Assembly: GCF_014836755.1 (NCBI RefSeq)
Contig: NZ_JACSQF010000029.1
Location: forward strand, 1-39,406
DNA from: Oerskovia merdavium
GTDB taxonomy: Bacteria; Actinomycetota; Actinomycetes; Actinomycetales; Cellulomonadaceae
Length of the DNA stretch: 39,406 bases
Reading direction: 5' to 3'
In this document: piece by piece, positions 1 through 39,406 of the stretch
How the letters are laid out: each line of letters starts with the position of its first letter
Position numbering within the stretch: the first letter of the stretch is position 1
Program-made: the position numbers and the translations under genes
Notes under the pieces: generated by a model
The model's input: the letters and a program-made list of their open reading frames with translations, nothing else
Database searches by the model: none
What the model was told of the DNA's origin: nothing

Positions 1-1971
1 GACGGGCTCACCGACGCCCAGAAGGAGTACCTGAAGGACTCCAACCTGCGCAACGTGCTGCACGCCGGAGCGAGCGACGCCGAGGCGACGGTCAAGTGGG
101 CGAACGCGATGCAGGCCTACACCGAGACCCTTGCGGCTGACGGCACCCCGTACGTCCCCGTGAACTTCGCCTCCGACCCGCGATCGACCGCGGGCTCCGG
201 CGGCTACAACGCCGAGGGTGCGGACATCTCGCGCTGGCCGTCCAACCTCGGTCTCGCCGCGACGTTCAACCCGGAGCACACCAAGAACTTCGGCGAGATG
301 TCCTCGGCCGAGTACCGTGCGCTGGGCCTGACGACGGCGCTGTCGCCGCAGATCGACCTCGCGACCGAGCCGCGCTGGCTGCGTGTCGGCGGCACGTTCG
401 GCGAGGACGCCGACCAGAACACCGAGCTCGCCGCAGCCTACGTCGACGGCTACCAGGGCAGCGAGGGCACCGACGAGTGGGGGCCCGAGTCCGTCAACGC
501 GATGATCAAGCACTGGTCCGGTGACGGCCCCGGTGAAGGTGGTCGCGAAGGGCACACCGACGCCGGCAAGTACGGCGTCTACCCGGGCGACAACATCGCG
601 GCGCAGCAGCAGGCGTTCCTCGGCTCGCTCGACTCCGCCGCGGTCATGACCGCCTACTCGATCGCCCTCGACGCGAACGGCGAGCCGAAGTTCACCGACC
701 GCATGGGGACTGCGTACGACCAGGACCGCATGGACCAGCTCCGCAAGGACGCCGGGTACGAGGGCGTCGTGGTGACCGACTGGGGCGTCATGAGCGGCGC
801 CGACGACGAGGGTGAGATGTTCGGCATGGCCTGGGGCGCCGAGGCGCTCACCCCGGCCGAGCGCTACCTCAAGGTGCTGGGCACCGGCCACGACATGTTC
901 GGTGGCGTCAACGACGCGACGCACATCCTCGAGGCCGCTGACCTGTGGCAGCAGAAGTTCGAGGCCGGAGAGCTCGAGGAGGACGCGCTGACCCGCTTCC
1001 AGGAGTCCGGTGCGCGCATCCTCACGATGTTCTTCAACCCGGGCCTGTACGAGAACCCGTTCCTCGACCTCGAGCAGTCGAAGGCGACCCTGGCGAGCGA
1101 CGACAAGGTCGAGGCGGGCTACGCGGCCCAGCTCGACTCGGTCGTCATGCTGAAGAACGACGGCGAGACCATCTCGGCCTCCGACGCCGCGGCGTGGAAG
1201 GACAAGACCGTCTACATCCCGCGCAACTTCAACACGGGCTTCGCCAGCGCGTTCGGTCCCGGCGAGTACACCGAGGCCCCGAGCATCGACGTCGAGACCG
1301 CTGAGAAGTACTTCGGCAAGGTCGTCACCGACGAGGCCGTGACCGACGCCGAGGGCGTCGTGACGAGCTACACCGCTCCCGACCTCACCGACGTCGACCT
1401 CGTCCTCGTGGGCATGGACTCTCCTGACAACGGCGGCAACTTCTCCAACATCGGTCACGACCTGGAGAACGACACCTGGTACCCGCTGTCGCTGCAGTAC
1501 CGCCCGTACACGGCCGACGGTGAGAACGTCCGCAAGGTCTCCCTCTCGGGCGACATCCTGGCCGACGGCACCAAGCAGAACCGCTCGTACTTCGGCAACA
1601 CCTCGAAGATCGCGAACGAGTCCGACCTGGATGCGTTCGTCCGGGCCCAGGACGCCATCGCGGCCAGCGGCAAGGACATCCCGGTGATCACCGTCCTCAA
1701 GGCGATCAACCCGGTCGTCCCGGCAGAGTTCGAGGCCGCGTCCGACGCGATCGTCGTGGGCTTCGGCACCTCCGACGAGGCGCTCATCGAGGTCGCGCTC
1801 GGCCTCTACGAGCCGCAGGGCCGCCTGCCGATCCAGTTCCCGATCGACATGAACACGGTCGAGGCACAGCTCGAGGACGTCTCGAAGGACATGACGCCCT
1901 ACACCGACGCCGACGGCAACGTCTACGACTACGGCTTCGGCCTGAACTACGCGGGGCCGATCACCGACTGA
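1..1971 (+). CDS. Glycoside hydrolase family 3 enzyme (beta-glucosidase-like), 5' end outside the window
   Basis: The frame is open from base 1 with no stop, so the gene starts upstream; the GTG at 55 is internal. The visible 656 residues follow the usual GH3 order. The barrel domain comes first, with EPRWLRVGGTFGED, IKHWSGDGPGEGG (the Lys-His loop) and VVVTDWG, whose Asp at visible residue 260 is the expected nucleophile. The alpha/beta sandwich domain follows, starting at SVVMLKNDGE near residue 380 and ending at GRLPIQFP; there is no FnIII domain. GH3 enzymes release glucose or related sugars from the non-reducing ends of beta-glucosides by a retaining mechanism. Any signal peptide is off the edge. 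A lipoprotein gene and a second GH3 gene follow on the same strand, suggesting one glycan-degradation operon. Family assignment is firm; substrate is unknown. Confidence 0.93.
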   Translation, partial: DGLTDAQKEYLKDSNLRNVLHAGASDAEATVKWANAMQAYTETLAADGTPYVPVNFASDPRSTAGSGGYNAEGADISRWPSNLGLAATFNPEHTKNFGEMSSAEYRALGLTTALSPQIDLATEPRWLRVGGTFGEDADQNTELAAAYVDGYQGSEGTDEWGPESVNAMIKHWSGDGPGEGGREGHTDAGKYGVYPGDNIAAQQQAFLGSLDSAAVMTAYSIALDANGEPKFTDRMGTAYDQDRMDQLRKDAGYEGVVVTDWGVMSGADDEGEMFGMAWGAEALTPAERYLKVLGTGHDMFGGVNDATHILEAADLWQQKFEAGELEEDALTRFQESGARILTMFFNPGLYENPFLDLEQSKATLASDDKVEAGYAAQLDSVVMLKNDGETISASDAAAWKDKTVYIPRNFNTGFASAFGPGEYTEAPSIDVETAEKYFGKVVTDEAVTDAEGVVTSYTAPDLTDVDLVLVGMDSPDNGGNFSNIGHDLENDTWYPLSLQYRPYTADGENVRKVSLSGDILADGTKQNRSYFGNTSKIANESDLDAFVRAQDAIAASGKDIPVITVLKAINPVVPAEFEAASDAIVVGFGTSDEALIEVALGLYEPQGRLPIQFPIDMNTVEAQLEDVSKDMTPYTDADGNVYDYGFGLNYAGPITD

Positions 1972-2099
1972 CGGCACCGCACGGGCAGCCGGCGGTGAGT
2001 GCCGGCGGCTGCCCGCGTACCGGGGCGTCCTGTGGGCGCCCCGGTACACCCGTACGGCCGCGGGACGTGCTCGTGGCCAGAGAACATCAAGGAGCAGAA

Positions 2100-2513
2100 G
2101 TGAAGCAGAACAAGGTGCTGACCACCGGTCTCGGCGTCGTGCTGGGCCTGACGGGGCTCTTCGGGCTCACCGCCTGCGGGAGCGACGACGGCGCATCCGG
2201 GGCGAACACCTCCGCGGAGCAGTCCGCCGACGTCGACATCAAGGAAGACCTCGAGAACGCCAAGACGGCTGTCACGGACGCCCTGGCCGAGGACGACTCC
2301 TGGGCCCAGATTATGCTTGCCAGCGACGTCAAGGCGCCGACCGTCAAGTACGGCCTCCTCGTGGTGCCCTTCGTCCCCTCGGAGGCTGCCTCGCGCGTCC
2401 AGGGCACGGTCGACATCAAGGACGGCAAGTTCACGATCGAGGGCGACTCGGCCGCGACCGGCCAGACCTGGCAGATCGACCAGGACGGAAAGATCTCCGA
2501 GGTCTCGGAGTAG
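2100..2513 (+). CDS. Small secreted lipoprotein between two GH3 genes
   Basis: I start at GTG 2100 because AAGGAG lies five bases upstream (2089-2094) and because this start gives a clean lipoprotein signal: MKQNK, a hydrophobic stretch, then the lipobox LTAC with Cys26, followed by GSDDG. An earlier in-frame GTG at 1995 would put an implausible hydrophilic extension before the signal. The mature part is about 112 residues, begins with an acidic linker and contains a short region rich in predicted beta strands; I do not recognise a family. It lies about 130 bp after one GH3 gene and 150 bp before another, so it may help hold or regulate the extracellular enzymes, but that is inference from position only. 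Confidence 0.8.
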   Translation: MKQNKVLTTGLGVVLGLTGLFGLTACGSDDGASGANTSAEQSADVDIKEDLENAKTAVTDALAEDDSWAQIMLASDVKAPTVKYGLLVVPFVPSEAASRVQGTVDIKDGKFTIEGDSAATGQTWQIDQDGKISEVSE

Positions 2514-2665
2514 CTCTACGGAGCACCGCCCGGTCCCTGGCCAGACGACGTCCGCGGGACCGGGCTGTCGACCAATCACGACGAGACGCTGGCAGTGCGT
2601 CACGTCCGCGGCGCAAGCCGGCGACCCCATGACCTGATCGCTGCCCGCACTCGAGGAGGAATGCA

Positions 2666-5656
2666 GTGAACGCCAAGGCGAACAACGCCGACCGGCAGAA
2701 GAAGCCGATGTCGAACAAGAAGTACCTGTGGATCTGGGCCCCCGTGCTCGCCACGGTGACCGTCGTGACGGTCGTCGCGAACGTGGGCCTCAACGTCGCC
2801 GGCGGCTGGGTCTCGTCCCAGTTCGGGTCCGGGACGTACGAGTTCACGAACGCCGAGGAGTCGGCAGGCTGGGACACCGAGTACTACACGGCCGACTTCG
2901 ACAGCATCGAGGACGTCGACGCAGCGGCCAAGACCCTCGTCGAGGAGATCGCGGCCGGCGGCATCGTCCTGGCGAAGAACGAGGCCGGCGCCCTGCCGAT
3001 CGCTCCCAGCGCGCGGGTCACCATGCTCGGGCGCGCCGCGGCGGACCCCGTGTTCGGCGGCTCGGGCTCCGGGTCGGTCGACACGAACTCGGCCGTCACT
3101 GCGCGTGACGGGCTGGAGAACGCCGGGTTCGAGGTCAACGACCAGGTCTTCACCACGATCGAGGCGTTCGCCGCCGAGAACCCCCGCGGCTACATCGAGA
3201 TGGACCGCCCCGACATCTCCAGCTACTACGTCGGCGAGCTGCCGGTGAGCGAGTACGAGGCACAGGCGGCGTCGTTCGAGCAGTACTCCGACGCGGCGAT
3301 CGTCTACGTCGGCCGTCCGGGCGGCGAGGGCGGTGACCTCACGCAGGACATGGCGGACTGGGACGAGAACGCTGAGCCGGGCCAGCACCAGCTCGAGCTC
3401 AACAAGGACGAGCGCGACCTGATCGCCCTCGCCAAGGAGAGCTTCGAGACCGTGGTGGTCGTGGTCAACGCCTCCACGACGGTCGAGATGGGCGACCTCC
3501 AGGACGACCCCGGGGTCGACGCGATCCTGCTCGCCGGCTCGCCCGGCGCGACGGGCCTCGACGCGCTCGGCGACATCCTGGCCGGCGACGTGAACCCGTC
3601 CGGTCGCACCTCGGACCTGTGGGCCGCGGACTTCACGGCCGACCCGACGTTCGCGAACTTCGGCGGCTTCGTCTACGACAACATCGAGGCGTCGTTCCCC
3701 GTCCCCGCGATCGAGAAGGCCACGTCGAACGCCACGCTGACCTCTGACGCACCGTTCGTGAACTACGCCGAGGGCATCTACTTCGGGTACCGCTACTACG
3801 AGACCGCGGCGGCCGAGGGCTTCATCGACTACGACCAGGCCGTCGTCTACCCGTTCGGGTACGGCCTGAGCTACACGGACTTCTCCTGGAAGGTCGTCGC
3901 CACCGAGGCCGGTGCGGTCGACGGGAAGATCTCGGTCACGGTCGAGGTCACCAACACCGGGACGACCGCTGGCAAGGACGTCGTCGAGCTCTACTACAGC
4001 GCGCCGTACACGGCCGGCGGCATCGAGAAGTCGGAGGTCGTGCTCGGCGGCTTCACGAAGACCGGTCTGCTCGAGCCCGGCGCGAGCGAGACCGTCACGA
4101 TCGACCTCGCGGTCGAGGAGATGGCCTCCTACGACCACCTCGACGAGGCCGCGTACGTCCTCGAGGCGGGCGACTACGCCATCACGCTGCGCACCGACTC
4201 CCACACGATCGCTCCGGGCACCGAGCCGATCACGTACACGGTCGACTCCGACGTCGTGTACTCCGGCGACAACCACCGCTCGACGGACCTCGCCGAGGTG
4301 ACCAACCAGTTCGACGACGTCTCGGCGCAGTTCAGCTCCGAGCCGACCGACGGCAAGATCCTCATGATGTCCCGCGCGGACTTCGCAGGGACCTTCCCGA
4401 AGGCCCCGACCGCGGACATGCTCGTCGCGGACGAGGCCGTGCAGGCGGGCTTCCAGCCCTGGGACGCCGACGCCGCAGCGGCCGCGTTCGACGGCGAGAT
4501 GCCCACGACCGGTGCGCAGACCGACCTGACCCTCGTCGACATGCGCGGCCTCGCGAAGGACGACCCGAAGTGGGACGAGCTGCTCGACTCGATCGCCGTC
4601 GGTGACATGACGAGCATGCTGCTCAACGGTGCCTACCAGACGGCCGCGATCGGTTCGATCGCCAAGCCCCAGACCGTCGAGCCCGACGGACCTGCCGGGT
4701 TCTCCTCGTTCATCAACTCCTCGATCAACGGCGTCGCCTACCCGTCGGAGTTCCTCATCGCGCAGACGTGGGACGTCGAGCTCGGTGCGGCGATGGGCGA
4801 GATGCTCGGCAACGAGGCGATGTTCAAGGACATCAACGGCTGGTACGCCCCGGCGATCAACCTGCACCGCTCGCCGTTCGGTGGTCGCAACTTCGAGTAC
4901 TACTCGGAGGACCCGTTCCTCTCCGGCGCGATGGCGACCTCGGTGGCCAACGGGGCGGCGAGCAAGGGGATGTACACCACGCTCAAGCACTTCGCGCTCA
5001 ACGAGCAGGAGACCAACCGCGTCAACAACGGCATCGCCACGTGGGCGACCGAGCAGACGATCCGCGAGATCTACCTCAAGCCGTTCGAGATGGCCGTCAA
5101 GAACATCTCCATGGACGTTCAGTACGTGTCGGACGCGGAGGGCACGATCTCGGAGACGACGATCGGCGCGGGCGGCATCATGAGCTCGTTCAACCGCATC
5201 GGTGCCACCTGGGCCGGCGGCTCGGAGGCGCTCATGACGGACGTGCTGCGCACCGAGTGGGGCTTCGAGGGCTTCGCGATCTCGGACTTCAACCTGTACC
5301 CGTACATGAGCCCGAACCAGGGCATCAGCGCGGGCACGGACCTCACGCTGACGTTCCAGCCGTCGAAGTCCTTCGTGGACACGACCTCGGCCAAGGCGGT
5401 CAGCGACATCCGTGAGGCGACGCACAACATCCTGTTCACGGTCGCGAACTCCAACGCCATGAACGGGCTCGCCCCCGGCGCGACCGTCAGCTACACGCCT
5501 CCGACCTGGGTCTACATCCAGATCGGCGCGACGGTGCTGATCGGTCTGCTCGTCCTGGCGGGCGGGTTCATGGTGACCCGCCGCGTGCTGCGGCACCGCA
5601 AGGCGGACTCGTCCGTCGCCACGTCGGAGCGGACGCCAGTCGGCGCTGACGTCTGA
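2666..5656 (+). CDS. Membrane-anchored GH3 glycosidase with reversed domain order
   Basis: Start GTG 2666 follows GAGGAGGA (2653-2660); the nearby ATG at 2661 runs into a stop at once. The 996-aa protein has a membrane segment near residues 20-42 and another near 948-972 followed by a basic tail (RRVLRHRK), so the enzyme domains probably sit outside and are tethered at both ends. Domain order is reversed relative to the common GH3 layout: the alpha/beta sandwich comes first (GGIVLAKNEAG near residue 98), then an FnIII-like domain (about 420-490, ITVEVTNTGTTAGKDVVELYY-type), then the barrel (PDGPAGF near 672, GGRNFEYYSEDP, LKHFALNEQETNR near 772, and GFAISDFN with Asp874 as likely nucleophile). 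This permuted GH3 architecture is known in some Firmicutes and bifidobacterial enzymes. Exact substrate is unknown. Confidence 0.9.
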   Translation: MNAKANNADRQKKPMSNKKYLWIWAPVLATVTVVTVVANVGLNVAGGWVSSQFGSGTYEFTNAEESAGWDTEYYTADFDSIEDVDAAAKTLVEEIAAGGIVLAKNEAGALPIAPSARVTMLGRAAADPVFGGSGSGSVDTNSAVTARDGLENAGFEVNDQVFTTIEAFAAENPRGYIEMDRPDISSYYVGELPVSEYEAQAASFEQYSDAAIVYVGRPGGEGGDLTQDMADWDENAEPGQHQLELNKDERDLIALAKESFETVVVVVNASTTVEMGDLQDDPGVDAILLAGSPGATGLDALGDILAGDVNPSGRTSDLWAADFTADPTFANFGGFVYDNIEASFPVPAIEKATSNATLTSDAPFVNYAEGIYFGYRYYETAAAEGFIDYDQAVVYPFGYGLSYTDFSWKVVATEAGAVDGKISVTVEVTNTGTTAGKDVVELYYSAPYTAGGIEKSEVVLGGFTKTGLLEPGASETVTIDLAVEEMASYDHLDEAAYVLEAGDYAITLRTDSHTIAPGTEPITYTVDSDVVYSGDNHRSTDLAEVTNQFDDVSAQFSSEPTDGKILMMSRADFAGTFPKAPTADMLVADEAVQAGFQPWDADAAAAAFDGEMPTTGAQTDLTLVDMRGLAKDDPKWDELLDSIAVGDMTSMLLNGAYQTAAIGSIAKPQTVEPDGPAGFSSFINSSINGVAYPSEFLIAQTWDVELGAAMGEMLGNEAMFKDINGWYAPAINLHRSPFGGRNFEYYSEDPFLSGAMATSVANGAASKGMYTTLKHFALNEQETNRVNNGIATWATEQTIREIYLKPFEMAVKNISMDVQYVSDAEGTISETTIGAGGIMSSFNRIGATWAGGSEALMTDVLRTEWGFEGFAISDFNLYPYMSPNQGISAGTDLTLTFQPSKSFVDTTSAKAVSDIREATHNILFTVANSNAMNGLAPGATVSYTPPTWVYIQIGATVLIGLLVLAGGFMVTRRVLRHRKADSSVATSERTPVGADV

Positions 5657-5661
5657 CAGCC

Positions 5662-5721
5662 GACCTTCGCCCCCTTCCGAGCAGCCGACCCCCTCCAGCT
5701 GCTCGGGAGGGGGCGAAGGTC
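5662..5721 (+). terminator. Strong intrinsic terminator after the GH3 operon
   Basis: Arms of 24 bases (5662-5685 and 5698-5721) pair with one mismatch around a 12-base loop, followed by TTT. It starts a few bases after the GH3 stop and lies before the 3' end of the convergent ANTAR gene, so it may work in both directions. Confidence 0.85.
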
Positions 5722-5734
5722 TTTCCGTCCCCGG

Positions 5735-6415
5735 TCACTCCCGTCCGCGACGCGGTGCGCGCGGGTGCTCGAGGAGCTCGCTGACCGATCGGCGGCAGTC
5801 CTCGGGCGGCGAGAGCTCCTCGGCCAGCGCCACGACCCAGCCCGAGAGCCGGCGCAGTGCCACGTTGTGGTCGTTCGACGCCGCGCGCAGCACGCTGAAT
5901 GCCTCGTTCGCGCTGACGTCGCACGTGAGCGCCACGATGCCCTTCGCCTGCTCGATCGTGGCACGATTCTCGACGACCGCACGGACCTGATCCTGGGCCA
6001 GCGCCTCTGCCCGGCGCGCGAGCGGGGCGGTCAGGTCGGTCAGGTAGCCCATCACCTCGACGACCCGACGGGTCGCGCGATCCATGCGCCCCTGACCCAC
6101 GAGGCACACGGTCCGCTCACGTCCACGAGCGGTCACGATGCGGTGCACGCTCGTGAAGGGAGCGCCGTCCTCGCCTGCGCGCCGAAGAGCCTTGGCGACG
6201 TCGGGACGGTCGTCCGGATGGCGGTGGGCCAGGAACAGCTCGGTGGTGGGCGTGACGTCGTCGGGCTCGAAGCCGTGCAGGGCGTACGTCTGGCGTGACC
6301 ACCACCACCGACCGGACAGCAGGTCGTGGCGGAGCTGGCCGACCGGGGGAGCGTCGACAGGATCACCGGAGCGGGGTGCCGTGACCGGTTCGTGCCGGGA
6401 GGGGGCGATGGTCAT
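5735..6415 (-). CDS. PAS-ANTAR domain regulator (RNA-binding antiterminator type)
   Basis: I start at the ATG ending at 6415 because AAGGAG (plus-strand 6425-6430) lies nine bases upstream; the longer frame to 6550 has no such support. The 226-aa protein has a PAS-like sensor at about residues 36-125 (RWWWSRQTYALHGFEPDD and AHRHPDDRPDV are typical) and an ANTAR domain at about 144-200 (RATIEQAKGIVALTCDVSANEAF). ANTAR domains bind paired RNA hairpins and prevent termination; this PAS plus ANTAR layout is common in actinobacteria. The PAS ligand and RNA targets cannot be told from the window. It converges on the GH3 terminator and is unlikely to belong to that operon. Confidence 0.88.
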   Translation of the reverse strand: MTIAPSRHEPVTAPRSGDPVDAPPVGQLRHDLLSGRWWWSRQTYALHGFEPDDVTPTTELFLAHRHPDDRPDVAKALRRAGEDGAPFTSVHRIVTARGRERTVCLVGQGRMDRATRRVVEVMGYLTDLTAPLARRAEALAQDQVRAVVENRATIEQAKGIVALTCDVSANEAFSVLRAASNDHNVALRRLSGWVVALAEELSPPEDCRRSVSELLEHPRAPRRGRE

Positions 6416-6647
6416 GATGCGGGGCTCCTTCGGGTGCGGGCTCATCTCGGTGCTCGGCACCGCCTCGTGCCGATCACCTTCGACGATGCCGCGTCCGGCG
6501 GTCGCGCACCTCGGCCGGAGGTCGCGATCCTGTTCGGCCACGTACCGCACGTGCGGTACAGGCGCAGGTCTCGACCGGCGTGGCGCCCCGTGGGAGACTC
6601 ACGCCATGGTTCGACGCGTTCTCGTCGACCGCACCACGAGGAGCACC

Positions 6648-6926
6648 ATGAGCTTGCCGCATCCCGTTCCGCCGGCGGACGAGCCGGACGACGGCAGCCT
6701 CCTGGCGGCCGTGGCAGCATCGCTCGTTCTCGCCACCGGGTGCCTGATCCTCCTGGTGCACAGCTGGATCCTTGCGAGCTGGGCCGTCGTCGCTCTGGTG
6801 GTGGCGAGCATCGGCCTGGCCCCGAGAAGTCGTCGTCGAATGGTCGTCCTGACCGTGGCCGGTGGGCCGCTCGTCGTGCTCGTCGGGTGGTGGCTCGTCG
6901 CGGTCCTGGCCCCGGTCTTCGACTGA
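6648..6926 (+). CDS. Small two-helix membrane protein
   Basis: ATG 6648 is preceded by GAGGAG (6638-6643) four bases away and gives a 92-aa protein; an in-frame ATG at 6606 would add 14 residues without a clear ribosome site. The product has a short hydrophilic N-terminus with PPADEPDDG, then two hydrophobic segments (about residues 20-50 and 60-90) separated by a basic loop, PRSRRR. No family is recognised. It is transcribed divergently from the PAS-ANTAR gene. The roughly 280 bp after it, up to the TetR gene, show no convincing coding frame. Confidence 0.6.
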   Translation: MSLPHPVPPADEPDDGSLLAAVAASLVLATGCLILLVHSWILASWAVVALVVASIGLAPRSRRRMVVLTVAGGPLVVLVGWWLVAVLAPVFD

Positions 6927-7209
6927 GCCGGCCGCTGCCGGGGGAGGCCCGCCGTCGCGCTCGTCCGGTTCGTTCGAGACGACGGGGCGAGCTGCGCTGC
7001 CCAGCGTCGGGAACGCGCCGACGGCGACGTCTGGGCGACGGGCAGGCGGGGGACACGGCCCGCCGTGGAAATACTGTGCCAAGCGGTCGCGGTGAAGTCC
7101 CGTCCTTCCTCGGTCGCGCGCATGCCTGGATGCAGTAGAGCCGACGGGCGCCGCGGTCGTGCCGGCACCGATCGGTTCTGGCCGCCCGCAGGGTCCCGTC
7201 AGTAGTCGG

Positions 7210-7761
7210 TCAGTGGCCCACCGGTCGCAGCGCCGTCTCTACCGCAGCGGTGACGGACGAGGTGATGGGCGCGTCGGGATCGACGGTGATTCGGTGAAGG
7301 AGCAGGCCGTCGCAGGACGCCATCAGGAGCAGGGTTCCGGCCTCGGCCCTTGGCCCGCCGATCCTCACCAGGAGCTGGCGTACCCAGTCCTCGAAGACTG
7401 CGCGCTGGTGCAGCAGAGGGGTGATGGCGTCCTCGTCGAGCGCGTCGAGGAACAGTGCGTATCGGGCGCGGGTGCGCGCCGCCAGTGGTCCGGACTGCAC
7501 CTCGATCAGCCGAACGAGCATCCGAGAGGGATCCTCTGCCGTCCGGATCTCCTCGGGGGCGCCGCCGTCCTGGCGCTCGCTCTCCGCGATCCACTCGATG
7601 ACTCCGGCGACCAGGGCGGCGCGGGTGCGGAAGTGATTCGACGTCGACCCCGGCGGGAGCCCGGCTGCCGCATCGACTCGGCCGTGCGTCAGGGCTCGTA
7701 CGCCGTCGGTGCCGACGAGCCGCACCGCGGCATCAAGGGCCCGTCGCCGCGTCTCGTTCAT
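7210..7761 (-). CDS. TetR-family transcriptional regulator
   Basis: The 183-aa protein starts MNETRRRALDAAVRLVG, and the helix-turn-helix (THGRVDAAAGLPPGSTSNHF, about residues 25-44) is typical of TetR regulators. The remainder is a helical ligand-binding domain with no close family I can name. It is divergent from an alpha/beta hydrolase gene, and the short intergenic region contains two similar palindromic boxes, so it most likely represses itself and the hydrolase until it binds a small molecule. The inducer is unknown; a substrate or product of the hydrolase is a reasonable guess. Confidence 0.9.
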   Translation of the reverse strand: MNETRRRALDAAVRLVGTDGVRALTHGRVDAAAGLPPGSTSNHFRTRAALVAGVIEWIAESERQDGGAPEEIRTAEDPSRMLVRLIEVQSGPLAARTRARYALFLDALDEDAITPLLHQRAVFEDWVRQLLVRIGGPRAEAGTLLLMASCDGLLLHRITVDPDAPITSSVTAAVETALRPVGH

Positions 7762-7778
7762 GATTCCCAGCCTAGAGG

Positions 7779-7826
7779 ACTATGAATCTAGTGGTCGACG
7801 ATCCACAATGGAACTACGACCATAGT
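7779..7826. promoter_or_regulatory. Paired operator boxes between TetR gene and hydrolase gene
   Basis: Two 14-bp boxes of the form ACTA-N6-TAGT lie at 7779-7792 and 7813-7826, centres 34 bp apart (about three helical turns). Each is an inverted repeat. They sit between the TetR start (7761) and the preferred hydrolase start (7854), the expected place for TetR binding. Binding is inferred. Confidence 0.6.
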
Positions 7827-7853
7827 GGGTCGAGGTGGTGGAGGAGGCTCCTC

Positions 7854-8801
7854 ATGGACACGCCGGGATCTCGGGACACGACGGCCGGGGACACCTGGTC
7901 TCCGCCGCTTCCTGAGGCGGCGGGGTTCGAGCACGTGATGGTCCAGACGACGGGCCTGCGCACGCACGTCGCCTCGATCGGTGCCGGTGACCCGGTCGTG
8001 ATGCTGCACGGCTTTCCGGAGCGCTGGTGGCAGTGGCGCCTCATCGCGCCGACGATCGCTGCGCACGGCTACCGGGTGATCTGCCCGGATCTGCGGGGGT
8101 CGGGCTGGACCGAAGCGGCGGATCCGCGCTTCGGGCCGGAGTCGCAGCTCGACGTCGTCGTCGCCGTGCTCGATGCTCTCGGGCTCGCCCGGGCGCACTT
8201 CGTCTGCCACGACATGGGTGCCATCTCAGGCATGCAGCTCTCCTACCGCAGCCCGGAACGGGTGCGCACGATGCTGCAGCTCGCCGTCCCTCCGGGGTTC
8301 ATGGAGTTCACTCCGCAGGTGGTGCCCGCGTTCGCGCACATGCCCGCGCTGCTGATGCATCGCACAGGCCGGTCGCTGCGCTACCTCTTCAGCCCGCGGT
8401 ACGTGGCCCGGCCGTTGACGGAGGACACGATCGAGGCGTACCTGCGCGTGCACGAGCGACGTGAGGTCGAGCGAGCGGTCACTGCGCTGTACCGCGGCAT
8501 GGTCATCCCGGTGTCGATGCGCCTCCTGCGTGGCGTGTACAAGCGGATGCGGCTGCAGCCGCCGACCCTGACCGCCTTCGGCCGTCGAGACGGACCGTTC
8601 GCCGAGCCGACCGTCCGGCGCATCTGCCGGGACCATGAACGGTGCGCCGACAGGTTCGAGCTCGCCTTCATCGATGACGCAGCCCACTTCGTCACGGACG
8701 ACGCGCCAGACGCAGTCGTCGCGCTCGCGCTGGACTGGTTCGAGCGGGGCGCGGCCGAGCCCGCCAGCGTGGAGGGCCCGCGCTTCACGAACGGAAGCTG
8801 A
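7854..8801 (+). CDS. Alpha/beta hydrolase, epoxide hydrolase/haloalkane dehalogenase-like
   Basis: I choose ATG 7854 over ATG 7782 because GGAGGAGG (7840-7847) lies six bases upstream and because the longer start would overlap the proposed operator. The 315-aa protein shows the oxyanion motif HGFP (residues 52-55), PDLRGSGWT (about 78-86), and a nucleophile elbow CHDMGA with Asp120. An Asp in place of Ser points to the epoxide hydrolase/dehalogenase branch. The catalytic His is probably in DDAAHFV near the C-terminus. It is probably a cytoplasmic enzyme acting on an epoxide or similar electrophile, induced through the divergent TetR regulator. The substrate is unknown. Confidence 0.88.
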   Translation: MDTPGSRDTTAGDTWSPPLPEAAGFEHVMVQTTGLRTHVASIGAGDPVVMLHGFPERWWQWRLIAPTIAAHGYRVICPDLRGSGWTEAADPRFGPESQLDVVVAVLDALGLARAHFVCHDMGAISGMQLSYRSPERVRTMLQLAVPPGFMEFTPQVVPAFAHMPALLMHRTGRSLRYLFSPRYVARPLTEDTIEAYLRVHERREVERAVTALYRGMVIPVSMRLLRGVYKRMRLQPPTLTAFGRRDGPFAEPTVRRICRDHERCADRFELAFIDDAAHFVTDDAPDAVVALALDWFERGAAEPASVEGPRFTNGS

Positions 8802-8883
8802 AGCCGGTCTCGATCTGTCGATGCACCCCGGTGGCGCCGAAGGTCAGGGCTCGACACATCAGGTGCGCCGGCGCAGATGCCGG

Positions 8884-9501
8884 TCAGCGCGCGTGGCGTT
8901 CGATCTGTTGCCTGAGGTTGCTCGCGATCTCGCTGTCGTCGGTGATCGATCGGGACGGGAAGGAAACCTCGACGCCCGGGTGAGCCCTCGGGGTCTGGCG
9001 CCGCAAGGACAGGTCCCAGCTGGTTGCTGCCGAGCTGGTCGTGCGGATCGTCGTCGCAGCGCGGATCTGCGCCGGCCACAGCTGCAGGAGGTACTGCTCG
9101 CGCGGTTCGAAGTCGACACCGTCGCGGTTGTGCCCCCGGCCGCGGGCAAGGATCCGTACCCGCGACGGACCGTCGAGGGGTGGCAGATTCACAGGGTTCT
9201 CGTCCACGGGGCCCGAGAGCGTCAGGTCGGCGGCTTCCAGGCTGACCTCGACGCAGTCCTCCCAGTGCGGCTCAGGGGCGTCCGGGACGCAGTCGTGAGC
9301 CTCCACGTCGACCGTGACGACCCCGCTGGAGATGCCGGTCAAGATCGCCACGCCGGTGGGCGCGTACAGCGCCAGGCCCCCGACGTGATGGCGGTGCTCT
9401 GACCCGTCGAACGTGCCAGGTTCCGACAGCTCGAATCGTGAGAAGTCCACGTGGACCTGATGCCCGTCGACCAGCGTCCCTGCTGCCACCTGATTCCTCA
9501 C
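8884..9501 (-). CDS. Protein of unknown function
   Basis: A 205-aa protein starting at GTG 9501. It has no signal peptide or membrane segment and appears rich in beta strands (VDGHQVHVDFSRFEL, GVVTVDVEAHDC, VEVSLEAADLTLSG), ending in a charged helical tail. I do not recognise a family. It is the last clear gene before the tRNA-like attachment region and points away from it. Codon use is ordinary for the surrounding chromosome. Confidence 0.7.
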   Translation of the reverse strand: MRNQVAAGTLVDGHQVHVDFSRFELSEPGTFDGSEHRHHVGGLALYAPTGVAILTGISSGVVTVDVEAHDCVPDAPEPHWEDCVEVSLEAADLTLSGPVDENPVNLPPLDGPSRVRILARGRGHNRDGVDFEPREQYLLQLWPAQIRAATTIRTTSSAATSWDLSLRRQTPRAHPGVEVSFPSRSITDDSEIASNLRQQIERHAR

Positions 9502-9722
9502 TCACCCTGCTCGAACGTCACTGCCCAGGTCACGGATGTTCGAGAGCACGCTACCGTCCTGGGAAACGGGCTCGCCGGGCTCGCGCGCCCGTCGGGGGGA
9601 TGGCGCGGGACTCGGTGGCGGTCTCAGGTGCCCGGCTCTGTGTGCTCACACTCATCGCCACTGCGGCGATGTGTCGTACAGCACCTGGCCGTTGCGGGGT
9701 GCATCTGGATGCCTACTTGAAA

Positions 9723-9746
9723 CGGTACCCACATCGTTACCCACAT
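9723..9746. repeat. Tandem 12-bp repeat left of the tRNA-like site
   Basis: CGGTACCCACAT and CGTTACCCACAT are adjacent copies differing at one position. Read on the minus strand the unit (ACGATGTGGGTA) resembles the unit of the tandem repeat at 9945-9968. The pair lies in a 475-bp gap (9502-9976) with no convincing gene. An integrase arm-binding role is inferred. Confidence 0.4.
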
Positions 9747-9801
9747 TTGGCCCCTCTGAGAGGGGCAGACGGAGTGTTTCCGCAGGTCACGGGCCTGACG
9801 T

Positions 9802-9833
9802 AGAGGTGCCCCGGGTGGGATTCGAACTCCCAC
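9802..9833 (-). other. tRNA 3'-end-like sequence, probable integration site
   Basis: On the minus strand this reads GGTGGGAGTTCGAATCCCAC followed by CCGGGGCACC: a T-arm-like hairpin with TTCGAAT, an acceptor-like end and CC. The T loop is two bases too long, and no matching 5' acceptor stem, D arm or good anticodon arm is found to the right, so it is not a functional tRNA here. It sits beside the integrase genes, where a displaced tRNA 3' end is expected after integration. The other element end, perhaps with the intact tRNA, would be outside the window. Confidence 0.5.
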
Positions 9834-9944
9834 CCGAGTGGGTGGACCCACGATCGTCCTGACTCCAAAATCGGCGAGATTCCAACGACTTCGGGGTGGG
9901 TGCATGTGCCGATCGTGCATCCTGATACGTCCAGAATCAACTCC

Positions 9945-9968
9945 GTAGACGCATGGGTAGACGCATGG
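9945..9968. repeat. Tandem 12-bp repeat right of the tRNA-like site
   Basis: GTAGACGCATGG occurs twice in exact tandem (9945-9956, 9957-9968), just before the 3' end of the recombinase partner gene. The related unit at 9723-9746 is on the opposite strand, so the two flank the tRNA-like core in inverted orientation. Confidence 0.45.
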
Positions 9969-9976
9969 GCGCCGCA

Positions 9977-10789
9977 CTACCTCACCTCGTGTGCGCCGAC
10001 CGAGGCCTCCATGAGCGCGACCGCCTCGTCGAGCCTGGCGAGCAGCTCGTCGAGCTCACGCCCCACCTGCTCGCGGTCGAACGGGACCAGGGGCCGGGTG
10101 CGCGCGGCCGGTGCGTCCAAGGACATCCGGGCGGCGCACACACGGGCCACGGTGCGAGCCGAGATCGGAACCTGGCCCGGCAGACCGTGACGGTCCAGGG
10201 CGACCAGGAGCGGGGCGCCCGGCTCGACGGCGGGCACCGGTCCCTGGCACACGTGCCCCTCGCCGGCGTGACGCACCACGTGCTGCGCCCCACCCCGCGA
10301 ACCGTGCGGGACGAGCTCGCGGTGGACGACCAGCCAGCGCGCGAGCACGCACCGGGGGCACACGTCCTGCCCGGACGTCAGGGGCGCCCCGGCCACCTCC
10401 CATGCAGCCGGGGGCGTGCGCGCCGAGGCGACCTGGCGGGCGGTCAGCCCGAGCATCTGGTGCGCCATCACGATCACCGCATCACGGCGGTCCCGGATCG
10501 AACCGGGGGAGCAGCGCGCGATGGCCTCGGCGGGGTCCAGCCACCCGGACCCCGCCCGCGAGGGGCCCGGCGGCGGGACGTCGTGGGTCGCACGTAGTGG
10601 TGGGACCAGCCCGGCGCGCTCGTGCTCCGCGCGGATCGCGCGCACCCGGGCCAGCGTCGTGCTGGGCGCGGAGGGGACCTGGGCAAGGAAGGCCGAGATG
10701 TCCGCGGGCCGGGCCGGGAGCGGACGGCGCCCGGTTGCGGTGCACCAGTCCACGAAAAGCGCCCAGGCGCCGGGGTCGGCCCGAGTCAC
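9977..10789 (-). CDS. Integrase paralogue without catalytic residues, coupled to the integrase
   Basis: GTG 10789 overlaps the integrase stop (GTGA, 10786-10789), so I use it rather than the far upstream end of the open frame, whose extra part is only the integrase read out of frame. The 270-aa product matches the integrase N-terminal domain: WALFVDWCTATGRRPLP against WARFTRWCQDQDVDPLP, then similar helices before RAEHERAGL against NAVHAREGM. Both also carry CxxC followed by RW and VH (CPRC at 144-147 here, CAPC in the integrase). The positions of the catalytic Arg, Lys, HxxR and Tyr are not conserved. I infer a DNA-binding accessory partner. The family relationship is moderately sure; the role is a guess. 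Confidence 0.65.
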   Translation of the reverse strand: MTRADPGAWALFVDWCTATGRRPLPARPADISAFLAQVPSAPSTTLARVRAIRAEHERAGLVPPLRATHDVPPPGPSRAGSGWLDPAEAIARCSPGSIRDRRDAVIVMAHQMLGLTARQVASARTPPAAWEVAGAPLTSGQDVCPRCVLARWLVVHRELVPHGSRGGAQHVVRHAGEGHVCQGPVPAVEPGAPLLVALDRHGLPGQVPISARTVARVCAARMSLDAPAARTRPLVPFDREQVGRELDELLARLDEAVALMEASVGAHEVR

Positions 10790-11910
10790 AGGCCGAGCCT
10801 GGTCACGGCGTTGCCGGCCAGGGGGTCGTTGTCGCGCGAGTACACCGCGACGGTCGCCGGGTTCGTGTGCTGGGTCTGGCGCATGACCTCCAGCGAGGAC
10901 GCGCCCGCACGGACCGCCTGCGTCACGAAGCCCGCCCGCATCGAGTGGCCCCCGAATCGGGAGGCGTCCAGCCCCGCGGCCATGGTCCGACGCTTGACCA
11001 CCAGGTTCACGCCGTGCCCGCCCATGGCGTCCGGCTGCACTCGGCCCGACCGGTGCACGACGGGGAACAGGGGGCGGTCGCCGTCGAGCGAGTGCGCCTC
11101 GAACTCCGGGGCGCGGCACACGTGCCCCGCCCCGCCCGCGACCTCGAACACCGCGGCCATGACCTGCGCGCGTTCGTGCCCGGCGTCGAGCACGTGAACC
11201 CAGCGGACGAACGCGCACGGAGCGCACGTGATGGGCCGCTGGCCGTACGGCAGCGCCTTGACCGCACCGCGGCTCTCCTGGTCCGTCTTGGACCGGCGGA
11301 CCTTGACGTGCAGCCCGTCGTCGCGGTGGCGCGTGACGTCAGCGACCCGCAGCCGGGACAGCTCCTCGCGGCGGAACGCCCCGACGAAGCCGAAGAGCAG
11401 CAGGCACGCGTCGCGGGCGGCGTGGACCCCGCCCGGGTAGGTGCCCTCGCGCGCCACCTGGAGCACGTGGGCCAGGTCGTCACGCATCAGGGGCGCCACG
11501 CGCCGGGTCGGGCGGGCCGCACCCGACAGGCGCCGCACCCCGGCCAGGACGACCTTCACCTGCGGGTGGGCACCGGGGGCAGCCATGCCTTCGCGAGCGT
11601 GCACGGCGTTGATCGAGGAGATCCAGCGGCTGATCGTGGCGGGGGAGTACGTCGGGCGCCCGTCGTCGTCGACGAGCTTGGCGTGCGAGGCGATGTACTC
11701 CACGAGCACGGCCGGACCGACCGGCAGCGGGTCCACGTCCTGGTCCTGGCACCAGCGGGTGAAGCGCGCCCAGTCCGCGGTGTACGCGGCCCACGTGCTC
11801 GGCGCCAAGGCCCCCTGGGCGTAGACGATCGCCTCGGGGCTCACGGCCATCGTCTCGACCGGCCGGTGCGCGCTGGGGTGGGCGATCAGTGCGCCGTCCT
11901 GGGGGTCCAC
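10786..11910 (-). CDS. Tyrosine recombinase (integrase)
   Basis: The 374-aa protein starts at GTG 11910. A helical core-binding domain covers about residues 30-115. The catalytic domain shows Arg180 (GAFRREEL), Lys208 (RRSKTDQ), His322 and Arg325 (GGHSMRAGF), His348 (QTQHTNPA) and nucleophile Tyr357 (VAVYSRD), so it should be active. An unusual CAPC motif lies at about 229-232. Such enzymes cut and join DNA at specific sites to integrate or excise elements. Its location next to the tRNA-like sequence supports integration there. It heads a two-gene unit with the inactive paralogue. The absence of a shared excisionase-like ORF nearby is notable. Confidence 0.93.
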   Translation of the reverse strand: MDPQDGALIAHPSAHRPVETMAVSPEAIVYAQGALAPSTWAAYTADWARFTRWCQDQDVDPLPVGPAVLVEYIASHAKLVDDDGRPTYSPATISRWISSINAVHAREGMAAPGAHPQVKVVLAGVRRLSGAARPTRRVAPLMRDDLAHVLQVAREGTYPGGVHAARDACLLLFGFVGAFRREELSRLRVADVTRHRDDGLHVKVRRSKTDQESRGAVKALPYGQRPITCAPCAFVRWVHVLDAGHERAQVMAAVFEVAGGAGHVCRAPEFEAHSLDGDRPLFPVVHRSGRVQPDAMGGHGVNLVVKRRTMAAGLDASRFGGHSMRAGFVTQAVRAGASSLEVMRQTQHTNPATVAVYSRDNDPLAGNAVTRLGL

Positions 11911-12017
11911 ACCTCGAATCTAGCCACCGCCTCCCACCCGGCATGAATCGCGGCTCGGCGGCCGACACCGGGCCCGACGCGCCGTTTCGGAGCGAACCGG
12001 GACAAGGTGCCCGGCGG

Positions 12018-12620
12018 CTACGACTCGTACTGCGCGCGCATCAGGCGCACTCCCTGCGACTCGGGGACCTGCTTCACGAAGTAGTGCAGGTGCGGCTCGG
12101 CGTTCAGGGCGACCACGTTGGGCTCCCGGCCGGGCACGGGCACCGGCCCCTGGGAGGCGATCACCCCGCCGAGGCCGGTCAGGGAGTAGCCGCACTTGCG
12201 CCAGAAGTCGGCGGAGGTCTCGTAGGACTGGCCGTACAGCGAGACGACCCCGACGTCGCGGGCCCGCTTCTCGACGGACGCCACCAAGCTCGCTCCGAGC
12301 CCCTGGTGCGCGTAGGGCTCGGCGACGGCCAGGGCGTTGATGCACCACCACGGCTCCTCGACGCCGTGGTCCGTCGCCATCGCCGGGTCGACCCACACGA
12401 ACCCGACCAGCTCCTCGCGGCCGTCGTCGAGCACCGCGCGCAAGACCAGGAAGAGTTGGTCGCGAGGGTAGTTGCCCTGGCCGAAGCGTTGGGAGGTGAG
12501 GTGCCACGCCGGATCGTGCAGGTGGGTCATCTCCGGAAGCCGGTCGCGAGCGAGCGCCGCGATCTCCGGTACGTCGTGGCGGCAGGCAGGGGACAGTCGC
12601 AGGGCCGGTTCGTCGTTCAT
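12018..12620 (-). CDS. GNAT-family N-acetyltransferase
   Basis: I start at the ATG ending at 12620 (MNDEPALRLS), since the frame upstream to 12749 is low-complexity and lies in the leader region. The 200-aa protein carries the GNAT core: a strand INALAVAEPYAHQ followed by the acetyl-CoA loop QGLGASLV and then VSLYGQSYETSADFWRKCGY. GNAT enzymes transfer acetyl groups to amines; the substrate here cannot be predicted. It lies between the integrase and the first tagged gene, divergent from the latter. Low-identity GNATs are common cargo on mobile elements. Confidence 0.85.
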   Translation of the reverse strand: MNDEPALRLSPACRHDVPEIAALARDRLPEMTHLHDPAWHLTSQRFGQGNYPRDQLFLVLRAVLDDGREELVGFVWVDPAMATDHGVEEPWWCINALAVAEPYAHQGLGASLVASVEKRARDVGVVSLYGQSYETSADFWRKCGYSLTGLGGVIASQGPVPVPGREPNVVALNAEPHLHYFVKQVPESQGVRLMRAQYES

Positions 12621-12817
12621 GGCGCTCAAGGTAGCGGACCCGTGGGCTCCGCGGCCCCCGAGATCGCCCCGCCGGCGCGAGATGGGCCTGCCCGGATTCT
12701 GGGTCGCATAACCTACATTGTCGGAGCCTTGCTGCTGACCCCCTGACACCAGGTCCGAAAACGCGATGGCCCGCGCGCACCGGGCAACCGGCCAGGTCAG
12801 CGCCCCTCCGGGCGGTC

Positions 12818-12834
12818 CCCGTCAACACACGGGT
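12818..12834 (+). promoter_or_regulatory. Start module 1, site 1
   Basis: CCCGTCAAC begins 17 nt before ATG 12835, with no Shine-Dalgarno. CCCGT and ACGGG can pair around CAACAC. This is the first of eight copies with identical spacing. Confidence 0.65.
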
Positions 12835-13452
12835 ATGGACTACACCGAGGCCGACCACCCGCGCACCAGCTCAGAGCACCGCGCGGAGCGCGGCGCACTG
12901 AACGCCTCAACGGCACAGCCGAGGATGCGTGACGGCAAGTTCGCGACCAAGCCCGTCGACGAGGCGCCCGGGGGACTGAACTCCCTCGGCGGGTCGAACG
13001 TGGGGCGGTACGCGACGTTCGAGCTCTCGCCCGAGGACCGCGCCGGACGCGACATCGAGGACCTCGTGGAGGCCGTCGAGCTCGCCGCACCCGGTCAGGA
13101 GTGGAAGGCCCAGGCCCGCGAGCAGGTGCGCGCGCTGGCGCCCGACGTCGAGGAGCAGGCGTTCGGCGAGCACTGGGGCAAGGTCGAGCAGGCCTACGAG
13201 CTCGCGCGGCGCTTCGAGGACGACCCGGACCTGGCCAGCCAGGAGGAGGCCGTCGCGAACTCCCTCGTCGAGATCGAGGACTACTTCGGTGTCAACGCCG
13301 GCGACCGGCCCGGGGAGGGCGACTACGGCGGGTACGACTACTCGGCGATGAAAGACGACCTGGCCCAGGCGTGGCGCGAGGAACTGCGCGGGGCCGCGCG
13401 GGCCCTGGCGGTGGCGCAACGCGAGACGACGCGAACCACAACCGGTGCGTGA
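12835..13452 (+). CDS. Tagged protein A (HPR-DGKF tag), unknown C-terminal domain
   Basis: The 205-aa product begins at ATG 12835 directly after start module 1. The tag is the long form: HPRTSSEHRAE, an insert with ALNASTAQPRM, then RDGKFATKPVDEAPGGLNSL. Only the tagged protein at 31058 has the same insert. After the tag comes a mostly helical, acidic domain (EDLVEAVELAAPGQEW, EQAYELARRFEDDPD, LAQAWREELRGAARALAVA) with no recognised family. No signal or membrane segment. It stands apart from the main tagged cluster by about 8.4 kb, separated by the IS and replication region, which suggests either rearrangement or early duplication. Confidence 0.75.
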   Translation: MDYTEADHPRTSSEHRAERGALNASTAQPRMRDGKFATKPVDEAPGGLNSLGGSNVGRYATFELSPEDRAGRDIEDLVEAVELAAPGQEWKAQAREQVRALAPDVEEQAFGEHWGKVEQAYELARRFEDDPDLASQEEAVANSLVEIEDYFGVNAGDRPGEGDYGGYDYSAMKDDLAQAWREELRGAARALAVAQRETTRTTTGA

Positions 13453-13526
13453 ATCCCGGCGGTGATCCGCGTCGTGGTGGCTGGCGTCGTGGGCGGTCGC
13501 AGCAGAGGCGGCGCCCGCGGGTTGGG

Positions 13527-14000
13527 TCAGTCGATCTCGGGCTGGCCCATCATCGTCTCGCGGGTCGGGGCGTAGAACTCCTCGCGCAGGATCATGGCCG
13601 CGCCGATGCGGGTGGTGGCGTCCTGCGGCAGGGGCTTGATGTCCGGGGCGTCGGCCTCGGCGTCGAACCAGCCGTCGGCGGTGACCACGAGCACGGCCCG
13701 CAGGTTGTCCAGGCGCAGGCGGAGCATCTGGGCAGCCTGCGCCGCCCGGGCGGTGTCGTCGAGGTAGATCACGGCCAGGACCCCGTCAGCCTGCTCAGTC
13801 TCGGTTGCGGCCCAGCCCGCCAGGGACACCAGGTCCACGGTCGGGGGTAGGTCGATGCGGCGGATCGTGCCCGAGCTCGTGCGACCGCTCTCGTCGCTGG
13901 TCAGCGACATCACGACCATCGAGTGGTCGGGGGCGAACCCGAGCTGGTACGGGATCAGGGTCAGCACTTCGCGGGGGTCGATGACTGAGGTAGTGGTCAC
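13527..14000 (-). CDS. Short DUF4192-like protein
   Basis: GTG 14000 has GGAAGG (plus-strand 14009-14014) eight bases upstream. The 157-aa protein starts with DPREVLTLIPYQLGFAPDHSMVVMSL and continues to RRIDLPP, the pattern of DUF4192, a family common in actinobacterial genomes and elements. Family members are usually longer, so this may be a short version covering the N-terminal part. Function is unknown. It is the last gene of a minus-strand group that points toward tagged gene A. Confidence 0.7.
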   Translation of the reverse strand: MTTTSVIDPREVLTLIPYQLGFAPDHSMVVMSLTSDESGRTSSGTIRRIDLPPTVDLVSLAGWAATETEQADGVLAVIYLDDTARAAQAAQMLRLRLDNLRAVLVVTADGWFDAEADAPDIKPLPQDATTRIGAAMILREEFYAPTRETMMGQPEID

Positions 14001-14130
14001 GATCGGAGCCTTCCGTCACGGCCGACCTCGGCCAGCCCGAGGTCGTTGCGCCCGGCTCGTGGGGCGGGTCGCGAGGAAAGTCCCCGACGGGTTCAGTGCG
14101 GCCCCGGACGACCGGGCGCTCGCACAAGGG

Positions 14131-14343
14131 TCAGGCGGCGGTCGGCGGCTCGGGGGTGGACTCGTGCCCGGCGAGGGTCAGCGACTTGGGGCACGGCCAG
14201 TGCACGGTGCTCCCGGCACGTGCCGAGCAGGTGGGGCAGATCCCGAACAGGTCCGCGGTGTGCGTCAGCGCCGAGTCGACGTCCGGGTCGTACATCGACG
14301 GGACGGACCGCAGGGTCGCTCGCTTGCGCGTGGTTCGGGCCAT
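14131..14343 (-). CDS. Small Cys-containing protein, likely leaderless
   Basis: A 70-aa protein starting at ATG 14343: a basic N-terminus (ARTTRKRATLRSV), then a CPTC pair, a third Cys (WPCP) and a Pro-rich tail. It could be a small metal-binding domain with an incomplete ligand set. The start is preceded by start module 2 (CATAGGT six bases before the ATG) and no ribosome site. No family is recognised. Confidence 0.6.
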   Translation of the reverse strand: MARTTRKRATLRSVPSMYDPDVDSALTHTADLFGICPTCSARAGSTVHWPCPKSLTLAGHESTPEPPTAA

Positions 14344-14349
14344 GCTTGC

Positions 14350-14356
14350 ACCTATG
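14350..14356 (-). promoter_or_regulatory. Start module 2 upstream of the 70-aa gene
   Basis: On the minus strand, GCGCATAGGT precedes ATG 14343, with CATAGGT at -13 to -7; TGACGC lies at -36. Same arrangement as at 17034 and 36464. Confidence 0.6.
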
Positions 14357-14376
14357 CGCGCAGGCGCCCGAGAGCG

Positions 14377-14658
14377 TCAGGGAGCCCGCGAGGCTCCGTC
14401 GGCCGGCTCGTTGGGCCTCTGGCGGGCCAGGAGCGTCGCCTTGGCCCTGCGCAGGCTCGACACGCTCATGCCGGCGAAGCGGTTCGGCTCGCGCCCGATG
14501 CGCTCGATCTCGGTGTCGGCGAACCGGAGTCCGTCGTCGAGGCAGTCCTCGCAGATGCTCCGGTCGTACCAGCGGCCGGGACGGTTGTAGCTTCCGCCGC
14601 CGAACTTGGCCACGCGGACCAGGTGCTCGGTCCGCTTCTTGCACTCGGCGCAGCGCAT
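14377..14658 (-). CDS. Small zinc-ribbon-like protein
   Basis: The 93-aa product has CAEC at residues 3-6 and CEDC near 36-39, the spacing of a four-Cys zinc ribbon, followed by a helical basic tail (SSLRRAKATLLARQR). Its ATG overlaps the stop of the upstream gene by one base (TGATG at 14656-14660), indicating coupled translation. A nucleic-acid-binding role is typical for such ribbons but is not shown here. Confidence 0.65.
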   Translation of the reverse strand: MRCAECKKRTEHLVRVAKFGGGSYNRPGRWYDRSICEDCLDDGLRFADTEIERIGREPNRFAGMSVSSLRRAKATLLARQRPNEPADGASRAP

Positions 14659-15595
14659 CAGGCTCGGACCCCGACCTGCTCTTCGAGCCAGGTTGCGGCT
14701 TGCTCGGCCAGATCGACGAGCGCGAGCATCGCCGCCTTGTCCTTGATGCAGGCCGAGTACGAGCCGCGCCCCTTCTCCTGCTCCAGGATGATCTGGGTGG
14801 TGTTCTGGTCCATGTCGGTCCCGAGGGCGAACCGCACCCAGCGCGAGAGGTTGGCGGTCATGTAGGCCTCGTCGGAGACCTCCGTGCTGACGTCGTCGTC
14901 GTAGTCGCGGCGACCGCCGTCGAGGGCCAGGTGCTCGGCCGCGACGCGGGCAGCGTCCGCGTAGGCGCGAGCCTCGCGGGGGTCGATGAAGGCGCCCAGG
15001 TTCCCCATCCCGTTGGAGGTGGGGGAGGACGAGCCGTACAGGACGGCGACCGGGGCGCGGCCGTACGTCGTGCGCTCACCCTTGCCCAGGCGCAGCATGA
15101 TGTGCCGGTGCCCGGAGGAGCCGTGCACCACGGCGGGGCCGACGGTGATGCGCTCGGAGACGGGGGACAGCTCGGGGTTCTGGGGGTCCATCGGCTCGAT
15201 CATGACGCGCGCCTGGTCGTCGGGTGCGTGCACCTCGACGCGCAGCCCGTACCGGTCGAGCAACGCGATCACGGACCCGGGCTCGACGCCCAGGGCGCCG
15301 GGACCTGCGACCTCGACCGCGTAGACACCCAGTTCGTCGGGCGGCAGGGAGCCGATGTTGGACGGGACGAGGATCTGGTCGCCGGGGCGGACCTCGCTCC
15401 ACGCCTTGGTCACCGTGCGCCCGTCCAGCTCGCGGGTCTTCTCAGCGACCCGCTCAGCCTGGGCGGCGGACGCCTGGGCGCGAGCCTCAGCGTCGCGCTC
15501 GACGAGGGAGGCGCCCTGCGGGTCGTAGTCCTCGACGCGGACGGTCTCGCCGTCGTGATCGGTGACGGCCTCGATCTCCTCGACGCCCCAACTAG
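14658..15595 (-). pseudogene. Gene of unknown function truncated at its 5' end by the IS element
   Basis: The frame ending at 14658 stays open through 15413 (a GTG) and on up to the IS junction at about 15595 without a stop. The upstream portion reads as plausible protein (GVEEIEAVTDHDGETVRVED, then a helical QASAAQAERVAEKTREL), so I take the gene to be interrupted rather than starting at 15413. No continuation of it was found beyond the IS, so the 5' part was probably lost. The C-terminal 251 residues contain AWSEVRPGDQILVPSNIG and a mixed alpha/beta region of unknown family. GTG 15413 might still allow a shortened product. Confidence 0.6.
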
Positions 15596-16536
15596 GCCCT
15601 GTCCTGCGAATGTTCTTGGCATGTGTCCGGTAATGTCCGGGTTGTGGGTGTCGGGCGTGGTGAGCTGACTGACACGGCGTGGGCGCGGATCGAGCCGCTG
15701 CTGCCGGTCGCGACGGGGCGTGGTGGGCGCTGGCGTGATCACCGGCAGGTGATCAACGCGATCTTGTGGCGGCTGCGCACCGGGGCGCCGTGGCGCGACG
15801 TGCCGGCCAAGTACGGCCCATGGAAGACGGCGCACGAGCGGTTGCGGTTGTGGACCGCGGACGGTACCTGGGACAAGATCTTGGACCAGGTGCAGGTCAA
15901 GGACGACGCGGTCGGGAAGGTCGAGTGGGTGTTCTCGGTCGACTCCACGCACGTGCGGGCTCATCACCATGCGGCGGGAGCCCGCAAAAAGGGGGCTGTC
16001 AGACAGGGTGGGTCAACGATCTCGCCCTCGCGGGTGAGGCACTCGGCCGCTCGCGCGGCGGACTGACGACCAAGATCCACCTCGCCACGGACGGGCGCGG
16101 ACTGCCGATGAGCGTGATCCTCACGCCCGGCCAGGCCGGGGACAACCCGCAGCTGGTGCCGTTGCTGGAGCAGGTCGCCGTGAAGCGTGACGGGCCGGGT
16201 CGGCCGCGCAAGCGTCCGGACCGGGTGCTCGCCGACAGGGCGTACTCCAGCCCCTCGACCCGACGAGCGATGCGCGCCCGGGGCATCGCGTTCACCAGTC
16301 CAGAGAAGGCCGACCACGCCGGCCACCGGCTACGTCGGGGCAGCCGAGGCGGGCGCCCGCCCGCGTTCGACACCGAGATCTACAAGGGCCGCAACGTCGT
16401 CGAGCGCTGCTTCAACCGGCTCAAGCAGTTCCGCGCGCTGGCCACCCGCTTCACCAAACGCGCCGCCTACTACCGCTCCGAACTCACCATCGCCGCGATC
16501 ATCCTCTGGCTCCGCGATTCACCGGACACGCCCTAG
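15592..16536 (+). mobile_element. IS5-family insertion sequence (IS427-like)
   Basis: The ends match as imperfect inverted repeats: the left begins ACTAGGCCCTGTCCTGCGAA and the right, read inward, begins ACTAGGGCGTGTCCGGTGAA. CTAG flanks both sides (15592-15595 and 16533-16536), which fits a short target duplication. It contains one transposase in two overlapping frames and interrupts a minus-strand gene. Confidence 0.88.
15644..16536 (+). CDS. IS5-family transposase, two frames joined by a probable -1 frameshift
   Basis: Frame one starts about GTG 15644 (GVGRGELTDTAWARIEPLLP) and contains the DNA-binding part and the first catalytic Asp (VFSVDSTHVRAH). It runs into AAAAAGGGGG at 15986-15995, where a -1 shift leads to the second frame with ADRAYSSPSTRR (second Asp) and GRNVVERCFNRLKQFR (Glu). 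Frameshifting on a run of A then G is known for this IS group, so the element may be active. A simple disabling mutation cannot be excluded. Confidence 0.85.
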
Positions 16537-16599
16537 TCCGACTATGCCCGGAAAGCACCACTCCAGAACTCCTCCCGGCCTGAGGTCGAGTGGATTGAT

Positions 16600-16900
16600 A
16601 TAGGTGCAGGTCAGGGCCCTATAATCATCTAACTCATGAGAATCACGTCGAGAGATAGATACACCTACTAGGGCTATAGATATCAACCCCTTCTCCCTTG
16701 TAGGGGAAGTTGATACCTCCCTCTCTCTATGGTGGTCCTACAGGCGCCGGAGTAACTGGATTTTCAGCGTTTCGCGCTCTGACCTGCGCAAACACCGATC
16801 TGAGGCCGTGATTGTGCCCGGAGTCGCAGGAGTGAGTCCAGGAGCCAAGGCCCCGAAACCGGCCCTGACCTGCGCAAACGCTGTTTCGCGTCGCCGGAGC
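16600..16900. other. Candidate replication origin: AT-rich tract with iteron-like repeats
   Basis: Between the IS and the replication gene lie about 500 bp without a gene. A strikingly AT-rich tract (about 16595-16740) contains a palindrome at 16681-16715 (TATCAAC and CCCT against AGGGG and GTTGATA). CTGACCTGCGCAAAC occurs at 16779-16793 and 16865-16879, exactly 86 bp apart, and an inverted copy of the core (GGCCCTGACCTGC) lies at 16606-16618. Position just upstream of the replication gene supports an origin; no replication protein binding is shown. Confidence 0.5.
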
Positions 16901-17033
16901 TGCCCCGATCGGCCTCCCGAGCTCCCAGATTCGGGTCCACGGCTCCGGTCGAGCGGGCCCGCGCCCACGCACCCAGGAACCTACCCGCGAGCACACACCC
17001 ACGCGCCCGCGTGAGCCGGTCGCGAGGTCTGCG

Positions 17034-17040
17034 CATAGGT
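17034..17040 (+). promoter_or_regulatory. Start module 2 upstream of the replication gene
   Basis: CATAGGT spans -13 to -7 relative to ATG 17047, and TGAGCC starts at -35 (17012). There is no ribosome site, so transcription probably begins on the ATG. Confidence 0.65.
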
Positions 17041-17046
17041 CCAGGC

Positions 17047-20000
17047 ATGACTGCTACCGCGATCGAGCCCCAGTGGACCGGCGGGGACTACTGTGCCCGC
17101 ACCGAGATGGACGACCTGACCCAGGCCGGCGCGAGCACGGCAGGGGCAGCGACCAGCACCGGCACGGTCGAGATCGTCACCGGCATCACCGGCTCCGGCG
17201 CGGACAAGCTCGCCTCCTCCGCGGTGGCACCCCTGGTCGCGGCAGCCCGTGGCTACGCCAGCGTCACCCCCGCCGACGTGCGCGAGTACGTCCGCGACAC
17301 GATGGGCGCCGACCTGCGCAGCACCCAGGCCAAGCAGCTCGGCGACCTTGCCGCCAGCGGCGACGCGCTCGTCATGCCGTGGCACTCCCTGACCTCCCAC
17401 GCCCAGGGCTACGTCAGCGCCTACCAGGCCCGCCCCGCCGTGGCCCGCACCGACCCCAAGTCCGGCAACGTGCGCAAGTACGAGCAGCTGACCGGGTCCC
17501 AGACCGTCCTGGACGTGCACCCCGGCGTCCCGAACGAGTGGATGACCGGCACCCCCAAGGTCGCGTTCATCGAGGGCCTGCTCAAGGCCGACTCGGTCCT
17601 GACCGCGATGCTCCTCGAAACCGGCATCAGCCCCGAGGAACTCACCTGGCCCGAGGACGGCTCCACGACCACGGCGCGAGCACGCCTGAACGACCTCATG
17701 AGCCAGATCCAGGACGCGGACCAGGTGCTCGTCGTGGCGGTCGTGGGCGTCGGCAACTGGCACAACAACCCCGAGTGGGCGGCGCTGGACCTGCGCGGTC
17801 GCGACTCCCTGGTGTGCTTCGACGGCGACGTCGGGGACAAGTGGCAGGTCTGGGGTCAGGCCGACAGCCTGTGGGACCTGCTCTCCGGACCGAAGAAGTC
17901 CGCGCACGTGCACCTGCTCGACCTCTCGACCCAGGCCACCGACGACGGCGAGAAGGTCGGCATCGATGACTTCCTCGCGATGGGCAAGACGTGGTCCGAC
18001 GCCCTCGACCTGCTCAAGGACCGCCTGCCCCCGCGCCCACCCAAGCCCCTGGAACTTCAGGTTGGGCAGTGGCGCGTGAACGACGAGGCGCACACCGTCG
18101 AGGAGTGCGTCCAGGACACCAACGACTACGGCGGCAAGTCCGGCGCGCACTGGGAGACCCGCTGCCGGGTCGCCGGGCGCGTCCTGATGGTCGAGACCGA
18201 GCGCACCCCCACCGACTCCGAGATGATCTCCGGGGTCTTCGACCCGCCCGTCGAAGGTGTCGGCCTCTCGCGTGCCCTGGTCGAGCTCTCGTGGAAGGAC
18301 GAGGACTCCGGCGCGGTGCACACCGCCGTCGCCTCGGGCCCGGACGACATCCTCGAACTGGTCCCGCGCGAGTGGACCCGGCGTGGGGCGCACGTGCCCG
18401 CACCGGTCAAGCGTCGCCCCGACTGGCCTGCCCGCAAGGGCGAGGACTGGCTGACGGCCGTCAAGGAGCACCGCGCCGCCGAGACCGTCGAGCGCACCTC
18501 GTGGGCGCGCATGGGCTGGGTGCCGGTTCAGGGCGCGAGCCCGGTCTTCATCGTCGGCGAGCAGGTCGTGGGTCCGGACGGCCCCACCTTCGAGGCGGCG
18601 AGCATCGGCGTCAACGAGTCGGTCCTGTCCGGGGCCTCGCGCTTCGGCGTCCAGTTCCCCAGCCGTGACCTGAGCCCCGAGGCTCGTGCAGCCCAGGTGC
18701 AGGCCGACTTCCGCGCGGTCTACGCCGCGTACATCACCAACGGCGCCTGGACGTCCAAGGGGGTGGCCGCGGTCATCCTGGCTGCGATGATCCGCCCGTG
18801 CATCCCGCTGCGCACCCAGGTCTCGCTCTACATCACCGGCGCCCGAGGTGGCGGCAAGTCGTTCACCGCCTCGTTCGTGATGGCCGGGTGGCAGCCTCGC
18901 CCGGGGATCTGGTCGGAGAACCGACTGCCCGGCGCAGCCAAGGACACCATGGCCTCGACCGAGCACGCGGTAGCCCGCACCCCGATCTGGGTGATGGACG
19001 ACCTCGCGCCCTCCGCCGACCAGCGCACCGCCGACATGGAGGCAGGTCGCATGGGCGACCTGATCCGCTCGATCTACAACGGCACATCCAAGCGACGCAT
19101 GACCGCCGACATGACCAGCCGCCACGTCGCGGACCCGCACGCGCTGCTGGTCATCACCGCCGAGAACCAGCACACGGTGTCCTCGGTGCGTGACCGCCTG
19201 GTGACCCTGAGCCTGCACCGCGGGGCGCTGGGTCCAATGGACGCGACCGACGAGCTGGTGCGTCTGCGTGACGTGGACGGGGCGCCGGCGCGAGTCGTGG
19301 GCTACGTCCTTCAGCACCTGGCCAGTCAGTCAGCCGAGCTCGGCTGGGACAACGTCCGCGAGTACTACGAGGCGCAGCTCAACTCGCACACCGAGACGAT
19401 CAAGGCCGAGTTGCTGTCCCGCGGCGCCGACCAGGGTGCAGCCTCGCGGCACGCCGCGCTGCTCGCCGACCTGTCCCTGGGCCTGTCGGTCATGGGCGAC
19501 GCGGCCTCCGAGGCAGGAGTCCTGGGCATGAAGGGCGTGCTGGAGATGCTCAAGTCCGACATGGTCGACCTGATGATGGAAGCCCACTCGGACCGTGCAG
19601 AGTCCTCCCCGGGTGCCGCCGCCATCCAGGCGGTCTCGCGGCTGCTCGCCTCGGGCCGTGCCCACATCGCTGGCCTGGACCCGATGTCGCCGCCGCTGCG
19701 CGAAGAGCCGTACAGCGCCACCAACCGCAACCTGGGCTGGTCGATGGGCGGAGACGTCCTGCGACCCCAGGGCGTGTGCGTGGGAACCCTGGTCCGGCCC
19801 CGCCTCGGCGAAGAGGTCGTCATGCTCGACCCGCGGACCTCGTTCACCGAGGCCGCGCGCCACTACCGCGACCTGCTGCCCTCGGGCACGACCTCTGCCG
19901 GGGCATGGTCCGCGGCCCGTGACGAGAGACTGCTCTCCCCGGTGCGCACCCTGATCGGTGGCGGCTACCAGTCGCGGACCACGATCGCCGGGGTCGACGT

Positions 20001-20148
20001 GCGCGGGGTCCCGGTGCCGCTGTCGGTGCTGCTCAACGGTGGCCCGCTGCGCACTTCGGACGACGACCACGCCGACGAGCTCGGCGACGGCACGCACGTC
20101 CCCGACAGCCTCGCGGACACCGTCTCCGAGGAGCCCGTGAACGCCTAG
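17047..20148 (+). CDS. Primase/ATPase-like replication protein of the element
   Basis: I start at ATG 17047 because start module 2 lies directly upstream and earlier in-frame codons have no support. The 1033-aa protein seems to join two activities. The N-terminal part has a toprim-like pattern: VAFIEGLLKAD with Glu176 and LVCFDGD with Asp259 and Asp261, as in DUF3854-type primase domains. The C-terminal half has a Walker A motif GARGGGKS (residues 598-605) and Walker B WVMDDLAP (Asp651-Asp652), followed by sensor-like LVITAEN. This suits a plasmid-type replicase that primes and unwinds DNA. The neighbouring AT-rich repeat region would be its origin. Domain calls are moderately sure; biochemical role is inferred. 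Confidence 0.75.
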   Translation: MTATAIEPQWTGGDYCARTEMDDLTQAGASTAGAATSTGTVEIVTGITGSGADKLASSAVAPLVAAARGYASVTPADVREYVRDTMGADLRSTQAKQLGDLAASGDALVMPWHSLTSHAQGYVSAYQARPAVARTDPKSGNVRKYEQLTGSQTVLDVHPGVPNEWMTGTPKVAFIEGLLKADSVLTAMLLETGISPEELTWPEDGSTTTARARLNDLMSQIQDADQVLVVAVVGVGNWHNNPEWAALDLRGRDSLVCFDGDVGDKWQVWGQADSLWDLLSGPKKSAHVHLLDLSTQATDDGEKVGIDDFLAMGKTWSDALDLLKDRLPPRPPKPLELQVGQWRVNDEAHTVEECVQDTNDYGGKSGAHWETRCRVAGRVLMVETERTPTDSEMISGVFDPPVEGVGLSRALVELSWKDEDSGAVHTAVASGPDDILELVPREWTRRGAHVPAPVKRRPDWPARKGEDWLTAVKEHRAAETVERTSWARMGWVPVQGASPVFIVGEQVVGPDGPTFEAASIGVNESVLSGASRFGVQFPSRDLSPEARAAQVQADFRAVYAAYITNGAWTSKGVAAVILAAMIRPCIPLRTQVSLYITGARGGGKSFTASFVMAGWQPRPGIWSENRLPGAAKDTMASTEHAVARTPIWVMDDLAPSADQRTADMEAGRMGDLIRSIYNGTSKRRMTADMTSRHVADPHALLVITAENQHTVSSVRDRLVTLSLHRGALGPMDATDELVRLRDVDGAPARVVGYVLQHLASQSAELGWDNVREYYEAQLNSHTETIKAELLSRGADQGAASRHAALLADLSLGLSVMGDAASEAGVLGMKGVLEMLKSDMVDLMMEAHSDRAESSPGAAAIQAVSRLLASGRAHIAGLDPMSPPLREEPYSATNRNLGWSMGGDVLRPQGVCVGTLVRPRLGEEVVMLDPRTSFTEAARHYRDLLPSGTTSAGAWSAARDERLLSPVRTLIGGGYQSRTTIAGVDVRGVPVPLSVLLNGGPLRTSDDDHADELGDGTHVPDSLADTVSEEPVNA

Positions 20149-20151
20149 AAC

Positions 20152-20188
20152 CCCGCCGACCGGCCCGCGTGAGCGACCGGTCGGCGGG
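20152..20188 (+). terminator. Hairpin terminator after the replication gene
   Basis: CCCGCCGACCGG (20152-20163) and CCGGTCGGCGGG (20177-20188) form a perfect 12-bp stem with a 13-base loop just after the stop. There is no clear T run. Confidence 0.65.
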
Positions 20189-20220
20189 CCGGTCGGCACG
20201 ACCTACGGGGAGAACCTCCG

Positions 20221-20227
20221 CATAGGT
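20221..20227 (+). promoter_or_regulatory. Start module 2 copy in the WhiB leader
   Basis: CCGCATAGGT matches the other module 2 copies, but here it lies about 50 bases before the ATG, so this transcript would have a leader. That leader contains the palindrome CCCCACCGTGGGG and a normal ribosome site, GGAAGGA (20262-20268). Confidence 0.5.
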
Positions 20228-20276
20228 ACCAGCACCCCACCGTGGGGCGAGCACGCGAGGCGGAAGGACACCGAAG

Positions 20277-20771
20277 ATGGCTCGGCGCAGCATGGACCAG
20301 GACGCCTTCCTCGAAGCCGTCCGCGACGTCCAGCGCAGCTCTTCCAACCCGGACGTGTTCCGCCTGCCGTGTCAGGAGTCCGCCCCGGCCATGTGGTTCC
20401 CGATGGACGCCCAGACCGAGCGTGAGGCCAAGGCGCTGTGTGTGCCGTGCCCCGTGCGCGACGCGTGCCTGACCGAGGCGCTGCGACGCCGGGAGCCGGC
20501 GGGCGTGTGGGGCGGGTGCTCCCTGGAGGACGGGCGGATCGTGCGCTCGCGCACCTACCGCGAGGGCCCGACCCGGGCCGAGCTGAAGGAAGCCCGAGCC
20601 GCGGCCGACGCTGCTGCTGCTGCGGTGGACACCCTCCCGGCGGTGCCCGCGGTGATGTCCGCCGACCTGGAGCTCGCCAGCTCCACGACCCCGATCCGCA
20701 CCGGCTCCGCACTCGCGAGCACGGCGCCAACCATGTTCGACGCGCTCGTGGCCATCGCCAGCGCGTCCTGA
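20277..20771 (+). CDS. WhiB-family iron-sulfur transcription regulator
   Basis: The 164-aa product contains the four WhiB cysteines (Cys32, Cys55, Cys58, Cys64, with the pattern CxxCPVRDAC) and the GVWGG turn at residues 76-80 followed by a basic stretch. Small WhiB-like proteins bind a 4Fe-4S cluster and usually partner with the main sigma factor to control promoters; element-borne copies are known in actinobacteria and their phages. The C-terminal extension after residue 95 is Ala-rich and of unknown use. It is the only obvious transcription regulator in the core of the element, so it may control the repeated start modules; this is inference. Confidence 0.92.
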   Translation: MARRSMDQDAFLEAVRDVQRSSSNPDVFRLPCQESAPAMWFPMDAQTEREAKALCVPCPVRDACLTEALRRREPAGVWGGCSLEDGRIVRSRTYREGPTRAELKEARAAADAAAAAVDTLPAVPAVMSADLELASSTTPIRTGSALASTAPTMFDALVAIASAS

Positions 20772-20794
20772 CCAGACGATGGGACCGACCCGAC

Positions 20795-21790
20795 ATGAGC
20801 AGTGAACGCCACCACGACGCGTACATGCACGACGTCCTGGCCGAGGCCGGGGCGGACGCCGAGCAGCAGGCCACCAAGCCGCCCCGATCGCGCGTCCCGC
20901 TGATCCTGCTCGGGGTCGGGGTGGGCGTGGTGGCGATCACGGCCCTGGTCCTGGCGTGGCTGACGTTCGGCCCGGGCTCCGACGCGAAGGACGAGCCCGG
21001 GCCCCGCCCGAGCGCCGCGGCCACCCCGAGCACCGCACCGATCGTCGAGGCACCACCCTTGGCCCCGCCCGAGGCCGGCGCGCCCGAGACCCCGGAGACC
21101 GCGGACCCTGGCGCGACGCTGGAGCAGATGCGCGGGGTCACGTTCGACGAGATCGCCGCCGCCACCTCCGCCATCGCTGATGCGCCCAACGCCGACGCGC
21201 AGGTCCTGGCCCAGGCCAAGACGGCGCTGCGCAAGGTCGAGATCTTGGCGGATCTCGGCGAAGGGGTCACGGTCGCTGACCTCGCCGAGGCACGTGCCGA
21301 GCTCGCCACGTCCGTCGAGCAGGTCACCGCCTCCCAGGTCGCGTGGCAGGCCAACCACGACGCCGAGCAGGTCAAGGCGAAGCAGGCGGCGAGCGACCAG
21401 GCCGTCGCGGACCAGCGCGCCCAGAACATCGCCAACCCGCCCACGGTCTGCCTGAAGAACCCCAGCGGTGAGGTCGTCGACTTCGGCAACGGCACCATCG
21501 CCGAGGCGATCAACACCGCACGCCGTGGGGCCGGGCTGCCCGCCGTCCAGGTCGGGCACACCGCGGCCACCGCCGGGTCCGCCACGGACATGGCCACCGC
21601 CGGTGGGCTGTGGGTCGCGCCCGGTCAGTCCTTGGCCGGGTGCGCGCGCAGCGTCGACGCCCTGGTGGGGCAGTGGACCAGGGACCCGGCCTCGGCCGCG
21701 CAGATCCTGGCCCCGAACCTGACCCGGGTGGACGTGTCCGTCGCGACCTCCGCGGGGATGCTCTACGCCGCAGCGACCTTCACCCGCTGA
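20795..21790 (+). CDS. Membrane-anchored protein with CAP-like C-terminal domain
   Basis: ATG 20795 starts a 331-aa protein: a short cytoplasmic part, one membrane helix (about 34-57, VPLILLGVGVGVVAITALVL), a Pro-rich linker and an Ala/Glu-rich coiled region, then a C-terminal domain. The last 110 residues (IAEAINTARRGAGLPAVQV, DALVGQWTRDPASAAQILAP and a final strand LYAAATF) follow the pattern of CAP/SCP domains, although the usual His motif is weak. It would face the outside. Its middle region resembles that of the truncated sortase-like protein at 26684. It follows WhiB with a short gap and lies before a three-copy repeat. Confidence 0.6.
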   Translation: MSSERHHDAYMHDVLAEAGADAEQQATKPPRSRVPLILLGVGVGVVAITALVLAWLTFGPGSDAKDEPGPRPSAAATPSTAPIVEAPPLAPPEAGAPETPETADPGATLEQMRGVTFDEIAAATSAIADAPNADAQVLAQAKTALRKVEILADLGEGVTVADLAEARAELATSVEQVTASQVAWQANHDAEQVKAKQAASDQAVADQRAQNIANPPTVCLKNPSGEVVDFGNGTIAEAINTARRGAGLPAVQVGHTAATAGSATDMATAGGLWVAPGQSLAGCARSVDALVGQWTRDPASAAQILAPNLTRVDVSVATSAGMLYAAATFTR

Positions 21791-21826
21791 CCCGAGCCCG
21801 CTGACCCGAGCCCGCTGACCCGAGCC
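21785..21826. repeat. Three tandem copies of a 14-bp unit
   Basis: CGCTGACCCGAGCC is repeated three times (21785-21798, 21799-21812, 21813-21826), beginning at the end of the CAP-like gene and running up to the inverted repeat of start module 1, site 2. Confidence 0.7.
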
Positions 21827-21868
21827 CGTTCGTTGACCGGACCCCACCGGTCCCGTCAACGAACGGGC
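21825..21868 (+). promoter_or_regulatory. Start module 1, site 2, embedded in a long inverted repeat
   Basis: CCCGTCAAC starts 17 nt before ATG 21869 and TGACCG starts at -35. Here both are parts of 19-base arms (21825-21843 and 21849-21867) that pair with one mismatch around CCACC, so the whole region could be a hairpin or a two-fold symmetric operator. Confidence 0.65.
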
Positions 21869-22624
21869 ATGAGCACCCACGACGAGTCCCTGCACCCGCG
21901 CGAGACCACGGGCAAGTTCGCGACCAAGCCAGTAGACGAGGTGGCTGGAGGATTCTCGGCCCTTGGGGCCTCTTCTACTGGGCGAGACGCACCGAGCGGA
22001 GCTCAGGACGTTCGACCGGTGGCCGAAGCCCCCGGCGGCATGGCCACCTTGGGCCCGGCCTCGATCGCACCGGCACGGTTCGTGCTGCGCAGCCACGGCA
22101 TCGGGTCCGGGATCATGGCACGCCTGGACGACGCCGAGGCTGCCGCCGTGAGCGACGAGATCGCCGAGCGCACCGCCCTCGCACCGGCCTCCCAGCACCC
22201 GGCCATCGCCCGCCAGGCCTGCTACGAGCACCTCGACTTCCGCGCGACGACCGACGACGAGCCGCTGACCATCGACAAGAGCTCGCGCATCCTGCGCTCC
22301 GCGATCGACGTCCATCACCTCGCCCGCCAGGGGTACGACCGAGCCTGGGGACGCCTGGAGGAGTCGCGCGAGCAGGGGGCCAGCGACGCCGACCTCGCCG
22401 CCGCGATGACCGACGTCGTGCACGCCGACCTGGACGTCACCGCCGCCGCGCACCGCCGCGAGCAGGCCATGTGGGACAACGTCTACCTGACTGACCCGGA
22501 CGCGTTCTGGGGCGCGGTGCACGGCGAGCCCGCCCACGCCGCCGCCGCACTGTCCACCGCCGACCGGTTCGACTCCGTCGGCTACCCGGGCGCCGTCGGG
22601 GCATGCGTCGGCCCCACGTCCTGA
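21869..22624 (+). CDS. Tagged protein B (HPR-DGKF family), helical domain
   Basis: ATG 21869 comes straight after start module 1. The 251-aa protein begins LHPRETTGKFATKPVDEVAGGFSALG, close to tagged protein N, and its linker (SSTGRDAPSGAQDVRPVAEA) is nearly the same as that of protein M. The remaining 190 residues are mostly helical (DDAEAAAVSDEIAERTALA, DLAAAMTDVVHADLDVTAAAHRREQ) with no recognised family, signal or membrane segment. It is followed by a perfect 12-bp palindrome, which may end this transcript. Confidence 0.75.
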   Translation: MSTHDESLHPRETTGKFATKPVDEVAGGFSALGASSTGRDAPSGAQDVRPVAEAPGGMATLGPASIAPARFVLRSHGIGSGIMARLDDAEAAAVSDEIAERTALAPASQHPAIARQACYEHLDFRATTDDEPLTIDKSSRILRSAIDVHHLARQGYDRAWGRLEESREQGASDADLAAAMTDVVHADLDVTAAAHRREQAMWDNVYLTDPDAFWGAVHGEPAHAAAALSTADRFDSVGYPGAVGACVGPTS

Positions 22625-22636
22625 CCCGCCGAACCG

Positions 22637-22671
22637 TGCGCAGGTGCCAGGGTGACCCAGGCACCTGCGCA
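22637..22671 (+). promoter_or_regulatory. Perfect palindrome between tagged gene B and the next gene
   Basis: TGCGCAGGTGCC and GGCACCTGCGCA are perfect 12-bp arms around an 11-base centre. The right arm runs into the CATAGGT of the next gene, so this could be a terminator for gene B and an operator for the next promoter. Confidence 0.55.
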
Positions 22672-22676
22672 TAGGT
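22670..22676 (+). promoter_or_regulatory. Start module 2 upstream of the 128-aa gene
   Basis: TGCGCATAGGT with CATAGGT at -14 to -8 of ATG 22684, one base farther from the ATG than in most copies. No ribosome site. Confidence 0.55.
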
Positions 22677-22683
22677 ACCGGGC

Positions 22684-23070
22684 ATGAGCGCGACACGAGC
22701 CAAGAGCAGGGGGCTGTCCTCCTGGGACCCCGACGCCGGGCCGGGGGAGGTCAAGGTGACTTCCCGGTCCACCGACCCGCGCTTCGAGGCGCTCGTCGAA
22801 GCGGCCAGCCACCTGCCTGCACCGGTCGCCGTCACGTTCGTGGCCCACCTGGAACACGACGGCCTGCGCTCCCAGGTCCAGTGCGGTTGGGGCACCTTCA
22901 TCGTCGACCTGACCGTCACCGGCGCCAGCGCATGGCCTGCCGGGGGAGGACGCGGCTGGAAGATCCTCGACCCGATCTCACCCCCGGCCCACCACCTGGC
23001 CGAGCTCATCACCCAGGTCGCCCACGTGGCCCCGCCGCCTGAGGCTGCGCCCGTCAACGAACAGGCATGA
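22684..23070 (+). CDS. Small untagged protein of unknown function
   Basis: The 128-aa product starts at ATG 22684 after start module 2. It contains alternating strands and helices (AVTFVAHLEHDGLRS, GWGTFIVDLTVTG), with no signal peptide or known motif. Its last codons (PVNEQA then stop) encode the CCCGTCAAC block of the following gene, and its stop overlaps that gene's ATG (ATGA at 23067-23070). So here the second start module is part of coding sequence, and the two genes probably form one unit, with gene C possibly also transcribed on its own. Confidence 0.65.
   Translation: MSATRAKSRGLSSWDPDAGPGEVKVTSRSTDPRFEALVEAASHLPAPVAVTFVAHLEHDGLRSQVQCGWGTFIVDLTVTGASAWPAGGGRGWKILDPISPPAHHLAELITQVAHVAPPPEAAPVNEQA
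23050..23066 (+). promoter_or_regulatory. Start module 1, site 3 (inside the preceding gene)
   Basis: CCCGTCAAC starts 17 nt before ATG 23067, as at the other sites, but lies within the last codons of the upstream gene. Confidence 0.55.
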
Positions 23071-23774
23071 GCACCCAGACGTTCGACGACCGGGCCCACC
23101 CGCGCGCCACAGACGGCAAGGTTGCGACCAAGGACGTGGCCGAGGCAGCCGGCGGGATGGTGGCGCTGGCCCCCGCCCCGGCCGACGACCTCACCGAGAT
23201 CCTCGGCTCGTGCTCGCGCCGGGTCCAGGCGCGACTCGAATCGCCCGGCGGGCCCGGGGACACCATGACGCTGACGGCGCTACGCCTGCGCGGTGTCGCC
23301 GCCGCCGTGCGCATGGACCACCCCGAGGCGAAGTTCGTCCAGCTCGAAGTCTCCGACAGCGCCGACGACGTCCTGTGGGTCGCGGACCTCGCAGACGCCG
23401 ACCGCCTGTCGCTGACCGACTACAGCGTCGAGCTCAGCCAGGACGAAGAGGTGTCCGACCTGCTCTGCGGCGTCGAGCCGCACCTGGTGGAGGCCAGCGC
23501 ATCGGCCGTCGACGCCGACCGTCGCCGCGGCATCTTCATGGTCGACCTCGACGCGGCCCTGGCAGCCCCCGAGCCCGTGGACGCCGGCGTCGCTGCCACC
23601 GCCCGGGCCGAAGCCATGGTCGACGGGTACCGGACCGAGCACACCGACCTCGACAAGGACGAACAGGAGGTGGCGCGCGAGATGCTCGGCGACCTGAACC
23701 AGTGGGCGTCCGCGCGCGGGATCGACCTCACAGCCCTGCTCAACGACACCCCCGCCAGCAGCAACGGTCGCTGA
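23067..23774 (+). CDS. Tagged protein C (HPR-DGKF family), paralogue of tagged protein F
   Basis: Starts at ATG 23067 with tag FDDRAHPRATDGKVATK then VAEAAGGMVALA; note Val in place of the usual Phe in DGKF. The 235-aa protein has an N-terminal alpha/beta region and a C-terminal region (FMVDLDAALA, then YRTEHTDLDKDEQEVAREML and LNQWASARGIDL) that matches protein F in order and pattern (YRFDLDAALK, YRVMHDDMDL, LYHWAQRSGVDF). So C and F are paralogues over their full length, unlike most tagged proteins. Function unknown, cytoplasmic. Confidence 0.75.
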   Translation: MSTQTFDDRAHPRATDGKVATKDVAEAAGGMVALAPAPADDLTEILGSCSRRVQARLESPGGPGDTMTLTALRLRGVAAAVRMDHPEAKFVQLEVSDSADDVLWVADLADADRLSLTDYSVELSQDEEVSDLLCGVEPHLVEASASAVDADRRRGIFMVDLDAALAAPEPVDAGVAATARAEAMVDGYRTEHTDLDKDEQEVAREMLGDLNQWASARGIDLTALLNDTPASSNGR

Positions 23775-23789
23775 CCGCCCGCTCCGGCG

Positions 23790-23806
23790 CCCGTCAACGA
23801 ACAGGC
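23790..23806 (+). promoter_or_regulatory. Start module 1, site 4
   Basis: TGACCG at -35 (23772-23777), twelve bases, then CCCGTCAAC 17 nt before ATG 23807. No ribosome site. Confidence 0.65.
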
Positions 23807-24427
23807 ATGAGCACCCAGACGTTCGACGACCAGGCCCACCCGCGCGCCACCGACGGCAAGTTCGCGACCAAGGACGTGAGCGAGGCTCCTGGTGGACTGA
23901 GCGCGCTCAACCTCGCCCCCGAGCCCGCCGGACCGCTCGCCGAAGCGCGTACCGACGCGATCGAGCGTGCCATCGCCGACGGCCGGCTCAGCCCTGCCGC
24001 CCGCGACATGACCGCGCGCAACCTCGTCTACATGCACGCCGAGGCCGCGCACGACGGCAGCGAGCTCGCCGCGCTGGCCGACCTGGGCATCCCCGCCCTG
24101 GCCACCGTCCGCGAATCCTTCACCCCGTGCAGCCCGGGCGACCACGGGGACGACGCCGCGCTGGCCGACGAGTGCGAGTCGGGCGAGCACCTGTCCATGC
24201 TCGACACGGACGTCGTGATCGAGCTCGACTTCCCCGACGACCAGGACGAGGTCGTGTCCCTGATCGAGCGCACCGGGGCCCGGTTCTCCGCCTCGGGCGC
24301 CGAGTGGGCCTCGGACCCTGACGGGTCGCGGACCGTGGACTACGCGACCGGCAAGCGCGAGTCGGTCTCGGTGCACCTGTACGGCATGGACGAGGACACC
24401 GCCTCGATCGTCGACCGCGTCGGCTGA
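23807..24427 (+). CDS. Tagged protein D (HPR-DGKF family)
   Basis: The 206-aa product begins FDDQAHPRATDGKFATK then VSEAPGGLSAL, almost identical to the tag of protein C including the promoter block, so C and D may stem from a recent duplication of the 5' segment. After the tag come a helical stretch (TDAIERAIADGRLSPAARD) and an alpha/beta C-terminal region with acidic patches (DTDVVIELDFPDDQDEVVSLIERTG) that could be a ferredoxin-like fold; this is a weak guess. It is the last tagged gene before the IMP dehydrogenase insert. Confidence 0.75.
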   Translation: MSTQTFDDQAHPRATDGKFATKDVSEAPGGLSALNLAPEPAGPLAEARTDAIERAIADGRLSPAARDMTARNLVYMHAEAAHDGSELAALADLGIPALATVRESFTPCSPGDHGDDAALADECESGEHLSMLDTDVVIELDFPDDQDEVVSLIERTGARFSASGAEWASDPDGSRTVDYATGKRESVSVHLYGMDEDTASIVDRVG

Positions 24428-24461
24428 GGCGACGGTCGGTGCGCGCGGGTGGCGTGTGCCA

Positions 24462-24687
24462 CGATCTCACGTCGCGCTGCGCGAGATGGCGTTCATCGGC
24501 GACGCCGTCGCGCACGCGGTGTTCCTCGGCCTGTCGGTCGCGTTCGTGCGGCGAGGGTCGCTCGTCCTCGGCGGGGCAGCCGACGGTGGCGTCCTGGCAG
24601 TCCTCGTGGCGCGTGTTCTTCGTCGCGCCGTTCGCGCTCGGGATCGTCGTGATCTCCACCGCACCTGGGTATGCAGGATCGCTAGCA
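24462..24687 (+). pseudogene. Remnant of a zinc/manganese ABC-transporter permease
   Basis: Two frames give parts of one membrane protein: about 24462-24608 reads ALREMAFIGDAVAHAVFLGL and on through RGSLVLGGAADG; about 24610-24687 in another frame reads VFFVAPFALGIVVISTAPGY. In order these match the middle of ZnuB/MntB-type permeases, with the intervening cytoplasmic loop deleted and a frameshift. The rest of the gene is missing, so it is a decayed fragment from an earlier insertion next to the MarR/IMPDH unit. Confidence 0.6.
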
Positions 24688-24743
24688 GGTGATGCCAATA
24701 CTCTCCGGCCCAAGCGGTGTCGGCCGAGTGGGGGGCATGAACG

Positions 24744-24780
24744 AGCACAGATAGTTGGCGCTCCACCAACTATCTGTGCT
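24744..24780. promoter_or_regulatory. Perfect 15-bp inverted repeat, likely MarR operator
   Basis: AGCACAGATAGTTGG (24744-24758) and CCAACTATCTGTGCT (24766-24780) are perfect arms with a 7-base centre, ending five bases before the MarR start. Its position covers the expected promoter, so the regulator probably represses itself from here. Confidence 0.7.
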
Positions 24781-24785
24781 TCACT

Positions 24786-25265
24786 ATGTGCATGAACCTG
24801 TCCGAGCCACCGCACCCAGGACACACTCTTCCCCTTGTGAGTCACCTAGCCCGCGCAGGGTGGCGGGCCCTTGATGCGACCGCGCAACCTGGAGACATTA
24901 CTCACCGGCAACTTCTAATCCTGACGCTGCTCAACGACCGAGGATGGATGGCGCAGAAGGACATCAGGGGAGTGTTCGGGCTTGATGCGAGCAATGTTGT
25001 TGGGCTTCTGAACGAGCTGGAAGAGGAGGGGCTGACGGTTCGCCGCCGAAGTTCGACCGACCGTCGCCAGCACATTGTTGAACTAACCGACAGGGGTATC
25101 GCTGTGCTCGATAGTACCTATGAGCGTCTGGCGATCGTTGAGGACGATATCTTGCATCCTCTGACGATTGACGAGCGGCAGCAACTGCATCAACTCTTGC
25201 TGCGTGTGATGGCTTCCAGATCGCCAGATAGCAGACCCAGGCGACAGGCCGATAAGCAAAGCTGA
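24786..25265 (+). CDS. MarR-family transcriptional regulator
   Basis: ATG 24786 (or 24792, six bases later) starts a 159-aa protein with a winged-helix domain: ITHRQLLILTLL, then recognition helix DASNVVGLLNELEEEG and wing RRRSSTDRRQHIVELTDRG. MarR proteins bind palindromic operators as dimers and release on binding small ligands such as aromatics or antibiotics. The palindrome just upstream fits. It lies directly before an IMP dehydrogenase gene in the same lower-GC insert, so it most likely controls that gene. Codon use differs from the surrounding element. Confidence 0.92.
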   Translation: MCMNLSEPPHPGHTLPLVSHLARAGWRALDATAQPGDITHRQLLILTLLNDRGWMAQKDIRGVFGLDASNVVGLLNELEEEGLTVRRRSSTDRRQHIVELTDRGIAVLDSTYERLAIVEDDILHPLTIDERQQLHQLLLRVMASRSPDSRPRRQADKQS

Positions 25266-25306
25266 CGACCCTGCTGGACAACCTCAACACGTCCGCAGCG
25301 CTTTGA

Positions 25307-26572
<1,266 letters not shown>

Positions 26573-26588
26573 TTTACTGCCTGGCCTG

Positions 26589-26690
26589 CTAGTGCTTTGA
26601 CGGTTCGGCAGTCCGCAGCAGTTGCGCGCCAGATTCGAGGACCGCTAGGTGTCGGTGGAGTGCGTCGCGGGAGATGCTGATAGCGCGCGG
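26589..26690 (-). pseudogene. Possible C-terminal remnant of an HTH protein
   Basis: On the minus strand an open piece ends at 26589 and reads AISISRDALHRHLAVLESGA and then QLLRTAEPSKH: a helix-turn-helix-like pattern as seen at ends of resolvases and repressors. It is cut off at the junction with the sortase-like gene. Evidence is weak. Confidence 0.25.
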
Positions 26691-27583
26691 GACTGTCCCT
26701 TGCCGTGTCCAGCGCGTGGTTGGTGGCCGGGACCGCCGACGTCCGGGCTGAGCACGCCGCCGCCACCGCGCGAGCGGCCCAGTGGGCGCAGGTCTCTGCC
26801 GCCGAGCAGGCGTGGATCGCCGAGCAGCAGGTCGCCGCCCAGGCGCAGGCCTCCCGCTGGATCCACGACCAGCGCGTCCAGGACATCCTGGCCCGCGCGA
26901 ACCAGGCGATCACCGCCGCGCAGACCGCCCTCGACAGCAGCCCGAACGCTGACGCCGCGACCCGTGACGCCCTGGCTGCGGCCATCCCCGTCGTCCAGGA
27001 GCGCAGCGACCAGATCGACCGCGGCGTCCTGATCGAGGACGTCGCCCTCGCGCTGGACGACCTGACCCTCGTCGCGCAGGCCGTAACCGGCTCGCAGGCC
27101 ACCTGGCAGGCCGAGCAGGACCGGATCGCCGCCGAGGCCGCGGAGGCTGAGCGCGTGCGAGCGGCCGAAGCCCAGCGCGCGAAGACGGCCACGACCCCGA
27201 AGAAGGCCCCCGCGACCACGAACGCCCCGGCCCCCGCCGCGTCCGCAGGCCAGTCCTTCGCGTGGAAGACGTCGGTGTCCAACTCCGGCGACCAGTCGGT
27301 TCTGGACAGGTGCGCTGGTGGCCTGACCCGGTGGTTCGAGGACATCGAGGGCAAGCCGTACTACCCGATCCACCGCCACTGCGGCGGCAGCCCCATCCTC
27401 AAGCTCTCCATGGGCGACCGGGTGCAGATCGACGGTCAGGCGTGGGTCGTGACCGACTCGCGCAACCTGCACGCGGGCGACGACAAGGACCTCGCCTTCG
27501 GCCTCAACGGCCAGATCCTCGTCCAGACCTGCTTCGTGGGCACCAACGGCGCCGTGCGCGTGGTGGCCCTGACCCGAGGCTGA
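26684..27583 (+). pseudogene. Sortase-like gene, 5' end lost at the insertion junction
   Basis: The frame opens after a TAG at 26681-26683 without an ATG and begins with the remains of a membrane helix (GLSLAVSSAWLVAG), matching the position of the helix in the CAP-like protein. A long Ala/Glu-rich coil follows, then a sortase-type end: YYPIHRHCGGSPI, the strand with LVQTCF (Cys codon 27530-27532) and GAVRVVALTRG for the usual Cys and Arg. The catalytic domain looks intact, but the anchor and start are gone; GTG 26705 could start a shortened, untethered product. The break coincides with the end of the lower-GC insert. Confidence 0.6.
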
Positions 27584-27592
27584 GCTGGGCCT

Positions 27593-27626
27593 GACGGGCA
27601 GGCGCAGGACCAGGCCCCTGCCCGTC
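27593..27626 (+). terminator. Hairpin overlapping start module 1, site 5
   Basis: GACGGGCAGG (27593-27602) pairs perfectly with CCTGCCCGTC (27617-27626). The right arm contains the first six bases of the CCCGTCAAC block. Confidence 0.5.
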
Positions 27627-27637
27627 AACACCTGGGT
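27621..27637 (+). promoter_or_regulatory. Start module 1, site 5
   Basis: CCCGTCAAC 17 nt before ATG 27638, no ribosome site, no clear TGACCG at -35. Confidence 0.55.
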
Positions 27638-28105
27638 ATGGACACGTTCACGAGCGCAGAGCACCCCCGGGCGAACGACGGGAAGTTCACCACCAAGCCG
27701 GTCGACGAGGCCTCGGGTGGCCTGAGCGCGCTCGGCGCCTCGACGCCCTCGGGCGTAGACGCCCTGACCCGTCGCCAGTTCTCCGCGCCGCGTCAGAGCG
27801 TCTACGGCTTCACCGAGTGGGTCACCAAGGACGGAACCCTGCACCGCACCAACGGCCCCGCCGTCGAGCACGAGGACGGCGCCGAGACCTGGATGGTGCA
27901 CGGCAAGACCGTCGTGGGACGCAACGCCCGCGGCGGGGAGACCTGGTACATGGACCACCCCCAGCTCGGCTTCCGCGAAGCCACCCGCGAGGACGCCGTC
28001 GAGGCGGCGCGCGAGGTCGGGAACGCGAACATCCTGTGGGCCATCGAGGCCTACGACGACATGCACCCCGCGAGCGATTCCGACGAGAAGGGCCAGACCT
28101 CATGA
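27638..28105 (+). CDS. Tagged protein E with an LHRxNGPA repeat
   Basis: ATG 27638, 155 aa: tag AEHPRANDGKFTTKPVDEASG followed by GLSALG, then a linker and repeat-like segments (TLHRTNGPAVEHEDGAETW, followed by GKTVVG and GGETWYM). The LHRExGPAxExxDGxxxW unit is a beta-hairpin repeat resembling MORN-type repeats and is shared with proteins K and L. Its role is unknown. The C-terminal 40 residues are helical. The stop overlaps the ATG of gene F (ATGA, 28102-28105), so this gene leads a three-gene unit of tagged proteins. Confidence 0.75.
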   Translation: MDTFTSAEHPRANDGKFTTKPVDEASGGLSALGASTPSGVDALTRRQFSAPRQSVYGFTEWVTKDGTLHRTNGPAVEHEDGAETWMVHGKTVVGRNARGGETWYMDHPQLGFREATREDAVEAAREVGNANILWAIEAYDDMHPASDSDEKGQTS

Positions 28106-28815
28106 CCACGTACGACGACAGCCAGCACCCCCGGGCCACCGACGGGAAGTTCGCGATCAAGGAGGTGACCGAAGCCTCCGGCGGGCTCACGGCCCTGGCC
28201 CCCGAGTCGTGGCGCTCCGAGAGCGACCGGGTGGGCGAGCTCGGGCACCTGATCTCGCGTGCCGACCGGCGGCGCGAGGGGATCGTCGCCCGCGACCTGG
28301 CAGCCCAGGTGCGTGCGGACGTCCCCGAAGCCGCCTACCTGACCCTCGACGAGAACTGCGACCAGCCCGAGTGCTACACGCTGCACCTCGCCAGCGTCCA
28401 CGACAGCCAGGGGAACACCCTGTACGACGTGAACGAGAACCCGCGGTACACCGTCGAAGACGCGGTCGCGGGGGCAGGTCTGTCCGAGCCCGACCACGGG
28501 AGCGAGCCGGACTACATCACGACCAGCGGCACGCGGCGCGAGGGGTACTCCTACCGCTTCGACCTGGACGCGGCGCTCAAGGGCAGGCAGGGAGGGCTCG
28601 CGACCGCGGACCGAGGTCAGTCCGTCATCAACGACTACCGGGTGATGCACGACGACATGGACCTGAGCGACGAGACCGCCGCCCGCGACATGGTGACCGA
28701 CCTCTACCACTGGGCGCAGCGCTCCGGCGTCGACTTCGACGACCTGGTCTCCCGTGCGGCCGAGGTCGGGCGCGACGAGTCCGCGCTCGGGATGGTGGCG
28801 GGGAGCAAGTCGTGA
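28102..28815 (+). CDS. Tagged protein F (HPR-DGKF family), paralogue of C
   Basis: Starts at the ATGA overlap with gene E and ends in a GTGA overlap with gene G. The 237-aa protein has tag DDSQHPRATDGKFAIKEVTE followed by ASGGLTALA. The C-terminal half (FDLDAALKGR, NDYRVMHDDMDLSDETAARD, LYHWAQRSGVDFDDLV) matches tagged protein C. An N-terminal segment between the tag and this region (ARDLAAQVRADVPEAAYLTL) also fits C loosely. Being internal to an operon, it has the tag but no start module of its own. Confidence 0.75.
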   Translation: MTTYDDSQHPRATDGKFAIKEVTEASGGLTALAPESWRSESDRVGELGHLISRADRRREGIVARDLAAQVRADVPEAAYLTLDENCDQPECYTLHLASVHDSQGNTLYDVNENPRYTVEDAVAGAGLSEPDHGSEPDYITTSGTRREGYSYRFDLDAALKGRQGGLATADRGQSVINDYRVMHDDMDLSDETAARDMVTDLYHWAQRSGVDFDDLVSRAAEVGRDESALGMVAGSKS

Positions 28816-29585
28816 GCTACGACGAGCAGGCTCACCCGCGCGCCGGCGACGGGAGGTTCGCGACCAAGGACGTCGACGAGGCCGACGGCGGGTTCGGCGC
28901 CCTGCTGCCTGCCGCGCGACCGGCCGACCTGCCGCTGACCGTGGTCGAGGTCTCGGGCACCACCGGCCCCGGGACCGGCGCCCTCGTGCAGTGGCTGGAG
29001 CACTCGACCGGGCTCGGGCCCGTGCAGCTGAAGGTGGACCGCGACGAGCACTGCGTGCTGGCCCGGCTCGTCGAGAACGACGTCACGTACGCGGTGCGGT
29101 CCGCACGCGGCGGGTGCCAGGTCGTGGACACGAGCGTGCAGGGTGCCCGGCCAGCCGGGGGAGACGGGGGCCAGGACGACCTGGGTGCGACGATCCGTAG
29201 CGCCCGCGAGAACGCCATCAGCGCCGTCGCCCAGCGCCTCGCCACCCAGACCGTCGGCGAGGAGTTCGGTGCGACCAAGCACCTGCCCAACAGCGTGGAG
29301 GTCGACGACGAGTGGGGCCTGACCCGCTCGTCCCTGCCGCTGGTCGGGCGAGCGGTCACGGTGCGCCGGTTCCATGGTGAGCGCCGCGAGCTGTTCGCCA
29401 CCTACTCCGACGACCAGCTCGGCAGCATCAGCGCCCGCCAGCGCACCAACAGGGTGAACGCCGCCCTGGGGGCGATCGACCCCAACGACGCCGAGCGGGG
29501 CCAGGCGGTCCTGCACCGCTACCTCGACGTCGCCGAGTCCACCGCCCGCGACATGCGAGCCGCGGACACCGCACGACGCGCGTGA
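28812..29585 (+). CDS. Tagged protein G (HPR-DGKF family)
   Basis: GTG 28812 overlaps the stop of gene F. The 257-aa protein begins YDEQAHPRAGDGRFATKDVD then EADGGFGALL; tags of F and G are both short before HPR. After the tag comes a beta-rich region (LPLTVVEVSGTTGPG, VQLKVDRDEHCVLARL), then a long helical region (TIRSARENAISAVAQRLA) and a C-terminal helical end with RQRTNRVNAALGAID. No family recognised. It is the last gene of the E-F-G unit. Confidence 0.72.
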   Translation: MSYDEQAHPRAGDGRFATKDVDEADGGFGALLPAARPADLPLTVVEVSGTTGPGTGALVQWLEHSTGLGPVQLKVDRDEHCVLARLVENDVTYAVRSARGGCQVVDTSVQGARPAGGDGGQDDLGATIRSARENAISAVAQRLATQTVGEEFGATKHLPNSVEVDDEWGLTRSSLPLVGRAVTVRRFHGERRELFATYSDDQLGSISARQRTNRVNAALGAIDPNDAERGQAVLHRYLDVAESTARDMRAADTARRA

Positions 29586-29665
29586 CCGCTCGTTCCCGTG
29601 TTTGTCGAGATCGGTGTGGCGCTAGCGTGGCCCCGTCAATGTCGAATCGTGCAGGGGAGTTCAGC

Positions 29666-29917
29666 GTGACATCTAACCTCAGACGGCCCGTCCTAGCGTT
29701 GTGCTGGATCGCGATCGTTGGCGGGGCGCTCTTGTTCCTCGCTGGCGTGTACACGGGCTACACCGAAGGGGTCAGTGCCGACGAAAACCAGACAGTCGGC
29801 CACCTGATGCCAGCAGAGGTCGCGGCGGCGGTCCTGGGGCCTATCTTGACGGTCGCCGGCCTGTTCGTCGTGGTAGCCGTGAGCCGCTCAGCGAAGACGC
29901 CTGGCGAGGTCCGCTAG
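29666..29917 (+). CDS. Small two-helix membrane protein (untagged)
   Basis: GTG 29666 is preceded by AGGGGAG (29653-29659) at six bases and gives 83 aa; ATG 29639 in frame lacks such a site. Two hydrophobic segments (ALCWIAIVGGALLFLAGVY and AAAVLGPILTVAGLFVVVAV) flank an acidic outside loop (GVSADENQTVGH). No family recognised. Unlike its neighbours it has a normal ribosome site and no tag. Confidence 0.65.
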   Translation: MTSNLRRPVLALCWIAIVGGALLFLAGVYTGYTEGVSADENQTVGHLMPAEVAAAVLGPILTVAGLFVVVAVSRSAKTPGEVR

Positions 29918-30032
29918 GCCCGGTTTCAGCATAATCGCAGGTCCCGAAGGGGGCCGTCGTCGTAGCGGGGGAGGCTGGCAACAACACGCAGGGCGCTGAC
30001 GTCGGCGTACCGCGTGACCGCTCGTTCGCATG

Positions 30033-30049
30033 CCCGTCAACAACAGGGC
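30033..30049 (+). promoter_or_regulatory. Start module 1, site 6
   Basis: TGACCG at -35 (30015-30020), twelve bases, then CCCGTCAAC 17 nt before ATG 30050. CATGCCC and GGGCATG (30031-30037 region and the start codon itself) can pair, which would place the ATG in a hairpin. Confidence 0.65.
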
Positions 30050-30319
30050 ATGGGAACGACACGGTTCGACGAGCAGGCGCACCCGCGGGCAACCTCCGGG
30101 CAGTTCGCCACGAAGCCAGTCCAGGACGCCGCAGGCGGGTTCGACGCACTGAGCGCACCGACGCTCGCCGAGTCCACGACCCCCGACGTCCAGGCACAGA
30201 TGGACGCCGCCTGGGACGAGTACGAGGGCGAGACGTTCTACGACGCTCGCTTCGACCCCAGCGCCGAGCTGGACGACCTCGCCGCCTACGGTCCGGGCTC
30301 CACAGCGGGTGCGCGATGA
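30050..30319 (+). CDS. Tagged protein H, short acidic
   Basis: An 89-aa product, the shortest tagged protein: tag FDEQAHPRATSGQFATKPVQ then DAAGGFDALS, followed by about 50 acidic residues (DVQAQMDAAWDEYEGETFYD). The tag therefore makes up almost half the protein, suggesting it matters in itself. The stop overlaps the ATG of gene I (30316-30319). Possibly a small partner or inhibitor of protein I; this is only positional inference. Confidence 0.7.
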   Translation: MGTTRFDEQAHPRATSGQFATKPVQDAAGGFDALSAPTLAESTTPDVQAQMDAAWDEYEGETFYDARFDPSAELDDLAAYGPGSTAGAR

Positions 30320-31020
30320 GCACCCCCACCTTCAACGAGTCCGCCCACCCCCGGTCCCGGTCGGGGAAGTGGACCGCCAAGACCGTCGACGAGGCCTTCG
30401 CCGGCATGGACGCCCTCTCGGTGAGCACGCAAGGAGCCCCGACCGCTGGCGGGACCCAGACCCAGGTCGGGGTCAAGGAGTCCGCCGCGGCCATGCGCCA
30501 CGACCTGCGCGCGAAGTTCGACCACCCGTTCTCGGTGAAGATGAGCCGCGGCACCGGGTACGGCTGGGTGCACGTCGACTGGAACGACGGCCCCCGGGCC
30601 ACGCCGGTGACCGCCATGACAGGCGCCTACTGCAACAAGCAGTTCGACGGCATGGACGACTCGTACCACCCGGTCAACGAGGACGCCCCCGTGCGGTACG
30701 GCCTGTGCGGGGTCCTGCACCAGCGCAACATCGGCCCCAAGGGGCAGGCGTACCTCGACTCCCTGTTCGACGAGGCCGAGATCTCCGGGTACCAGCGCAT
30801 CGAGCCGCGCACCGGGGAGCGCTCGGACTACGACGGCGGCTACAGCTGGTCCGAGCCCATGTCGGACCAGGACATCCACAAGCTGGAGAAGCACCTCGGG
30901 GAGTTCCTGCCCCCGCGCCTGACCAACAACTGCCCGAGCATCGCCGAGGTCGCCCACTTCGTGCACGCGCGCACTGACTTCACGGGCGAGCACCCCCTGC
31001 TCGACCTCGACTCCTACTGA
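30316..31020 (+). CDS. Tagged protein I with LPD29-like domain
   Basis: ATGA overlap with gene H. The 234-aa protein has a diverged tag (FNESAHPRSRSGKWTAKTVD then EAFAGMDAL) and then a domain beginning ESAAAMRHDLRAKFDHPFSV, followed by SRGTGYGWVHVDWNDGP and FDGMDDS. This is the pattern of LPD29, a domain known from polyvalent proteins of phages and conjugative elements that accompany DNA into the recipient. The catalytic or binding role of LPD29 is not known to me. The C-terminal part is mixed and includes LGEFLPPRLTNNCPSIAEV. Confidence 0.72.
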   Translation: MSTPTFNESAHPRSRSGKWTAKTVDEAFAGMDALSVSTQGAPTAGGTQTQVGVKESAAAMRHDLRAKFDHPFSVKMSRGTGYGWVHVDWNDGPRATPVTAMTGAYCNKQFDGMDDSYHPVNEDAPVRYGLCGVLHQRNIGPKGQAYLDSLFDEAEISGYQRIEPRTGERSDYDGGYSWSEPMSDQDIHKLEKHLGEFLPPRLTNNCPSIAEVAHFVHARTDFTGEHPLLDLDSY

Positions 31021-31057
31021 CTCGCACCTGACTCACGACGCGAAGGACCATCGACCG

Positions 31058-31756
31058 ATGCCCGGATTCGAGCACCAGCACCCACGCGCCAGCTCAGGGC
31101 ACCGCGCGGAGCACGGCGCACTGAACGCCTCAACGGCGCAGCCGCGGATGCGTGACGGGAAGTTCACGGACAAACCGGTCGACGAAGCGGCCGGAGGGCT
31201 GAGCGCGCTCGGTGCTGACGACCAGGCGCAGGCCGAGGTCGCCGAGCTGCTGACCCCGTACGGGCTCGAACTCCAGGACGTGCCGCTGGGCGCCGACGGG
31301 GTCTCGCTGGCCGAGCACTGGGCACGGCTGCGCGAGCAGGCGGGCGCGCCGTTGCCTGACTCGGTGACCGACGTCGTCGAGGCCCACCTGGGGATCGAGG
31401 ACTACGGGCGCCTGCGCGGGGAGCCGCGCCTGGTGTGGCTGGCCCCGGACGAGGACGGCTTGGACTGGCGCGACGCGGAGTGGGACGGCGTCGAGGTACA
31501 GGCCGGCGACGCCCGATGGGACGACCCGGACGCCGCGCTGGCGTGGCGGGTCCACACCCGCAACGGGGGCGGCAACCGCGAGTGCTGGGACGACGACCAC
31601 GACCTGTTCCGGGGTGCAAGCTCGAAGGGTTCCAGAGCGACCAGGCCGCAGCCGCCGACCCGCTACCGCGCCGACCACATCGGCGCGCCCGACGGCGCCG
31701 ACGCCCTCTCGGCCGTGACATGCGCGAGCCAAGCGGCGGACCGCGCCAGCGCCTAG
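31058..31756 (+). CDS. Tagged protein J with the long tag insert
   Basis: ATG 31058 follows AAGGA (31043-31047) at ten bases and has no start module 1. The 232-aa protein has the same long tag as protein A: HPRASSGHRAE, insert ALNASTAQPRM, then RDGKFTDKPVDEAAGGLSAL. The two are also nearly identical at the DNA level over the insert. The rest differs: an acidic alpha/beta region with RPLVW-like strands (GEPRLVWLAPDEDGLDW, WRVHTRNGGGNRECWDDD) and a low-complexity tail that may be read-through from a shortened gene. No family recognised. Confidence 0.7.
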   Translation: MPGFEHQHPRASSGHRAEHGALNASTAQPRMRDGKFTDKPVDEAAGGLSALGADDQAQAEVAELLTPYGLELQDVPLGADGVSLAEHWARLREQAGAPLPDSVTDVVEAHLGIEDYGRLRGEPRLVWLAPDEDGLDWRDAEWDGVEVQAGDARWDDPDAALAWRVHTRNGGGNRECWDDDHDLFRGASSKGSRATRPQPPTRYRADHIGAPDGADALSAVTCASQAADRASA

Positions 31757-31765
31757 GAGACCGCC

Positions 31766-31884
31766 GTGCGCGACCGTAGCGAGACCCTGCGAGCAGCAGC
31801 CGCTGCCAGAGTCGCGCCGTCGAGCGCGTGGTCGCAACCGGGCTCACGGCAGGCCGCATCTCGCAGATTCTCAAGAGCTCCTGA
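31766..31884 (+). pseudogene. Possible frameshifted HTH fragment in a gene-poor gap
   Basis: In the 356-bp gap 31757-32112, one frame starts VRDRSETLRAAAAAR and another continues AVERVVATGLTAGRISQILK then stops at 31884. Together they resemble the end of a small helix-turn-helix protein with a frameshift. The remainder of the gap shows falling GC but no gene. Confidence 0.3.
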
Positions 31885-32112
31885 CCGGTCTGACGGCCTG
31901 GCCACCCTCCGCCCACTTGACTGTTTGCGTACCGCTAGCACCGACAAGCAGGGATCGAAGAGCTGCGTCATGCGCGACCGCCAACCTCAACACCTCCCCT
32001 GAGCCGGCCGACTCAGGGGACCGCATTGCGCTCTTGTGGCCTTCCCCTTGCCGAACCCAGATCCGCACCATAGACTCACTGCACCTTCAACGAAGATAAG
32101 AGCAGGGGCACT

Positions 32113-32757
32113 GTGAGACCAATCAAGTTGGTAGTGGCAGGCGTTCTGTCCGTAGCGTTGCTAGCTGTGGGCAGTCCGGCGTTTGCCGAAGGGCCGAGTG
32201 ACTCGGCAAAGGACGCCTGGATCGAAAAGGCTGAGCAGTTCGCGGACTACGATGCAGGAGTTCTCGAGAGCATCTATGAGGACGAAGATCGTCGCGACTT
32301 CGTCGTCACTGAGGTGAAAGAAACTCAGGGCGGAACAATGCCTGCTTCTGCACTCGCCCGCTTGGATTCTCCTTCAGGCGCGACAACCATGGCTGCATGC
32401 GGCACCCGCAAGGCTGGAAACGTCTGGGTGAAGCGTGAGCACATCGGCGGCGGCGTTCTGTTCAGCCTCAGAGTCCAGAAGAACTTCTCGTACGACGGGT
32501 GCCGGACCTGGCACGAAAGCACGCAGGTCACGCCGTACACGAGCAAGCTCGGCCAGCTCGGGGGGTACTCGTACAACTCCATCACCGCTTCCGTCGACGG
32601 CTACGAGTTTGCAAACTCGAATGCGAATGGCCGCACATACACGGAACGAACTGCTAAGTGGAATGACTCCATCACCAGCCGCGGCAACTTCATTTGGGTT
32701 CGCATGCACGCGAACTGGAACGGCACGCATGGTGGCGATTCTGGTATGTACCTGTGA
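32113..32757 (+). CDS. Secreted protein of unknown function
   Basis: GTG 32113 follows AGGGG (32103-32107). The 214-aa product has a Sec signal peptide (basic MRPIK, hydrophobic core, cleavage after AFA near residue 25). The mature protein has a helical stretch with acidic clusters, then a beta-rich C-terminal half with Cys, aromatic and Asn-rich segments (GGVLFSLRVQKNFSYDGC, NFIWVRMHANWNGTHGG). No family recognised. GC is lower than in the neighbouring genes, indicating separate acquisition. Its stop overlaps the next gene (TGATG), a membrane protein, so the two are probably co-expressed. Confidence 0.75.
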   Translation: MRPIKLVVAGVLSVALLAVGSPAFAEGPSDSAKDAWIEKAEQFADYDAGVLESIYEDEDRRDFVVTEVKETQGGTMPASALARLDSPSGATTMAACGTRKAGNVWVKREHIGGGVLFSLRVQKNFSYDGCRTWHESTQVTPYTSKLGQLGGYSYNSITASVDGYEFANSNANGRTYTERTAKWNDSITSRGNFIWVRMHANWNGTHGGDSGMYL

Positions 32758-32996
32758 TGGAGTCTGCCGTGAAGAGTGCAGAGCCCACTACGCGCCGGAA
32801 GTTGAATCCACTTCTTCTTCCGCTCGTCTGGATAGTCCTCCTTGGGGCATTGTTCATCTTTCGAGTGCACCCGACCGTGATCTCCTTCGTGCTTGCCGCG
32901 TGGATACCGGTTTTTCTGACGGTGCATCAGAAACTGATGGCCTGGTCGTCTGGCATTGCAGCGATTCTCCTCATCATCTTCATCCTGGTTCGCTGA
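32757..32996 (+). CDS. Small membrane protein paired with the secreted protein
   Basis: ATG 32757 overlaps the upstream stop by one base. The 79-aa protein has a basic N-terminus (TTRRKLN) and two or three hydrophobic segments (LLLPLVWIVLLGALFIF, VISFVLAAWIPVFL, IAAILLIIFILV). Coupling to a secreted protein resembles toxin-immunity or secreted-effector/partner pairs, but nothing in either sequence proves this. A strong terminator follows. Confidence 0.68.
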   Translation: MESAVKSAEPTTRRKLNPLLLPLVWIVLLGALFIFRVHPTVISFVLAAWIPVFLTVHQKLMAWSSGIAAILLIIFILVR

Positions 32997-33027
32997 CTAG
33001 TCCGGCCTCCCTCTGACGGCCCTCCAC

Positions 33028-33061
33028 GGCGCCCTCGCACCCTTCGGGGTGTGGGGGCGCT
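33028..33061 (+). terminator. Terminator after the secreted/membrane pair
   Basis: A 15-bp stem (three G-T pairs) with a TTCG tetraloop, 33028-33042 against 33047-33061, followed by TGTTGTTGTGT. Confidence 0.8.
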
Positions 33062-33152
33062 GTTGTTGTGTCGGGAGAGCGCGACGGGGGACCCGTTGTC
33101 GGGTGGGTAGCCCGGGGCCAGGCGGCGCTTGGCGCCGTAGAACTTGAACACC

Positions 33153-33209
33153 TCAGCCCACCTCGTCGGTGGGCCCGCAGGCACGTCGGCTCGCATGGGC
33201 ACGGGTCAT
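33153..33209 (-). CDS. Possible 18-residue leaderless ORF on the minus strand
   Basis: Start module 2 occurs on the minus strand (CATAGGT, plus coordinates 33216-33222) six bases before an ATG that opens an 18-codon frame (MTRAHASRRACGPTDEVG). It could be a leader peptide for a frame that continues downstream (EVFKFYGAKRRLAPGY in another frame) or a chance occurrence. The 304-bp gap 32997-33301 otherwise holds only the terminator. Confidence 0.3.
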   Translation of the reverse strand: MTRAHASRRACGPTDEVG

Positions 33210-33301
33210 GCACGCACCTATGCGAGCACGGCCCGGGGATCTTGCTCGGCCGGTGACCCACGCACAGGGCACCTGACCGACCTCAAGACAGGAGACCTCC
33301 G

Positions 33302-33469
33302 ATGCAGAAGCTGATGCTGATCTGCTTCGCCGGCGCGCTCGCCCTGCTCGTGATGGTGTGCCTGCGGCCCGACCTGATGCTCACCGGCGCGGTCCTGGTG
33401 CCCTGGCTCGTGGTCGCCACGATCACCGTCGCGGTGGCCGTGAAGATCTCCCGCGGGCCCTCGCACTGA
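33302..33469 (+). CDS. Short two-helix membrane protein
   Basis: ATG 33302 follows AGGAG (33290-33294). The 55-aa product has two hydrophobic segments (LMLICFAGALALLVMVCL and AVLVPWLVVATITVAVAV) separated by RPDLMLTG and ends ISRGPSH. It resembles other tiny membrane proteins of actinobacterial elements without a family name. It lies just before tagged gene K. Confidence 0.62.
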   Translation: MQKLMLICFAGALALLVMVCLRPDLMLTGAVLVPWLVVATITVAVAVKISRGPSH

Positions 33470-33495
33470 CGCAGGCATGACCGCTGTCGCGTAGG

Positions 33496-33512
33496 CCCGT
33501 CAACGAGCGGGT
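33496..33512 (+). promoter_or_regulatory. Start module 1, site 7
   Basis: TGACCG at -35 (33478-33483), twelve bases, then CCCGTCAAC 17 nt before ATG 33513; CCCG and CGGG can pair. Confidence 0.65.
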
Positions 33513-34232
33513 ATGAGCACCCAGACGTTCGACGACAGCGAGCACCCGCGGGCCACCGACGGGAAGTTCGCGGCCAAGCCCGTAGCGGAGGCCTCCGGCG
33601 GGCTCGACGCACTCAGCGCCACCACGGGCCCCGACACGCGCGAGGTCCGGGTCCAGGACATCGACGGCATGACCCGCACCTCCTACCTGGACGACGACGG
33701 CAAGGACCACTCGGTCGATGACCTGCCCGCCGTCGAGTGGTCCGACGGCACCCGCGAGTGGCGACGCCACGGCGAGCTGCACCGCGAGAACGGCCCCGCG
33801 ATCGAGTACCCCAACGGCGGGTACCGCTGGATGAAGGACGGCAGCGGGCACCGTATCGACGGACCGGCGCTCTCCACCCCGGACGGCTCGCGAAGCTGGG
33901 TCGTCGACGGCAAGGACGTGCCCCCGCCGACCCCCGTGCGCACCGTGGACCTGCGCACCGACGACGTGCGTGCCGCGGACCTCGTCGGCTACCAGGCCAT
34001 GGTCAACGACATCTCCGGTGGCCCGTACGTCGCGACCATCGAAGCCCCCAACCCGTTCACCGGCCACCTGCCCGTCCTGCGACTGGAGGGCGGCTCCTGG
34101 ACGCGCGCGAACCACGAGATCGAGATCGTGGACTGGCCCCCGACCCGCCGCCACCCCCAGGGGACCTCGCCCGGCAACGCGACCGGCTTCGTCGGCCCCG
34201 AGGCCCGCACCACCACCGCCCAGGAGGCATGA
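33513..34232 (+). CDS. Tagged protein K with LHRExGPA repeats
   Basis: ATG 33513, 239 aa: tag FDDSEHPRATDGKFAAKPVA then EASGGLDALS. A repeat region follows: GELHRENGPAIEYPNGGYRW, then GSGHRIDGPALSTPDGSRSW and VDGK, units of about 20-25 residues with LHRExGPAxExxxG and a Trp near the end. This predicts repeated beta hairpins. After the repeats come EIEIVDWPP and a final motif GNATGFVGPEA, which recurs at the end of protein L (GDATGFVGP). The stop overlaps the start of L (34229-34232). Function unknown. Confidence 0.75.
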   Translation: MSTQTFDDSEHPRATDGKFAAKPVAEASGGLDALSATTGPDTREVRVQDIDGMTRTSYLDDDGKDHSVDDLPAVEWSDGTREWRRHGELHRENGPAIEYPNGGYRWMKDGSGHRIDGPALSTPDGSRSWVVDGKDVPPPTPVRTVDLRTDDVRAADLVGYQAMVNDISGGPYVATIEAPNPFTGHLPVLRLEGGSWTRANHEIEIVDWPPTRRHPQGTSPGNATGFVGPEARTTTAQEA

Positions 34233-34933
34233 GCATGAGCACCACGACCACGTTCGACGAGTCGCAGTTCCGCCGCGCCACCGACGGGAAGTTCGCGACC
34301 AAGCCGGTGGATGAGGCCGCTGCCGGGATGGGCGCCCTGATCTCGCCGGCCGCAGCCCCCGCCGTCGACATCGGCAGCCGCCCGGCCCCGGTCGACATGA
34401 GCGACCTCGCCCCGAACGGTGTGGGTCCCGCCAGCCAGGTCCGCACCGCCTCCTGCGTCGAGACGCGCCACCCGAACGGCCGCACGACCCGCACCTACTC
34501 CGACCGGACCGAGACCAGCGACGCCCAGGGGCGCCTGGACAGCGTCGACGACGTCCCCTCGCGGGTGTTCGTCAGCGGCGTGCGGGCGGGCGCGAGGGAG
34601 TGGCACAAGGCGGGCGAGCTGCACCGCGAGAACGGCCCCGCGATCGAGCGCACCGGCGGGGGAGAGGCCTGGTACCTCGACGGGAAGCTGCACCGCGAGG
34701 GCGGGCCCGCCAGCACCGACAGGCACGGCAACACCTGGTGGTCGCGACACGGCGAGCTGCACCGCGAGGACGGCCCCGCCGTCGACAACCGGCAGGACTT
34801 CGGGTTCCGCCAGTGGCGCCGCAACGACGAGCTCATCGCCCACGTCGACGACGCCGACGTCACGCTCCCCGAGGGCGCGCGCGTGGGTGACGCGACCGGC
34901 TTCGTCGGTCCCCGGCTTCCCGACCAGGACTGA
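34229..34933 (+). CDS. Tagged protein L with three LHRExGPA repeats
   Basis: ATG 34229 lies in an ATGA overlap with gene K; a second ATG at 34235 is better placed for AGGAGG (34222-34227), so either may be used. The 234-aa protein has tag FDESQFRRATDGKFATKPVD (FRR instead of HPR) then EAAAGMGAL, a Ser/Thr-rich middle and repeats ELHRENGPAIERTGGGEAW, then KLHREGGPASTDRHGNTW and ELHREDGPAVDNRQDF. It ends ARVGDATGFVGP, as does K. K and L are thus paralogues sharing promoter, tag, repeats and C-terminal motif. Confidence 0.75.
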   Translation: MSMSTTTTFDESQFRRATDGKFATKPVDEAAAGMGALISPAAAPAVDIGSRPAPVDMSDLAPNGVGPASQVRTASCVETRHPNGRTTRTYSDRTETSDAQGRLDSVDDVPSRVFVSGVRAGAREWHKAGELHRENGPAIERTGGGEAWYLDGKLHREGGPASTDRHGNTWWSRHGELHREDGPAVDNRQDFGFRQWRRNDELIAHVDDADVTLPEGARVGDATGFVGPRLPDQD

Positions 34934-34936
34934 GCC

Positions 34937-35764
34937 ATGGCCCACGACACCATGTTCGACGAGCACCAGCACGTCCGCGCCACCGACGGGAAGTTCGCAT
35001 CCAAGTCAGTAGACGAGGTGGCCGGAGGGCTCTCGGCGCTTGGGGCCTCTTCTGCTGATCGAAACGCACTGAGCTCCGCTCAGGACGTCCGAGCCGTCTC
35101 GGACCCGCCCGGTGGCACCAGTGCCCTGCCCACCGCGGGTGGCGAGGAGGACTCGACCTGGCCTGGGGTCACCGATGCGGACGTCGAGGCGTTCACGCTC
35201 TCGGGGTGCGACGTCCTGGCCAACGAGCTCCACTCGCGCACCGGGTGGCCGGTCGTGCTGGTCTGCGACGGGCCGGGCGGTGGGCTCGGGTGGGTCCACG
35301 CCGGGGTGCAGGCGCCCGACGGGCGCGTCATCGACGCTGCGGGCATCCACGACAGCGACAAGTGGCTCGACGACTGGGGTGAGGCCGCGGACGCCTTCGG
35401 TGAGGACGTCGAGGACTACGACGGGGACGACGTGACGGTTCTGCCCGCCGCCGACCTCGGATGGTCCAGGCCGTGGCACGGACCTCCGTCACCCGAGGAC
35501 TCCGCGGCGGCGAGCCGGGTCGCTGACCTCATCACTGCGGCCCCCGACTTCCCGGCCGCGAGCACGCACGACGACGGCGACCGGTCCGAACTGTGTCAGG
35601 AGTGCGGGCACGAGCTGAACGACAACGAGGGCTACGACGGTATGTGCGGCTCGTGCGTGGATGCCAGAACCTGCCCAGAATGCGGGGAGATGAAGGATTC
35701 CCCGCGCGATGAGGAGTGCCCCGACTGCATGAAGGTCGAGACGGCGAACCTGCTCCACATGTGA
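34937..35764 (+). CDS. Tagged protein M with C-terminal zinc ribbons
   Basis: ATG 34937 is three bases after the stop of L, with AGGA (34926-34929) upstream. The 275-aa protein has tag FDEHQHVRATDGKFASKSVD then EVAGGLSALG and a linker very close to that of protein B. The middle is acidic alpha/beta (LVCDGPGGGLGWVHAGVQAP). The C-terminus holds two four-Cys clusters: CQEC and CGSC, then CPEC and CPDC, typical zinc ribbons. Binding to nucleic acid or protein is likely but unproven. A perfect hairpin follows the stop. Confidence 0.78.
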   Translation: MAHDTMFDEHQHVRATDGKFASKSVDEVAGGLSALGASSADRNALSSAQDVRAVSDPPGGTSALPTAGGEEDSTWPGVTDADVEAFTLSGCDVLANELHSRTGWPVVLVCDGPGGGLGWVHAGVQAPDGRVIDAAGIHDSDKWLDDWGEAADAFGEDVEDYDGDDVTVLPAADLGWSRPWHGPPSPEDSAAASRVADLITAAPDFPAASTHDDGDRSELCQECGHELNDNEGYDGMCGSCVDARTCPECGEMKDSPRDEECPDCMKVETANLLHM

Positions 35765-35771
35765 GCCACGG

Positions 35772-35795
35772 CGGGGCCGGTACCCACCGGCCCCG
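35772..35795 (+). terminator. Hairpin after tagged gene M
   Basis: CGGGGCCGGT and ACCGGCCCCG form a perfect 10-bp stem with loop ACCC. The right arm enters the CCCGTCAAC block of the next gene. Confidence 0.6.
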
Positions 35796-35808
35796 TCAAC
35801 GAACAGGC
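35792..35808 (+). promoter_or_regulatory. Start module 1, site 8
   Basis: CCCGTCAAC 17 nt before ATG 35809; GGGCCG rather than TGACCG at the -35 position. Confidence 0.6.
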
Positions 35809-36444
35809 ATGAGCACCCACGACGAAGCCCTGCACCCGCGCGAGACCACGGGCAGGTTCGCGACCAAGCCCGTCGACGAGGTGGCCGGCGGGCTCAGCGC
35901 CCTGACCGCTGACATCGACCCGGTCAAGGCCCAGTACGTCGAGGAAGCCGCAGCGGTGGGCGTGCCGGCTGGCATGACGTACGCCCTGGAGTCCGACGAC
36001 ATCGAACGCCTCCTGCCGGTCCTGAGCATCACCGACGACCGTCAGACCCGGCGCGAGCGCGTCGAGTCGTACTGCACCTGGCGCGAAGCGTGGCGCACCG
36101 CCACGCCGAACCGTGAGGGAGCCGCCGACCTGGTCGCCCACTCGCGCGGCCAGCTGAAGGCCGCGATCGAACGCCGGGGACGCCTGAGCATGGCCGACGG
36201 CGAGGCCCAGATCAGCGAAGCCGAGACGGACGTCTTCCGCTCCGCCCAGCGCTGGCTGATGGCCTGCGACGACGAGCGAGCCCTGACCCCCGGCGTCACG
36301 CCCCGCCACCCCTCGGCCACCGCACGGGTCACCGACCCTGCCTACCGAGGCCAGGCCATGGCCTACCCCGAGCGTTCAGACGCGGCCGGCTACGAGGTCC
36401 CGATGGTCTCCGAGCTGCGGGAACTGCTCGACTCCCAGACCTGA
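35809..36444 (+). CDS. Tagged protein N (HPR-DGKF family), helical
   Basis: ATG 35809, 211 aa: DEALHPRETTGRFATKPVDE then VAGGLSAL, nearly the same tag as protein B (LHPRETTGKF). A helical body follows (VKAQYVEEAAAVGVPAGM, ESYCTWREAWRTATPN, DLVAHSRGQLKAAIERRG) and a short end containing SELRELLDS. No family recognised, no membrane segment. It is the last tagged gene in the window, immediately before the nuclease gene with start module 2. Confidence 0.75.
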   Translation: MSTHDEALHPRETTGRFATKPVDEVAGGLSALTADIDPVKAQYVEEAAAVGVPAGMTYALESDDIERLLPVLSITDDRQTRRERVESYCTWREAWRTATPNREGAADLVAHSRGQLKAAIERRGRLSMADGEAQISEAETDVFRSAQRWLMACDDERALTPGVTPRHPSATARVTDPAYRGQAMAYPERSDAAGYEVPMVSELRELLDSQT

Positions 36445-36463
36445 GCCGGGCCCCGGCGGGGCG

Positions 36464-36470
36464 CATAGGT
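36464..36470 (+). promoter_or_regulatory. Start module 2 upstream of the nuclease gene
   Basis: GCGCATAGGT with CATAGGT at -13 to -7 of ATG 36477, and TGAGCC at -35 (36442-36447), exactly as at the replication gene. Confidence 0.65.
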
Positions 36471-36476
36471 ACGGGT

Positions 36477-38261
36477 ATGACAGGCGAACCGGGACCTTCC
36501 TTGACGAGCGACCCACGTCCCGGGGCGTCAGACGAACCGATCCCCACGCCCAAGGACCACCAGATGCTCCGACCTCCTCGCCCCGCCGCGACCGGGCTGG
36601 CCTGGGACGGCAACCGACTGAACATCACGTCCGACGACGTGATGGCTCGTGTCGACCGCCCGTACCTGTCCGTCTCGACGTCGCAGGCCATGGCCGGATG
36701 CCCGGCACGGTTCGTCGCGGACAAGTCGATGCCCGAAGGCGTGGACCTGTTCTCCCCGTCGTCGCTCGGCACTGCCGCGCACACGATCCTGGAACGCCTC
36801 TACCAGCTCGGCCCCAAGCGCCGCGACCGGCGCACGGCCACCTCGATCATGCTCGGCCTGGCCCGTGAGCTGACCGAGATCTACCCCGAGGTCATGTCCG
36901 ACCCGGTGACCTATCACCGCTGGTGCGAGGAGGTGTCCCACCGCTACGGCGGCATCTTCGAGATGGAGGACCCCGCCGAGGTCCAGACCCTCTACACCGA
37001 GCGCAAGTTCGACGGCGTCGAGGTCGCAGGCGTGCCCGCCATGGGGTTCATCGACCGCCAGGAGGAGATCGAGGCCCGTAACAAGGTCGGCTCCCGCGTC
37101 GTGGACTACAAGTTCGGCAAGGCCAAGAAGGCCGGTGCGTACGGTCGCGACGACCACGGCGACCAGCTGCGGATCTACGCCGAGGCCGTGCGCATCAAGG
37201 ACGGCGTCCTGCCGTTGGAGGCCAAGGTCCTGTACGTCACCCACCGCCAGGCGGTGCGCGTGCCGCTGGGCCCGAAGTACATGAAGCCGACGCTGGCGAA
37301 GTTCTCCCAGGCGTGGACGGACCTGCGCACCTACGTCGACCAGGCCTCGTTCCCGACCCGCACCTCGCCCCTGTGCGGGTGGTGCCCGCTGGTCAACGCC
37401 TGCCCCGTGGCTCGCGCCGAAGGCAAGGTGGACCGGGTCGGCAACGCCCCCACCGAGGTCGACCTCGGCATCCCGACCCTGCGCCCCATGACGAGCACGA
37501 GCATCGCGACCGGTGCTACCGGTGGCGGGTACGGCTCGACGAGCGCACCGGAGTACGCCCCGGACCCCTACGACGAGCCGCCGGCCGACCTGTACGACGA
37601 GGTTCCCCCGGACCCTCAGGACTTCGCCGTCGCACCGGAGGTCATCGCAGCCGCTGCGGCCTTCGCCCCCACCAGCCCCGGCGCCGGGGACATTGCCCCC
37701 GACCCGACCCACGACATGGGTGAGAGCGACGCAGGTCGCACCGCACAGCCCGATGACGATCACGACGAAGGAGAGACCATGTCCACCCAGCCCTGGCGCG
37801 AGGCCAAGCCTTGGGAGGGGTCCGTCGTCGACGGTCACCTGTCCCTGAACTCCTACGCGGCCACCGCGGTCTTCGGTACCACCGAGCTCGCGGTCGAGGC
37901 CCTGCACGACGCTGGGCAGCCGGTCAGTCCCGCCACGGTCGGCGCGCTGGCCTCCCTGTTCGCCCGCGTCATCTCCGAGGCCCAGTCCACCGTTACCGAC
38001 GGCGACCGCGACTGGCAGTCCGGCGCGAACACCCGCATGCGCGGCGCGCTGCGCACCGTGATCGCGACCGTCCCCATCCCGTTCGGCGCGAGCAGCGACG
38101 ACTGGAACCAGTGGTCGACCGTCGCGACCCGCCGCTGCGTGTCCATCGCGACCGTCGCGCTGAACCTGTTCAACAACGGCCCCAGTGCCGACGACGTCAT
38201 GGTCCTCGCCGAGAAGACCACGCCCGTCGCGACGCCCGCCACCGTCCGGCGCATCGCCTGA
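36477..38261 (+). CDS. RecB/Cas4-like PD-(D/E)XK nuclease with an iron-sulfur cluster
   Basis: The 594-aa protein starts at the ATG following start module 2. The nuclease core shows GTAAHTILE (His102), GFIDR with Asp193, VVDYKFG with Asp210 and Lys212, and QLRIYAEA (Gln230, Tyr234), the RecB motif set. Cys75 (MAGCPARF) together with Cys300, Cys303 and Cys309 (CGWCPLVNACP) match the 4Fe-4S ligands of AddB and Cas4. It probably trims DNA ends during element replication or recombination. A Pro/Asp-rich linker (about 340-430) joins a separate C-terminal domain of about 160 residues of unknown fold, which could also be made on its own from an internal start at 37779. Confidence 0.87.
   Translation: MTGEPGPSLTSDPRPGASDEPIPTPKDHQMLRPPRPAATGLAWDGNRLNITSDDVMARVDRPYLSVSTSQAMAGCPARFVADKSMPEGVDLFSPSSLGTAAHTILERLYQLGPKRRDRRTATSIMLGLARELTEIYPEVMSDPVTYHRWCEEVSHRYGGIFEMEDPAEVQTLYTERKFDGVEVAGVPAMGFIDRQEEIEARNKVGSRVVDYKFGKAKKAGAYGRDDHGDQLRIYAEAVRIKDGVLPLEAKVLYVTHRQAVRVPLGPKYMKPTLAKFSQAWTDLRTYVDQASFPTRTSPLCGWCPLVNACPVARAEGKVDRVGNAPTEVDLGIPTLRPMTSTSIATGATGGGYGSTSAPEYAPDPYDEPPADLYDEVPPDPQDFAVAPEVIAAAAAFAPTSPGAGDIAPDPTHDMGESDAGRTAQPDDDHDEGETMSTQPWREAKPWEGSVVDGHLSLNSYAATAVFGTTELAVEALHDAGQPVSPATVGALASLFARVISEAQSTVTDGDRDWQSGANTRMRGALRTVIATVPIPFGASSDDWNQWSTVATRRCVSIATVALNLFNNGPSADDVMVLAEKTTPVATPATVRRIA
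37768..37781 (+). promoter_or_regulatory. Internal ribosome site and in-frame start within the nuclease gene
   Basis: AAGGAG (37768-37773) lies five bases before ATG 37779, in frame. This would give a separate 160-aa C-terminal product starting MSTQPWREAKPWEG. It is the best ribosome site in this stretch and falls exactly at the linker-domain border. Confidence 0.55.
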
Positions 38262-38300
38262 CCCACGACTCTCTCCCCGTCACCGGCAGGCCAAGAGTCC

Positions 38301-38335
38301 TGGCGGCGGGGGGAGCGCAACTTCCTCCGCCGCCA
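38301..38335 (+). terminator. Hairpin between the nuclease gene and the next gene
   Basis: A 15-bp stem (38301-38315 with 38321-38335, two G-T pairs) and a five-base loop CGCAA. There is no T run, so attenuation or RNA stability is also possible. Confidence 0.45.
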
Positions 38336-38363
38336 ACCCATCACCACCCGAAGGAGAACCGCC

Positions 38364-38843
38364 ATGGCAGGAATCGAGAACGCCACCCGTACCCAGGTGG
38401 TCATTGCCGCACTGACCGCAGCTGGCCCCCAGCGTGAGGACGAGACCGGACCTCAGTGGGAGGCGCGCCAGGCCGCGCTGGCCGCGAAGTTCGCCGCCGT
38501 CATCGGTAACGACCGCCACCCCGTCGTCAAGGCCGTCGAGCAGGTCGCGGGGGAGAACACCAAGATCTTCACGGCCTCGGTCGTCTCGATCGTCAAGGAG
38601 GAGTCGTCCAAGCGAGGGCTCGTCACCCTGCACACCGGCACCGAGCGTTCGGACGACGGCACCGAGACGGTCCGTACCGAGCGCACCGACAACCCGATCG
38701 GCCTGGCGATGGCCAAGCAGATCCGCACGCTCGTCGGTCACGACGTCGTGGTGTGGGTCGAGGTCGAGACCATGGCCAACGGCAACAAGGCCCGGGTCCT
38801 GCGCCACGTCGAGGACCGCGGGGAGACCAAGGCTGCCGCGTAG
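38364..38843 (+). CDS. Possible OB-fold DNA-binding protein next to the nuclease
   Basis: ATG 38364 follows AAGGAGAA with eight-base spacing. The 159-aa product has a helical N-terminus (TRTQVVIAALTAAGPQ, ARQAALAAKFAAVIGN) and a beta-rich C-terminal half (ASVVSIVKEESSKRGLVTLH, DVVVWVEVETMANGNKARVL) whose strand pattern could be an OB fold as in single-strand binding proteins. The guess is supported only by its place after a replication-type nuclease. No signature motif is present. A bidirectional terminator follows. Confidence 0.6.
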   Translation: MAGIENATRTQVVIAALTAAGPQREDETGPQWEARQAALAAKFAAVIGNDRHPVVKAVEQVAGENTKIFTASVVSIVKEESSKRGLVTLHTGTERSDDGTETVRTERTDNPIGLAMAKQIRTLVGHDVVVWVEVETMANGNKARVLRHVEDRGETKAAA

Positions 38844-38857
38844 CCCACCACACGACC

Positions 38858-38899
38858 AACGACCCCGCCCCTATCTGCGTGACAGGTGGCGGGGTCGTT
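38858..38899. terminator. Bidirectional terminator between convergent units
   Basis: AACGACCCCGCC (38858-38869) pairs perfectly with GGCGGGGTCGTT (38888-38899), with an inner CCT/AGG pairing. It lies between plus-strand and minus-strand genes. Confidence 0.75.
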
Positions 38900-38957
38900 G
38901 CATTCCTGGGCGCTCGTGGCGCGTGGGAACGGGGGTGAGGGTGCGCTCTGGATCGCC

Positions 38958-39176
38958 CTATTCGACGGCGACCGGACGTGCTCGGGTAGAGCCGTTCAGC
39001 GCGAGGAACAGCAGTGGACCCACGACCGGTACCAAGAGAATGACGAGGAACCAGAAGATGCCGACGAGCGAGGAGGAGAACTTCTTCTTCCACCAGGCTC
39101 GCAGGGCGAAGCCCGTGAGGACGAGCACCCCAGTGGCGGCGATCATCCAGACGACGTCATACCAAGGGCCGAGCAT
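38958..39176 (-). CDS. Small membrane protein, PLDc_N-like
   Basis: I start at the ATG ending at 39176, with GGGAG nine bases upstream; the in-frame GTG at 39185 sits directly against that site. The 72-aa protein has two hydrophobic segments: YDVVWMIAATGVLVLTGFAL and VGIFWFLVILLVPVVGPLLF. The second matches the phospholipase D/cardiolipin-synthase N-terminal (PLDc_N) pattern, found in many small membrane proteins. It lies directly downstream of a partial gene on the same strand, forming a secreted/membrane-type pair similar in layout to 32113-32996. Confidence 0.65.
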   Translation of the reverse strand: MLGPWYDVVWMIAATGVLVLTGFALRAWWKKKFSSSLVGIFWFLVILLVPVVGPLLFLALNGSTRARPVAVE

Positions 39177-39188
39177 GATGACCACTCC

Positions 39189-39406
39189 CTAGTAGCTCTG
39201 CTGCCAGTACTTCAGGCCGTCGGCGAAGATCCGGACGCCCTTGTTGATCTGTCCGACACCAGGGTAGAGGGTGTACGTCACGCGCATCTGGACGTGTGCC
39301 GGGTTGGCCGCGTTCCCGGTCTTGCGCGCGACAGTCAGGTTCCAGCTGTCCCTGAGGTGCCCGACCGAGTACTCGTGGAACATCTGGTTCGCGGTGCTGA
39401 TCGTCG
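39189..39406 (-). CDS. Partial gene, C-terminal part of an unknown, probably secreted protein
   Basis: The frame is open to the right edge, so the start is outside the window; the ATG at 39383 is internal or a late start. The visible 72 residues are beta-rich with aromatic and Asn residues (SWNLTVARKTGNAANPAH, VQMRVTYTLYPGVGQI), similar in style to the C-terminal half of the secreted protein at 32113 but not clearly homologous. It ends twelve bases before the small membrane protein gene. Confidence 0.5.
   Translation of the reverse strand, partial: TISTANQMFHEYSVGHLRDSWNLTVARKTGNAANPAHVQMRVTYTLYPGVGQINKGVRIFADGLKYWQQSY

Follow-up and report, generated by a model that had tools for sequence, protein, structure and literature searches.

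A conserved N-terminal tag on many unrelated soluble proteins of actinobacterial mobile elements is probably a shared recognition signal

We identified a short N-terminal tag shared by fourteen proteins encoded in the 39,406-base stretch of DNA analysed here (the window) and by many further proteins of related plasmids and integrated elements. As the tag is kept as protein, occurs in element-specific versions, sits on soluble proteins and is encoded mostly in gene clusters, its reading as a recognition signal that is under selection and common to many unrelated proteins of the elements is well supported. Of the common fate proposed in the initial annotation this part is therefore supported, whereas a link to transfer is only favoured, on the basis of a co-occurring FtsK-like ATPase and of tagged genes flanking a membrane-protein operon.

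All 14 open reading frames exist at the starts first annotated and read as described, the tag being N-terminal and 31-51 residues long in each of them:

12835..12987, +, tag of A (gene 12835-13452), containing a 20-residue insert
12871..12930, +, 60-base in-frame insert in the A tag, missing from the G002 orthologue
21869..21964, +, tag of B (gene 21869-22624; partial second tag 22016-22060)
23067..23168, +, tag of C (gene 23067-23774)
23807..23908, +, tag of D (gene 23807-24427)
27638..27733, +, tag of E (gene 27638-28105)
28102..28197, +, tag of F (gene 28102-28815; start overlaps E stop)
28812..28904, +, tag of G (gene 28812-29585; GTG start, overlapping F stop)
30050..30151, +, tag of H (gene 30050-30319; 89 aa)
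30316..30417, +, tag of I (gene 30316-31020; LPD29 body; start overlaps H stop)
31058..31210, +, tag of J (gene 31058-31756), containing a 20-residue insert
31094..31153, +, 60-base in-frame insert in the J tag, missing from the G002 orthologue
33513..33614, +, tag of K (gene 33513-34232)
34229..34339, +, tag of L (gene 34229-34933; start overlaps K stop)
34937..35041, +, tag of M (gene 34937-35764; weak double zinc ribbon)
35809..35904, +, tag of N (gene 35809-36444)

In A and J the insert separates HPR from DGKF; in G002, a genome of the same genus, it is absent from the A and J orthologues and present in the G and K orthologues. Variants are GKV instead of GKF in C, and FRR in L and HVR in M in place of HPR. 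A profile of the tags matches all 14 with E-values from 1.9e-22 to 2.5e-18 in the 4,486,858-base genome searched, values being partly high-scoring by construction since the 14 tags are the model's own rows, and no further tag was found in this genome at E<=1 besides the partial second tag inside protein B (22016-22060, E 0.05). The tag being a known folded domain, named beforehand as speaking against the proposal, did not arise, Pfam giving no domain match on any of the 14 window tags (E<=1 for ten, E<=0.1 for four). With the tags excluded, body similarity at E<1e-3 was found for the pairs C/F, K/L, E/K and E/L, as had been noticed, and also for a short B/M stretch, which the claim of otherwise unrelated bodies had missed. 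The LPD29 match of protein I lies well above the Pfam cut-off (E 6.5e-15; 56 bits versus 27), whereas the zinc ribbon assigned to protein M stays under the Pfam cut-off (20.7 versus 27.3 bits). Protein H indeed has 89 residues, 34 of these being tag.

Since the window spans contig G000:C21 completely, the element breaks off at base 39406. The element copy in the window genome looks truncated. Untagged genes of the window include:

10786..11910, -, tyrosine recombinase near the element's left end (Phage_integrase E 3.4e-08; 98% orthologue on G002 C40)
17047..20148, +, large untagged core protein (98.7% to G002 C3:111724), shared by related elements
36477..38261, +, PD-(D/E)XK nuclease, untagged core protein (PDDEXK_1 E 8.5e-19; 99.6% to G002 C3:93127)
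38364..38843, +, untagged core protein (100% to G002 C3:92545)

The large core protein has no Pfam family, and its orthologue C3:111724 matches NZ_CP104273 and pACHL01; the nuclease and the protein at 38364..38843 each have homologues in three other elements.

The wider tag class, R...G-x-[FWY]...E...L, is present on 5-49 proteins per plasmid in the six large Micrococcales plasmids searched and also in related integrated elements. Tagged genes and profile matches are mostly clustered, disfavouring a family of scattered chromosomal genes, the second finding named beforehand as adverse, though eight genomes contain just one or two tags. As G002 holds both HPR tags and GGQF tags, the latter at C3 128.9-130.7 kb, the tag type is independent of the host. 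The two tag profiles find each other poorly, one of them (A2) giving no match in the window genome, and genome G420, tag-rich by eye and pattern, has one match by profile. In annotated phages none of three tag queries had a match at E<=1, queries this short being insensitive, and two Streptomyces plasmid matches (E 0.7) were rejected as chance, the one examined lying on the opposite strand to an annotated gene. In a single case, a viral contig (L036), HPRETTGKFTAKP occurs within a MuF-type head protein. When the tagged protein of widest occurrence was searched by its body, three loci were returned in genome contigs, two of them in genomes already analysed, and no match in viral contigs. The open-access text searched contained no description of such a tag, in agreement with the initial annotation, to which no described system of this form was known.

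Tagged proteins are acidic, have a median length of 266 residues and almost never contain a hydrophobic segment (1/164 tagged versus 316/1226 untagged, hydropathy window). The Pfam tally covered 150 of 162 tagged open reading frames, 12 mostly short ones being left out, with 150 taken at random from 884 untagged ones of 80-600 residues for comparison. Nineteen families were found over the 150 tagged proteins, most bodies matching no known family. The families include LPD29 (2 proteins), ArdcN (1), Fic (3), ParBc_2 (1), DUF2958 and M78 as well as polyA-polymerase and HD families; domains of the polyvalent type (LPD, ArdC-N, Fic, ParB-like) are thus present on a minority only. Fic is reportedly among the domains treated in the paper on polyvalent proteins. 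PADLOC assigned 11 families among the same 150, the top one being a Fic model with three members.

Regarding a partner gene, whose constant presence the initial annotation had asked about, an FtsK-like ATPase occurs in 13/14 genomes or records with at least three tags and in 0/24 others, five of the 13 positives having supplied the ATPase model; it is absent from the window's own genome, which has 14 tags, and this speaks against delivery. The association may mirror one shared backbone, the elements being related. In the large genome searches part of the first-look candidates was scored (19-34 or 20 per genome), tag counts therefore being at-least values and the "no tag" status of 16 control genomes resting on those partly scored candidates. 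A membrane-protein operon has tagged genes on both sides in 4/4 elements, one flanking gene being assigned by eye. The relatives' VirB4-type protein matches AAA_10 in Pfam (E 3.4e-10) but scores far below the NCBIfam cut-offs; the VirB6-like and VirB8-like proteins are named by no library, and a search without positive control found no VirB8-like protein in the window genome. For packaging with the DNA, a further suggestion of the initial annotation, a phage route is not favoured: in a PHROG search with 54 untagged proteins from the G002 element (51 of the 63 on C3 plus three from C40), the only head or packaging matches among the 25 of 64 families listed are to terminase, and these lie within two ATPases, on intein-like inserts at residues 475-1061 and 434-759.

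We tentatively propose, with less than even confidence, that the tag serves at the N terminus as a recognition peptide marking soluble accessory proteins for the element's transfer machinery, by which they would be delivered along with the DNA. The tag, its conservation as protein, its element versions, its soluble bearers, the ATPase co-occurrence and the gene order are observed, whereas the FtsK-like ATPase or membrane complex as partner, its binding and any delivery are inferred. In this proposal a family of large elements of Actinomycetota, conjugative or integrative, would tag a set of soluble accessory proteins; a putative partner encoded by the element, with the FtsK-like ATPase and the VirB6-like membrane complex as the likeliest candidates, would bind the tag; and the tagged proteins would dock at the transfer site and enter the recipient together with the DNA. 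The same facts on the tag, and the tagged genes on both sides of the membrane-protein operon, would also suit docking without delivery, the tag bringing proteins to one putative element-encoded donor complex (for replication, partition or at the membrane) where they act in place, as the polyA-polymerase and HD bodies could do in the donor. Alone, this leaves the conflict-type bodies (LPD29, ArdcN, Fic) among the tagged proteins unexplained, and we consider it rather unlikely.

Bodies within one element are mostly unrelated, while homologous bodies in different elements bear each element's own version of the tag. Among 136 cross-element homologous pairs, 26 combine HPR with GGQF tags (window copies left out), e.g. 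C3:28973 and a pACHL01 protein with 39% identity over 288 aa. Tag likeness is higher within the own element (0.583) than to the orthologue's tag (0.496), which holds in 38/52 pairs. In 28/136 pairs one partner is untagged, starts being taken as called, which argues against delivery. That large gene-transfer elements of soil actinobacteria each have their own version of one tag suggests an address label. Taken further, and more doubtfully, such a label would direct a modular set of as many as about 50 unrelated proteins through the transfer machinery to the recipient; a soluble protein of any kind would be enrolled by gaining the tag, and tag and receptor would co-evolve so that coresident elements carry no foreign cargo. 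The tag could instead mark proteins for removal, a protease or adaptor recognising it and clearing the whole set at once; a short tag giving many soluble proteins a single fate would fit, and in pACHL01 the annotation gives a Clp N-terminal domain to four proteins, of which the one checked matches PF02861 (E 9.8e-14). For a degron read by a host protease, however, a type going with the element and not with the host, as in G002, would be needless, making this explanation improbable.

The tag is conserved at the level of amino acids. R, G, F, E and L are nearly invariant across 150 tagged proteins of several genera, and similar tags exist in a relative of 56% GC. At identical tag residues in the window the same codon is used at a rate of 0.598 versus 0.585 expected from codon usage, and in four other groups the rate is 0.023-0.051 over expectation; codon matches barely exceeding expectation, it is the amino acids that are kept. 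Recent duplication, or conservation at the DNA or RNA level, was rejected on this codon test. Between the window and G002, tags (pN 0.011, pS 0.032) and bodies (pN 0.012, pS 0.040) show too few changes to be separated. The 60-base segment, whose presence at a single site differs between two genomes in four orthologous tags and in both directions, and the partial second tag in B could point to a functionless relic of duplication or gene conversion, the likeness stemming from shuffled gene ends. Synonymous sites of the tags are near saturation, yet the residues are retained, and together with the near-invariant positions and the tags in the 56% GC relative this makes a relic very improbable.

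A 17-base leader, unmentioned in the initial annotation, ends at the start codon of 8/14 window genes:

12818..12834, +, leader CCCGTCAACACACGGGT before A
21852..21868, +, leader CCCGTCAACGAACGGGC before B
23050..23066, +, leader CCCGTCAACGAACAGGC before C
23790..23806, +, leader CCCGTCAACGAACAGGC before D
27621..27637, +, leader CCCGTCAACACCTGGGT before E
30033..30049, +, leader CCCGTCAACAACAGGGC before H
33496..33512, +, leader CCCGTCAACGAGCGGGT before K
35792..35808, +, leader CCCGTCAACGAACAGGC before N

Of the six leaderless genes, four (F, G, I and L) overlap with the stop codon of the preceding tagged gene, and M and J begin 3 and 37 bases, respectively, after a tagged gene. An ECF-type promoter was rejected, no common -35 being seen upstream by eye. 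That leader and first codons form a translation-initiation unit with the tag as by-product is hardly credible: CCGTCAAC stands exactly 8 bases from the start in 20/36 tagged versus 0/112 untagged Oerskovia genes (window genes and G002 orthologues both being counted in the 36), but 15/36 tagged genes lack the leader and lie closely behind an upstream gene, in three other element sets untagged genes, too, have the local leader before them, and codons at identical residues are close to codon-usage expectation.

Should the tag prove to be a delivery signal, one could read from sequence alone which proteins a class of large plasmids carries as cargo, many "hypothetical" proteins would gain a hint of function, and a short tag for moving chosen proteins between laboratory bacteria would be at hand. 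If it is a docking tag, it would still represent a large, apparently undescribed protein-sorting system within bacteria.

The capsid-targeting sequence of phage T4 is an N-terminal peptide routing unrelated internal proteins into the delivery vehicle. The tag resembles it as an N-terminal peptide on unrelated proteins; in contrast to T4, no head or tail protein was recognised in the element among the 25 of 64 families listed. The leader recalls the Start-Associated Sequences of Cluster K mycobacteriophages, described in the relevant passages of PMC3203893 as a 13-bp repeat, GGGATAGGAGCCC, that typically lies 3-7 bp from the start and has AGGAG as its Shine-Dalgarno core: both are short repeats upstream of many unrelated genes, with GGG/CCC ends and nearly absent from the host genome. 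The leader, CCCGTCAAC, differs in having no AGGAG, in standing always 8 bases from the start and, in Oerskovia, in occurring only before tagged genes. Polyvalent proteins, with 2 to 15 domains and thought to be delivered with DNA according to passages of PMC5512222, share with our set LPD29, ArdC-N, Fic or ParB-like bodies on mobile elements; those passages describe no common N-terminal tag, and the tagged proteins, with a median of 266 residues, do not fit a large multi-domain architecture. For the F plasmid, conjugation is reported to transfer plasmid proteins (passages of PMC8406263), with translocation signals being C-terminal or internal, and N-terminal signals of unspecified character occur in other type IV systems (passages of PMC11288057). 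The likeness lies in a feature on several plasmid or host proteins that lets the conjugation system move them; the tag differs from the F signals in its N-terminal position, and here one recognisable, element-specific tag is carried by tens of proteins whose delivery is putative.

All fourteen tagged open reading frames (ORFs A to N) listed by the initial annotation are present in the window, which makes up the entire contig C21, with sequences as described, and the tag profile it had proposed retrieved 14 of 14 HPR-type tags (HPR..DGKF; E 1.9e-22 to 2.5e-18), while the window-tag profile yielded no further convincing tag in the whole O. merdavium genome (G000). No Pfam family matches the tag of the 14 window proteins, which speaks against it being part of a known folded domain. 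The description of the remainders behind the tag (bodies) as mostly unrelated inside one element holds for G002, a same-genus genome carrying a related element on contigs C3 (identical to Oerskovia enterophila NZ_MAQA01000003.1 over 20,993 bases compared) and C40: the 22 tagged ORFs of C3 form 20 body clusters, with 42, 57 and 46 tagged ORFs forming 34, 52 and 42 in other elements.

Related elements carry a second, GGQF-type tag, for which we built a profile from 22 tags (pattern RVPAG..GGQF..E..V.L). It matches 49 times in plasmid pACHL01, 39 in NZ_CP104273, 38 in NZ_CP053545, 31 in NZ_CP099467, 9 and 5 in two Curtobacterium plasmids and, among genomes, 58 times in G131 (identical to Cellulosimicrobium sp. 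Marseille-Q4280 over 14,161 bases compared), 4 in G002, once each in G010 and G173 and 0 times in G000. Combining the two profiles with an in-house ORF caller gave 200 tagged ORFs over 15 stretches (202 with more of pACHL01 included). Among 150 tagged proteins compared, the tag residues M, R, G, F, E and L vary little or not at all. The relative G420 (56% GC) contains a run of about 11 genes starting like (E/D)HPRxxxGx(F/Y/W)xxK...LP, eight recognised by pattern and three by eye. At E<=1e-5, GGQF tags were found in at least 11 of 396 genomes of an order sample and at least 2 of 394 of a class sample, some sampled genomes having arrays (G475, at least 20 in 141 kb) and others one or two tags. 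The two profiles retrieve each other poorly; bridging tags (e.g. HPRTPSGVSTGGQFATK in G131) and homologous bodies suggest both forms belonging to one class. Separately, a viral contig encodes HPRETTGKFTAKP (L036:4695-4748) in a MuF-type phage head protein, between the MuF region and a C-terminus being GNAT/NUDIX-like by eye.

A single body is found in four elements, where its tags differ; for the NZ_CP104273 copy the start used lies within the tag. Among 136 homologous cross-element pairs (BLAST E<=1e-4, window copies excluded; 146 with these included), 26 combine HPR-type and GGQF-type, 82 two GGQF types, and 28 have an untagged partner. Tags are closer to those of their own element (0.583) than to the tag of the orthologue (0.496; 52 pairs), own-element likeness being greater in 38/52 pairs, which are not independent (sign test p 0.001). 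The codon match at identical tag residues is 0.598 in the window with 0.585 expected, and 0.587/0.564, 0.522/0.498, 0.624/0.589 and 0.540/0.489 (observed/expected) elsewhere, i.e. slightly above expectation in every group and far from identity, so the tags must be old and maintained as protein. A 60-base in-frame tag segment is present in window A and J and absent from their G002 orthologues, and is present in the G002 orthologues of G and K and absent from window G and K:

Window 12871-12930: 60-base segment in the tag of A
Window 31094-31153: 60-base segment in the tag of J
G002 C40, near 1250 and near 9550: 60-base tag segment

It comes and goes at one exact tag position, six copies agreeing at 44-54 of 56 bases, and this gain and loss between two related genomes shows local recombination acting on tags. 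The G002 orthologue of F (C3:103111-103842) is broken by a stop after residue 55.

Over 150 tagged proteins 19 Pfam families were found, compared to 76 over 150 random untagged proteins, those among tagged proteins including DUF7007, Fic, polyA polymerase/HD, LPD29, DUF2958, ArdC-N, M78 and ParB-like. Hydrophobic segments (19-residue hydropathy window) are present in 1/164 tagged compared to 316/1226 untagged proteins (p 1.5e-18). Compared with soluble untagged proteins, tagged bodies are more acidic, with a median charge per 100 residues of -5.7 (n=157) versus -2.8 (n=606; p 2e-15). Searching whole genomes for the leader CCCGTCAACNNNCNGGNNTG with at most one mismatch gave 8 matches in G000, all directly before a tagged gene, and 17 in G002. 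Of these 17, 13 immediately precede a tagged start, one lies 28 bases ahead of a further tagged start, and the remaining three are elsewhere or unchecked. There are 5 matches in G131 (two at HPR tags) and 2 in each of the genus-mates G001, G003 and G004; with the pattern reversed as a control, 1-5 turn up per genome. In the Oerskovia stretches, with window genes and G002 orthologues both counted, CCGTCAAC precedes 20/36 tagged and 0/112 untagged genes (p 3e-15), always 8 bases from the start, whereas CGCATAGG-type leaders precede 0/36 tagged and 18/112 untagged genes (p 0.007). Local leaders of other elements are enriched at tagged genes and not exclusive to them (40/57 versus 60/315, 29/42 versus 52/419, 24/46 versus 45/470).

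Window genes at 12.8-15.4 kb have close orthologues on C40, and at 17.0-38.8 kb five of six untagged proteins checked are 96-100% identical to C3 proteins, the sixth (at 26723) giving no C3 match. In between, transposase-like ORFs in two frames, read by eye (window 15623-16536), lie within 15.4-17.0 kb, at a place that in G002 holds other genes of the element. This points to a deletion or insertion in the window copy, which is thus probably truncated. The G002 element encodes a DnaE-type polymerase, thymidylate synthase, SNF2-type and DinG-type helicases, a VirB4-type AAA_10 ATPase and an FtsK-like ATPase, and much of the backbone is common to NZ_CP104273, pACHL01 and G131. Neither the FtsK-like ATPase nor the VirB8-like protein was found in G000. 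Three G002-element proteins have intein-like inserts:

L041:4717-9000: VirB4-type ATPase, by Hint or LAGLIDADG match
L040:16426-19983: SNF2-type helicase, by Hint or LAGLIDADG match
L044:12585-15785: FtsK-like ATPase, by alignment gap and terminase-type matches

Between tagged D and E, window 24786-26572 reads as a MarR-like regulator and an IMP-dehydrogenase-like gene, part of it covered by a low-GC patch (57%). Near the integrase, an ORF on the minus strand (9624-9977) reads GVRIPPGAP, which we take to be typical of a tRNA 3' end; ARAGORN found no whole tRNA there, and the region is a possible attachment site. The annotation of pACHL01 (L065-L069, L108-L111) includes ribonucleotide reductase, DNA ligases, SecY/E/G, a tRNA-His guanylyltransferase-type protein and DnaE, reminiscent of giant phages, and four neighbouring proteins with a Clp N-terminal domain (L109:2527-5951), possibly protease adaptors or decoys.

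The tag might be a peptide that binds a partner encoded by the element. This would account for its sharing across an element, its element-specific versions, its conservation as protein and the solubility of its bearers. Of 14 genomes or records with at least three tags, 13 have a match to the FtsK-like ATPase, against 0 of 24 others (eight with one or two tags, 16 without detected tag; p 2.6e-9). Five of the 13 positives supplied the ATPase model, G420 was classed as tag-rich from pattern matches and inspection by eye, and the association may stem from common descent of the backbone. The G131 copy of this ATPase is weakly TraB-like in NCBIfam, with E 1.3e-8, far below the cut-off. Four of four elements retain a block made up of one or more tagged genes, genes for two small proteins and for a VirB6-like protein, and a further tagged gene, the downstream one of G131 (MYTLPQTQPRTNDGRYSH) being recognised by eye; VirB6-like and VirB8-like are our labels from size, place and gross features, unnamed by any library.

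We infer the transfer machinery as the best candidate partner, in which case tagged proteins would be delivered with the DNA. This is the best explanation we can offer, and a tentative one. Docking, the tag bringing proteins to a partner inside the donor without delivery, is somewhat less likely than delivery; the weak naming of the transfer proteins shifts the balance slightly towards docking. Searching tag strings in open-access full text found no paper on the tag, nor did a looser search bring up a relevant one among the matches listed. For F, passages of PMC8406263 and PMC11288057 report that conjugation delivers plasmid proteins, and PMC11288057 also mentions N-terminal signals for other systems; the F substrates have C-terminal or internal signals, whereas the element proteins described here carry their tag at the N-terminus.
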